From: Mycobacterium marseillense
GTDB taxonomy: Bacteria; Actinomycetota; Actinomycetes; Mycobacteriales; Mycobacteriaceae
Length of the DNA stretch: 64,000 nucleotides
NCBI RefSeq assembly: GCF_010731675.1
Contig: NZ_AP022584.1
Coordinates: forward strand, 1,550,001 to 1,614,000
Direction: 5' to 3'
Shown here: one piece after another, positions 1 through 64,000 of the stretch
How the letters are laid out: the number at the start of each line of letters is the position of its first letter
How positions within the stretch are numbered: the first letter of the stretch is position 1
Position numbers and translations under genes: made by a program
The notes under the pieces: model-generated
Databases searched by the model: none
What the model saw: the letters and a program-made list of their open reading frames with translations, nothing else
What the model was told of the DNA's origin: nothing

Positions 1-8762
<8,762 letters not shown>

Positions 8763-9306
8763 CCAACGCCCCAACCACAGGGTCTTCCTTTCAACCCCCC
8801 GGTTGACTGAAGCGGCTCGCGCAGAAGCCCGGTCCGCTTCTGCTCGATGTAGCCCCGGCGCCCGGCGCGACCCCCCCTACGGCGCCCCGCCCGACGATCG
8901 GGTGGAGCGTTTGGCACAGGCCGACCGCAACCGGTGTTGCAGTTCGTCGCTGACCGAGACGGCCGAGCTGGCGGATGTCGCTATCGAACGGACGACGCTC
9001 ACCGACTCCGGAAATCTCGTAGTCAACACGAGTGCAACAGTCCGAAACGCTAGTAGACGAGCACCCCGGTAGTCCAGGTTTATCCAAACTTAATGTCCTG
9101 TGAATTACCCAAAATCGTCGAGCAGACCTGGTGATCATCGCCTTAAGATACTTCTAGTACTGATCATAGGCAGTCTAGCTACATACAGTATTGACTGGAG
9201 CGAGGGGTTCAGTCGTTCCGCTTCCGCCACAACGGCGGCGACCGTTATTGCCGCGTGATAGGCGGCGGGGACCCGGTTACGCCTTTAACACCAATCGCGC
9301 ATACAG
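8763..9306. other. Intergenic region upstream of the second NRPS
   Basis: No convincing gene lies between the mps2 terminator and the minus-strand NRPS start. The part near 9070-9200 is clearly more AT-rich than its surroundings and holds two copies of TGATCAT (9132-9138 and 9161-9167) flanking the near-palindrome TACTTCTAGTA (9149-9159). This is a plausible promoter or operator zone for the NRPS, which would then have a long leader. No -10/-35 pair could be assigned with confidence. Confidence 0.5.
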
Positions 9307-9342
9307 CAGCGCGGCGCGGTCCGTAGGGACCACGCCGCGCTG
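9307..9342 (-). terminator. Stem-loop terminator after mps2
   Basis: CAGCGCGGCG (9307-9316) pairs exactly with CGCCGCGCTG (9333-9342). The inner GGTCC (9318-9322) pairs with GGACC (9327-9331) around the loop GTAG, leaving one internal mismatch. It begins 16 bases beyond the mps2 stop codon in the direction of transcription. No U tract follows, as is usual for mycobacterial terminators. It probably isolates the mps operon from the downstream NRPS. Confidence 0.72.
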
Positions 9343-9357
9343 AAGTTCCGCGAGCGG

Positions 9358-12300
9358 TTAGAGCAGACCGAGCAGTTGCAGGTCGGTGACGTATTTGACG
9401 ATCACCGGCGCACTCACGTGCGGGATGTCGTTGTCCGAGCCGACCTTCGCTTCCTGCACGGCGGCGCGGAACCGGTCGGTCGGCGCGAAAGCGCCGCGAG
9501 CCGGCTCGGCGGGCTGCAGGTTCTTCGGATCGCGCAGCAGCAACAGCAGCATCTGCAGGACCGAGTTCTGCCGCTGCCGTTCCGGCAGGCCGCGCAGGCC
9601 GGTCTCGAAGCGCTGCAGCCACTCGCCGAAGTCGCCCACGCGCTCGATCGGGTAGCCGGCCTCGATCAGCCAGTCGACGTACTCGTCGAGCCCGATGCCG
9701 TCGTCGTGCGGGTTCATCACGTGGTAGGTCTCGAACCCCTCCATCACCTGGGCGCCCAGCTTGGCGATCGCCTCGGCGACGAACTCGACGGGTAGCCCGT
9801 CGAAGTGCGCGCTCTGCCGGTTGCCGTCGGCGTCGAGCTGATAGAACGACTTGGGCGCGCAGCCGGTGGCCACGACGCTCAGGATCATCCGGGTGAAGAT
9901 GTCCGCGACGTTGAGCTGGCCGGCGTAGCTGGTGTCGGCCAGGATCATGTCGGAGCGGAACACCGAGACCGGCAAGCCGCACAGGTCGTGGGCCTCGCGC
10001 AGCAGGACCTCGCCCGCCCACTTGCTGTTGCCGTAGCCGTTGGCGTAGCTGCCGTCGATGACGCGGGTGGCGCTGATGACCCGGATGTCGGCGTCCTCGG
10101 TGAAGGCCGACGGCTCGATCTGGCGCCCCACGTCCGACGTCGACACGTACGCGTACGGCTTCATCTTCGTGGTGAGCGCCAACCGGATCAGCTCGGCGGT
10201 GCCGCCGACGTTGGGCGTGAACAGCTCGTTGTAGGGCAGCACACCGTTGACGACGGCCGCGGAGTCCACGATCAGGTCGACGGTGTCGGCCAGCTGCCGC
10301 CAGGTCTCGTCGCTCAGGCCAAGATTCGCCTGGCCCTTGTCGCCGGCGACCACCTGCAGGTGCTCTTCGGCCAGTTCCTGGAAGTGGCGCAGCAGTTCCG
10401 GGTCGCCGCTGTCGAAAGTCTTCTCCAACCGGCGCCAGGCATCTTCATCCGTGCGGGCCCGCACCAGGCAGACCAGCTTGCCCTCGACCTGTTCCAGCTG
10501 CTCGAGCCATTCCAGCACCAGGTAGCGACCGAGGAAGCCGGTCGCGCCGGTCAGCAGGACCGTCCGCACCTCGGAGCTGGGAGCGCGCAGCGACGGCACG
10601 GTCGACAGCGTCGTTGCGTCGATGAACTTGTCCAGCGTGAGGTCGCGGGCGTACACCTCGGTGGCGTCGGCGCCGTGCACCGCCGCGAAGCCCGGGCCCG
10701 CGGCGTTCTCGGTGTCGGCGCCGCTGGTGATCCGCTGACTCAGGGCCCGGATGGACTGCGAGTCGAACAGGGTGCGCACCGACAGGGCGCCGTCGAGGGC
10801 GGTGTTGATCTCGGCGATCACCCGCATCGCCGACAGCGAGTCGCCGCCGAGCTCGAAGAAGGAGTCCTCGACCGAGACCCGCTCCATCCCCAGGACCCGG
10901 GCGAAGATACCGGCGACGGTCTCCTCGGTGGGGTTGGCCGGGGCGACGTATTCGCCGCCGCGCTTCTGGTACTCGGGTGCGGGCAGGGCGCGCTTGTCGA
11001 GCTTGCCGTTGACCGTCAACGGCAGCGCGTCGAGCACCACCACCGCGGCCGGAACCATGTAGGCCGGCAACCGGTCGGCCAGCTGGATGCGGATGCCGAC
11101 CGGGTCGGCGGTGCCGGTGATGTAACCGACCAGCCGCTTGTCGCCGGGACGGTCCTCGCGGGCGATCACCGCCGCCTGCTCGACCCCGTCGAGCCCGGCC
11201 AGCGCGGCCTGCACCTCGCCGAGTTCGATGCGATACCCGCGGATCTTGACCTGCTCGTCGGCGCGGCCCAGGTACTCGAGCTGACCGTCGTGGCCCCACC
11301 GGACCAAGTCGCCGGTGCGGTACATGCGTGCGCCCGGGGCGCCGAAGGGGCAGGCCACGAACCGCGACGCCGTCAGGCCGGACCGGCGCGAATACCCCGT
11401 CGCCACACCGTGACCGGCGATGTACAGCTCGCCGACCACGCCCTCGGGCGCCGGACGCAGCCAGCGGTCGAGCACGAACAATGCGGCCCGCGGGACCGGC
11501 GAACCGATCGGCGCCGAACCCGCCCCGGTCTGCAACGGCGAGCTCATCGCCGCATAGACGGTGGCCTCGGTCGGGCCGTAGGCGTTGATCATCACGCGCC
11601 CCGACGCCCAGCGGTCGACGACCTCGACCGGGCAGGCCTCGCCCGCCACGACCAGCGTCGTCGAGTCCAGGCCCTCCGGCGAGAGCATGCCCACCGCCGA
11701 CGGGGTCTGGCTCAGCACGGTGACCTCTTCGGAGACCAGCAGCGCGTGCAGCTCGTCCGGGGAGGCCGCGACCGATTCGGGCACCACGACCAGGCGGCCG
11801 CCGTGCAGCAGCGCCCCCCAGATCTCATGCACCGACACGTCGAAGACCAGGGAGTGCCACTGCGCCCACACCCCCGCCTCCGGCAGGTCGGCGTGCAGCG
11901 ACTCCACCAGCTGGGCGACGTTGTCGTGGGTGACGGCCACGCCCTTGGGGACACCGGTCGTGCCCGACGTGTAGATGAGGTAGGCGATGTTGTCCGACGA
12001 CGGGATCGGCAGCTCGGTGCCGGGCTGGCTGTCCAGCGCCGGGTCGTCGACGTCGATGACCGTCGGGCGGCAACCCTCCAGCCGCGACCGCAGACCCGTC
12101 ACGGTGACCACGGCGACCGGCTCGGCGTCGGTGAGCAGGAACTCGATCCGCGCGGCCGGCAGTGCCGGGTCGATCGGCAGGTACGCCGCCCCCGTCTTGA
12201 GGACCGCGAGGATCGAGACGATCGCGTCGGCCGAGCGGGAGAACAGCAGCGCGACCCGCTCACCCGGACCCGCGCCCTCCTCGATCAGCAAGTGCGCCAG

Positions 12301-15300
12301 CCGGTTTGCGGCCTCGTCGAGCTCCCGGTAGGTCATCGAGCGGCCCTCGAACGTCAGCGCCGCCGCGTCCGGGGTGCGGGCCACCTGCGCGGCGAACAAG
12401 CCGGGGATCGACTTCCCGGTCGCCGGCTCGCTCAGCACCGACCGGTTGCCCCACACGTCGAGCAACTCGTGCTCGGCCTCGTCGACGACGTCCAGCGCCA
12501 TCAGCCGGCGGGTGGGGTCGACGGTCATCTCCGAGAGCACCCGCTGGAAGCGCTCGGTCATCTTCTCGATGCCGGCCGCGTCGAAGACGTCCGTGTCGTA
12601 TTCGACGCGCAGGCCCAGTTCGCGCCCCGGGAGCGCCATCACCGACAACGGGTAGTGGTTGTACTCGCGGTTGGTGACATCGGTGATGGCCAGCTCGTGG
12701 AAGCCCAGCGGCACGCTGGTGTCGATCGGGTAGTTCTCGTAGAGGAACAGGGTGTCGAACAGCGCGTCGTGGCCCGTGACGCGGTGGATCTCGCTCAGCG
12801 CCAGGTGCTCGTGTTCGAGGGTGTCGTTGTGGTGCTGCTGCAGCTGGTCCAGCACGTCGGCGACGGTGGTCTCCGCGTCGACGTTGGCACGCACCGGGAC
12901 GGTGTTGATCAGCAGGCCCACCATCGATTCGGCGCCGGCCAGGTCGGCGGGCCGACCGGAGACGGCGGTACCGAACGCCACATCGTGGTGGCCGGTGAGC
13001 CGCATCAGCAGCTGCGCCCACCCGGCCTGCAGCACGGTGTTGACGGTGGTGTGGCACGAGCGGGCCAGCTCGCCCAGGGCGCGCGTGGTCTCCGCGGACA
13101 GCCGGTAGGACTCCACGGCGCGCCGGCCGAGGCGCATGCGGCCCGCCGGACCCACCAGGGTGGGGGCCTCGAACCCGTCGAGCACCTCACGCCACGCCGC
13201 CTGCGCGGCGGTGCGGTCCTGGCCGGCCAGCCAGGTCAGGTAGCTGCGGTAGGTCGCGGGCGCGGGCAGCTGGTCGCCGTAGTAGTTGGCCAGGATCTCG
13301 CGCAGCAGGATGGGCAGCGACCAGCCGTCCATCACGATGTGGTGGTTGGTGAGCACGAACCGGTACCGGTTGTCCGCGGTGCGGATCAGCGCGGCCCGGA
13401 ATGCCGGCCGGTTGGCCAAATCGCTCACCGCGGCGCGCTCGGCGGCGCACAGCTCGTCGACGCGCTGCTCGGGGTCGAGGTCTTCGGGGCCCAGCTGGAT
13501 GTAGCGCCACGCCATGACCGGGTCGGCGGGGATCACCTGGACGGGCTCGCCGAACTGCGGGCAGAACCGGGCCGCCAGGTTGGGGTGGCGGTTCACCACG
13601 GTGTGCACCGCCTCGTGCAGCCGGTGCGAGTCCAGGGCGCCGGTCACGGTGATGCCGAGCTGGACCGCGTAGACGTCGTCGCCCGGGTCCTGCGCGAAGC
13701 TGGCGTGGAAGAGCAGACCCTGCTGCAGCGGGGTCAGGGGCAGGATGTCGGCGACCTGGTGCTGCTTGCTCAGCTCGTCGATCTGCCGCTGGTTCAGGCG
13801 CGCCGGCGCGATGTCCGAGGGGGTCAGCCCGCCGCCACCGCCCTGCACGTGGGTGCAGATGCCGGCCAGGGCCTCGAACCACAGCTGGCTCAGCTGGCTG
13901 ATCTGCTCGCGGTTCATCGCCGAGGCCGCCCACGTCCAGTTGGCGTGCAGGTGCGGGCCGTCCTCGGTGTCCATGGTGCCGGCGTTGAGGTCGACGGTGT
14001 GCATCAGCGGCATCGCCACCGCCGCGGCCGCGCCGCTCAGCGACAGGCTGTCGGGGCTCAACCGCCACAACTCGCCGGGCAGGTCGGCGGCGGCGCCGAG
14101 CCGTCCCAGGTAGTTGAAGCCGATCACCGGGTCAGAGCCGCCCAGATCGATGTCGGGGTTCAGGTAGCGCAGCAGGCCGTAGGTCAGCCCGTCGGGCAGG
14201 GCGCGCAGCTGCTCCTTGGTGGACTTGACCGCCGCGCCCAGCGCGTCGTCGCCGTCCACCACGCTGGACCAGTCCAGCCCGTCGATGGTCAGGGCCACCG
14301 GGTACTTGGTGGTGAACCAGCCCACGGTGCGCGACAGGTCGACGTGCGGTCCCAGCTCTTCCTGGCGCCCGTGGCCCTCGACGTCGATGCCGATCGCCGT
14401 GCCGGCAGCCTTGGAACCGAGGAATTTCGTCCAGGCCATCCCGAACGCGATCAGCAGGATGTCCTGCACGCCGGCGTGGAACGCCGCGGGCACCTCACCC
14501 AGCAGCAGGCGGGTGGTCTCGACATCCAGCGACACCGACAACTGCTCGGCCGTCTGGTAGGTGTCCTCCTCGGGACGCACCGCGGGCAGGACGGCCGGGG
14601 TGGCCACCACCTCGCGCCAGGCGTCAGCCTGCTCGACCACCGCCGGGCTCTGCGCGTGCTCGGCCAGCAGCGACGACCACCGGGCGAACGAGGTGCCGCC
14701 CACCGGCAACGCGACCGGCTGGCCGCTGTGGTGCTGCGCCCAGGCGATGTTGAGGTCCTCGATCAGCGTCCGCCACGACACACCGTCGACGGCGACGTGG
14801 TGGATGATCAACGCCAATTGGCTTGTCTCGCTTGCCCACACGGCGCTCACCATCACGCCGGCGCCCGGGTTCAGGCGCGACCGCGCCTCGACCAGCGTGG
14901 CGTCGGTCAGGGTGTCGACGGATTGCAGGCACTCGGCGGCCTGCACCGAGCCCGGGTCGGGCGCGTGCAACTTCCAGCCGCCGTCGCCGTCGTCTTCGAC
15001 GTGCAGTCGGAGCATCGGGTGGCGGTCCAGCAGGGCCTGCAGCACGACGACGACCTCGTCGGCGGTGACGCCCGCGGGCGCCGCCAGCACCATGGTCTGG
15101 TTGAAGTCGTCGATCGGGCCTTGCACGGTTTGCAGCCAGCGCATGATCGGGGTGGCCAGCACCGGGCCGATCCCCTCGTCGACCACGTCGTCCTCGTCGT
15201 CGCGGTCGGTGGCCACGCGGGCCAGCCGGGCCACCGTCTGCTCGACGAACACGTCGCGGGGGCGGCACATCACGCCGGCGGCCCGGGCGCGGGCCACGAC

Positions 15301-17016
15301 CTGCATCGACAGGATGCTGTCGCCGCCGAGGTCGAAGAAGGAGTCGTCGACACCCACCCGTTCCACACCCAGCACCTGGGCGTAGATGCCGGCCAGGATC
15401 TCCTCGGTGTGGTCGGACGGGGCGCGGTATTCGCCGGCGCGCTTGTGGTACTCGGGGGCGGGCAGGGCGCGCTTGTCGAGCTTGCCGTTGACCGTCAACG
15501 GCAGCGCCTCGAGCACGACCACCGCGGCGGGGACCATGTAGGCGGGCAACCGCTTGCCCAGCTGGGTGCGCAGCACGGCCGGGTCGGCGGTGCCGGTGAT
15601 GTAGCCGACGAGGCGCTTGTCGCCGGGGCGGTCCTCGCGGGCGATCACCGCGGCCTGGTCCACCCCGTCGAGGCCGGCCAGGGCCGACTGGATCTCGCCG
15701 AGTTCGATGCGGTAGCCGCGGATCTTGACCTGCTCGTCGGCGCGGCCAAGGTACTGCAGCTGGCCGTCGGTGCCCCAGCGCACCAGGTCCCCGGTGCGGT
15801 ACATGCGTGCGCCCGGGCCGCCGAAGGGGCAGGCCACGAACCGCGACGCCGTCAGGCCGGAGCGTCGCGAGTATCCCGTCGCCACGCCGCGGCCGGCCAC
15901 GTACAGCTCACCGACCACGCCCTCGGGCGCGGGCCGCAACCACTTGTCCAAGACGAACAGCGCCGCGCCGGGCACCGGCGAGCCGATCGGCGGCGCGCCC
16001 GAGTCCCCCGCCAGCGGCGCGCTCATCGCGGCGTAGACGGTGGCCTCGGTCGGGCCGTAGGCGTTGATCATCACGCGTCCGGGCGCCCACCGGTCGACGA
16101 CCTCGGCCGGGCAGGCCTCGCCGGCCACCACCAGGGCGGTCGATTCCAGGCCCTCGGGCGAGAGCATTCCGACCGCGGACGGGGTCTGGCTCAGAACGTT
16201 GACCTTCTCGGAGACCAGCAGCGCGTGCAGCTCGTCGGGCGAGCCCGCGACCGATTCGGGGACCACGACCAGGCGCCCGCCGTGCAGTAGCGCGCCCCAG
16301 ATCTCCCACACCGAGACGTCGAACACCAGCGAGTGCCACTGCGACCACACCTGGCCCGAGCCCGACGGCAGCTTGGCGTGCAGGGTCTTCAGGAATTCGG
16401 TCACATTGCGGTGCGTGACCGCGACTCCCTTGGGGACGCCCGTGGTCCCCGAGGTGTAGATCATGTAGGCGATGTCCTCGGGCGCCGGGCCGGGCAGCGC
16501 GCTGCTGGGCTGGCTGTCGGCCGCGGCCTCGTCGACGTCGATGACCGGCAGGTCGAATCCGTCCAGCCGGGTGCGCAGGCTGGCGGTGGTGACCGCGGCG
16601 ATCGGGGTGGCGTCGCCGAGCATGAATTCCATCCGGGCGGCCGGCAGGGCGGGGTCGATCGGCAGGTATGCCGCCCCGGTCTTCAGCACCGCGAGGATCG
16701 AGACGATGGCCTCGGCCGAGCGGGAGAACAGCAGGGCGACGCACTCGCCGGGGCCGGCACCCTGGTCGGCCAGCAGGTGCGCCAGCCGGTTGGCGGCCTC
16801 GTCGAGCTCCTGGTACGTCATCGAGTGGCCGTCGAAACTCAGCGCCACCGCCTGGGGCGCGCGCGCCACCTGGGCCGCGAACATTCCGGGAATGGACGCC
16901 GGCGCCTTGACCGGCTTGGTCAATATCGCCCGGTTGCCCCACTCGTCGAGTCGGTCGTGCTCGCCGCCATCCAGTAGATCGATCGACAACAATCGCCGCC
17001 CTGCACCGACGGTCAT
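9358..17016 (-). CDS. mps2: GPL peptide synthetase Mps2 (PstB), modules 3 and 4 with terminal reductase
   Basis: About 2552 residues. Domains: A3 (about 35-540), T3 (about 562, [11 protein letters not shown]), E3 (about 615-1060, [10 protein letters not shown]), C4 (about 1069-1510, [10 protein letters not shown]), A4 (about 1525-2030), T4 (about 2057, [10 protein letters not shown]), and a thioester reductase (about 2145-2552) with the NAD(P)-binding motif GATGFLG and YGNSK. The start overlaps the mps1 stop (ATGA at 17013-17016) and there is no N-terminal C domain, because Mps1 ends with it. Codes read by eye are DVWSVAAVY for A3 and DVHSVAAVY for A4, so both probably take alanine. One E domain and one reductase match D-Ala followed by L-alaninol, the known GPL peptide end. 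The reductase releases the peptide as an alcohol using NADPH (family knowledge). Confidence 0.96.
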
Positions 17017-20000
17017 GACTGCTCCTCCAAGTCCACGGTCATGGCTTCCAGCACCCGCTTGAAACGCTCAACCAGCTTCTCGATCCTCGCCTCGCCGAAC
17101 ACGTCGGTATCGAACTCAACGCGAAGGCCAATTTCATGGCCCGGCACGGCTTGCACCGAAAGCGGGTAATGGTTGTATTCCCGATTCGTGAATCCCCTAA
17201 TAGTTAACTCGTCCACGGCCGATAGCGCGGCGGTATCGAGGGGATAGTTCTCATACACGAACATTGTGTCGAAAATTTGGTCGTGTCCCGTTACACGATG
17301 GATTTCATTCAGCGCCAGGTGCTGGTGGTCCAGGGTGTCGGTGTAGGCGCTTTGTAGCTGGTCAAGTAGGTCGGCGATGGTGGTTTCGGCGCCGATTGTC
17401 GCCCGGACCGGAACGGTGTTGATCAGCAGGCCGATCATGGCCTCGGACCCGGCCAAATCGGTCGGCCGGCCCGAAACCGCAGTGCCGAAGACCACATCGT
17501 GCTGGCCGGTCAGCCACATCAGCAGCTGCGCCCAGGCCGCCTGCAGCACCGTGCTGACGGTGGTGCGACACGAGCGGGCCAGTTCGCCGAGCAGGCGGCT
17601 GGTCTCCGCGGACACCTGGAATTCGGCGACGCCACGCGGCCCGAGCCCCATCCGGCCGGACGGGCCCACCAGGGTGGGGGTGTCGAAACCGGCGAGGACC
17701 TGGCGCCACGCCGCCTGCGCGGCGGTGCGGTCCTGCTCGGACAGCCACGTGATGAAGCTGCGGTAGGGCACCGGGGCGGGCAGGCGCACGCCGAAGTAGC
17801 TGGCGAAGATCTCCTGCAGCAGGACGGGCTTGGACCAGCCGTCGAGCACGATGTGGTGGTTGGTGAGCACGAACCGGTAGGTGTCGTCCCCGGTGCGGAT
17901 CAGGGTGCCCCGGAACGGCGCTTTGCCCGCCAGGTCGCAGACGGCGACGCGTTCCGCGGCCGACAGCTGCTCGATCCGCTGGTCTAAGTCGCTGCCGGCG
18001 GCCAGCTCGACGTACTGCCAGGCCAGGTCCGGGTCGGCCGACATGACCTGGACCGGCTCGCCGAAGTCCTCGCTGAACCGGGCGACCACGTTGGGGTGAC
18101 GGGTGATGACGGTCTGCACCGCCTCGCGCAGCCGCTCGGGGTCGATGGCACCGCTCAGCGAGATGTCAAGCTGCACGGCGTAGAGGTCTTCGGAGTCTTG
18201 GCCGCCCTGCGCGGTGCCGGTGTGGAACAGCAGGCCCTGCTGCAGCGGGGTCAGCGGCAGCACGTCGGCGACGCGGTGCTGCTGCTGCAGTTCGTCGATG
18301 TCCCGCTGGGTCAGCCGGGCGGGCGCGATGTCGGACGGGGTCAGCCCGCCGCCGCCGCCCTGCACGTGGGCGCAGATGCCGGCCAGCGCGTCGAACCACA
18401 GCTCGCTGAGCTTGCCGACCTGCTTTTCGTCCAGCGCCGAAAGCGCCCACGTCCAGTTGGCCTGCAGGTGCGGGCCGTCGGCGGTGTCCATGGTGCCGGC
18501 GTTGAGCTCCACGGTGTGCGGCAACGGCAGGGCCACCGCTCCGGCCGCACCGGCCAACGTGAAGCTGTCCTCGCTGAGCTGCCACAGGTCGGGCGACAGG
18601 TCGGCGGCCCCGCCACCGAGTCGGCCCAGGTAGTTGAAGCTGATGGCGGGATCCGAATCACCAAGGTCCACATCGGGATTCAGGTACCGCAGCAACCCAT
18701 AGGTGAGGCCGTCGGGCAGGCCGCGCAGTTGCTCCTTGGCGTCCTTGATGACCGGACCCAGCTCGGCGTCCCCGCCGATCACCTGGCCCCACGACAGGCC
18801 GCCGACGCGCAGCGACACCGGGTACTTGGCGGTGAACCACCCCACGGTGCGCGACAGGTCCACCTGCGGACCCAGTTCCTCGCTGCGGCCGTGGCCCTCC
18901 ACGTCGATCGCGATCGGCGCGCCGGTGCCGACGAACTGCGTCCACGCCAACCCGAAGGCGATCAGCAAAATGTCTTGCACCCCAGCGTGAAACGCCGCGG
19001 GCACCTCCGCCAGCAACAGGCGGGTCGTCTCGACGTCCAGCGTCGCCGACAGCTGCCCGGCCGTCGCGTAGGTGTCCTCGGGTTGCGCGGCCGGCAACAC
19101 CGCCGGGATCGCGGCGACCTGCCGCCACTCCTCGGCCCGCTCGACCACGTCGGGGCGGCGCGCGTGCTCCTCCAGCAGCGACGACCACCGCGCGAACGAG
19201 GTCCCGCCCGCCGGCAGGGCCACCGGCTGGCCGCTGTGGTGCTGCGCCCAGGCGATGTTGAGGTCCTCGATCAGCGTCCGCCACGACACACCGTCGACGG
19301 CCAGGTGGTGGATCATCAACGCCAATTGGCTTGTCTCGCTTGCCCATACGGCGTTCACCATGAGGCCGTCGGCCAGGTTCAGCCGCGACCGGGCGTCGAC
19401 CAGCGCCGCCTCGGACAACACGTCGACGGTCTCGAGCACGTCGCCGGCCTGCACCGAGCCGGCCTCGGGCACCTCGAATGACCAACCGCCCAGGCCGTCG
19501 TCCTCGACGCGCACCCGCAGCATCGCGTGCCGGTCCAGCAATGCCTGCAGCACCACCGTCACGTCGTCGCCGGTGACGCCGGCGGGGACCGCCAGCACCA
19601 TCGTCTGGTTGAACTGCTCGACGGGACCGTCCATGTTCTGCAGCCAGCGCATGATCGGGGTGGCCACCACCGGCCCGGTCCCCTCGTCGACGACGTCGTC
19701 TTCGGGGCTGGCGATCGTGGCGACCCGCGCCAGGCGCGCGACCGTCTGCTCGGTGAAGACGTCCCGGGGGCGGCACACCACGCCGGCCGCCCGGGCGCGG
19801 GCGACCACCTGCATCGACAGGATGCTGTCTCCGCCCAGGTCGAAGAAGGAGTCGTCGACGCCGACGCGCTCCACGCCCAGCACCTGGGCGTAGATGCCGG
19901 CCAGGATCTCCTCGATGGCGCTCGCCGGGGCCCGGTACCGGTCGACGTCGGAGTACTCGGGCGCCGGCAGGGCGCGGGTGTCGAGCTTGCCGTTGACCGT

Positions 20001-23000
20001 CAACGGCAACGAGTCGAGCACCACCACCGCGGACGGCACCATGTACCCGGGCAGGCGTTCGGTGAGTTGGGCCCGGGCCTCGGCCGGGTCGGCGGTGCCG
20101 GTCACGTAGCCGACGAGCCGCTTGTCGCCCGGGCGGTCCTCGCGAGCGATCACGGCGGCGTGTTCGACGCCGTCCAGCGCGGCGAGTGCGGCCTGGATCT
20201 CGCCGAGTTCGATGCGGTAGCCGCGGATCTTGACCTGTTCGTCGGCACGCCCCATGTACTGCAGCTGCCCGTCGGCGCTCCAGCGGACGAGGTCGCCGGT
20301 GCGGTACATGCGCGCCCCGGGGGCCCCATGGGGGCAAGCCACGAATCGAGTGGCCGACAGCCCCGGGCGGCCGACGTAGCCGGTGGCCAATCCGCCGCCG
20401 GCGACGTACAACTCGCCGACCACCCCGACGGGCACCGGACGCAGCCAGCCGTCGAGCACGAAGAACCCGAGGTTGGCCAGCGGCACCCCGATGGGGCTGA
20501 CGTTGTTGTCGACGTCGCCCTCGAGAATTTCGCGGAACGAGGCGTGCACCGTGGTCTCGGTGATGCCGTACATGTTGATCATCCGCGGCAGGCCGGGGTG
20601 GTGATGCAGCCACGTCGACAAGCGGTGCGGCTCTAGGGCCTCCCCACCGAACACGACCGTCTGCAACTTCAGCTGCTCACCGAGCTCGGGCGCCAACGCG
20701 TCGGCGCTTTGCAGCGCGTAGAACGCCGAGGGAGTCTGGCTGAGCACGCTGACCTGCTCGCGAACCAGCAAGGCGTGCAAGTCTTCTGCCGAACGCACCA
20801 CCGCGTCGGGCACCATCACGAGGCGACCGCCGTACAGCAGTGACCCGAAGACCTCCCACACCGAGAAGTCAAACGCCAGCGAGTGACATTGCGTCCACAC
20901 CTGGCCCAACCCCAGCTGAGCATCCAGTGTCTCCAGCAGCAACGTGACGTTGCGGTGCGGGATCGCGACGCCCTTGGGCGTTCCCGTCGTGCCGGAGGTG
21001 TAAATGATGTAGGCGATGTTGTCCGGTGCGGGCACCGGCAGGCCGGTTGCCGGCTGGTCGGCCATGGCGGGGTTGTCGATGTCGACGATCTGCCCGGTGA
21101 AACCGCCCAACTGCGGGCGCACCTCGGCGGTGGTGACCGCCGCGATCGGGGCGGCGTCACCGAGCACGAACTCCAGGCGCGCCGCGGGCACGCTCGGGTC
21201 GATCGGCACGTAGGCGGCCCCGGTCTTGAGGACCGCGAAGATCGCGATCACCGCTTCGGCCGACCGCGGGATCACGACCGCGACCCGCTGGCCCGGGCCC
21301 GCGCCCTGGGCAACGAGCAAGTGCGCCAACCGGTTTGCCGACTCGTCGACCTCGCGGTAGGTGAACGACCGCTCGCCGCAGGTGATCGCGACCGCGTCGG
21401 CGGCGCGGGCGACCTGCGCGGCGAACAGCGCCGGGATCGACTCCTGCCCGGTGGGCCGCCGGGCCAGCACGGCCCGGTTGCCCCACTCGTCCAGCCGTTC
21501 GTGTTCGGCGGGGTCGAGCAGATCGATCGACGAAAGTCGTTGCGCGGGATCGGCGGTCATGGCCGTCATCACGTGGCGCAGCCGCTCGATCAGCCTCTCG
21601 ATGGCGGAGCCGTCGAACACCTCGGTGTCGTACTCGACGCGCAGGCTCAGTTCGTGGCCCGGCGTAGCCACGACCGACAGCGGGTAGTGGTTGAACTCGC
21701 GACTGCTGAACTCGGTGACGGCCAGCTCCTGGACACCCAGCAGCGCACCCGCGTCGATCGGGTAGTTCTCGTAGAGGAACAGGGTGTCGAACAGCTGGTC
21801 GTGCCCGGTGACGCGGTGAATCTCGTTGAGCGCCAGGTGTTCATGCTCGAGGGTCTCGGCGTGGGCCCGCTGCAGCTGCTCGAGCAGGTCGACGACGGTG
21901 GTCGCGGCGGCGATGTTGGCCCGCACCGGCACGGTGTTGATCAGCAGCCCGACCATCGCGTCGGCGTCGGCCAATTCGGTGGGCCGGCCCGAGACCGCGG
22001 CGCCGAAGGCGACGTCGTGCTGGCCGGTCAGCCATGTCAGCAGCTGCGCCCACGCGCCCTGCAGAACCGTGCTGATGGTGGTGCGGCTGGAGCGGGCCAG
22101 CTCGCCGAGCGCACGGGTGGTGTCGGCCGAAACCGTGTAGGTGGCAACGGCGCGCCGCCCGATCTTGCCGGGCGCGGCCACCAGGGTGGGCGCCTCGAAC
22201 CCGTCCAGCGCCTCGCGCCACGCCGCTTGCGCGGCGGCGTGATCCTGGGCGGTCAGCCACATCAGGTAGCCGCGGTACGACGGCGGCGCGGGCAGCCGTT
22301 GCCCGTAATAGCCCGCGAAGACCTCCCGCAGCAGGACCGGCAGCGACCAGCCGTCGATCACGATGTGGTGGATGGTGAACAGCAGGCGGTGCCGGTCGTC
22401 GGCGATGCGGATGAGCGCGGCCCGGAAGGCGGGTTGGCCGGCCAGGTCGCACACGGCGGTGCGTTCGTCGGCGGCCACCGCCTCGAGCTGTTGGGCCTGT
22501 TGGTCCGAGTCGCCGCCGTCCAATTCGAGGTAGCGCCAAGCCATTACCGGCTCGGCGGGGATGATCTGCACGGGCTCGCCGAATTCGTCGAAGAACCGGG
22601 CCACCAGGTTGGGGTGGCGGTTGACGGCGGTCTGCACGGCCCCGCGCAGCCGGTGCTGATCCAGGCTGCCGCTCACGGTGATGCCCAGCTGCACCGCGTA
22701 GAGGTCTTCGAGCTCGGCGGCGAAGCTGGTGTGGAACAACAACCCCTGCTGCACCGGGCTCAGCGGCAGCACGTCGGCGATCTGGTGCTGCCGGCACAGC
22801 TCGTCGATCTGCCGCTGGTCCAGGCGGGCCGGCGCGATGTCGGACGGGGTCAACCCGCCGCCGCCGGCGCGCACGTGCGTGCAGATGCCGTTCAGGGCCT
22901 CAAACCATAACTGGCTCAACCGGTTTACTTGGTCGTCGGTCAGCGCCGAGGTCGCCCACCTCCAGTTGGCGTGCAGGAGCGGGCCGTCCGTGGTGTCCAT

Positions 23001-26000
23001 GGTGCCGGCGTTGAGTTCCACGGTGTGCGCCAACGGCATCGCCACCGCCGTCGCGATCGCGGCCGAGGCCAGGCTGTCCTCGCTGACGCGCCACAAGTCG
23101 TCGGAGAGGTCGGCCCCCGCGGCCAATCGGCCCAGATAGTTGAACCCGATCACGGGGTCCGGTCCCTGCAGGCCGACCTCGGTGTTCAGGTAGCGCAGCA
23201 GCCCGTAGGTCAGCCCGTCGGGCAGGGCGCGCAGTTGTTCCTTGGCGTCCTTGATCACCGCGCCCAGCGCGGCGTCCCCGGCGGTCACCTTCGACCAGTT
23301 AAGCCCGCCGGTAATCGACAGCGCCGCAGGGTATTTGGTGGTGAACCAACCGACGGTGCGGGACAGATCGATGCGGGACGCGATTTCTTCGTTGCGCCCG
23401 TGCCCTTCGATGTCGATGCCGATCGGCGTCCCGGTCCCCACGGACCCCAGGAATTCGGTGAACGCCAACCCGAACGCGATCAACAGGATGTCCTGCACGC
23501 CGGCGTGGAACGCCGCGGGCACCTCCCCCAGCAGCAGGCGGGTCGTCTCGACGTCCAGCGACGCCGACAACTGTCCGGCGTTCGCGTAGGTGTCCTCCGG
23601 TCCGGCGGCCGGTAGCGCCGGCGGGGTGGCGGCCACTTCCCGCCACGTGTCGGCGTGCTCGAGGACCGCCGGATCCTTGGCGTGCTCGGCCAGCAGCGAC
23701 GACCACCGGGCGAACGAGGTGCCGGGCGCCTGCAGCGCCACCGGCTGGGCGTTGTGATGCTGGACCCAGGCGATGTTGAGGTCCTCGATCAGGGTTCGCC
23801 ACGAGACACCGTCGACGGCCAGGTGGTGGATGATCAACGCCAATTGGTTTGTCGCACTTGCCCATACCGCGCTGACCAGGACGCCGTCGGCCACATTGAG
23901 CCGGGAACGGGCCTCGACCAACTCCGCGTCGGAGAGCGCGTCGACCGTGCGTAGGCAGTCTGCGGCCTGCACCGAGCCGGCCTCGGGCGCCTCGAGCGAC
24001 CAGCCGCCGGCGCCGTCGTCCTGCACGCGCAGCCGCAGCATCGGATGGCGATCCAGCACGGCCTGCAGCACCACCGCCACGTCGTCGGCGCTCACATCCG
24101 CGGGCGCCGCCAGCACCATGGCCTGGTTGAACTCGTCGATCGGGCCGTCGATGGTCTGCAGCCACCGCATGATCGGGGTGGCCACCACGGGACCGATCCC
24201 CTCGTCGGCGGCGCCGAGTTCGCCGTCGACCGCCACTTCGGACACCCGCGCCAGCCGGGCCACCGTCTGCTCGACGAATACATCCCGGGGGCGGCAGATC
24301 ACGCCGGCCGCCCGGGCGCGGGAGACCACCTGCATCGACAAGATGCTGTCGCCACCGAGGTCGAAGAACGAGTCGTCCACACCGATGCGCTCCACACCCA
24401 GCACCTGGGCGTAGATGTCGGCCAGGATCTCCTCGATCGCGTCGGCCGGCGCCCGGTACTCGCTCGCCGTGTATTCCGGCGAGGGCAGGGCGCGCTTGTC
24501 GAGCTTGCCGTTGCCGGTCAACGGCAAGGCGTCGAGCACCATGACCGCGGTCGGCACCATGTAGGGCGGAAGCTTTTCGGCCAGTTGGGCGCGCAGCGCC
24601 GCGGGGTCGGCGGTTCCGGTGATGTAGCCGACCAGGCGCTTGTCGCCGGGGCGGTCCTCGCGGGCGATCACCGCCGCCTGGTCCACCCCGTCGAGACCGG
24701 CCAACACCGCTTGGATCTCGCCGAGTTCGATGCGGTAGCCGCGGATCTTGACCTGCTCGTCGGCGCGACCCAGGTACTGCAGCTGCCCGTCGGGACCCCA
24801 GCACACCACGTCCCCGGTGCGATACATGCGCGCCCCGGGACCGCCGAACGGGTTGGCCACGAACCGCGACGCCGTCAGGCCGGGCCGGCGCACGTAGCCG
24901 TGCCCGACGCCGCGACCCGCCAGGTACAACTCGCCGACCACACCGGCGGGCACCGGCTGCAGCCACTTGTCGAGGACGAACATCGCCGCCCCGGGTATCG
25001 GGGAGCCGATCGGCACCACCGGTGAGCCGGGCTCGAGGGGTGTGCTGATCGACGCGCAGACCGTGGTCTCGGTCGGGCCGTAGGCATCGATCATCACCCG
25101 CCCGGGCGCCGCCCACCGGTCGACGACGTCGGTCGGGCAGGCCTCGCCGGCCACCACCAGCGCCGTGGATTCGAGGCCCTCGGCCGGCAGCATCGCCACC
25201 GCCGACGGTGTCTGCGTCAGGACGCTGACTTTCTCCGCGACCAGCAGGTCGTGGAAGTCCTGCGGGGAGGACGCGACCGATTCGGGCACCACCAGCAGCC
25301 GCCTGCCGCGGAGCAGCGCGCCGAAGATCTCCCACACCGAGAAGTCGAAGGACGAGGAATGGCTTTGCGTCCAGACATCTCCCGGCGGCAGGGCGGCGTC
25401 GAGCGACTCGGTCAGCCACGTGACGTTGAGGTGCGGAATGGCGACGCCTTTGGGGGTTCCGGTCGTTCCGGAGGTGTAGATGATGTAGGCGACGTTCTCG
25501 GGGGCCGGGTTCGGCAGCGCGGTGCTGGGTTGGGTGTCGATGGCCGGGTCGTGCACGTCGACGACGAAAACGTCATGGCCGTCGAGCCGCGGCCGCAACT
25601 CCGCCGAGGTGATCACCGCGCGGGGTGCGGCGTCCTCGAGCACGAAGTCCATCCGCGACGACGCGTGCGCCGGGTCGATCGGCACGTAGGCCGCCCCGGT
25701 CTTGAGCACCGCCAGCATCGAGACGATGGCATCCGCGCAGCGGGGAAACAACACCGCGACGCAGTCACCCGGGCCCACTCCATGGTCGGCGAGCAAGTGC
25801 CCCAACCGGTTGGACGCCTCGTCGAGCTCCGCGTAGGTCAGCGAGTGGTCGCGGAATGTCACGGCCAGCGCCTCGGGCGCGGCCTGCACGTGCTCGGCGA
25901 ACGCGGCCGGAATCGACACCGGGGCGGGCGCGGGCTCGGCCAACGCCGGCCGGTTGCTCCACTGGTCGATGAGCGCGGGCTCGTCGGGGGTCAGCAGCTC

Positions 26001-27281
26001 GATCGACGACAGTGGCCGTTCCGGGTCGGCGGTCATGGCGGCCAGGATCTGCTGCAGCCGGCCCGCCAGGTCGGCGACGCCGAAACTGGCGAACGGTTGA
26101 CCCGGACCCGCGGTGCTGAGGAACAGCTGGTCACCGGCGCCGAGGAAGAACATGCCGAAGTGCCCGACGGGGCCATGGTTCGTGTACGACGCCGTCGCCG
26201 GCGATCCGGCCAGGTCCAGGGTCAGCCGCGACGGGATGAAGTTGATCCCGACGCGGTTGGGCGCCTGCCGCAGCCCGTCACCCTCGAGGGTGTGCACCGG
26301 GAAGCGCTGGTGCTGCAGTAGTTCGCGGATCCGCTTGTCCACGTGCTTGCAGAAGTCGGCGACCGTCGTCTGCGGCTCGGTCGCCAGCACCAGCGGCACG
26401 ACGCCCGCCAGCATCGCGGGAAGCGTCTTCGACTCTGGAGTCACGCGCCGGCTGACCGGGAAGTCCAGCGCCACCTCCGAACCGCTGCCCGACCATCCGC
26501 GCACCAACAGGGCGCACGCGGCGGTGGTGACCGAAAACCGGCGGATGGCCAGCTTTTTGGACAGCTCCTTGATCCGGTTGGCGACCGAGGGGTCCAGCTG
26601 GACCGACGCGGACGGCGAGTAGTGGTCTTGCTCGGTGCCCGCATCCGGTAGCCGGTCGACCGGCCCGCTCTCCGGCGGAAGGTGCTCGCTCCAGTAGGCC
26701 TTGTCCTCGAGGTAGTCCTCGGAGGCCTCGTACCCCGACTCGAGGTCGACCAGGTCCTGCGCCGAACCGAAGTAGGCGTCGGGGATTGGCTTTCCCGCCA
26801 CCATCGCCGAATAAATAGTCGCCACCCGGCGGCACACCAGGGCCATGCCCAGGCCGTCGATGGCGATGTGGTGGCAGCAACCAAACAAATAGAATTCCTC
26901 GTGCCCCGTTTGAAAGAGCACGAATTTGAACATTTGGCCGTTCAACGGCATCGGGGTGCGCTGGATGGCAGACGACATCTCGCGGGCTTCCTGCACCGGG
27001 TCCGCGGCGTCCGTGAGGTCGTGAAACTCCAGCTCGACGTGCGGGTAGTCGATCGGCTTCTGGACCACCTGGCCGTCGACCTCGAAGAACGAGACCCGAC
27101 CTGGTTCGGCCTCGCCGACCGCTTGGGTGAGTGCCTGCTGAAAAGCGTCCCGATGGACCGGGCCGTCGATCTTGACCAGGAGGCCGAGCTGCCACTGGGT
27201 GCCGGCGAAGCCGGCTTCTTGGGATAGCCAGATGTCAAGCTGACCCCGTGTCAGTGGCAGCGTCCGATCATCCCTCGCCAT
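17013..27281 (-). CDS. mps1: GPL peptide synthetase Mps1 (PstA), modules 1 and 2 plus the C domain of module 3
   Basis: About 3422 residues from ATG at 27281. An in-frame GTG at 27305 would add eight residues, but the ATG aligns residue for residue with the start of the neighbouring NRPS. Domains: C1 (about 1-440, HHIAIDGLG, acylating starter type), A1 (about 453-950), T1 (about 975), E1 (about 1025-1475, [10 protein letters not shown]), C2 (about 1480-1930, HHIVIDGWS), A2 (about 1943-2450), T2 (about 2477), E2 (about 2530-2975), C3 (about 2983-3422, HHIVLDGWS). Codes read by eye: A1 DFWTVAAVC, close to the gramicidin S synthetase Phe code; A2 DFWSVGMVH, close to known Thr codes. Two E domains give D residues. 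The order fits fatty acyl-D-Phe-D-alloThr, the start of the GPL peptide. It is translated after mbtH and coupled to mps2. Confidence 0.96.
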
Positions 27282-27325
27282 CGACTCCCCCAAGTCTCCA
27301 CCCACCCGCCCCGTACCCCGGCTGG

Positions 27326-27556
27326 TTACTGGTCAAAACCCCGACCCGTTGCGAGCTTGTCCCGCAGGCTCTTCGGCCTGATGTCGGGCCAATGTTGCTC
27401 GATGTACTCCAAACACGCAGCTCGGTCGGCTTCCCCGTGCACCACTCGCCAGCCCGCTGGAACATCGGCGAAGGCCGGCCACAAGCTGTGTTGCTCCTCG
27501 TCGTTCACCAGGACGAAAAAGCTGCCGTTGTCGTCGTCGAATGGATTGATGCTCAC
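27326..27556 (-). CDS. mbtH: MbtH-like NRPS chaperone
   Basis: 76 residues starting at GTG 27556, preceded by GGAG six bases upstream. The frame stays open further upstream, but the conserved family start [17 protein letters not shown] begins right after this GTG. Other family hallmarks are HSLWPAF, VPAGW and the C-terminal [11 protein letters not shown]. MbtH proteins bind NRPS adenylation domains and are needed for their folding or activity. It is the first gene of the minus-strand mps operon, 44 bases before mps1, and is the expected partner of Mps1 and Mps2. It may also serve the second NRPS, which has no MbtH gene visible here. Confidence 0.95.
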
Positions 27557-28239
27557 AATTCTCCAGATACATAGTGGACATGAGTGGAACAGGTCCAAAC
27601 CATAGTTGAGCTGCTGAGCGCTCGCCCGTGGTTTGGTCAAAGTTCCTGGTGTGGCCTAGAAGGGTCTTTACGCCATCGAATGATTGGTGTGCGAAGGGGC
27701 CCCGATGCCCCTGAATTCGCTGCAGTGACCTGCATCAATGGCGTTGGTTGCGAAATGTCGCTATTGGGGCAGGCACGTCCTTCAGGCCGATGAAGTTATT
27801 GTGCTTGTCGACACACATCCTAGCCGAACTGGTGAGGGGCACGAAAATCACCCGGAGGCAAACCTGCCAGCTCCCGGCGGGCGTCGTGAACCATCCGGGC
27901 CAGTGACACGTAAGGAGTGCTGTGCTTAGGTGGTTGGGCGGCGTGGGCGACACTGCGCGGGCGGATCGGTCGGCAAAACGCTGTTTACGCAGGTCGTGTC
28001 GGTCACGATCCCGTATCGCGTTGCCAAAGTACTGATACGGAAGCGACGGGCGTGGTTTACTCGTCAAGACCTGGTCGCGCTCCCCGGGGGCGGGGCTCGC
28101 ATGAGGTGACGGAGACACGACTGGTCGGCGACGTGCACCGCATTCGAGGCGCCGCAGTCTGGCGTGTTGCTACCGGTCTGTAGTTGCATGTTCGGGTGGC
28201 GAAGCCCGCGCGGACGTGAAGACGGCTGAAGGGGGTGCA
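27557..28239. promoter_or_regulatory. Divergent promoter region between mbtH-mps and mmpS-mmpL-drr
   Basis: About 680 bases with no supported coding frame, between the minus-strand mbtH start and the plus-strand mmpS4 start. Promoters of both GPL operons must lie here or be internal. One perfect 7-base inverted repeat is listed separately. AAGGGGG at 28229-28235 is the likely ribosome binding site of mmpS4. In other mycobacteria, changes in GPL operons cause smooth/rough switching, so this segment is a natural place for phase-affecting mutations (inference). Confidence 0.6.
28011..28040. promoter_or_regulatory. Inverted repeat CCGTATC-16-GATACGG, possible operator
   Basis: CCGTATC at 28011-28017 and GATACGG at 28034-28040 form perfect 7-base arms with a 16-base spacer, about 200 bases upstream of mmpS4. 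The spacing between arm centres is 23 bases, roughly two helical turns, which fits a dimeric regulator site. It could also be chance; no second copy was noticed. Confidence 0.35.
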
Positions 28240-28842
28240 GTGGTCGACTCCGATGTGCGGGCCCGGCCCGACAACACCATCGCGGAAGGACGAGACATTA
28301 GCCAACCGTCTGGCCGGGGACGCGGTTTCCTCGGCTTTGGTCGCCGATCCTCATCTGAACCCACGCAGCAAGGTGGCCGTCAAACGACTCGGCCCCAAAA
28401 GGGAGCAGCGGCTTTCGGTCTTCTCAAGCGCCTGTGGATCCCATTGGTGATCGTGGCCGTGGTCATTGCCGGGGGCATGACCGTTTCGCGGTTGCACGGC
28501 GTTTTCGGCTCCGAGCACCGCCCTTCCTACGCCGACACCAGGCAACAGGACACCAAGCCTTTCAATCCCAAGCACGTGAAGTACGAAGTCTTCGGCCCGG
28601 CGGGGACGATGGCCGACATCAGCTACTTTGACGCCAACGGCGAGCCGAACCACATCAATGGCATCGTGTTGCCGTGGACGTTCGACATCTCGACGACGTT
28701 GCCGTCAATCGTGGGAAACGTAGTGGCGCAGGGCAATAGCGACACTCTTGGCTGCCGCATCGTAGTTGACGGCGTTGTCAAAACCGAGAGGATCTCGCAC
28801 CAATTGAACGCATTCACCTACTGCGTGTTGACCGCCACATGA
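28240..28842 (+). CDS. mmpS4: MmpS family membrane accessory protein
   Basis: About 200 residues. GTG at 28240 is chosen because AAGGGGG sits just upstream; an in-frame GTG at 28216 would add eight residues. There is a basic, polar N-terminus, one membrane segment (about residues 68-88, [16 protein letters not shown]), then an extracytoplasmic MmpS domain ending in the family-typical [11 protein letters not shown]. Conserved pieces include [18 protein letters not shown]. MmpS proteins work with MmpL transporters; MmpS4 is known to help GPL biosynthesis and export in M. smegmatis. Its stop overlaps the mmpL4a start (ATGA at 28839-28842), so the two are translationally coupled. Confidence 0.92.
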
Positions 28843-31733
28843 GCACCGAACAACTGGAGACACAGCAGCCGGCCGCGCGATCACGGGCGGCGCGGCTGAT
28901 CCACCGGTTGTCGGTGCCCATCATCTTGGGTTGGCTCGGCATTGCCGTCCTCATCAGCGTCGCCGTCCCCTCGCTGGAGCAGGTGTCGGCCGAGCATGCG
29001 GTATCGCTCAGCCCCCTGGGGGCGCCGTCGTTCAAGGCGATGGAACGCCTGGGCGAGGATTTCAAGGAGACCAATACCGGCGCTTTGGCCATGGTTCTGC
29101 TGGAGGGCCAGCAGCAACTGGGCGACGACGCGCACACGTATTACACGCGTTTGGTTCGGCTTTTGGAGGCCGACCACACGCATGTGCAGCACGTCCAGGA
29201 TTTCTGGGGCGATCCGCTGACCCGCGGCGCCGCGCAAAGCCAGGACGGCAAGGCCGCCTATGTCCAGGTGAACCTGAACGGAAACGCGGGCGCGGCGGCG
29301 GGCGACGAATCTGTGGCCGCAATCAGAAAGATCGTGCAGCAGGCTTCTCCCCCGCCCGGGCTGAAGGTCTATGTGACCGGTCCCGCGGCCATCATCGCGG
29401 ACATGAACATCGCCGGCGCGAAGACGGTCATGCTGGTTACGCTGGCGAGCCTTTGCGTGATCTTCTTGACGTTGCTCTTTGTTTACCGGTCAATTGTCAC
29501 CGTCATTCTTTTGTTGCTCATCGTCGGCTTGGAATTGCAGATCGCGCGCGGAATGGTCGCGCTTCTCGGGCATCTCGGGCTGGTCGGCCTTACGACTTTT
29601 GCCGTCAACCTATTGGTCGCGGCCGTCATCGCGACGGGGACCGACTACGGCATTTTCTTCGTCGGCCGATATCAAGAGGCTCGGCAGGCCGGTGAAAGCC
29701 GGGAAGAGGCCTTCTACACCACGTACGCCGGCGTCGCCAAGGTCGTGTTGGCATCCGGATTGACGATCGCGGGCGCGGTGCTCTGCCTCAGCTTCACTCG
29801 CCTTCCCTATTTCCAGCCACTCGGTATCCCCTGTGCGGTCGGTATCGCGGTTGCGGTGCTGGTCGCGCTGACATTGGGACCGGCGCTGCTGGCCGCCGGC
29901 GCCCGGTTCGGCCTGTTCGAGCCGCGGCGGGCGGTCTCGGCCCGTCGGTGGCGACGGATCGGTACGGCCATCGTTCGGTGGCCGGCACCCATCCTGGTCG
30001 CCTCGCTGGCCGTCGCGCTGATCGGGCTGTTGGCCTTGCCGAATTACCACCCCAGCTACGACGACCAGAAATTCATTCCGCAAAGCATCCCCGCCAATGT
30101 CGGGTATGCGGCGGCGGCGCGCCACTTTCCCGGTCAGCGGATGCAGATGCCCGAGATTCTGTTGGTCGAGACCGACCATGATTTGCGCAATCCGACCGAC
30201 ATGTTGGTGATCAACAAACTCGCGAAGGCCGTGCTGGGGGTCCCGGGAATTGCCACGGTGCAAACCGTCACCCGTCCCGAAGGTGTTCCCCTGCAGCACA
30301 CCACGATCCCGTGGATCATCAGCATGGGTCAGGCCAGCCAGATGCAGAATATGGCCTTTCAAAAAGACCGCATGAACGACATGCTTGTCCAGGCCAACGA
30401 GCTGGGAAAAATGATCGGCATCATGCAGCACATGCTGGATCTGATGAAAGAGCTCGTCTCCACGACTCACCATATGGTCCAGACGACACATGAAATGCAG
30501 GACATCACGTCAGAGTTGCGCGACCACATCTCGGATTTCGAGGACTTCTTCCGGCCCCTTCGCAGTTACTTCTACTGGGAAAAGCACTGCTACGACATCC
30601 CGGTTTGTTTCTCGCTGAGATCGATCTTTGATTCCCTCGACGGCGTAGATGAGATCAGCGACAAACTGGCCGAGATGGTCAAGAACCTCGACCAGCTCGA
30701 TGCGATCCTGCCGCAACTGGTCATGCAGATACCGCCCATGATCGAAACGATGTCCGGCATGCGCAGCATGATGCTGACGATGCACAGCACCATGTCCGGC
30801 GTTATGGGCCAGATGGATTCGAGCTCCAAGGATCCGAGCATCATGGGGCAGGCTTTCGACGCCTCCAGAAACGACGATTCGTTCTACCTTCCGCCGGGGA
30901 TCATCAACGGCTCCGAATCCTTCAAGCGGGTCGAAAAGGTGTTCATGTCGCCGGACGGGAAGGACTTCCGCCTGCTCATCTCGCAGCGGGGCGACCCGGC
31001 GACACCCGAGGGCCTCTCGCGGGTGGAACAGATCAAGACGGCGGCCGAAGAGTCGCTCAAGGGGACCCCTCTCGAAAACGCCAAGATCTACCTCACCGGT
31101 ACGGCGGCGATCACCAAAGATCTGGTGGACGGATCCAAATTCGACCTGTTGATCGCCGGGGTCTCGGCGCTATGCCTCATTTTCATCATCATGCTGATCA
31201 TGACGCGAAGTTTCATCGCCGCCATGGTGATCGTCGGGACGGTTTTGCTCTCGCTTGGCGCGTCCTTCGGTCTGTCCGTGTTGGTCTGGCAGTACCTGCT
31301 CGGCATGCAATTGCACTGGACGGTGCTCTCTACCTCGGTGATCGTGCTGTTGGCGGTGGGTTCCGACTACAACCTGCTGCTGGTCTCCCGCATGAAGGAG
31401 GAACTGGCCGCCGGAATCCATACGGGCATCATTCGCGCCATGGGCGGCACCGGGAAGGTCGTGACGAATGCCGGCTTGGTGTTCGCGTTCACCATGGCAT
31501 CGATGGTGGTCAGCGATCTGCGCAGCATCGGCCAGGTGGGCACGACGATCGGGCTGGGCCTGCTGTTCGACACGTTGATCGTGCGGGCGTTCATGACGCC
31601 GGCCGTCGCCGCGCTGCTCGGGCGTTGGTTCTGGTGGCCACAGTTGGTGCGCCCCCGCCCCGCGAGCACGATGCTGCGGCCCACGGGTCCTCGTCCGTTG
31701 GTGCGTTCGTTGCTGCTGAAGCAGTCGCAGTAA
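28839..31733 (+). CDS. mmpL4a: MmpL family RND transporter, first copy
   Basis: 964 residues, the typical MmpL length. One transmembrane helix near residues 27-45, a first extracytoplasmic domain, a helix bundle at about 190-370, a large second extracytoplasmic domain with a long helical hairpin (about 480-650, rich in Met and Leu, including [19 protein letters not shown]), and a final helix bundle at about 765-945. [16 protein letters not shown] and [15 protein letters not shown] carry the Asp-Tyr pairs expected in the proton relay of MmpL proteins. It probably moves GPL or a precursor to the cell surface with MmpL4b, as shown for the M. smegmatis pair (TmtpB/C). Coupled to mmpS4 by a 4-base overlap. 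Confidence 0.95.
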
Positions 31734-31754
31734 GTGGCGGCTTTCCACTTCAGG

Positions 31755-31826
31755 ATGGGAACAGCAATCGTGGGGAACATCGTGACACTGGGCAATAGCG
31801 CCGCCGGCCTCCTGGGGGCCGCATGA
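31755..31826 (+). pseudogene. Relic of a second mmpS C-terminal segment, now a 23-codon leader overlapping mmpL4b
   Basis: ATG at 31755 opens a 23-codon frame ending in TGA at 31824-31826, overlapping the mmpL4b ATG (31823) exactly as mmpS4 overlaps mmpL4a. Its [15 protein letters not shown] matches [15 protein letters not shown] of mmpS4. This indicates that a whole mmpS-mmpL unit was duplicated and the second mmpS was then deleted almost completely. The remaining frame could still couple translation into mmpL4b. No clear ribosome binding site precedes the ATG at 31755. Confidence 0.62.
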
Positions 31827-34735
31827 CGACCCAAGGGACTCGGCCTCCCCGCGTCGCCCGGAACATCCGTCGTTTTTCGGCGCTCATCATCATCGGGTGG
31901 GTGGCCCTGACTCTGCTGGTGACCTTCGGCGTCCCGCGGCTCGAGATCGTGGGCCAACAGCATTCGGTGCCGCTGGCCCCTCAGGACGCCCCGGCGGTCC
32001 AGGCCATGCAGCGCATGGGCAGGGACTTCAAGGAGTCCGACTCGGACAGTTTCGCGATGCTGGTGATCGAGGGGCAGCAGCAGCTCGGAGACTCGGCGCA
32101 CGCGTACTACGACAAATTGGTGCGCGAGCTCAAAGCCGACACCAAGCACATCGAGCATGTTCAGGATTTATGGGGAGACCGCCTCACCGCGGCGGGCGCG
32201 CAAAGTCCCGACGGCAAGGCCGTCTATGTGCAGTTGAATCTGGCCGGCAATCAGGGCACGACCCAGGGGCAGGAATCTGTGGCGGCGATCCGCGACATCA
32301 TCGCGCGGACGCCACCGCCTCCCGGAATTCAGGCCTATGTCACCGGCCCCGCAGCGCTTTTTTCCGATATGCAGCTCGCGGGTGACCGATCCATTCTGAA
32401 GATGACCATGATCGGCGCCTTGATCATTTTCATCGTGCTGCTCTTGGTGTACCGCTCGGTCGTCACCGTGATCCTGTTGTTGCTCACGGTGGGCATCGAG
32501 GTCTTTGCCGCGCGCGGTGTCATTGCCTTTATCGCCGATCACAACCTCATCGCCCTATCCACATTTGCCGTCAACTTGCTGGTGGCATTGGCGATGGCGG
32601 CCGGGACCGACTATGCGATCTTCTTCTTCGGCCGCTATCAAGAGGCGCGGCAGGCTGGCGAGGACCGGGAAACCGCGTTCTTCACCACTTATCGCAGCGT
32701 CTCCCCCGTGGTCTTGGGTTCCGGTCTGACGATCGCCGGGGCCATGCTGTGCCTGAGCTTCACCCGCATGCCCATCTTCCAAACGATGGGCTTGCCTTGC
32801 TCTTTGGGCATGCTGATTTCGGTCGTGATAGCCCTGACGCTGGTTCCGGCGGTTCTGACCGTCGGCGGGGGCGTCGGGTTGTTCGACCCGACGCGCACGA
32901 TCGGGTTCGGTCGCTGGCGGCGGATCGGCACGGCAATCGTCCGCTGGCCCGCACCCATCCTGTGCGCGACAATTGCGATCGCCATTGTGGGTCTGGCCAC
33001 TTTGCCCGGCTATAAGACGAGCTACAACAACCGGCTGTATATGCCCAACAGTGTTCCCGCCAACGTCGGGTACGCTGCCGCCGACCGTCATTTCAATCAA
33101 TCGCGCATGATGCCCGAAATCGTGATGATCGAGGCCGATCACGACATGCGGAATTCGGCGGACTTCCTGGTGCTGCATAGGCTTGCCAAGGCAATCTTCG
33201 CGGTTCATGGCATTTCGCGTGTGCAAGGCATCACGCGGCCGGAGGGAACGCCGATCCAGCACACGTCGATCCCGTTCCTGCTCAGCATGCAGCAGGCGAT
33301 GATGAGTCAAGACATCAAATATATGCAGCTGCGTATGGACGACATGCTCGTCCAGGCGGACATGATGGCCAAGCAAATCGAGCTGATGAAGCGCATCTAT
33401 TCGTTGCAGAAGCGCATGACCGACATCACGCATGACACCATCGTCAAGACCAAAGAGATGGCCGAGGTCCTTTACGAGCTGCGGGGCCATATGTCGGATT
33501 TCGAGGATTTCTTTCGGCCACTGCGCAGCTACTTTTACTGGGAAAAGCACTGCTACGACATCCCGATATGTTGGTCGTTGAGGAATATTTTCGAAACGCT
33601 CGACGGCGTCGATACGCTCAGCGACAAATTGACGCAGCTCCTCGGAGATCTCGATCATATGGACAAGCTGATGCCGCAGCTGCTCGAGCAATACCCGCCG
33701 ATGATTGCGATGTCGGAGGACATGCGGAGCATGATGCTGACCAACCACAGCACCATGTCCGGGATCATCGGCCAGATGGACAGCAACAACAAGGACGCCG
33801 TTGCCATGGGGGAGGCGTTCGACGCCTCCAAGAACGACGACTCGTTCTATCTGCCACCGGATATCTTCGACAATGCGGACTTCAAGAAAGCGATGAGCCA
33901 ATTCCTGTCGCCGGACGGAAAGGCCGCCCGCTTCATCATTTCCCACCGCGGTGACCCGGCAACGTCTGAAAGCGTGGGCCGCATCGACAAGATCAGGCAG
34001 GCGGCGGAGGAAGCGCTCAAGAACACGCCGCTCGAAAGCGCCAAGATCAACATCGCGGGTACCGCGTCCACTTTCAAGGACTTCCGGGACGGTTCGACCT
34101 ACGACCTTTTGATTGCCGGCGTCGGTGCGCTGTGTCTGATTTTCATCATCATGCTCATCATTACCCGTAGTTTTGTGGCCGCCCTGGTCATCGTGGGCAC
34201 GGTGACCCTGTCGTTGGGTGCCTCGTTCGGGCTGTCGGTGCTGATCTGGCAGTACATCTTCGGCATCGAGCTGTACTGGATGGTGCTGCCCATGTCGGTC
34301 ATCGTCTTGTTGGCGGTCGGCTCGGACTACAACCTGCTGCTGGTGTCCCGCATGAAAGAGGAAATAGCCGCCGGCATCAATACGGGCATCATCCGCGCGA
34401 TGGGCGGCACCGGGAAGGTCGTGACGAACGCTGGCCTGGTGTTCGCATTCACCATGGCATCGATGGTGGTCAGCGATTTGCGCATTATCGGTCAGGTCGG
34501 TACCACGATCGGCTTGGGCCTGATGTTCGACACCTTGATCGTGCGATCGTTCATGACGCCCACCATCGCGGCGCTGCTCGGGCGTTGGTTCTGGTGGCCG
34601 CTATTGGTTCGGCCGCGCCCGGCCAGCCTGCTGCTGCGCTCGGTGGGCACCCGCCCGTCGGTGCGCACCCTGTTGCACGACGACGACGCGGACGCTCCGA
34701 CGGCCGAGATCCCGATCCCCCGGTCAACCGTCTAG
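31823..34735 (+). CDS. mmpL4b: MmpL family RND transporter, second copy
   Basis: 970 residues, strongly similar to mmpL4a along its whole length. It has the same plan: one N-terminal helix, two extracytoplasmic domains, two transmembrane bundles, the shared [19 protein letters not shown] hairpin segment, and [16 protein letters not shown] and [15 protein letters not shown] with conserved Asp-Tyr pairs. The C-terminal tail is longer and acidic (about residues 950-965). It arose by duplication of an mmpS-mmpL unit; the partner mmpS survives only as a short relic just upstream. It is expected to act with MmpL4a and MmpS4 in GPL transport. The next gene, drrA, follows after about 200 bases. Confidence 0.95.
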
Positions 34736-34933
34736 GTGGTCCTCGCGTTTCTCATTGCCCGGACGACGGGACGCTCAACGCCCTCAGCGAAGAAGTGGTG
34801 AGAAAGGTTGGAAGCCAATGGTTTTGCATCGGACATTCGGAAATCCCCAGTTGCAAACAGCTTTGGGTTACGCCAGCAGATCTACCCACCTATACCGGCA
34901 CCGCGCCGGTTCGCGCCATGAAATACTTCTACC

Positions 34934-35881
34934 GTGAGCCCATTGGCGATCGAGGTTGTAGGCCTCACAAAGACATTCGGGCGAGACACGCTCGCGCTGA
35001 GTGGCGTGGACTTTTCGGTTCCGGTGGGGACGGTGTGTGGACTCCTCGGCCATAATGGCGCCGGCAAGACGACCACGATCAACATTCTGTCAACGTTGAT
35101 TCGCCCTAGCTCGGGCAGGGCCAGCGTCGCTGGATACGACCTCGCCCGCCAACCTGCCGAGGTACGGGCCAGCATCGGAATGGCCGGGCAGTTCACCGGC
35201 ATGGACCCCATGCTGACGGGCCGAGAGAACCTGGTGCTGTTCGGCAGGCTGCGTGGGTTGAACCGGCGGCAGGCGAAGGCACGCGCCGACGAACTCCTCG
35301 AACAGTTCGACCTCGTCGCCGCAGCAGACCGGCGACTATCGACGTACTCCGGCGGCATGTTCCGCCGCGTCGACCTGGCCAGCGCCCTCGTGGTGCCGCC
35401 CAAGGTGCTGTTCCTCGACGAACCGACCACAGGACTGGACCCCCGCAGCCGGCGCGACGTGTGGGCCCTGGTGAGTTCGCTGACCGTGCAGGGCATCACC
35501 GTGCTGCTGACCACCCAGTACCTCGAAGAGGCCGACGTGTTGAGCGACTCGATCGTGGTCATCGACCATGGGCAGGTGATCGCCAGCGGCACCGCCGAGG
35601 AACTCAAGCGCGCGGTGGGTTCCAGCTACTGTCAGGTGACCCCGGCCAATCCCGCCGATCTGCCCCAAGTTGCAGGGGCGCTGACCGGGCTCGACGGGGT
35701 CGATATCGACACCGACACGAGTTCGGTGTCGGTGTTCGCCCCCAACGGTGTGACGACGCTGGTTGAGGTATTTCGCCGGGTCGATGCGCTCGGGCTCGAA
35801 CTCGCCGATATCTCGCTGCGTAAGCCGTCGCTCGACGAAGCATTCCTGCATCTGACCGAGCGGACCGTCGCCCGGCCATGA
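34934..35881 (+). CDS. drrA: Daunorubicin-resistance-type ABC transporter ATP-binding protein DrrA
   Basis: 315 residues from GTG 34934. Walker A GHNGAGKTTT (about 39-48), a YSGGM signature in place of LSGGQ (typical for DrrA), and Walker B VLFLDEPTTGLD. The C-terminal region carries the DrrA-type extension ending in PSLDEAFLHLTE. It forms an ABC exporter with DrrB and DrrC, which follow with overlapping or abutting codons. In mycobacteria Drr systems help export complex lipids; here the cargo is inferred to be GPL. About 200 bases separate it from mmpL4b without a recognisable gene. Confidence 0.94.
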   Translation: MSPLAIEVVGLTKTFGRDTLALSGVDFSVPVGTVCGLLGHNGAGKTTTINILSTLIRPSSGRASVAGYDLARQPAEVRASIGMAGQFTGMDPMLTGRENLVLFGRLRGLNRRQAKARADELLEQFDLVAAADRRLSTYSGGMFRRVDLASALVVPPKVLFLDEPTTGLDPRSRRDVWALVSSLTVQGITVLLTTQYLEEADVLSDSIVVIDHGQVIASGTAEELKRAVGSSYCQVTPANPADLPQVAGALTGLDGVDIDTDTSSVSVFAPNGVTTLVEVFRRVDALGLELADISLRKPSLDEAFLHLTERTVARP

Positions 35882-36618
35882 GCGCCCTGGCCGCCCTCAC
35901 CGAACGCTCGCTGATGTCGGCGGCACGCGATGGCGAGATGATCTTCGAAATCATCTCCCCCGCAGCGTATCTGGCTGGGTTCAGTGTCGCGCTGCACGGC
36001 CTGATCGACACTGGACCCGTCAGTTACACGCAGTATTTCCTGCCCGCGGTGGTCGCTCAATCGATGATTTTCGTCGGGCTGCTCACCGCCGACCGCGCGG
36101 CGCGCGACCACCTGTTTGGGTTCGGTGAGCGGATGCGGACCCTGCCCGTCCCTGCGGCGGCCACAGTCACAGCCCGCACGGTGGCCACCCTGATGCGCGC
36201 CGTGCTCTCCCTGCTAGTGGCGTTGATCGCCGGCTATGCCTTCGGTTTCCGGATAACCGGGGGATTGGGATACGCGGCGGCCTTCCTGCTCATCTCCTTG
36301 CTGCTGTGCCTGGCCATAGCTCTGGGCGCCGACGCACTGGGATCGAGCGCAAAGAGTGTCCAGGGTGCCAGCCACTTTTTGTTTGTCCCTCAACTGCTGC
36401 TGTTCATGCTCTCCACCGGAATCGCCCCCGAAAAGACCTTTCCCGAGTGGTTGCGTCCGTACGTCCGCAACCAACCGATTTCACAATTCGCCGAAACCCT
36501 GCGCGGACTGTCCACCGGGCATGTTTTGGTCAGCAACCTAGCGGCCACTCTGGCCTGGTGTCTGGGCATGGTGCTGGTCTTCGGAGCGATCACGTTGCGC
36601 ATGCAAAGGCGCGGCTAG
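35878..36618 (+). CDS. drrB: ABC-2 type transporter permease DrrB
   Basis: 246 residues with about six hydrophobic helices, typical of ABC-2 permeases. It starts at ATG 35878 inside the drrA stop (ATGA overlap), so it is translationally coupled. PEWLRPYVRNQPISQFAETLRGL is the loop conserved in DrrB/DrrC proteins (Pfam ABC2 membrane family). It forms the membrane channel with DrrC. Confidence 0.92.
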   Translation: MSALAALTERSLMSAARDGEMIFEIISPAAYLAGFSVALHGLIDTGPVSYTQYFLPAVVAQSMIFVGLLTADRAARDHLFGFGERMRTLPVPAAATVTARTVATLMRAVLSLLVALIAGYAFGFRITGGLGYAAAFLLISLLLCLAIALGADALGSSAKSVQGASHFLFVPQLLLFMLSTGIAPEKTFPEWLRPYVRNQPISQFAETLRGLSTGHVLVSNLAATLAWCLGMVLVFGAITLRMQRRG

Positions 36619-36620
36619 TG

Positions 36621-37409
36621 ATGCATCGCCTCGCGCCGCACGGTTCCCTGCTGATCGAAAGTTGGGTGCAGGCAGGACGACTCCTACTCCGGTGGAGGCG
36701 TGACCAAGCGGTGCTGATGGGGTCGCTGCTATTACCTGTCTTCCTCCTCTTCATCTACAAAATTGTGCTCGGAGAACAGGTGCACAAGGTGACTGGTGTC
36801 GACAGCGTTTACGGCGTGGTCCCCATGTGCGCGGTGATTTCCGCGCTTTTCGGATCGCTGGGCAATTCGGTTGGGATCACCATGGACCGCGAGTCGCGCC
36901 TGCTCAGTAGGATGTGGATTCTGCCAATACACCGAGCGAGCGCGGTCACCGGCTGGGTGATCGCCGAGGTTGTGCGCGCGTTCATCGGCACCATCTTGAT
37001 CACCGTGATCGGGGTGGCAATGGGTTTGCGCTTCACGCAGGGTTGGCCTGCGGCCCTACTTTTCCTTCTGATCCCGTCGATCGTGGTGACCGGGTTCACC
37101 GCTCTGGTGATGGCGATGGCGATCCGTAACAATGGCCGCACCGCGATGACTTGGCTCTTGGGCGTCACATTTGCGCTCGCGTTTGTCAATCCCGGTGCCA
37201 CTCCAATCAAGCTGTTCCCGGATTGGGCTCAGCCATTGATCCGCATGCAGCCGATATCGCCGCCTATCGAGACCATGCGGTCATTAGCCCATGGCGGTCC
37301 AATCGGTGCGCCCTTCGTGACAACTTTGATTTGGGCTGTCGTGCTGCTCGCCGTGTTCCTCCCGCTTGCGGTGCGCGGATACCGGTTGTCCGCGGAGTCC
37401 AGCGCGTGA
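36621..37409 (+). CDS. drrC: ABC-2 type transporter permease DrrC
   Basis: 262 residues from ATG 36621, two bases after the drrB stop. A GTG at 36618 is also in frame. About six membrane helices; the loop [23 protein letters not shown] matches the corresponding DrrB loop. It completes the DrrABC exporter. The next gene starts inside its stop codon (GTGA at 37406-37409), so the first sugar-cassette gene is coupled to the exporter operon. In the M. avium complex drrC marks the edge of the serovar-specific sugar region. Confidence 0.92.
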
Positions 37410-38428
37410 CCGGTCCCGCCGACCAGCCTTGCCCTCCCGCTTCGGGCCTCGAACCCGCGGCCGCTGACCGAATCGACGATGCGCAGGCCGCGCCGCTGAT
37501 CTCGGTGTGCGTGCCGATGTACAACAACGCGGCGACAATCGAGCGCTGTCTACGTAGCGTCCTGGATCAGGTTGGCGTCGAGTTCGAGATCGTCATCGTT
37601 GATGACCAGTCGACAGACGATGGCGCCGCTACAGCCGCGACATTGCTCCGCGCCGGAGACCGCTTGATACGCAACGACGCTCGCCTGGGCTTGAATGGAA
37701 ACCACAACAGATGTTTGGAACTTGCCCGTGGCGACTACATCCAGTTTCTGCACGGAGACGATTGGTTGCTCCCAGGAGCCCTGCAGACACTGGCCCGATC
37801 TTTTGACGACTCTGACGTCGGGATGGCCTTCGCACCCCGACGGGTGCAGACCGACGATCTCCCTTGGAGCGAGCGGCGGCGGGCACCTAGCAAGCTGCAC
37901 GTCTATTTTGTGAGGCTTCGGGAGCGAAATCGCGGGTCGTCGTTGGTCCTGCAGATCGTGGCCCTATGGGGCGCAAGCGCCAATTTGATCGGCGAACCGA
38001 GCTGCGTGATGTTCCGGCGGCGGCTGGCGGCGGACGCGGGAGGCTTACGGGACGACGTCTATCAGACCGTGGACTTGGATTTCTGGTTGCGTCTGATGCT
38101 GCGATCAGCGGTTTGCTTTGTACCGCAAGAGCTCTCGGTACGTCATCACACCGCAACCACCGAGTCGGCCAACATCACCAAGGCCCATCGGCACTGGCTG
38201 GACCAGCTACGCATTCTGACGTGGATGATCGTGGACCCGGCATCCACCAGCGCTGTCCGAGCCGCTGCACTGCCATGGTGGGCACTTGTCTGGTTGGGAC
38301 TGCTCTTCAAAGTGACGGCGTTCGGACCTCAGCGGTCCTCGCGGCTGAAGGCGTTGCTCGCGGCGCCCGCTAGTGAGTTCGCCCGGGCGAGGCGGTTTCG
38401 CGCTGATCTTGCGCGCCCATTGCGATAG
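37406..38428 (+). CDS. Family 2 glycosyltransferase, first of a tandem pair
   Basis: About 340 residues from GTG 37406, overlapping the drrC stop by four bases. GT-A fold start [20 protein letters not shown], the nucleotide-binding VDDQSTDDG, and the metal-binding region [13 protein letters not shown]. No membrane segment is obvious. Its neighbour at 38695 is a clear paralog. In the GPL setting it probably adds a rhamnose or the terminal N-acyl aminosugar to the oligosaccharide extension. Which of the two tandem enzymes adds which sugar cannot be told from sequence. Confidence 0.88.
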
Positions 38429-38694
38429 CCAACCGAAAAGCACGCCGCTCTTCGCCGTCACCGTCGAAATTCGACGAGGGCTGCGAGCGCCGGTGTACGC
38501 TCACCGCGTGCCTGTCCTGATGATGGCCGACAGCAACAAGCTCGTACATCCGGCGCCGCCTGGCACCGTAGGAGCTCGCAGTATCCGATTCAGGGCTACT
38601 CGGAAGACGCCTGTGCCCACCGCGATGCTCGGGTCTTCACGCACGACGAAAGCCCGTCTCGCGGTGCTGCGGCCGAACCCGACACGCATTGTCT

Positions 38695-39732
38695 ATGAAG
38701 TTCTTCCAGGGCAGGCACCCAACCGCAGCTATGGCCGGAAGGATTCTCACCACATTGCCTGACGATGTATCGACATCAGTATCGGTAAATTCCAACGCTG
38801 AGGGTTCGCCAATCACCCCGATTATTTCGGTGTGCGTACCGATGTACAACAACGGCGCGACGATCGAGCGTTGTTTGCGGAGCATCCTGGATCAAGACGC
38901 TGAATACGAGCTCATCGTCGTTGACGACAACTCACCGGACGATAGTGTCGCCATCGCCGAAAAGATGCTACGCCCCGGAGACCGGCTGATACGCAACACG
39001 TCCAATCTGGGCGCGCACGGAAACCACATCAAGTGCTTGGAACTCGCGCGTGGCAGTTACATCCAATACGTGCACGGCGACGACTGGTTGCTTCCGGGAG
39101 CTCTTCGGACACTCGCCCGTTGTTTCGATGATCCCTCTGTCGGACTGGCTTTCGCGCCTCGGCGCGTGTTGACGGATGACCTCGAGTGGCTACGCCGATG
39201 CGGCACACTGCATACGCGCTTTCGGAACTTGCAAGAACACAACGACGGTCAGTCGTTAGTCATGCAAATGGCGTTGCAGGGCCTCGCAACTAACTGGATA
39301 GGAGAGCCCACCAACGTTATGTTCCGGCGCCAGCTGGCGCTCGACGCAGGAGGCATCCGCTCCGACATCGCTCATCTATCGGATTTGGACCTCTGGTTGC
39401 GTATGCTGCTGAGATCGGCGGCTTGCTTTGTCCCGCAAGAACTCTCGGTACGGCAACATTCCCCGTTTACGGTGCAAACTTTCGAGGCACGACCCTGGTG
39501 GCTTGACCGGCTGCGCCTTCTGACCTGGGTTATCGTTGATCCCGCATCACCCATCATGATTCGACTTACCGCGGGAATGTGGTGGGCGCCCGTCTGGCTG
39601 CTACGAGCTCTAGAAGTCATTGTCTACGGGCCGGACAGAGCCTCACGGATGAAAACGTTGCTGCTCGCCCCCGTCCGTGAGTTCGCCCGAGCTCGGCGGC
39701 TCCGTGCCAACCTGAAATGGAACGAGCCGTAG
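38695..39732 (+). CDS. Family 2 glycosyltransferase, second of a tandem pair
   Basis: About 345 residues from ATG 38695; a TTG at 38689 is also possible. [20 protein letters not shown] and VDDNSPDDS, then [12 protein letters not shown], match the preceding gene almost motif for motif, and similarity continues to the C-terminus ([12 protein letters not shown]). The pair therefore arose by duplication and divergence. About 265 bases separate the copies, with no supported gene between. It ends nine bases from the convergent ANL ligase gene. Probable role: another step in extending the GPL oligosaccharide. Confidence 0.88.
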
Positions 39733-39741
39733 TCCCGACGT

Positions 39742-41091
39742 CTATCTGCGTACTTTCTTAAACCTTGCGGAATACATTTCCGCCTCCATCAGCACCACTT
39801 TGGCCGGCACCTTGTAGTCAGTGAGCTTGGATAGACACGCCGAACGCACACGTGCACGTAGCTCCGACAGCGGTTCGGGCTCGGTGAGCGCCACGTGTGC
39901 GACCACGATCTGCCCGAGCAGTGTGTGTTTCTCGCCCTTAACAACCACGTCAGTGACGTTTGGTAGTTGCAAAATGACATCTTCGACCTCAGCTGGGTAC
40001 ACCTTCTGCCCCGCCACGTTTATTAGATCGGTCACGCGGCCCAAGATCTTGAACCACTCGCCATCGACTTCCACACGATCCTGCGTGTTGAACCAGCCAT
40101 CGTGATCAAAGGCAGACGGGGCGTTGAGGTAGCCGAGCATGCGGAACTCGGAGCGAACCCACAATATCCCTTCGCGCACCTGGGTCTCGAAGCCCTGTCC
40201 CCCAATTCGCACCCAGAGCGAGCCATCGGGGCGTGACTGAGATCGCAGCACACCAACCTCCGAAAGTCCGTACGTCTGCTGCAATTCGACGTTGGGGAAA
40301 CGCTCACGGATGCGATCCAGGGTGGCTTGCGGCATGGTTTCGGTGCCATATGTGATGCGCTTCAAGGAGCTCAGGTCGTAACGCGTCGGCAAGTCGGTCG
40401 CCGCGAGCATGGTCAGAAATGATGGAGTTGTCGGCAGCAGGTCGACGCTGTACTTCTCGATTGCCGCACATATGGTCGGCAGGAGACGGTCCTCGGTCGT
40501 AACCACGGTGCCCAGGCTGCTGGTGATGGCAAGGATGGTGTTAATGCCACCGAAATGGTCAAGCAGGAGGAATGGAACCGCCACGACTGGCGCGCGCTGT
40601 ACCTTGAACCGGTCCACGACACGCGAAAAGTCATACAGCATTCCTTTAGGCTTGCCTGTCGATCCAGATGAGAACAACACCAGGCCTGGGTTTTTCGTCC
40701 GGCGGAATTCAGTCATCAGCTGGTTGGTGACGGGCAGAGAATGTGTTTCCATCTCCCAAGTAATGCCGTTCGGGGAGAAGGTGATCCGGCGGGTACAGCC
40801 TGAGATGCTGAGCACCTCATCCTCTTCAATCACCGACCCGCGCGTCATGGGCACGACGGTTGCACGAAGCCTCGCGAGGGCCAGCAGCATGCACACAACT
40901 TCAGGCGCGTAGTCAGCCAGAACCACCACCGTTTCATGGTGCCCGACGCCGGCCTGCCGAAGTTGGAGTTCCAGGCTGGAGATGCGATCAACCATCTGGC
41001 CATAACTGAACGGCGTGCCGTGGTGAATGAAAGCCGTTCTCTCACCTGCACTTACGAAGCGCTCGATGAGCCAATCCATTGTGGCATCCAC
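39742..41091 (-). CDS. ANL superfamily acyl-activating enzyme (AMP-dependent ligase)
   Basis: 449 residues, short for the family, from GTG 41091; ATG 41079 is an alternative. The P-loop LFSSGSTGKPKG is at about 139-150, the TYGLSEVG motif follows in the middle, and KILGRVTDLINVAGQKVYPAEVE is the hinge region before the small C-terminal domain. The protein ends in ARFKKVRR, where the catalytic Lys normally sits near the terminus. It likely adenylates a small carboxylic acid and loads it onto the adjacent carrier protein. Its substrate is unknown; a short hydroxy or branched acid would fit the cassette. Last gene of the minus-strand acyl block. Confidence 0.85.
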   Translation of the reverse strand: MDATMDWLIERFVSAGERTAFIHHGTPFSYGQMVDRISSLELQLRQAGVGHHETVVVLADYAPEVVCMLLALARLRATVVPMTRGSVIEEDEVLSISGCTRRITFSPNGITWEMETHSLPVTNQLMTEFRRTKNPGLVLFSSGSTGKPKGMLYDFSRVVDRFKVQRAPVVAVPFLLLDHFGGINTILAITSSLGTVVTTEDRLLPTICAAIEKYSVDLLPTTPSFLTMLAATDLPTRYDLSSLKRITYGTETMPQATLDRIRERFPNVELQQTYGLSEVGVLRSQSRPDGSLWVRIGGQGFETQVREGILWVRSEFRMLGYLNAPSAFDHDGWFNTQDRVEVDGEWFKILGRVTDLINVAGQKVYPAEVEDVILQLPNVTDVVVKGEKHTLLGQIVVAHVALTEPEPLSELRARVRSACLSKLTDYKVPAKVVLMEAEMYSARFKKVRR

Positions 41092-41120
41092 GAAGAGCCT
41101 TTCTGGAAGGGCATTCGCGT

Positions 41121-41354
41121 TCAGGCGACCTGCTCTTGTAGTACTAACGACAAAAGCTTGAACGAGGTCGCGTTCGCGGCGTCTTCATCTGGAAACGACA
41201 CACCGAACTCTTCTTCGAGCGCCAGCACCAAACTCATCTGACGTAGCGAGTTCCAACTCTCGATACTGTCCATGCTGGCGTCCTCGCTGATCGTGGACGC
41301 GTCCACTCCCAGAACCGCGGCCATCACCTCTTTGATCTTCGCCTGATCAACCAT
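41121..41354 (-). CDS. Acyl carrier protein (FkbJ-like), partner of the FkbH-like protein
   Basis: 77 residues from ATG 41354, overlapping the fkbH-like stop by eight bases. An acidic helical bundle typical of ACPs. The phosphopantetheine site is the Ser of SWNSLRQM, within the WxSL context common in carrier proteins that pair with FkbH enzymes; LVLALEEEFGVSF follows as usual. Its position directly after the FkbH-like gene says it receives the three-carbon unit from that enzyme. Confidence 0.88.
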   Translation of the reverse strand: MVDQAKIKEVMAAVLGVDASTISEDASMDSIESWNSLRQMSLVLALEEEFGVSFPDEDAANATSFKLLSLVLQEQVA

Positions 41355-43122
41355 CAATCAACTCCACCCAATCCCTATCCGCCGGCCGAAAGTCGTCCAG
41401 TTGGATTTCGTAACGGCGGCAACCGTCCTCGGATTCTTCCACCTTTGAGAGGCCAAGCCGGTCAAAGAAGTCTGCCACCTGTGTGTTTTTCGCAGTGGGC
41501 AGATAACTCGCCGACAAGGCGCGTTTACCGTGTATTCGTGAGTCTTCAAGGACGGCACGCCACACAGCAAACTCAACCCCCCGTCCGATCACACGGCAAC
41601 TCATCAAGAACGCGTCTACCACGGCGTGTTCGCTGGTGAAGTCCACCACGATCACGCCTGTGACGCCGCACTTCCCAAACCGGTCGCTAACCTCAAACGA
41701 GTACACGGTACTGTCCGCGCGGTCCATTAGCGCCACAACTTCGCCCGGAGTGTAACGGCGCGTAGTCAAATTGAACTGGTTTGATTTTTGGGTCAGTTCG
41801 GCTATGCGGGGAATCTGCTCGCGCGCGTCGCGGTAGATGCGCACCTCCAAGTCCAACGAGCGCAGGTAATCCTCTTGATTGGCAAAGTTCGCTTGCGCGG
41901 CGGATGACTCGGCCAGCTGTCTGTAGTGACGAGTCTTGCTTTCGCTCTCGCTGATTACCCCGCCGGCCACGCAGAGCGCGGCCACGTCGCGAAGCATCGC
42001 CGGGTAGTCGCTCAACTTTTTCGGGACCTGGAACACCCTGACTTGGGGTAACTGTGTGCGAACGGCCTCCAACTCGAATACGGAGTCATCGATGAAGATG
42101 AAACTCTCGGCTCCAAGGTTTAGCTCCTTCGCCAGAGCTTGCAGGTTCGCAACCTTCGGCTCCCAATTCACCCTCTTGGCCGCGAAGTGTTCGTCCTTCA
42201 GCACCGCGTTAGGGTGCGTCGCAAATACCTCGTCCACATCTGCGGCGTTGTTCTTAGTACACAGGCAGAGCAAAACCCCGCTTGATTCAAGCTGGCGAAG
42301 CTGTTGCTGCACCGTCCAAAAGACATTGCCTGGGTAGTCGTACGGATCGAGCCCGATGCCGGTCAGCCCATCTTCGCCGACGATGCCTCCCCACAGCGTG
42401 TTGTCGCAGTCCAATGCCACAACTTTGTAGAAGTACGAATCAAAGCCACGCGTGGCCAGCGCGAAGCGGCGCGCGAACTCATCAAAGAAGGCGGGGGTAT
42501 ACGGGGCCTTGCCCGAGTAATAGAACCGCGCGTCTAACGCGGCTTTCTCCCCGAGGTGAGTCACGATCCCCGCGGTGTCGAAAAACTGCGCGTTGGCTTG
42601 CCCGTCCGCCAAGGCCTTCATTGCACGATTGAATTCGAGCAGCAACTCCCCTGCGGCTCCGTAAGGCCTGGAGTTCCACAGATGGGCGCCGGCAAGCGTC
42701 AAACGGCCTACGGAAGCGGTTTGGCCCACTGCGAGCTTGAGTTTGGAGAGCCAGGCCTGCATTCTCTCCTGCTGCTCATTGGTCGTGAGCCCATCGAGTT
42801 GAGATTCCCACGCAGCGTAGAGGTTGTCGAAAAATGGGATCACAAGCACGTGGTCAACGCCCTGGCTCACAAAGTCCGTGACGTCGTTCAGCAGATCGTC
42901 GTAGGAGCCCGTAATCACTTCCAACTTGACGTCCGCGATGTACGCATAGCGACGGAGATACGTGCCCAGAAGCTCTACCGAGATGTTGGCGGCGATTCCG
43001 AGCTTGACCGTCTGGCCGGTATGTTTTGCCTTGTCAAGAGTGGACAACGCCTTAAGCACATCGGTCATGGCCGCGGTTGGGTCGCGCAGAATCTCCAAGG
43101 CTTCAGTGCGAGCAGCACTCAC
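41347..43122 (-). CDS. FkbH-like HAD-type glyceryl-ACP loading enzyme
   Basis: 591 residues from GTG 43122. An N-terminal domain (about 1-225) is followed by the HAD core with ALDCDNTLWGGIVGEDG at about 235-250 and SFIFIDDS further on, then a C-terminal GNAT-like domain with the segment SNQFNLTTRRY that is highly typical of FkbH proteins. The family takes 1,3-bisphosphoglycerate, dephosphorylates it and puts the glyceryl unit on a dedicated ACP; in some pathways the unit is converted to lactyl. Here it sits between the MaoC-SDR fusion and the ACP. It is inferred to start the acyl chain placed on the aminosugar. Confidence 0.9.
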   Translation of the reverse strand: MSAARTEALEILRDPTAAMTDVLKALSTLDKAKHTGQTVKLGIAANISVELLGTYLRRYAYIADVKLEVITGSYDDLLNDVTDFVSQGVDHVLVIPFFDNLYAAWESQLDGLTTNEQQERMQAWLSKLKLAVGQTASVGRLTLAGAHLWNSRPYGAAGELLLEFNRAMKALADGQANAQFFDTAGIVTHLGEKAALDARFYYSGKAPYTPAFFDEFARRFALATRGFDSYFYKVVALDCDNTLWGGIVGEDGLTGIGLDPYDYPGNVFWTVQQQLRQLESSGVLLCLCTKNNAADVDEVFATHPNAVLKDEHFAAKRVNWEPKVANLQALAKELNLGAESFIFIDDSVFELEAVRTQLPQVRVFQVPKKLSDYPAMLRDVAALCVAGGVISESESKTRHYRQLAESSAAQANFANQEDYLRSLDLEVRIYRDAREQIPRIAELTQKSNQFNLTTRRYTPGEVVALMDRADSTVYSFEVSDRFGKCGVTGVIVVDFTSEHAVVDAFLMSCRVIGRGVEFAVWRAVLEDSRIHGKRALSASYLPTAKNTQVADFFDRLGLSKVEESEDGCRRYEIQLDDFRPADRDWVELIDG

Positions 43123-43147
43123 GACATCGTTCCCCCGCCATTCACCT

Positions 43148-44320
43148 TCAGGCTTTGCCCCGTGATGTAGGAGGCCTGGTCGGATAGCAAAAAGGCGACG
43201 GCCCCGCCGTATCTTCCGGCGTACCCAAGCGGCGCAACGGTTTTAGACGCGCTGTCATCAACTGCTGCTTTTCAGAAATGCCGCTGATAAATCGGGTGTC
43301 CGTCATACCCGGGGAGACGCAGTTGATCGTGATCCCCTGCGGGCCAAGCTCTGCGGCGAGGTACCGCGCCATCGTCGCCAGAGCGCCCTTGGCCGTGGCG
43401 TAAGCCGTCCACCCGCTCACGGGGGCGCCGTCGATGGATTCCGATGTAATGCAAACGATGCGGCCTCCCCCGTTATCCGCCATAAGCGGCGCGACCGCTT
43501 GGACCGACAGGAATGCGCTTTTAACCTGTACATCGAGATGCTCTTGCACTTCGGCCCAGCGCATCTCAGCGAGCGGCTTGGGGACGATACGTGGCGAGGC
43601 GGCGTTGATCAGCGCACTCACTCCCCCAAAGTGCCGTCTCGCGGCGTCGTTCAGTCGCGCGCACCCTTCCGCAGTGGACACGTCCGCCTGTACTGCTACC
43701 GCACGCGTCTCAGGGGGCTCGATTGTGTTTAGTTGGCGCACCAGCGCATCGGCTCGATCGCGGCTGTTCAGATAGTTGACAACAAGGGAGTACCCATCAG
43801 TGGCGAGCATTTCACAGATCGCGCTACCGATACCCCCGCCCCCGCCGGTGACGATGGCGACCTTGAGCGTCGGCTTCGGTGTCACAACTTTGGCCTCGGG
43901 CGCTTCAAGCAGCTTGACCTTGCCCTGGCCTTTTAACACCGTTTGGCCGTGTTGGTTGGTGATCCGCATGTCCAGCTCTAGCAGGCGGTCGCGGGCGTGT
44001 TTGCGCACCACGGTGCAGGCCACGCTGAGCGTGTCACCTAGGCGCACCGGCAAGCTGAAGTCGAATGACTGCGATACCCACAACGCGCCTGGCCCTGGAA
44101 GTTTCGTGCCTATGACGGTTGAGATGAACGAAGCGCCCAGCATGCCATGGACGACGATCTCTTTGAAGGGCGTGCGGTTCGCAAACTCGGCATCTACGTG
44201 CAGGGGGTTGTCATCCCCGGTGAGCTCGACGAACCTTCGAATGTCGACATCGGTGATGGTCTTGACCACCGAAGCAGTGTCGCCCTCTTTTACGTCGTCA
44301 AAATTGGTGAACACGGTCAT
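43148..44320 (-). CDS. MaoC-like hydratase/dehydratase fused to SDR reductase, C-terminus frameshifted
   Basis: 390 residues as read. Residues 1-140 are a MaoC hot-dog domain with GDDNPLHVD at 35-43. From about 155 there is an SDR with TGGGGGIG, NAASPR and the YATAK active site. The frame as written ends in a nonsense tail after RRLGTPEDTAG. Adding one G to the GGGG run (C run at 43202-43205 on the plus strand) restores a normal SDR end with AFLLSDQASYITGQSLKVNGG and a stop at 43123-43125, directly before the next gene. So the gene either carries a one-base deletion or the sequence has a homopolymer error. The fusion could dehydrate and reduce a carrier-bound short acyl unit. Confidence 0.85.
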   Translation of the reverse strand: MTVFTNFDDVKEGDTASVVKTITDVDIRRFVELTGDDNPLHVDAEFANRTPFKEIVVHGMLGASFISTVIGTKLPGPGALWVSQSFDFSLPVRLGDTLSVACTVVRKHARDRLLELDMRITNQHGQTVLKGQGKVKLLEAPEAKVVTPKPTLKVAIVTGGGGGIGSAICEMLATDGYSLVVNYLNSRDRADALVRQLNTIEPPETRAVAVQADVSTAEGCARLNDAARRHFGGVSALINAASPRIVPKPLAEMRWAEVQEHLDVQVKSAFLSVQAVAPLMADNGGGRIVCITSESIDGAPVSGWTAYATAKGALATMARYLAAELGPQGITINCVSPGMTDTRFISGISEKQQLMTARLKPLRRLGTPEDTAGPSPFCYPTRPPTSRGKA

Positions 44321-44405
44321 CGCAATCCTCGGTCGATCACCACACCGGCCGAGCCGAGGAACGGATGCGCACCAGCTCGGTGGACAAACATTCGCGCGAC
44401 CCGCC

Positions 44406-45446
44406 TCATTGCGGTATCTCCAAAGTCCAATCCCATACGCTCGCCGCGAAATTGAACCCCGCGCCCACGCCGGCTAGCACCACGCGCTGGCCTCGGCTCA
44501 ACTTGCGTTTGTGCACCGCTTCGCTCAGTGCGATTGCAAGCGATGCCGAGCCAGTGTTACCCACCTCGGCGACGTTGGCATATGTCTTATCCAAACCGAA
44601 GCCCATTTTTTTCACGAGGTATTCGATCAAGCGCAGATTCGCCTGGTGAAACACGACGAAGTCGATGTCGCTGATCTCGTAGCCCGACTTGGCGACTGCC
44701 TTGCGAATGGTGGGGGGCAGATGGGTGATGGCCTGCTTCCACGTCGCAATACCGTTCATCTCCATCAAGTCCACCGCGCGATCGAACGGCCGACCGTTCG
44801 TGGGAAACATCGAGCCTCCGCCGCGCTGGCGCACGGCATCGAAGTTCGAGCTGTCCGTGTGGAAGGCGGAGTGGAGGATGCCGCCTTGCTGCACTCGGCT
44901 CAGTACGGCTGCACCGGCGCCATCACTGAGGTATATGGCGGTGTTGACGTCGCTGCCATCGATGTAGCGGCTGAGCATTTCAACGCCGATAACCAGCGCG
45001 TAGCGCACAGTGTCGTCCACCTTCATGCGATCGGACGCTGCCGTCAACCCTGTAACGAAGCCCGAGCAGTTGGCTTGCACGTCGTAGATCTGTGCGTGCT
45101 TTGCCTCGAGCTGCTGCTGCACCTTGGCGGAGACCGGCGGATAGATGTAGTCCCCCGAGAAGGTGCAACAGATAATGACGTCGAGTTGCTCGGCGGTGAC
45201 TTGCGCCATCGCCATCGCTTGCTTAGCTGCGGCCACTGCGAATCCCCACGCGGTGTCTTGCGGGTCTGCAATACGGCGCTGGCGGATACCAGTTTTTTCT
45301 TCGATCCACTCGGGCGTAATGGCTTGTGCCGGGTCCAGCTTCTGGCACAGCTCGTCGTTGCCGACCACTCGCGCAGGCAGGTGGTGGCCCACTCCGACGA
45401 TGGAAACGGCGGGCATTGGGACGGCAGAAGTCGGAACAGTGTTCAT
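44406..45446 (-). CDS. 3-oxoacyl-ACP synthase III (KAS III/FabH-like)
   Basis: 346 residues. The catalytic triad is visible: Cys127 in QANCSGF, His267 in FHQANLRL, Asn297 in VGNTGSAS. TGIRQRR near residue 52 is the usual FabH surface motif. KAS III enzymes condense a CoA- or carrier-bound starter with malonyl or methylmalonyl units. In a sugar cassette this points to a dedicated short acyl chain, not to general fatty acid synthesis. It lies between the MaoC-SDR gene and a metallo-hydrolase in the same direction. Confidence 0.9.
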   Translation of the reverse strand: MNTVPTSAVPMPAVSIVGVGHHLPARVVGNDELCQKLDPAQAITPEWIEEKTGIRQRRIADPQDTAWGFAVAAAKQAMAMAQVTAEQLDVIICCTFSGDYIYPPVSAKVQQQLEAKHAQIYDVQANCSGFVTGLTAASDRMKVDDTVRYALVIGVEMLSRYIDGSDVNTAIYLSDGAGAAVLSRVQQGGILHSAFHTDSSNFDAVRQRGGGSMFPTNGRPFDRAVDLMEMNGIATWKQAITHLPPTIRKAVAKSGYEISDIDFVVFHQANLRLIEYLVKKMGFGLDKTYANVAEVGNTGSASLAIALSEAVHKRKLSRGQRVVLAGVGAGFNFAASVWDWTLEIPQ

Positions 45447-45507
45447 AGCGTAAAGGCTTGCAACCCTCTCAGTGACAGGCGTGCGCTACGTCGGCATGCA
45501 GTGCGGG

Positions 45508-46167
45508 TCAATCGATCTCCGCCATGAACTCGCGCAGCTTGTGGTTCTTTTCGTGAATGTCTTTCAGCGTCGCGCTGCCGCCGTGTCCCGGTAGTACGAG
45601 CATCTCGTCGCCCACACGGGTGAACAGGCGACGCAGTGAGCGGCGCAGCGTCCGCGAGTCCTCGCCAGGCAATTGAGATAAGCCAATTCGCTTGGCATAC
45701 AGCGAGTCTCCAGAGAAGAGCAAACCATCCACCTCGATCACAGCGCTGCCGGGGGTGTGACCCGGCACTGAATGAAAGAGGAACGACCGCCCGCCGCATT
45801 CTAGACGTGAGTCCTCGCCCTCTATCAACTGGAAATCCGGCAGTTCGATGCGCTTTTCGATCTTAAAAGCGGCCATCATGAAGTTAGACATTTTGGCCGC
45901 TTTTATATCGGCCGCGCAAAGGTAGACAGGGATGTGGTGCTGCGATTGCAGTTGAGCCGCTCCGCCTACATGGTCGAAGTGACCGTGAGTGCACAGCACA
46001 GCTTCAGGGGCCCAGTCGAGGTCGTTCAGCTTCTTCTCCAACGACGCGGAATCCAGTCCTGGGTCGACGATCACACAACGACCAGGTGCGCCAGAGGCTA
46101 AAAGGTACGTGTTTGAGGAAAAGCCTTGGTTTGCCACGATTTGCAAAGCGTCGGCGCTGGTAGTCAT
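45508..46167 (-). CDS. Metallo-beta-lactamase fold hydrolase
   Basis: 219 residues. THGHFDH at 60-66 is the HxHxDH metal site; further ligands are the His of VPGHTPGS, an Asp in FSGDSLY and the His of VLPGHGG near residue 198. This is the glyoxalase II-like branch. Within a carrier-protein assembly line it may be a thioesterase that cleans or releases acyl groups. It could instead act on an unrelated thioester. About 60-70 bases separate it from each neighbour. Confidence 0.85.
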   Translation of the reverse strand: MTTSADALQIVANQGFSSNTYLLASGAPGRCVIVDPGLDSASLEKKLNDLDWAPEAVLCTHGHFDHVGGAAQLQSQHHIPVYLCAADIKAAKMSNFMMAAFKIEKRIELPDFQLIEGEDSRLECGGRSFLFHSVPGHTPGSAVIEVDGLLFSGDSLYAKRIGLSQLPGEDSRTLRRSLRRLFTRVGDEMLVLPGHGGSATLKDIHEKNHKLREFMAEID

Positions 46168-46239
46168 TTCTGTCAGGCCGCCTCGGTGCTGCAGCGTCGA
46201 AGGCGCGGTACAAACGATGTTGAACGCGATATCAGCATC

Positions 46240-46956
46240 TCAATGCACCCCGCCGAGGTACACCGTCTGCGCAGTAATACACCCGCTGCCAGGCCCGCAA
46301 AAGAAATCGAGCACATGCGCCACGTCTTCACGCGTCGCCATGCGCGCAAGCGGCAGGGCGGCGATCACGGCATTGACTTTATCGCGCGGTAGCTGGCTTA
46401 ACATGTCGGTTTCGAAGGCGCTGACCCCGAGCGTGTTACAGGTGATGTTGGTGGTGGCCAGTTCCTTTGCCATTATGTTGGCGAGAGTGGTGACCGCAGC
46501 CTTGGTGGCAGCGTAGACCGAGTCGCCCATTGGCTCTAGGCTCACGGCCATCGAGCTCACGCTGACGATGCGACCCCATTTACCCTTGCGCATGAGCTTC
46601 GCGGCCTCGCGTGAGACGAGGAACGTGCCTAATATATTCGTTTCGACCATGGCCTGGGCCGACGCGGCCGGCAGTATCATCGCGTACTGCGAGGTCAGCA
46701 CTGCAGCGTTGTTGACGCAGATGTCCAGCTTGCCGAAACGTTTGCGAATTTCTTCGAAACCAGCGCTGACTGAACTTGCGTCCCCGATGTCGACGGCTAC
46801 GTCGTAGCGACGGTCCGACTTGGGAACTTCATCGACATGGCGACTAAACCCCACCACTTGGGCCCCGCGCCGCTCGAAATGTTCAGCGACCACGGCGCCC
46901 AGGCCCCGACGCGCGCCGGTTACCAACACCACCTTTTCGTCATAGCTTGCGGACAT
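46240..46956 (-). CDS. SDR family reductase, FabG-like
   Basis: 238 residues. TGARRGLG at about 14-21, NNAA near 85, and a Ser-Tyr-Lys active site with YAATK near 160. It begins nine bases after the stop of the upstream carrier protein. The reading as a 3-oxoacyl-carrier reductase is supported by its place next to ACP, KAS III and FkbH genes. It would reduce the 3-keto product of the KAS III to a 3-hydroxyacyl chain. Confidence 0.85.
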   Translation of the reverse strand: MSASYDEKVVLVTGARRGLGAVVAEHFERRGAQVVGFSRHVDEVPKSDRRYDVAVDIGDASSVSAGFEEIRKRFGKLDICVNNAAVLTSQYAMILPAASAQAMVETNILGTFLVSREAAKLMRKGKWGRIVSVSSMAVSLEPMGDSVYAATKAAVTTLANIMAKELATTNITCNTLGVSAFETDMLSQLPRDKVNAVIAALPLARMATREDVAHVLDFFCGPGSGCITAQTVYLGGVH

Positions 46957-46965
46957 CGCCGTTAC

Positions 46966-47262
46966 TCAGTCGCCCAGCAGTTCGAGGATGTAGGCGGTCA
47001 GTGTCGAGACGTTCAGAAATGGAACCGGATCGCGCTCCATAGCTGCGTCGTCTGTCAGGCTGACGGGCTGGCCGAATTCGTCGGCGGACAGCGTCTCGAT
47101 GTCGACCATGACTGAGACGAGTTCAAGTGAATTCAACGACGCATCGGGTCCAAAAAGGGCCGTGCCAGGACCGACGTCGATCTGCTCATCCGACGCGCGC
47201 TCTTTGTTCAACGTTTCGAGAGCCTGAAAAATGATGCGTTCGACTGCTTCTTTGTTGCTCAT
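46966..47262 (-). CDS. Acyl carrier protein, second copy
   Basis: 98 residues from ATG 47262, with GGAG about eight bases upstream; longer starts lack this signal. The Ser of NSLELVSVMVDIE is the likely phosphopantetheine site. It is longer than the ACP at 41121 and differs in sequence, so the cassette has two non-equivalent carriers. It stands directly before the SDR, MBL and KAS III genes, which suggests it carries the elongating chain, while the other carries the FkbH starter (inference). Confidence 0.8.
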   Translation of the reverse strand: MSNKEAVERIIFQALETLNKERASDEQIDVGPGTALFGPDASLNSLELVSVMVDIETLSADEFGQPVSLTDDAAMERDPVPFLNVSTLTAYILELLGD

Positions 47263-47367
47263 GCTTGGACTCCGTTGCATCTCTTGATTTTTGCCCGCGG
47301 AACCGCCCACGCTGCCCGACCGACACGCGGGACGGGCGTGTTGGCAACAAGCGTTCCTAAACGCACC

Positions 47368-47946
47368 TCACTTCGCCTTTCTTGCCGCTTTGATAAAGAC
47401 CTCCATATTTGGCTTCGTCTTTGCCGCGTACTCTTCGGCCAGCAAACCAAAAATTACCGCATCCTGGAATTTTCCGTTTATGAAATAGTGGTTACGCAAC
47501 CGCCCCTCTTCGGTCATCCCCATGAATTTCTGCCACTTGATCATGAGCTTGTTGTCGGACGCGACAGATCCATGCACTCGTTGTAATCCCAGCTTGCCGA
47601 ACGCCAGCTCGTACACGAGCTTCATGGCCTCTACCGCTACCGGCAGGCCGCGCACTGCCTCTTCGTCCCCGATTAAGAAGCGTCCCGGTTCAGCACGGCG
47701 GTGCGTGGTATCGACGCCAGTCAGAGAGACCATACCTACGCGACGGCCATCTTTTAGCTCAATGATGAAGTTATATTCCGAGTCGGGCCGCGTGGCGATC
47801 CAATTCGTTTGCTGCTCGAGGCTCTGCGGAGGGACGTTCAAGTTGGCCGCGCGCGCGCTTTTGCGCCACGTAAGGGTCAGTGAAGCGTCATCCACCGCTA
47901 TCGGACGCAGGGTGACGAACTCGCCCTCGAGGGTGATGTCTGCCAT
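47368..47946 (-). CDS. GNAT family N-acyltransferase, aminosugar acylation candidate
   Basis: 192 residues from ATG 47946, eight bases or fewer after the methyltransferase stop; a frame extension to 47970 is possible. The pattern is RimJ/PseH-like: FVTLRPIAVDDA at the start, IELKDGRRVGMVSL for strand 4, and YELAFGKLGLQRVHGSVASDNK near the acyl donor site. PseH-like enzymes N-acetylate aminosugars. Here the neighbours suggest it transfers the specialised acyl chain from its carrier to the 3-amino group of the dideoxyhexose. The donor could also be acetyl-CoA. Confidence 0.82.
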   Translation of the reverse strand: MADITLEGEFVTLRPIAVDDASLTLTWRKSARAANLNVPPQSLEQQTNWIATRPDSEYNFIIELKDGRRVGMVSLTGVDTTHRRAEPGRFLIGDEEAVRGLPVAVEAMKLVYELAFGKLGLQRVHGSVASDNKLMIKWQKFMGMTEEGRLRNHYFINGKFQDAVIFGLLAEEYAAKTKPNMEVFIKAARKAK

Positions 47947-47951
47947 GAAGC

Positions 47952-48941
47952 TCAGCGCTCCGGGGTGCACACCATGGCCATCGCGCCGGGGACGGGCACG
48001 CCCCGCGTCGGAGCTGGGTAGGCGTTGGCGAAGTAGTAGTGCTCCACGTGGAGGCCCGCTTCCTCGGCTTGCGCGAGGACGTCCTCGGCATTTCGGTAAA
48101 GGTAAATGTGGTCGGCGTTGGCGGCGTTGAGCGCGGCGGTGATGAAGAGCTTGCCGGCGGGGGCCGTCATGTTCTTCAGGGCTCGCAGTAACGCCACGGG
48201 GTCTTCGAGGTGTTCAAGCACCTCCACGCAGATCACGTGACTCACTTGGTCTTCCGGTGGCTGCGCGATAACGTCGCGCAAGCTGGTGTCATAGCGATCC
48301 AACAGCCCAAAAGCCTCGAGGTGAGCGCGGGTGAAGCGGACCGAGACCGGACTCAGGTCGTAACCAAGGCCTTCCGCCTTCGACACTGCCTGCAAAGCAG
48401 TGCGGGAGTACACACCTGTGCCGATACCGACCTCGGCAAAACGGGGTTGGGCCTCTTTAGCCAGCGAGGGCAAGAAGAACCGCTCGAAATACTGCAACTG
48501 CAGGTAGTGATGCGGCCATAGGTAATGAGAGAGCAGCAGCCCCGGCAAGTATTGCGTGTGCATGTACTCATCGTTCAGGTAAACCTCTTGCGCAGCCTCG
48601 GCGAACGTCTTGGCAGGGTATTCGCGTTCCGCCTCGAAGCGCCGTTGGCGGCGCATCGAGTCCACTGCAAAGGCGGCATAACCCTTGACCGCGTCGGCCA
48701 TCGCCAGTGGATCACGGTAGACGCGGGCCAGTAGCTGCTCGAAGGCGTTGTCCCATTCAGAACCGAACTCGACGCTGGCCCGTTCAATGCTGCCGCGCGC
48801 AAAGCGGGCCTGCGTCTCGATGAGGGCCTGCGCGGCCTGGGTGTACTCGCGGGTCATCGGTTGAATCCCGTCCTCGTCGATTCCAGTCAGGCGTGGGCCC
48901 CCAGGCCCAGCGAGAGTGGGAGCGCGTTGGGTCGTTGGCAT
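47952..48941 (-). CDS. Class I SAM-dependent methyltransferase
   Basis: 329 residues from 48941; ATG 48857 would give about 301 residues and is as likely. A helical N-terminal part of about 150 residues precedes the SAM-binding domain with EVGIGTGVYSR, then ICVEVLEHLEDP as motif II and a loop at LFITAALNAANADH. It is coupled with the GNAT gene. It is a candidate for O-methylation of the acyl chain or of a rhamnose. The substrate cannot be read from sequence. Confidence 0.85.
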   Translation of the reverse strand: MPTTQRAPTLAGPGGPRLTGIDEDGIQPMTREYTQAAQALIETQARFARGSIERASVEFGSEWDNAFEQLLARVYRDPLAMADAVKGYAAFAVDSMRRQRRFEAEREYPAKTFAEAAQEVYLNDEYMHTQYLPGLLLSHYLWPHHYLQLQYFERFFLPSLAKEAQPRFAEVGIGTGVYSRTALQAVSKAEGLGYDLSPVSVRFTRAHLEAFGLLDRYDTSLRDVIAQPPEDQVSHVICVEVLEHLEDPVALLRALKNMTAPAGKLFITAALNAANADHIYLYRNAEDVLAQAEEAGLHVEHYYFANAYPAPTRGVPVPGAMAMVCTPER

Positions 48942-49198
48942 CGTATAGCGCGTTCACTTAGACAAAGAAAGCTGTGTTCATCCCCCTGGAAGCCATCATG
49001 TCAAACCACCCGACGATCAATCGGAAAGCCCAGGGTCGCATACGCGTCAGCCGTACCAAGCCGAATTGAAGAGTCGGCTTGGTTGACGTCGCCCGTGATG
49101 ATTACTGTGTCCGCCCTATCGCAGCACACGTCGTCAGAGGTCGCCTTCCAGGGCCCCGAAGTCCCGAACGCGCGAGCGGGTTGCCGTCTCCCGAGCAG

Positions 49199-50275
49199 TC
49201 AGCGGGCATCGCGGCGGCGACGCACCTCGATACTCAAGCCGCGAACACCGCGGTGACGACGTAGCTCGATGATCACGTTACGTCGCGGTAAGAGGCGCAG
49301 GAGCACTGCGTGGGGCGGAGGCATTTGGTCCCGGAAATCCTCGCTGAAATCCCTGAAGGCCGTTCGGAAAGCATGTTCGCTCGCCCGATAGGCGTCGTAA
49401 ACACGATTCAGCGCGGACTCTTGCCAGGGCTCGTCACGCGCGGCCGCTCGGGCCGCCTGATAGACGGTGGAAACCCAATCTGTGCCGAATGGCTCCGGCA
49501 CCGGACCGTAGTCGCGATTGCGATGAAGATCCCTCGTGAGGAACTCGTCGATTGCGCGCTCATCGCGATGGGCCAGGTCGATTCCGAGCGCAGCGGAAAT
49601 CCGTTTAATTTCGCGGCGCCAGTCGTCGAGAAGGTTGGCATATTCGACAAATACGCGTGGCACGCCGCGCGTATTCCGCTCGGCCAGAAGGTTGTACTTG
49701 AGCCACATGGCGCTCGGAAGCGCATGCGGAAGCTCCGGTGAGAGCCTCCGACTCGCCGCAACTGACGCGATGACCTCCTGTGGGCGGCGCAAGGCGACCA
49801 CGACCGCGATGTCGAATCCTGCCTGTCGCGCCGCCGCAAACCACATCTCCGAAAGTGCCGTTATATAGAGGTCTTTAATCACTACAAGTGGCGCGTACGG
49901 CAGCGTCGTGAGGAAAGCCTTAATCTTGTCGATGAAGGCGGTCTTTTCTTCGACACCGATCGCGCCGTCTTCCTGCAAACGCAGTGACGGGTCGGCATCG
50001 GTGCTGTAGTGGCGGCGCAGCATATGGCCGTTGAGATGGTGAGTCTCACGCGGTTCCCAGTAGCCACGCGGATTATAGGAGTCGGCGACTTCGAGCTCGG
50101 CCGGAAGCGTAGCGCCGCACAGCGAGAGGACACGCGTGAGCGCCGACGTTCCGGACCGAGGCATGCCGAGAACGAATAAGGCGACCGGTCGGCCTCTGGT
50201 CCCCGTGGCTGCGGCGTGAACACTCAAGGGTACGTCCTTGCGATTGAGAGGCGACGCGGGGCAACGGCGCGGCAT
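49199..50275 (-). CDS. Sulfotransferase family protein
   Basis: 358 residues from ATG 50275; TTG 50227, with AAGGAC upstream, is a plausible shorter start. The PAPS 5'-phosphosulfate loop is visible as LGMPRSGTSAL at 36-46, with the partner motif VVALRRPQEVIASV near 165. The C-terminus is very basic (Arg-rich). This would transfer sulfate from PAPS to a sugar or lipid. M. avium complex GPLs are not generally described as sulfated, so its role is open; it could be a decoy fold with another group transferred. Unlinked spacing on both sides suggests its own promoter. Confidence 0.8.
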   Translation of the reverse strand: MPRRCPASPLNRKDVPLSVHAAATGTRGRPVALFVLGMPRSGTSALTRVLSLCGATLPAELEVADSYNPRGYWEPRETHHLNGHMLRRHYSTDADPSLRLQEDGAIGVEEKTAFIDKIKAFLTTLPYAPLVVIKDLYITALSEMWFAAARQAGFDIAVVVALRRPQEVIASVAASRRLSPELPHALPSAMWLKYNLLAERNTRGVPRVFVEYANLLDDWRREIKRISAALGIDLAHRDERAIDEFLTRDLHRNRDYGPVPEPFGTDWVSTVYQAARAAARDEPWQESALNRVYDAYRASEHAFRTAFRDFSEDFRDQMPPPHAVLLRLLPRRNVIIELRRHRGVRGLSIEVRRRRDAR

Positions 50276-51081
50276 CGGGCGTCTGACGGTTCGAAAAACG
50301 CTTCATGCCATCGAGCGAGCGGAACGGTGCTACCTAGCGAGTTGTTCGTTTTCATCGCCGCATCAATGTGATGGGTCTGCACTGTCCTCGGATGGAACGG
50401 ATGAGACACTGCGGCTCTGGTCGCGGCAGTGCGTCGACGCGTGCTCATCAAGGCGAGATCTTACGCGTGCGTCAGAAATGACGGCAATAGGGCACGCCCA
50501 CATTTACGAACTTCACCCGCAACGAAATCCGGTGGCTCACTGTTCAACTCGTCCTTCCAGCAGTTATCGGGGCGATATGGCGACACTCTTGGTTGCACGA
50601 AAGCAGGCCACGTCCAAAGGCTTTAGAAGACACGGTGAAGTCTTGATGCGCTCGGCTAAGCCCGCCGCTGCAAAGTTGACTGCTATGCGCCTGGCACACA
50701 GCGCATCCCACAGCTGGCAGCCGTTCAGATTGAATGCCGATGGCTTACCAGACCTGGGTCACCGTAGCAACATTGGATCCAGCCTTCCGCCAGGCGCTGA
50801 GTCCACCTAGCAACTTGCCCGCGTCGCAGATCTTCCGCGGCAAATCGGGGCCGCGCGTGTGGCGGGGAGGAGCGCCGCGCACGCGTGCCTCACGGCGCTA
50901 GCGGATTGGAACCGTTCAAACGCATGGACGTAGCTAATATTTATTGGCGATTATCGCTAACCGTGTCGCGACTGAGACCGGCAACCGCCACGAGAAAACG
51001 TGCCGCCTCGGATCGGGCGATTCTTACGTTTACCGGCAGGACCGCGCCCGCAAGCCATTACGGCCAAAAACCCACGTCACG
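50276..51081. other. 806-base intergenic stretch, no gene recognised
   Basis: Both strands hold only short frames with no recognisable motif. An AT-rich patch with TAATATTTATTGG lies near 50936-50948 and could be part of a promoter. A short iteration ACGTCACGTCACGTCGCGTCG is at about 51073-51093, at the end of the aminotransferase gene. The stretch may be leftover DNA from cassette assembly. The sulfotransferase promoter should lie in its left part. Confidence 0.5.
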
Positions 51082-52224
51082 TCACGTCGCGTCGCCGTTG
51101 TCCGGACTTGACGTAAACGATCGGCAGGCGTCAACCACGCGGGAGATGTCTTCGTCCCGCAGATGGGGGCCAATGGGCAGGCTCAGGTGAGTTCGCGCCG
51201 CCCGCTCTGTGATGGGGAAGGCACCCTCGCCGAGCTCTAGTGATGCAAACGCACCAGACCTGTGCGGTGGGATCGGGTAGTGCACCAGAGTCTGAATCCC
51301 TCTGGTAATCAGGTACTTCTGTAAATTATCGCGAGATGCATGGTCGACGACGTAGAGATGCCACACATGCTCTCGATTAGGCGCGACCGCGGGCACTCCG
51401 AGGCCGGGCACGTCCGCGAGTTCGTCGGTGTAGCGTTTTGCGATCGCTTGCCGACGAGCATTCCAGTCGTCGAGGTGCTGCAATTTGATGCGCAATACCG
51501 CAGCTTGGATCTCGTCGAGCCGTGAATTCGCTCCAAGCAGGTCATGAACGTATTTCTTGCTGCTGCCATAGTTCCCGAGTGACCGGACACGAGCAGCAAT
51601 ACCTGCGTCGTCGGTAGTTACGGCTCCCCCGTCACCAAGCGCCCCAAGGTTTTTCCCAGGATAGAAGCTCCAGGCCACCGCGTCGCCGTGAGCGCCAATG
51701 CGCCGGCCGCTGTAGCGCGCCCCATGCGCCTGCGCCGCGTCCTCTACCACCGCCAACCCGTGTTTCTTCGCCACGTCGAGAAGTTCAGCAAGATCCGCGG
51801 GTTGGCCGAAGAGGTGTACGGGAACGAGGGCACGGGTGCGCGGGGTAATGGACTCAGCTACGCGAGCGGGATCAAGGTTCCACTGGCCGACGACCGGCTC
51901 CACGCCCACTGGCCGAGCACCGGTGTGTGCCACCGCGATCCATGTGGCGATGAAAGTATGTGCCGGAACGATAACTTCATCGCCTGGCCCGACCCCAAGC
52001 GCTTTCAATGCCAGAGTAATAGCATCCAAGCCATTGCCAACTCCAACGGCATGTCGGGCCTCCGTAAATTCAGCAAACTCCCGCTCAAACGCCGCCGTCT
52101 CTTCGCCAAGTACGTACCAGCCGCTGCGCACGACCCGCTCGACTGCTTCCCGCACAGGTGCATCGAGTTCCTGGGTGGCGGCGCGAACATCGAGAAAGGG
52201 CACCTGTGCAGGGACGTCAGGCAT
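51082..52224 (-). CDS. DegT/DnrJ/EryC1 family sugar aminotransferase (FdtB-like)
   Basis: 380 residues. The PLP lysine is Lys191 in SFYPGKNLGALGDGGA, preceded by EDAAQAHGA at 161-169 that holds the cofactor ring. The family transfers an amino group to 3- or 4-keto-6-deoxy dTDP-sugars. Because two FdtA-like 3,4-ketoisomerases sit directly upstream, the product should be a dTDP-3-amino-3,6-dideoxyhexose, not a 4-amino sugar. dTDP-4-keto-6-deoxyglucose would come from RmlA/RmlB encoded elsewhere. It follows the isomerase gene by 45 bases in the same operon. Confidence 0.92.
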   Translation of the reverse strand: MPDVPAQVPFLDVRAATQELDAPVREAVERVVRSGWYVLGEETAAFEREFAEFTEARHAVGVGNGLDAITLALKALGVGPGDEVIVPAHTFIATWIAVAHTGARPVGVEPVVGQWNLDPARVAESITPRTRALVPVHLFGQPADLAELLDVAKKHGLAVVEDAAQAHGARYSGRRIGAHGDAVAWSFYPGKNLGALGDGGAVTTDDAGIAARVRSLGNYGSSKKYVHDLLGANSRLDEIQAAVLRIKLQHLDDWNARRQAIAKRYTDELADVPGLGVPAVAPNREHVWHLYVVDHASRDNLQKYLITRGIQTLVHYPIPPHRSGAFASLELGEGAFPITERAARTHLSLPIGPHLRDEDISRVVDACRSFTSSPDNGDAT

Positions 52225-52269
52225 GACGGTTCCTTGCTTCGACTACGCGGCCGACAGGCCGTAGCCCGA

Positions 52270-52704
52270 TCAACCGATATCACCCCCATCGGCACGGGCG
52301 CGGACCATCGACAAGAAGTCCCCATAGTCTCGGATGTAGTCGCGTTCGTCGTAGGGTAGCGAGGCGAACACCAAACATATGGCTCCGGTGCAGAAGCCGG
52401 TGATTTCGCGCCAGATCATGCTCGGCAGGTAAAGGCCATAATACGAGCGGTCGAGTGAAACGGTCCGTTGGTTCTCTCCGTCGTCGAGGGTGACGGCGAA
52501 CGACCCCGAAGCTGCAACGATCAATTGTTGCAACTCTCGATGTGCGTGGCCACCGCGCTCTGCACCACCAGGAACGTCGTAAAGGTAGTAGACCCGCTTG
52601 ATTGCAAAAGGGACGTGGACCTCGCCATATAGGGGAGACAGAGCGCCGCTGGTACTTTCGATTTTGTCCAGATCCACCAATCTGCATTCGTCTACGCGAC
52701 TCAT
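52270..52704 (-). CDS. FdtA/QdtA-like cupin sugar 3,4-ketoisomerase
   Basis: 144 residues. A WxcM-like cupin with VKR-type core IKRVYYLYDVPGG, GGHAHREL (His53, His55) and VTLDDG. FdtA and QdtA convert dTDP-4-keto-6-deoxyglucose to the 3-keto isomer, and the pair of His residues in this motif is important for catalysis in characterised members. Both are present here, so this copy is probably the active isomerase. The start overlaps the stop of the next upstream gene (ATGA). Whether the product has galacto or gluco shape cannot be told. Confidence 0.9.
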   Translation of the reverse strand: MSRVDECRLVDLDKIESTSGALSPLYGEVHVPFAIKRVYYLYDVPGGAERGGHAHRELQQLIVAASGSFAVTLDDGENQRTVSLDRSYYGLYLPSMIWREITGFCTGAICLVFASLPYDERDYIRDYGDFLSMVRARADGGDIG

Positions 52705-53114
52705 TGCTCATTCCTGAGCCGTAGAAAGTCACCATAATCGCGTACGTAATCGGCAGGCGTGAATGGGTTAGAAGCGAGGACGAGCGCCACCGAGTTCGTG
52801 GAGAAGTTGATCATTTCCCGCCATATGAGGTTAGGAACGAAAAGAGCATGGTAAGACCGGTTCAACACGTAACGCACTTGATGGGAGCCATCGTCCAAGG
52901 TGACCTCGAAACTCCCTGACAGCGCAAGTATCAACTCCTGGCCTGTCCGGTAAGCATGGCCTCCGCGCATTGAGCCGCCCGGGACGTCATAAATCCAGAA
53001 GGCGCGTTCTACTTCAAAGGGCAGATACTCCCCCGATTCGATGAAGGTGAGGTTGCCCCGTGGATCGTGAATTTTGGGTAGATCGATCAGCCGGCAGTCG
53101 TTGGTGCTGATCAT
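52701..53114 (-). CDS. FdtA-like cupin paralog with altered active-site motif
   Basis: 137 residues from ATG 53114; an extension to 53195 is possible but does not resemble the family. It follows the same plan as its neighbour: DPRGNLTFIESGEYLPF, FWIYDVPGG, VTLDDG and the RDYGDFL end. The key motif reads GGHAYRTG, with Tyr55 where the neighbour has His55. It may be inactive, a partner subunit, or act on a different keto sugar. The coupling of both genes by an ATGA overlap suggests the two proteins are made together. Confidence 0.87.
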   Translation of the reverse strand: MISTNDCRLIDLPKIHDPRGNLTFIESGEYLPFEVERAFWIYDVPGGSMRGGHAYRTGQELILALSGSFEVTLDDGSHQVRYVLNRSYHALFVPNLIWREMINFSTNSVALVLASNPFTPADYVRDYGDFLRLRNEQ

Positions 53115-53355
53115 GGATTGCCTTGCAGCTTCGGATTTAATTGCAGTGCGACAGCAAACGCGAGGGTCGGCCGCGAGTGCGATCGTCCGCCGCATACAGG
53201 TCGCAGTACGGCCGGCTTTACCCTGCGTAGTTTTCCGGCTGCAATCTTTTGCACCAATGCCTCCCGCAAAAAGCGATACAAACTCGTCCCGGACCAGTGC
53301 TAACGCATTACGCAGTAGTCGATATCAGATGTAGGTGTGCAATTCCATCGCATAG

Positions 53356-54057
53356 CTATTCGCGTGTAAAAATGAAGGCATGGTTCCTGAAGTTCCGCAA
53401 CCTGCCAAAGCGGCCGCAGTCCTTCTTGTATACCAGCTTAAACCCGAGCTGAGAGACCTTCGCCTCGAGGTCGGTGTCTGTGATGCCCCACTGCCAAATG
53501 CCGGGGAAGTCACGCCACGGCCTGTCCATTTCAGGGTGCTTCTCACTAAGCTTCTCGAAAAGGTTTTCGTACTCGTCTATTCGCCGACTGTGCGGCACGT
53601 TACGGAAGTATTCTTTCTCGCCTAAATCCAGCAGGCGGACAGTTTCTTCCGAACCCGTCCACTGCTGGTTATAAATCAACAGCGAATTCGTCTGCTTTGC
53701 GTACATTTCGAGTATTGCATCCCAGTCAGGGGACACCTGGTGCAGCAATACATCGAACAAGAAGACCGCATCCATGTTACCAACTTGGTCGGCCACGGCT
53801 TGATCGCCAAAATTGCCGCCGACAAGGCGAAGCTGCGGATGGGACTGTGCCCGCGCGCTGACGGTCGGCGTCACGTTGAGGTCGACCAGCGCTGCATCCT
53901 TTATCTGGTGTGTCTCCAACGCATGAAATGTGTACGCGCCTTCGACCCTCCAAACAGCGCCCAAGTCCGCGAACGATTGGATGCCAAGAGAGGTGAATGC
54001 CCGATCTATGAGCTCGATTTTGTCGTTGTTAACCACTCGTCGAGCAAGTTGAAACAC
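53356..54057 (-). CDS. SAM-dependent methyltransferase-like protein
   Basis: 233 residues. FADLGAVWRVEGAYTF near residue 30 is a degenerate SAM-binding motif I, ALVDLNVTP provides the acidic strand-2 end, and AVFLFDVLLHQVSPDW corresponds to motif II with the following helix. It is the first gene of the aminosugar operon on this strand, 241 bases before the FdtA-like paralog. It could O-methylate the aminosugar, the acyl group or a rhamnose. The fold assignment is reasonable; the substrate is unknown. Confidence 0.72.
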   Translation of the reverse strand: MFQLARRVVNNDKIELIDRAFTSLGIQSFADLGAVWRVEGAYTFHALETHQIKDAALVDLNVTPTVSARAQSHPQLRLVGGNFGDQAVADQVGNMDAVFLFDVLLHQVSPDWDAILEMYAKQTNSLLIYNQQWTGSEETVRLLDLGEKEYFRNVPHSRRIDEYENLFEKLSEKHPEMDRPWRDFPGIWQWGITDTDLEAKVSQLGFKLVYKKDCGRFGRLRNFRNHAFIFTRE

Positions 54058-54414
54058 TGGTTCCCCTCCAGGATGATCGTGTGTTGGTCAACGCGCACAA
54101 TACGTCTCACTATCCGATTGGGCGCTTTGCAGCCAGCTACTCGCTCACCTTACAGGCCCAGTCGCGTGATCTCCGGTGTTTGGTTGTCGCCAAGTACCGT
54201 CCACACGGGGGCACTGCATCGGCACAAGTTCGACCTGCTACATCAAACTGTGTCGTGCAGTCGGGTGCTGGGGGTCAAGCATGAATGCGTTACCAACGGT
54301 CGCTTCCGTCGGTACAAGAGCTGTGGCGGCCGATTCACGGCGGCGGAAACCAATGGAAGCGAGTTAGCAGCTGACAACCAGATAATCGTTGCCATTGCCG
54401 CTGCCGCGGCACGG
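54058..54414. other. Intergenic region at the cassette edge
   Basis: No supported gene. It separates the minus-strand foreign-looking block from the plus-strand acyltransferase and glycosyltransferase genes. CAGATAAT near 54378-54385 resembles TAGATAAT, located at a similar distance before the intact glycosyltransferase at 56959. This suggests that the promoter of the adjacent gtf relic is preserved too. Confidence 0.45.
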
Positions 54415-54515
54415 CCACTGGAGCGATTCGTCGTGAAATCTGACCTGAAGAGCGATGGAACTTCCGGCGATGTCGAGCCCCGCACGGCGGTCGGCCGCAG
54501 ACGGCAGCGCCTCCG
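54415..54515 (+). pseudogene. Decayed 5' end of an MGT-type glycosyltransferase gene
   Basis: From the ribosome binding region through about 27 codons, this segment matches the start of the intact gene at 56959. GTG at 54433 begins VKSDLKSDGTSGDVEP, against VKFALASYGTRGDVEP in the intact copy, then RTAVGRRRQR against CTAVGRELQR. Upstream, CACTGGAGCGATTCGTC aligns with CACCGGAAGGACTCGTC. Similarity stops near 54515, and the frame closes soon after. It is a fragment left by deletion or recombination of a third tandem gtf. Confidence 0.75.
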
Positions 54516-54630
54516 CACCGCCGAACATAGAGATTCACTCATCGGCCAGATCTATAAGTGCTGGTAGGCGATTACGAGCGGTTGTCGGCTTCCCTTAGGG
54601 CACAATACGCAGACAACCAGAAGGATGGGT

Positions 54631-56859
54631 ATGACCTCCACAGACGACGACACCCAGGATCAAACTCCACCGCTGACTCCTGCCGCAGCGTCTTCCGCCA
54701 CCGCATCCAAAACGGTTGCTGGTGATGCCGCGGGTGGTGATCAGCGCTCGCAGACGGGATTTCGCCCGGATATCGAGGGGTTGCGCGCTGTTGCGGTGTT
54801 GGCCGTCGTTCTTTTCCATTGCAGTGCACCGGGATTGGGTGGCGGCTTCGTCGGTGTGGACGTTTTCTTCGTCATCTCGGGCTTCCTCATCACTGGGATG
54901 CTCTGGCGCGAGGCGAGCACCGCCGGGACCGTCAGGTTGCTCCGCTTCTATGGGGGCCGTGCACGCCGGCTGTTGCCGGCGTCGGCCACCGTCGGCGTTG
55001 TGACTGCGATTGCCTCGGCTGTGCTGCTGTCCCCGCTGGAGGTAAAAGGCGTTATCGGCGACGGCATCGCCAGCGCACTTTATGTCGGTAACTATCGATT
55101 CGCGTTGCAAGGCGTTGACTACTTTCACATCAGCAAGCTTTCGCTCTCGCCCTTCCAGCACTACTGGTCTCTGGGCGTCGAGGAGCAGTTCTACCTCGTG
55201 TGGCCGGCGCTGATTCTTGGTACCGCGTGGCTGATCCGGCGTGCGCATCGGCGCGCAGGTGCGGCACATGCCTCGTCGGTGGCTCCTTACGTGTTCGTCC
55301 TTGAACTGGTCGCCGCCGTGTCGTTCGCGATGTCGTGGGTGACTACTCGGACGGCGCCTCCCGTGGCGTTTTTTTCGTTACACACGCGCGCGTGGGAATT
55401 GGCCGTAGGCGGCCTGGTGGCCCTTACGACCACGCAATGGCGCCGGCTACCGGCATTGCCAGCTGCGATCGTGGGATGGGCTGGTCTGGCCTTGATCTTG
55501 GTGGCGTGCAACCAATTGGACGCGACCACGCCCTTTCCTGGTACCGCTGCGCTGCTGCCAGTGATCGGCACGGCGCTGGTGATCGGCGCGGGCTGCGCCA
55601 CGGCTTCTCGGGGGTGTGGCCGCCTCTTGGCGGTGCGGCCCATGCGAGCGATCGGCCGGGTTTCGTATTCGTGGTACCTCTGGCACTGGCCGGTGCTGCT
55701 GCTGGCGACGCCGTTGCTGGGCCGTCCGTTGGGGCCCATAGATGGCTTAGCGGCAGTTCTCGTCTCCTTGGGGTTGGCCGTGCTCACGTTGCGCTTCATC
55801 GAGAACCCCTTCCGATACTCCGCTTCGCTGCGCCGGTCGGCCGCCCGCAGTTTGGCTCTCGGTGGTGTCGCCACCGCGATGGCGGTTTGTGTAGGCGTGG
55901 CGCTGCTGGTAGTCGTGCCTACCCCGGTCGGCCGCGGGCCGGCGGCCCCAGCATTGCGGGTCGCGGCAGGGCCTCCGCCCACCGGGCGGAACATTGAGCC
56001 GTACGACGCGGCGGTCCAGCAGATTTTTGCGCAGGTGCAGGCCGCTGTTGCGGCATCCGTCGACCTGAAGGCCGTGCCGTCAAATCTCGATCCATCGCTG
56101 GTCGGCGCAACACACGAAAGTGCGCCACCCGGCCTAGAGGACTGCCTGCGCAACCTCTTAGAAGTCGACCAGCCTGAGTGCGCGACGGGCGACACTGCTT
56201 CGAAGACCACGGTGGCCCTGGTCGGAGACTCGAATGCCTATAGCTGGAGCCCGGCGCTTCAGGAGGTCGCAACCCAGCGGCACTGGCGGCTGGAGGTCCT
56301 GACCAAGGGTGCCTGCCCGATGCTGGACCTGCCGATCAAAGTTTTCGGTCAACGCAACTACACCGAGTGCGAGCAGTGGCGCAGTCAGATCATCGCCCGA
56401 CTGCAAAGCGAGCGCCCACGCCTGGTGGTGCTGGGCATGTTGCGCCACGGCGGCACAGGATCCTCGCCCTACGGGGCGGCGTGGACCGAGAGCCTTACAC
56501 GCCTGGTGCGGCAGCTACGCGGCACTGGCGCGAACGTATTGGTACTCGGGCCAACCCCGGACCTGCATTCGATGGTGCCGGACTGCCTATCCCTTCACCT
56601 CGACGATGCGACGGCCTGCTCGTCGGGTTTGTCGACGGCGGTTAATCAGCCGGGTATCGCGGCTGAGAGCTCCGCGACCAAAGTTGGCGGTGGGCAATAT
56701 GCCGACGTCACCGAACTGTTCTGCACCGCCGACCGCTGCCCGCCCATCGTGGGCAACACTCTCGTGTACGAGGACGAGTTCCATCTGACGCCCGAGTACG
56801 CCCGGGTGCTGGCACCGGCAATGGGTGCGCTGGCCGACCGAGCACTCGTCTCCGGTTGA
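54631..56859 (+). CDS. Membrane acyltransferase with C-terminal SGNH domain (OafA-like)
   Basis: 742 residues from ATG 54631. ATG 54625 is also in frame, but AGAAGG at 54619-54624 fits the second ATG better. About ten membrane helices (residues 40-430) with FRPDIEGLRAVAVLAVVLFH and the QFYLVWP motif of acyltransferase family 3. From about 510 there is an extracytoplasmic SGNH domain with VGDSNAYSW (about 530) and the DEFH catalytic pair (about 715). Such fusions O-acetylate cell-surface sugars. GPL O-acetyltransferases (Atf1 type) are known in M. smegmatis, so sugar acetylation of the GPL core is the likely task. Confidence 0.9.
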   Translation: MTSTDDDTQDQTPPLTPAAASSATASKTVAGDAAGGDQRSQTGFRPDIEGLRAVAVLAVVLFHCSAPGLGGGFVGVDVFFVISGFLITGMLWREASTAGTVRLLRFYGGRARRLLPASATVGVVTAIASAVLLSPLEVKGVIGDGIASALYVGNYRFALQGVDYFHISKLSLSPFQHYWSLGVEEQFYLVWPALILGTAWLIRRAHRRAGAAHASSVAPYVFVLELVAAVSFAMSWVTTRTAPPVAFFSLHTRAWELAVGGLVALTTTQWRRLPALPAAIVGWAGLALILVACNQLDATTPFPGTAALLPVIGTALVIGAGCATASRGCGRLLAVRPMRAIGRVSYSWYLWHWPVLLLATPLLGRPLGPIDGLAAVLVSLGLAVLTLRFIENPFRYSASLRRSAARSLALGGVATAMAVCVGVALLVVVPTPVGRGPAAPALRVAAGPPPTGRNIEPYDAAVQQIFAQVQAAVAASVDLKAVPSNLDPSLVGATHESAPPGLEDCLRNLLEVDQPECATGDTASKTTVALVGDSNAYSWSPALQEVATQRHWRLEVLTKGACPMLDLPIKVFGQRNYTECEQWRSQIIARLQSERPRLVVLGMLRHGGTGSSPYGAAWTESLTRLVRQLRGTGANVLVLGPTPDLHSMVPDCLSLHLDDATACSSGLSTAVNQPGIAAESSATKVGGGQYADVTELFCTADRCPPIVGNTLVYEDEFHLTPEYARVLAPAMGALADRALVSG

Positions 56860-56958
56860 CTCGGCGCTGTGTGAGCGGTCGGGCCACCCACCGGTTGAAT
56901 AACCGTAGATAATGGCCTCTGCCGTCGCCCACACGCACGACCACCGGAAGGACTCGTC

Positions 56959-58212
56959 GTGAAATTTGCCCTGGCGAGCTATGGAACTCGCGGCGATGTC
57001 GAGCCCTGCACGGCCGTTGGCCGCGAACTGCAGCGGCGCGGGCACGACGTGCGCGTGGCCGTGCCGCCCAATTTGGTCGCGCTGGTCGAGTCGGCCGGGC
57101 TCGCGGCGGCCGCCTACGGGCCCGACCAGCAGGACGGCTTCTGGGACACCGACTTCCTCAGTAAGGTCTGGAATTTCCCGGAGGTGAGAAGGCGGTGGCG
57201 CGAAGCCCAGGACATGCTTGTCCAATCCTGGGCGGAGATGAGCGCGACCCTGGCATCCCTGTCGGAGGGGGCCGACTTGGTGTTCACCGGCCCGGGTTTT
57301 CCGGGCGTCGCGGCGAACGTGGCCGAACACCTCGACCTTCCATTGGCCACCATGCATTACTTCCCCATGCGGCCCAATGGCCAGCTCTCCCCCGGCCTGC
57401 CCGCGCCGCTGGTCCGGTCCGCCATGACGGCGCTGGACTGGACCCAGTGGCGGGTGACGAAGAAGGCCGAGGACGCGCAGCGCCGTGCCTTCGGCCTACC
57501 GAAGGCAAAGGGCCCCGCACCGCAACGGATGGCAGCCCGCGGCGCGCTGGAGATCCAGGCTTACGACGAGGTGTGCTTCCCCGGGCTGGCCGCCGAGTGG
57601 GCGAAATGGCAAGACCAGCGGCCCTTTATCGGCACGCTGACCATGGAGCTGACGACCGACGCCGACGACGACGTCGCCGCGTGGATCGCCTCGGGAACTC
57701 CCCCGATCTGCTTCGGCTTCGGCAGCACTGCGGTCGATTCGCCGGCCGACACGATCACCATGATCGGAGAGGCGTGCGCGCAACTAGGCGAGCGGGCACT
57801 GGTGTGCTCCGGCAAAACCGATTTCACCGGCGTCCCGCAGTTCGACCACGTCAAGGTGGTAGGCGTAGTGAACTACGCAGCGGTGTTTCCGGCGTGCCGC
57901 GCGGTGGTGCATCACAGCGGCGCCGGCACCACGGCCGCCGGCCTGCGCGCCGGGGTACCCACACTGAGCCTCTGGAGCATGAGCGATCAAAAGATCTGGG
58001 CCGGCCAGGTCGACCGGCTCCAAGTGGGCACCGCCCGGCCGTTTTCGAACACCAGTCGAGAAACGCTGATCGCGGACCTGCGCAAAATCCTGGCTCCCGA
58101 CTACGTCGCCCGCGCCCGTGAATTGTCTTCTCGGATGACCAAACCCGCCGAAAGCATCGACAGAGCCGCCGACCTCTTGGAAAAATTCGCCAGCACGAGG
58201 CACTTTGCCTGA
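56959..58212 (+). CDS. MGT-family glycosyltransferase (GT1-like, GPL rhamnosyl or deoxytalosyl type)
   Basis: 417 residues from GTG 56959, with CGGAAGGA at about 56945-56952. N-terminal GT-B start FALASYGTRGDVEPC; C-terminal donor site RAVVHHSGAGTTAAG. The family covers the gtfA, gtfB and rtfA enzymes that add 6-deoxytalose and rhamnose in GPL synthesis. It is a close paralog of the next gene and of the one at 62300. Here the donor loop reads HSGAGTT, while the other two read HGGSGTT, which may reflect different sugar use. The relic at 54415 derives from a relative of this gene. Confidence 0.9.
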   Translation: MKFALASYGTRGDVEPCTAVGRELQRRGHDVRVAVPPNLVALVESAGLAAAAYGPDQQDGFWDTDFLSKVWNFPEVRRRWREAQDMLVQSWAEMSATLASLSEGADLVFTGPGFPGVAANVAEHLDLPLATMHYFPMRPNGQLSPGLPAPLVRSAMTALDWTQWRVTKKAEDAQRRAFGLPKAKGPAPQRMAARGALEIQAYDEVCFPGLAAEWAKWQDQRPFIGTLTMELTTDADDDVAAWIASGTPPICFGFGSTAVDSPADTITMIGEACAQLGERALVCSGKTDFTGVPQFDHVKVVGVVNYAAVFPACRAVVHHSGAGTTAAGLRAGVPTLSLWSMSDQKIWAGQVDRLQVGTARPFSNTSRETLIADLRKILAPDYVARARELSSRMTKPAESIDRAADLLEKFASTRHFA

Positions 58213-58294
58213 ATCCCTTGGTTCGCCGGATGCCAATGACCTTCGATACCGTTGACGCCGCCGGTGCACGGCGACTGCAAGGCAGGGAGCAGTA

Positions 58295-59551
58295 ATGAAA
58301 TTTGCCCTGGCGAGTTACGGAACTCGCGGCGACATCGAACCCTCCGCTGCGGTGGGCCGCGAACTGGTGCGCAGAGGGCACGAAGTTCGCCTGGCCGTCC
58401 CTCCCGAACTGGTTGCCTTCGTCGAATCGACCGGGCTCGTAGCGGTTCCTTACGGCCCCAAGGTGCAGGAGTTCCTCGACGAGGAATTCCTGCGGAACAT
58501 GTGGGCGGATTTCTTCCGCAATCCGATCAGGCAGGTGCCCAAAGTTTGGGATCCGCTCATCAAGTACTGGGGCGACGTGAGCACGACGCTGAAATCGTTG
58601 GCGGATGGCGTCGACCTACTCTCCACCGGCCTGAATTTCGAGCAGGCCGCCGCCAATGTGGCTGAGTACTACGACATTCCGTTGGCCTCGTTGCACCACT
58701 TTCCCATGCGCGCCAACGGCCACCTGGTGCCGAGCATGCCGTCACCATTGGTCCGCTCGGCAATGACGATGATCGAGTGGTTGTTCTGGCGCTCAACGAA
58801 GAAGGTCGATAACGCGCAGCGCCGAGGACTCGGACTGCCTGAGGCGACACGTCGCTCGCAGCGACGGATCGCCGAACACGGTTGGCTCGAAATCCAGACC
58901 TACGATGACGTATTTTTCCCCGGTCTGGCCGCCGAATGGGCGACATGGGGCGACCAGCGCCCCTTCGTCGGCGCGCTCACGATGGAGTTGGCAACGGACG
59001 CTGACGACGGTGTCGCATCGTGGATCGCCTCGGGGACACCACCGATTTGCTTCGGCTCGGGAAGCATACCGGTCGAATCCCCTACCGCAACCGTCGAAAT
59101 GATCAGCACGGCGTGCACACAGCTCGGCGAGCGGGCGCTCATTTGCTTCGGCGGCACGGACTTCAGTGACGTGCCGCACCCCGATCACGTCAAGCTCGCC
59201 GGCCCCGTGAACTACGCATCCATCTTTCCCGCCTGCCGCGCCGTGGTTCATCACGGCGGTTCGGGCACCACCGCCGCGAGCCTGCGTGCCGGAATCCCGA
59301 CCCTGGCCCTGTGGAGCTCGGCCGATCAGCCGTACTGGGGGGCACAGATCAAGCGCCTGAAAGTCGGTACTGCTCGCCGCTTTTCGGCCACCAGCCCGGA
59401 ATCGCTGGTAGCGGACCTGCGAACCATCCTCGCCCCCGACTACGCGACCAGGGCACGCGAACTCTCGACCCGGATGACCAAGCCCGCCGAGAGCATCGAA
59501 ACCACCGCCGACCTGTTAGAAAACGCCGTCCGCAGGAAAGGGCTTGGCTGA
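58295..59551 (+). CDS. MGT-family glycosyltransferase, second tandem copy
   Basis: 418 residues from ATG 58295, with AGGGAGCA upstream. FALASYGTRGDIEPS at the start, RAVVHHGGSGTTAAS at the donor site, and the same length and layout as the previous gene. It lies 82 bases downstream in the same direction, so the pair is a tandem duplication. It is converging with the SDR gene at 59559 with only seven bases between. By position relative to drrC it is a candidate for gtfB of the M. avium complex, but naming needs a database comparison. Confidence 0.9.
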   Translation: MKFALASYGTRGDIEPSAAVGRELVRRGHEVRLAVPPELVAFVESTGLVAVPYGPKVQEFLDEEFLRNMWADFFRNPIRQVPKVWDPLIKYWGDVSTTLKSLADGVDLLSTGLNFEQAAANVAEYYDIPLASLHHFPMRANGHLVPSMPSPLVRSAMTMIEWLFWRSTKKVDNAQRRGLGLPEATRRSQRRIAEHGWLEIQTYDDVFFPGLAAEWATWGDQRPFVGALTMELATDADDGVASWIASGTPPICFGSGSIPVESPTATVEMISTACTQLGERALICFGGTDFSDVPHPDHVKLAGPVNYASIFPACRAVVHHGGSGTTAASLRAGIPTLALWSSADQPYWGAQIKRLKVGTARRFSATSPESLVADLRTILAPDYATRARELSTRMTKPAESIETTADLLENAVRRKGLG

Positions 59552-59558
59552 GGAGCCT

Positions 59559-60338
59559 TTATCGCCGGCCGGCGGGCGTGGAATTCATCCGGCTGGCGAC
59601 CGCCTTGAGTGAATCAGGCAGGAACCGCAAGGCCACCCCGACGGACTTGGTGGTCAGCGAGCCGCCAACCACTTTGCGGTCGCCGCGCATCATCGCCTCG
59701 AAGCCCTGCCTGGCAACCTCAGCTGGGTCGTCCTTGGGCTTTTGCCCCGCACGCGTATCATCCATACCCGCGCGACTGAAGAAGTTGGTCTCGATGGTGC
59801 CAGGCAGCAGAGAAGTGATTGTGATTCCGGTATCACGCAATTCGTCCTGCAAGGCTCCGGCGAAGGACTGCACAAACGACTTGGAGGCGTGATAAACGGC
59901 CTCGAAGGGCCCGGGCGCCATCGACGCCAGCGACGACGTGAGCAGGACCCTCCCCGCGCCACGCCGGGTCATGTTCCGGAGCACCAGCTTGGCCAAGTGC
60001 ACCGTCGACCGCACGTTGAGATCGATGATCGACATATCGTGCGCCAAGTCGCCCTCGACGAAGCTTCCCCCGCCCCCGATGCCGGCGTTCAGCGCGGCCG
60101 CATCGAGCGTGCGATCACCTGCTGTGGCCTCCTGAAACAACTCTTCGACGCCTTCAGGAGTGCGTAAGTCGACCTGTACCGGCCGCACATCGACACCCCA
60201 TCGGGACAACGTGGTGGATGCTGGGTAAATGCCGTCGTTTTCGGCGGCCACCACCAGGTCATATCCCCGCTGGGCAAAAAGCTCCGCTAGCTCGAGACCG
60301 ATTCCACTGGACGCGCCGGTGATCAATGCTAATGCCAT
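59559..60338 (-). CDS. Short-chain dehydrogenase/reductase
   Basis: 259 residues. TGASSGIG at about 7-14, NAGIGGGG near 89, and the active-site YHASK near 155. The C-terminal stretch FEAMMRGDRKVVGGSL is typical of a broad SDR group annotated as ketoacyl reductases. It differs from the two SDR domains in the acyl block. A role in making or modifying a deoxysugar, or in lipid metabolism, is possible; no substrate can be read. Confidence 0.87.
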   Translation of the reverse strand: MALALITGASSGIGLELAELFAQRGYDLVVAAENDGIYPASTTLSRWGVDVRPVQVDLRTPEGVEELFQEATAGDRTLDAAALNAGIGGGGSFVEGDLAHDMSIIDLNVRSTVHLAKLVLRNMTRRGAGRVLLTSSLASMAPGPFEAVYHASKSFVQSFAGALQDELRDTGITITSLLPGTIETNFFSRAGMDDTRAGQKPKDDPAEVARQGFEAMMRGDRKVVGGSLTTKSVGVALRFLPDSLKAVASRMNSTPAGRR

Positions 60339-60477
60339 AGCAGGGGCCTACCCGCGCGTTAGGCCGTGAAACCCGCTTGGTCACAGGGCGGTGGTGCTGC
60401 TGGCCGGGCGCTCGGAGAGCTTCAGACCGGTCGTTCACCCCAAAACTGTTGGGAGATATCCCATCTCGAAACATGCC

Positions 60478-61281
60478 CTAGCGGGCCGGCTTGATGAGCA
60501 GGCCTTGGCCGGTGGGCAATGTGCAGATTTTCACACCCAGTTCGTCGGCCACCTCGTCCATGGCGGCGCGCTGCTCGTCTCGTCCCCTATTCGCGTAGTC
60601 GTCCAGCAGTACGAAGGCGCCGGGAGTCAGACGTGGCCAAAAGAATCGCAGCGCAGCGACTTCGGGGGGAGCGCAATTCATGTCGATATGCAGGTACGCC
60701 ACGGACGGTGCGTCGACCTGCTCGAGCGTCTCCGGAACCGCGCCGACGATGATGCGGTGGTTTTGCCATTGCGCGAAATTGGCACGGACACTGTCAACCC
60801 CGTTGACGTACATCCCGTTGCGCAGGTGTCCCGCGCTCGTTTCCAGCGCCCCGGCCCGGCGTTCGTTCTCAGTGACGAAACGCGGATCGATGCCGGCAAA
60901 GGTGTCGAGCAGATAGAACGTCTTGCCCACCCGATCCCAATCGAGGTACTCCATGATGGCGCTGCTCAAGAACCCGTAGCTGACGCCGCACTCGACGAAA
61001 TCGCCCTCGAGCTTGCTGGCGCTGGCCGCCGCCCACAGCCCCACGTGCACGCGCCACTGCCACTGGTACCAATCCTCGTTGCCGAGGGAGCGCGCACCAC
61101 GCTGGTAGGCGCGCTGGAATTCGGGATTATCGAGAAACGCGTGAAAGTTGTTGAAGGTGATCAGCGCATCGTTGGCGTAGACGTCAGGCAACAGTTTGCG
61201 CGCGAGCCAATATTCGGTGCGCACCCACCACATCCGCAGGCGGGTGCCGGTTGTCAACCCAGTTGCCACGGCGGCAACCAT
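60478..61281 (-). CDS. TylF/MycF-type sugar O-methyltransferase
   Basis: 267 residues from ATG 61281; the frame runs further to a TTG at 61362 without a typical start. ECGVSYGFLSS is the SAM site, and HIDMNCAPPEVAAL plus LLDDYANRG carry the Asp residues for the metal. TylF-type enzymes O-methylate deoxysugars. In GPL loci they methylate the rhamnose or fucose residues (mtf/rmt genes). The metal region is divergent from the next paralog (DGDLYEST there), so the two should act on different positions. Confidence 0.88.
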   Translation of the reverse strand: MVAAVATGLTTGTRLRMWWVRTEYWLARKLLPDVYANDALITFNNFHAFLDNPEFQRAYQRGARSLGNEDWYQWQWRVHVGLWAAASASKLEGDFVECGVSYGFLSSAIMEYLDWDRVGKTFYLLDTFAGIDPRFVTENERRAGALETSAGHLRNGMYVNGVDSVRANFAQWQNHRIIVGAVPETLEQVDAPSVAYLHIDMNCAPPEVAALRFFWPRLTPGAFVLLDDYANRGRDEQRAAMDEVADELGVKICTLPTGQGLLIKPAR

Positions 61282-61395
61282 AACATCGGCGCATACCGCC
61301 TCCGGTGGAAACGGAAGCGGTACATCATGATTGTGTTTCGCCCACCTTGGACCGGAGGGCAAATCGTCTCGTACACCTAGAGATTCAGCGTTCTC

Positions 61396-62202
61396 TCAGG
61401 ACTTACGCCACAGCACGCCGGTGCCGTCTATCTCGACGATCTCGTCAGTCACCCCATGCTTGGCGCGATAGTCGGTCACCGCCTGCGCGCACGCCTTGAT
61501 CGCATGGTAGTCGTCGACGATGCAGAAGCCCCCTGTCGACAACCGCGGGTAGAGCGCATCGAGGGCCTGGATGGTCGACTCGTACAGGTCGCCGTCAAGC
61601 CGCAGCACCGAAATGCGGTCGATCGGGGCGTCCTGCAGCGTGTCCTTGAACCACCCTGGCAGGAAACGCACCTGGTCATCCAACAACCCGTAGCGCTCGA
61701 AGTTCGCCTGGACGTGTTCTTGCGGCACACCCAGGATGCGCGCGTGGCGATGCAGCCTGATCCCTTTGTCCGCTTTGTAATTGACCGTGTCGGGGGGCGG
61801 CACTCCAGCGAACGAATCGCACAACCACACGGTTCGCTTCTCGTCTCCGTGGGCCGCCAACACGGCGCGCATCAAGATGGACGCGCCGCCGCGCCACACG
61901 CCGCACTCGACCAGATCACCGGGGACGTCCTCTTCCAGGACCGTCTCGACGCAGTGCTGCAGACTGGTAAGTCGCTGCATACCGATCATCGTCAAGGCAT
62001 CCGCCGGCCAGTCCAGGCCCAAGTCACGAGCATTCTTGTTGAATGGCCGTTTGCGCACGAGCAGCAGATTGCGCGTACTGAAAAGGGGACGCCCCAAGCG
62101 GTACAACCCCACCGGCACCAACTCGTCGCTGCCGTACCTGGTGAGGTCGCGCCGGAGCAGATCGAGGTATGCAAAACGCGTGTCGTGATCGGTCACCGCC
62201 AA
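61396..62202 (-). CDS. TylF/MycF-type sugar O-methyltransferase, second copy
   Basis: 268 residues from TTG 62202 or 266 from GTG 62196. ECGVWRGGASILMR is the SAM site; RLDGDLYESTIQAL and IVDDYHAIKACAQA are the classical TylF metal and catalytic motifs. Closer to characterised macrolide-sugar methyltransferases than the neighbour at 60478. It probably adds a 3-O- or 4-O-methyl group to a GPL rhamnose. Gene names such as mtfB or mtfC exist in this region of M. avium, but the exact equivalence cannot be decided here. Confidence 0.9.
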   Translation of the reverse strand: MAVTDHDTRFAYLDLLRRDLTRYGSDELVPVGLYRLGRPLFSTRNLLLVRKRPFNKNARDLGLDWPADALTMIGMQRLTSLQHCVETVLEEDVPGDLVECGVWRGGASILMRAVLAAHGDEKRTVWLCDSFAGVPPPDTVNYKADKGIRLHRHARILGVPQEHVQANFERYGLLDDQVRFLPGWFKDTLQDAPIDRISVLRLDGDLYESTIQALDALYPRLSTGGFCIVDDYHAIKACAQAVTDYRAKHGVTDEIVEIDGTGVLWRKS

Positions 62203-62299
62203 AGCTACCCCTTACTCCGCATGCCATTACTACCGGTAGAGAGCCTAGACGTCCGTCGACGCCGTCAATGCGTTTCGCAGTGTATCCGTCACCGGCTGC

Positions 62300-63586
62300 T
62301 CAGCGACTTCGCTCTGCGGATACTCCGGGAACGCAGCGCCCCGAACGCGCGAATTCTTCCAACAGATCGACTGCGTGCCCCGCGCTCTCGGCGGGTTTAC
62401 TCATCCGGGTCGCGAGCTCACGGGCGCGAGTGGTGTATTCCGGGGCAAGTATCGTCCGCAGATCGGCAATCAGAGTTTCGGGAGTGGCGCCCGAGAAACG
62501 TCGGGATGTGCCTACCTTCAGTTGTTTGACGCGCGACCCCCACATCGGCTGGTCGCCGGCCGTCCAAAGGATCAGCGAGGGGATCCCCGCGCGCAGGCCG
62601 GCAGCCGTGGTGCCCGAACCGCCGTGATGAACGACCGCGCGACAGGCGGGAAAGATCTTCGTGTAGTTGACCACGCCGACGACCTTGACGTGATCCAACT
62701 GGGGGACGTCGCTGAAGTCGCTCCAACCGGAGCAGATCAACGCCCGCTCCCCCAACTCCGCGCAGGCAGCACCGATCATTTCGACCGTCTCGGCGGGCGA
62801 TTCGGCGACCGGCATGCTGCCGAAACCGAAACAGATGGGAGGCGTGCCCTGGGCGATCCACGCCAGCACCTCGTCGTCGCATTCGGTCGTCAGTTCCATG
62901 GTCAGCGAGCCCACAAACGGCCGCTGGCCACCCCACTTCGCCCACTCGTGGGCCAGCCCGGGGAAGCAAACATCGTCGTAGGCCTGGATTTCCAGCGAAC
63001 CCCGCTCGGCGATCCGGCGAGGTGAGGCCACCGTTGCGGTGGGGAGGCCGAGCTCGCGTCGCTGCCGATCCTCGGCCTTCTTGTTCATGCGCCAGCACAT
63101 CCAGTCGTACGCGGCCATGCCGGTGCGGACCATGGGTCCGGGTATCCCCGGGACGACCTGGCCGTTGGGGCGCATCGGAATGTAGTGCAGTGTGGCCATC
63201 GGGATGCCGTAATAGTCGGCGACGTTGATCGCCAAATCCTGGTAAAGCTGCCCGGTGAATAGCAAATCGGCTCCGGCCCCCACCGCCATCAGCGCCGAAC
63301 TCATTTCCTGCCAGTTTTTCAGTACCGGTTCCCAGGCCTCTCGCATCAACTTGACCGGGCCGCGGATGAAGTTCTTGAAGAAGTCCCGGATGAACTCGTC
63401 GCTCCAAAAGTCGTGCATATCCGGGCCATAGGGGATCGCCGGGACTCCGGCCGCCTCGGCCAGATCGACAAGATTTGGTGGAACGGCCATGCGTACCGAG
63501 TGGCCTCTGCGCATCAGTTCACGACCGATAGTGAGGCAAGGCTCGATATCGCCACGCGTCCCATAACTTGCCACAGCAAATTTCAT
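62300..63586 (-). CDS. MGT-family glycosyltransferase, third copy
   Basis: 428 residues from ATG 63586, with AAGGTAA about ten bases upstream; extension to 63607 is possible. FAVASYGTRGDIEPC at the start and RAVVHHGGSGTTAAG at the donor site put it in the same family as the two plus-strand genes. It lies on the opposite strand, upstream of two methyltransferase genes that it probably leads as an operon. Its C-terminus is longer by some ten residues. Likely adds 6-deoxytalose or rhamnose to the lipopeptide core. Confidence 0.9.
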   Translation of the reverse strand: MKFAVASYGTRGDIEPCLTIGRELMRRGHSVRMAVPPNLVDLAEAAGVPAIPYGPDMHDFWSDEFIRDFFKNFIRGPVKLMREAWEPVLKNWQEMSSALMAVGAGADLLFTGQLYQDLAINVADYYGIPMATLHYIPMRPNGQVVPGIPGPMVRTGMAAYDWMCWRMNKKAEDRQRRELGLPTATVASPRRIAERGSLEIQAYDDVCFPGLAHEWAKWGGQRPFVGSLTMELTTECDDEVLAWIAQGTPPICFGFGSMPVAESPAETVEMIGAACAELGERALICSGWSDFSDVPQLDHVKVVGVVNYTKIFPACRAVVHHGGSGTTAAGLRAGIPSLILWTAGDQPMWGSRVKQLKVGTSRRFSGATPETLIADLRTILAPEYTTRARELATRMSKPAESAGHAVDLLEEFARSGRCVPGVSAERSR

Positions 63587-64000
63587 CGCGACTGTTACCT
63601 TAATCAATCTCCGACGGCGCGGGCAACTTTGACTGCGGCGTTTCCGCTCGGTAATCTGCGGTCCGCCATGCGCTCTGGGGCTCGGTCGGCGTCATTCGTT
63701 GTCGTTGTTCCGCAACGGATTTGGCATCCCGCAGCCACGCGGGATTGTAACGGTGCACCGGAATAGCCGAGTGCGACAAAACCAACCTCATCGGCCCTTC
63801 CCCCCGAACCGTAGAAGTGTGACGACCCGTGGGCAGTGTGGCTGAAGCCCAGGTGTCGTCGCCTGATCTTTCCGTTAGTCTGCCAGACGATCGACATCAT
63901 GTCCGCGAAAACGGGAAGTCGGCCCGGATCCAACGGTGCATCGAAACCGGTAACAAATTCGACTATTCCCCCAGCGCAACGCCCCTAAACCTGTTTGCTG
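63587..64000. other. Terminal 414 bases, no gene recognised
   Basis: Upstream region of the minus-strand glycosyltransferase. Only short open frames without known motifs are present. The promoter for the gtf-methyltransferase unit should be within it. A gene continuing beyond the window edge cannot be excluded. Confidence 0.4.

What the first reader, a model, noticed from the sequence alone, without database searches (positions are those of the whole stretch)
39742..54057. Complete acyl-aminosugar cassette: FkbH starter, KAS III extension and N-acylation of a 3-amino-3,6-dideoxyhexose
Seen: an FkbH-like loader, two ACPs, KAS III with an intact Cys-His-Asn triad, a MaoC-SDR fusion, an SDR, a metallo-hydrolase, an ANL ligase, a GNAT transferase, methyltransferases, FdtA-like isomerases and a DegT aminotransferase in one block. 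Known: FkbH enzymes make glyceryl- or lactyl-ACP; FdtA plus DegT give 3-amino-3,6-dideoxy dTDP-sugars; serovar 16 GPL was reported with a 2-methyl-3-hydroxy-4-methoxypentanoyl-amido dideoxyhexose. Inferred route: glyceryl-ACP is converted to lactyl-ACP (MaoC-SDR), O-methylated, extended by KAS III with a methylmalonyl unit, reduced by the SDR, then moved to the amino group by the GNAT enzyme. Each atom of that acyl chain is accounted for. This would be a mini polyketide line devoted to an antigen cap.
Basis: partly seen in the sequence, partly recalled or inferred. Interest (0 to 1): 0.8.

Follow-up and report, generated by a model that had tools for sequence, protein, structure and literature searches.

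The report
Portable acyl-arm cassette for surface aminosugars
A block of genes in a mycobacterium's cell-surface antigen locus looks like a tiny assembly line that builds a short branched acid from sugar-breakdown products and hangs it on an amino sugar, and the same block turns up almost gene for gene in distant bacteria, which makes the proposed route testable in harmless species.

Summary
The genes are real: ligase, ACP1, FkbH, MaoC-SDR, KAS III, metallo-hydrolase, SDR, ACP2, GNAT, MT1, DegT and two FdtA genes, minus strand, in a glycopeptidolipid-type locus. Sixty other loci carry the MaoC-SDR pair with FkbH. Of the 48 with KAS III, 27 keep the window's exact nine-gene order; 37 carry DegT, 34 FdtA. 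Ten loci not cut by contig ends lack KAS III and keep only MaoC-SDR, FkbH and ACP1, so there are two modules: starter and extender. A methylmalonyl-CoA mutase gene lies beside the cassette in 7 of 7 cassette-bearing genomes of one genus (Duganella); 2 of 67 others have the gene. That favours a methylmalonyl extender. Against "complete, every atom accounted for": the window's MaoC-SDR loses its frame near the 3' end; ligase and hydrolase have no assigned step; MT1 may be an O- or C-methyltransferase; no chemistry was tested. KAS III/ACP/reductase lines for sugar caps are already published; the FkbH starter half is the part I found undescribed.

The parts
39742..41091 (-). ANL-family adenylate-forming ligase; step unassigned (extender activation or acyl recovery)
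   Evidence: PF00501/PF13193; in 46 of 48 KAS III loci and 0 of 10 uncut KAS III-less loci
41121..41354 (-). ACP1, starter carrier; listed as ORF 41121-41357 with a TTG start
   Evidence: PF00550; Ser37 in 60 of 60 rows, window included
41347..43122 (-). FkbH-type HAD loader (glyceryl-ACP formation predicted)
   Evidence: TIGR01686 266 bits vs 147; in 60 of 60 MaoC-SDR loci
43148..44320 (-). MaoC-SDR fusion (predicted glyceryl-ACP to lactyl-ACP); reading frame lost near the 3' end in this assembly
   Evidence: PF01575 + PF00106; D36/H41 and Y307/K311 in 60 of 60 rows, window included; C-terminus departs from 24 of 24 relatives
44406..45446 (-). KAS III, predicted lactyl-primed condensation
   Evidence: NF006829 299 bits vs 249; C127/H267/N297 in 49 of 49 rows, window included
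45508..46167 (-). metallo-beta-lactamase-fold hydrolase; predicted editing thioesterase
   Evidence: PF00753; solved chains next to it include hydroxyacylglutathione hydrolases; H61, H63, D65, H66, H137, D154, H195 in 43 of 43 rows
46240..46956 (-). SDR, predicted 3-ketoacyl-ACP reductase
   Evidence: PF00106; TIGR01830 147 bits, below its cut-off of 298
46966..47310 (-). ACP2, predicted extender/product carrier; true start may lie further in
   Evidence: no Pfam hit; Ser61 in 40 of 40 rows
47368..47970 (-). GNAT N-acyltransferase; fourth position of the CoA-loop motif is Pro
   Evidence: PF13302; P110 in 38 of 38 rows; PseH model 35 bits, below cut-off 93
47952..48941 (-). MT1, class I methyltransferase (4-O- or 2-C-methyl), optional part
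   Evidence: PF08242; in 23 of 48 KAS III loci; fold inconclusive
49199..50275 (-). sulfotransferase-like protein, role unknown; not part of the widespread cassette
   Evidence: PF13469 31 bits vs 27; among the fetched loci a relative was seen only in L004
51082..52224 (-). DegT-family sugar aminotransferase, probably 3-amino
   Evidence: PF01041 400 bits; solved relatives 2oga (447 bits) and QdtB 3frk (379 bits) among the top three
52270..52704 (-). FdtA-type 3,4-ketoisomerase, copy 2
   Evidence: PF05523 169 bits
52701..53195 (-). FdtA-type 3,4-ketoisomerase, copy 1
   Evidence: PF05523 163 bits; solved FdtA/QdtA relatives
   Evidence: no Pfam or NCBIfam match; among the fetched loci a relative was seen only in L004

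Best explanation
The block is a horizontally acquired acyl-arm cassette with two modules, set beside genes for a dTDP-3-amino-3,6-dideoxyhexose in a glycopeptidolipid locus. Starter module: FkbH takes a glyceryl group from 1,3-bisphosphoglycerate and loads it on ACP1; the MaoC half dehydrates glyceryl-ACP1 to the enol of pyruvyl-ACP1 and the SDR half reduces it to lactyl-ACP1. Extension module: KAS III is primed by lactyl and condenses it with a (methyl)malonyl unit on ACP2, the separate SDR reduces the 3-keto group, and the GNAT moves the finished chain from ACP2 to the sugar's 3-amino group. MT1, where present, methylates the chain, most likely the lactyl-derived 4-hydroxyl. The hydrolase most likely clears stalled thioesters; the ANL ligase either activates the extender acid or reloads freed acyl chains. 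Shown: gene content, order, conserved catalytic residues, co-occurrence, modular separation, linkage to methylmalonyl-CoA mutase in one genus. Inferred: every chemical step.
For: In the 60 loci with both MaoC-SDR halves (one ORF in 59, split in L051) FkbH is present in 60 and ACP1 in 59 (the miss, L026, is a 5-kb contig). Ten KAS III-less loci not cut where KAS III would lie keep MaoC-SDR/FkbH/ACP1 and have no ANL, hydrolase, SDR, ACP2 or cassette GNAT above the limits used, so MaoC-SDR acts on the FkbH product rather than on a KAS III product. KAS III loci (48): ANL 46, hydrolase 42, SDR 40, ACP2 39, GNAT 37, DegT 37, FdtA 34, MT1 23; exact nine-gene order of the window in 27. Catalytic residues invariant. 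The MaoC half resembles a solved (R)-specific enoyl-CoA hydratase (5cpg). A methylmalonyl-CoA mutase (NF006944, 1226 bits vs 876 for the L059 copy) lies 2.6-3.6 kb from KAS III in 7 of 7 cassette genomes of the genus of L030 (Duganella); at E up to 1e-180, 2 of 67 cassette-free genomes have one (hypergeometric 2e-8, which ignores kinship). It is there also without MT1 (L023, L037, L039), so the 2-methyl need not come from MT1. GNAT loop Pro in 38 of 38 suits an ACP rather than a CoA donor. Two of DegT's top three solved relatives are 3-aminotransferases by recalled function. Published lines of the same kind: PMC3927599, PMC6519341 (passages).
Against: No acyl chain or enzyme activity was seen for any locus. 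The window's own MaoC-SDR lacks the conserved C-terminus, so this strain may not run the starter step. The KAS III-less loci are diverged (39-45% identity), though three KAS III loci (L044, L048, L063) are equally so. The mutase block also stands without the cassette in two genomes, and the seven genomes are kin, so linkage may partly reflect an insertion site; no mutase was found next to the other cassettes (7 loci only). The mutase is in 29 of 29 cassette genomes tested but also in 168 of 186 genomes of a Polynucleobacter-type genus, so presence alone says little. MT1's fold matches O- and C-methyltransferases alike. The GNAT-loop reasoning rests on a recalled motif. 14 of 48 KAS III loci show no FdtA and 11 no DegT above the limits, some but not all for contig ends (8 of 36 long loci lack FdtA).
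Confidence: 0.68

Rival explanations
1. The lactyl or other hydroxy-acid starter is a free acid activated by the ANL ligase onto ACP1, and FkbH/MaoC-SDR do something else.
For: ANL is in 46 of 48 KAS III loci and sits next to ACP1 in the common order.
Against: ANL is absent from the ten uncut loci that keep MaoC-SDR/FkbH/ACP1 without KAS III, so the starter set seems to work without it; FkbH is in 60 of 60.
Confidence: 0.12
2. FkbH loads a lactyl group directly, so MaoC-SDR acts later, on the extended chain.
For: A pathway-reconstruction program (PMC7901079, passage) writes FkbH as giving D-lactate-ACP from 1,3-bisphosphoglycerate.
Against: MaoC-SDR accompanies FkbH/ACP1 with no KAS III in ten uncut loci, where no extended chain is expected; FkbH enzymes in tetronate and methoxymalonate paths are described as giving glyceryl-ACP (PMC7489565, passages).
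Confidence: 0.1
3. The FkbH/ACP/KAS III trio makes a tetronate-like or methoxymalonyl unit, as in antibiotic clusters, and the sugar genes are neighbours by chance.
For: FkbH, a stand-alone ACP and a FabH-like enzyme belong to the glycerate-utilisation operon of tetronates (PMC7489565, passages).
Against: 37 of 48 KAS III loci carry DegT, 34 FdtA and 37 the same GNAT; no acyl-CoA dehydrogenase appears in the Pfam tables of the block.
Confidence: 0.05
4. MT1 is the 2-C-methyltransferase and the extender is plain malonyl; the 4-methoxy group comes from another enzyme.
For: Top fold matches of MT1 include C-methyltransferases Fur6 and SgvM; no acyltransferase-type methylmalonyl loader appears in the Pfam tables of the block.
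Against: The methylmalonyl-CoA mutase is linked to the cassette also where MT1 is absent (L023, L037, L039).
Confidence: 0.25

Closest known systems
Viosamine island of Pseudomonas syringae pv. tabaci (vioA, vioM, vioT, vioS, vioB, vioR, acp) and the homologous genes of the P. aeruginosa PAK glycosylation island; PMC3927599, passages seen
   Same: KAS III, ketoacyl-ACP reductase, ACP, sugar N-acyltransferase, aminotransferase and methyltransferase serving a short hydroxyacyl arm on a dideoxy amino sugar at the end of a surface glycan
   Different: No FkbH, MaoC-SDR, second ACP, ANL or metallo-hydrolase among the seven genes listed; arm is 3-hydroxybutanoyl on viosamine (a 4-amino sugar, recalled)
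Flavobacterium psychrophilum O-polysaccharide R-group genes wfpC-wfpG; PMC6519341, passages seen
   Same: ACP, ketoacyl-ACP synthases, ketoacyl-ACP reductase and acyltransferase predicted to make and attach a 3,5-dihydroxyhexanoyl arm; R-group genes influence antigenicity
   Different: Two synthases, no FkbH starter in the passages seen; acyltransferase is PglD-like; the acylated amino group is at C4
Tetronate glycerate-utilisation operon and methoxymalonyl-ACP operon; PMC7489565, passages seen
   Same: FkbH-type enzyme and stand-alone ACP making glyceryl-ACP; FabH-like partner in tetronates
   Different: Not sugar clusters; glyceryl is kept or oxidised there, here predicted to be dehydrated and reduced by a MaoC-SDR fusion
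Mycobacterium intracellulare serovar 16 glycopeptidolipid cluster (Fujiwara et al. 2008; recalled, nothing seen, paper not held)
   Same: As recalled: a serotype-specific region between gtfB and drrC making an acylated 3-amino-3,6-dideoxyhexose; the window's block lies between drr-like ABC genes and EryCIII-like glycosyltransferase genes
   Different: Sequence identity with that record was not tested; the recalled abstract names no FkbH/KAS III route

Membership tests
FkbH family (TIGR01686) | score above the curated cut-off | tested here: met
   266 bits vs 147
FkbH family (TIGR01686) | loads glyceryl from 1,3-bisphosphoglycerate on an ACP | not testable with these tools
   needs purified protein
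Beta-ketoacyl-ACP synthase III | Cys-His-Asn triad and family score | tested here: met
   C127/H267/N297 in 49 of 49 rows; NF006829 met; TIGR00747 268 bits, below its 292
Viosamine-island-type sugar acyl line | KAS III + reductase + ACP + N-acyltransferase + sugar aminotransferase in one cluster | tested here: met
   recurrent in other genomes
Viosamine-island-type sugar acyl line | acyl arm seen on the sugar and lost in mutants | not testable with these tools
   no chemistry available
Tetronate glycerate-utilisation operon | FkbH, ACP and FabH-like plus the Agg4/Agg5-type acetylation and elimination pair | tested here: inconclusive
   first three present; only a GNAT and a MaoC domain seen in the Pfam tables; Agg4/Agg5 were not used as queries
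Methoxymalonyl-ACP operon | acyl-CoA-dehydrogenase-type and hydroxyacyl-CoA-dehydrogenase oxidations of glyceryl-ACP (enzyme classes recalled) | tested here: not met
   no such Pfam match up to E 0.001 among the genes of the block
dTDP-3-amino-3,6-dideoxyhexose pathway (FdtA + 3-aminotransferase) | 3,4-ketoisomerase and DegT aminotransferase side by side | tested here: met
   PF05523 twice and PF01041; solved relatives include 2oga and QdtB
Serovar 16 glycopeptidolipid cluster | the strain carries the acylated aminosugar glycopeptidolipid | not testable with these tools
   strain unnamed; structure paper not held

The most novel reading that the evidence does not exclude
A previously undescribed, mobile nine-gene family of surface-sugar acyl cassettes in which a two-domain MaoC-SDR enzyme turns glyceryl-ACP into lactyl-ACP by dehydration and re-reduction, giving cells a lactyl starter straight from glycolysis. 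Alone, the three-gene starter module would N-lactylate sugars; joined to the KAS III module and a methylmalonyl supply it would build 2-methyl-3-hydroxy-4-(O-methyl)pentanoyl arms. Its KAS III form would occur in ten phyla, and the mycobacterial serotype would be a late import related to copies in Burkholderiales.
Probability: 0.5. Interest if true: 0.72.

Novelty: new variant of a known kind. Interest (0 to 1): 0.6.

Why it matters
If right, it explains how bacteria make lactyl and methoxy-methyl-pentanoyl caps on surface sugars from glycolytic and methylmalonyl intermediates, adds a new reaction (glyceryl-ACP to lactyl-ACP by a MaoC-SDR fusion) to FkbH chemistry, gives sequence markers for predicting acylated aminosugars in many phyla, and links a mycobacterial serotype to genes that came from another phylum. 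The route can be tested with enzymes of harmless environmental species.

Tried and rejected
Viral and plasmid collections: the KAS III profile had no confirmed relative in viral contigs; plasmids held 40 records with KAS III proteins, all under 60% identity, and no DNA match to the block. A second ORF at 45443-45799 was rejected as a gene (no Pfam, third-position G+C low, overlaps the hydrolase). MT1 fold search to decide O- or C-methylation: inconclusive. Model of the protein beside the starter module in Winogradskyella (L056): mean pLDDT 50, not used. The methylmalonyl mutase test in the Polynucleobacter-type genus: uninformative, because 168 of 186 genomes have the mutase. Rfam search of 37000-60500: nothing at gathering scores. 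Promoter and terminator scan of 48800-54700: no more than in shuffles. My first count of MT1 gains and losses (at least 7) included loci cut before MT1; with those left out (37 rows) it is at least 5, and 8 on the tree drawn. Dropped before counting: 20 of the 80 loci (L064-L083) match only the MaoC half and show no other cassette gene (L080 one at 26 bits); 213 relatives existed, 80 were kept by the tool. Of the 12 KAS III-less loci two (L012, L051) are cut where KAS III would lie and were set aside; L053 has 3.9 kb there; nine have about 9.5 kb or more on both sides. Presence calls use fixed bit-score limits, so a missing gene may be a diverged one. Literature: all ten searches used, listings of at most 25 papers each; by title and start of abstract none was about an FkbH/MaoC-SDR sugar route; the library lacks most subscription journals.
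Full report
What was checked. The finding names a block at 39742-54057. The enzyme types it lists were found there on the minus strand, except that the second methyltransferase (53356-54057) has no family match. Two ACPs exist: one of 77-78 residues between the ligase and FkbH (41121-41354) and one of up to 114 residues between the SDR and the GNAT (46966-47310). The window also has NRPS genes, two MmpL genes, a drrA-like ABC gene with two membrane partners, GT2 genes and three EryCIII-like glycosyltransferase genes, which by recalled knowledge is the set-up of a mycobacterial glycopeptidolipid locus. The window is part of a 5.5-Mb genome. The block 39742-48941 has 59% G+C and the sugar genes 58%, against 70% in the NRPS/PKS stretch, as expected of an import.

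How rare it is at home. With a limit of E 1e-60, KAS III was found in 2 of 248 genomes of the genus, the window's own included; with a limit of 1e-100, FkbH was found in 1 of 119 relatives, the window's own genome. In 246 genomes of the phylum the window's KAS III scored 662 bits and the next best 264.

The same cassette elsewhere. A scan for the MaoC-SDR profile in 84,980 species genomes kept the best 80 of 213 loci. Sixty (L004-L063) hold both halves, in one ORF in 59 and split in L051; 20 hold only a MaoC half and were dropped. In the 60, FkbH is present in 60, ACP1 in 59 and KAS III in 48 (fixed score limits). Among the 48: ANL 46, metallo-hydrolase 42, SDR 40, ACP2 39, GNAT 37, DegT 37, FdtA 34, MT1 23. 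Some of the misses are contig ends: among the 36 loci of at least 17 kb the counts are ANL 36, ACP2 34, SDR 34, hydrolase 33, GNAT 32, DegT 31, FdtA 28. The order GNAT-ACP2-SDR-hydrolase-KAS III-MaoC-SDR-FkbH-ACP1-ANL, which is the window's order, is exact in 27 of 48. By the labels of the tree tool the 48 plus the window come from ten phyla, several of them through one metagenome bin each. In that quick, midpoint-rooted tree the two mycobacterial copies join a group of Burkholderiales and one Gemmatimonadota copy with full support, apart from the other actinobacterial copies (Geodermatophilaceae). With loci that are cut before MT1 left out (37 rows), MT1 was gained or lost at least 5 times.

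Two modules. Twelve of the 60 loci lack KAS III. Two (L012, L051) are cut by their contigs where KAS III would lie. In the other ten, ANL, hydrolase, SDR, ACP2 and the cassette GNAT are also missing at the limits used, while FkbH and ACP1 remain; L053 has only 3.9 kb upstream, the other nine have about 9.5 kb or more on both sides. Nine of the ten show a DegT-like gene, at 84-173 bits, below the limit used for the cassettes. A GNAT-family gene lies directly before MaoC-SDR in L045 and hexapeptide transferases nearby in L046 and L049; in L050, L052 and L055-L057 a protein of 300-380 residues follows ACP1, whose family was not settled. So MaoC-SDR goes with FkbH and ACP1 and does not need KAS III. 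The simplest chemistry is dehydration of glyceryl-ACP, tautomerisation to pyruvyl-ACP and reduction to lactyl-ACP. This is inference; the MaoC half resembles an (R)-specific enoyl-CoA hydratase (5cpg), whose substrates are 3-hydroxyacyl thioesters, as glyceryl-ACP is. These loci are diverged (39-45% identity), which weakens the argument.

Catalytic residues (rows include the window): KAS III C127, H267, N297 in 49 of 49; MaoC D36 and H41 and SDR Y307 and K311 of the fusion in 60 of 60; ACP1 Ser37 in 60 of 60; ACP2 Ser61 in 40 of 40; SDR Y148 and K152 in 41 of 41; hydrolase H61, H63, D65, H66, H137, D154 and H195 in 43 of 43; FkbH D238 and D240 in at least 97% of 61 rows (L019 is partial). In the GNAT, the fourth position of the CoA-binding loop motif (recalled motif [QR]xxGx[GA]) is proline in 38 of 38, which suits a carrier protein rather than CoA as donor; this is a hint only.

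The extender. In seven loci, all Oxalobacteraceae, a methylmalonyl-CoA mutase gene stands beside the cassette (family model run on the L059 copy). In the 74 genomes of the genus of L030, cassette KAS III (E up to 1e-100) occurs in 7 and a true mutase (E up to 1e-180) in 9; all 7 cassette genomes have the mutase 2.6-3.6 kb from KAS III, and 2 of 67 others have one (2e-8 if genomes were independent, which they are not). In a wider family draw the mutase is in 8 of 145 and the cassette in 1 of 145. The two mutases without a cassette share a neighbour gene with the linked ones, so the mutase block can stand alone. Three of the seven loci lack MT1. This favours methylmalonyl as extender and hence as source of the 2-methyl group. 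An epimerase-like gene is nearby in three loci (42 bits for the L059 copy, below its cut-off of 115). Against over-reading: the other cassettes have no mutase within the fetched stretch; all 29 cassette genomes tested, of 48, have one somewhere, but so do 168 of 186 genomes of the Polynucleobacter-type genus, where cassette-like KAS III is in 4 of 186, two of them diverged.

What is not placed. ANL and hydrolase go with the KAS III half. The hydrolase is near hydroxyacylglutathione hydrolases, enzymes of hydroxyacyl thioesters, so editing is a fair guess. For ANL, extender activation or recovery of freed acyl chains are both open. MT1 is a class I methyltransferase with an N-terminal helical part; O- and C-methyltransferases tie in the fold searches.

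The frame break. The window's MaoC-SDR departs from all 24 aligned relatives in its last part and ends about 17 residues on; the active-site residues lie upstream. Intact copies exist in other strains and species. Whether this is a real mutation or an assembly error cannot be told here.

What is known. A KAS III, reductase, ACP, acyltransferase, aminotransferase line for a hydroxybutanoyl arm on viosamine is published (PMC3927599, passages), and a comparable predicted line for a dihydroxyhexanoyl arm of an O-antigen (PMC6519341, passages). FkbH with ACP gives glyceryl-ACP in tetronate and methoxymalonate paths (PMC7489565, passages). The serovar 16 structure and its gene cluster (Fujiwara et al. 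2008) are recalled; the paper is not held and a library search for the acyl name found nothing. So the kind is known and the locus probably too; the FkbH starter module, its two-module build and its spread are what I did not find described.

Verdict. The route is the best reading, at about two in three, with the methyl and ligase steps open.

Noticed in passing
window 43148-43220: MaoC-SDR reading frame is lost near the 3' end relative to 24 of 24 aligned relatives; real mutation or assembly error not decided.
   Followed up: partly
window 49199-50275: Sulfotransferase-like gene (PF13469) inside the block; among the fetched loci a relative was seen only in M. rhizamassiliense L004, in another position; a sulfated antigen is possible.
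   Followed up: no
window 52270-53195: Two FdtA-type ketoisomerase genes in tandem (also in L004), where the other fetched cassettes show at most one; purpose unknown.
   Followed up: no
window 54625-56859: Acyltransferase-3/SGNH protein, weakly like SucT (257 bits, cut-off 1275), next to the sugar block on the other strand.
   Followed up: no
L059:3284-5548 and equivalents in L023, L030, L032, L033, L037, L039: Methylmalonyl-CoA mutase gene beside the cassette, with an unknown 296-residue-type protein next to it in six of the seven loci.
   Followed up: yes
L155:7307-16677: Diverged cassette in a genome of the Polynucleobacter-type genus, followed by a PIG-L-type deacetylase, suggesting a different sugar route.
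   Followed up: partly
L154:76-4048: Hydrolase, KAS III and MaoC-SDR without a detected FkbH, beside ORFs that look transposase-like by eye; perhaps a decayed cassette.
   Followed up: no
L045-L047 excluded; L045, L046, L049, L050, L052-L057: Starter module alone (MaoC-SDR, FkbH, ACP) in Bacteroidota, Elusimicrobia, Omnitrophota and Nitrospirae genomes; candidate N-lactyl sugar loci.
   Followed up: partly
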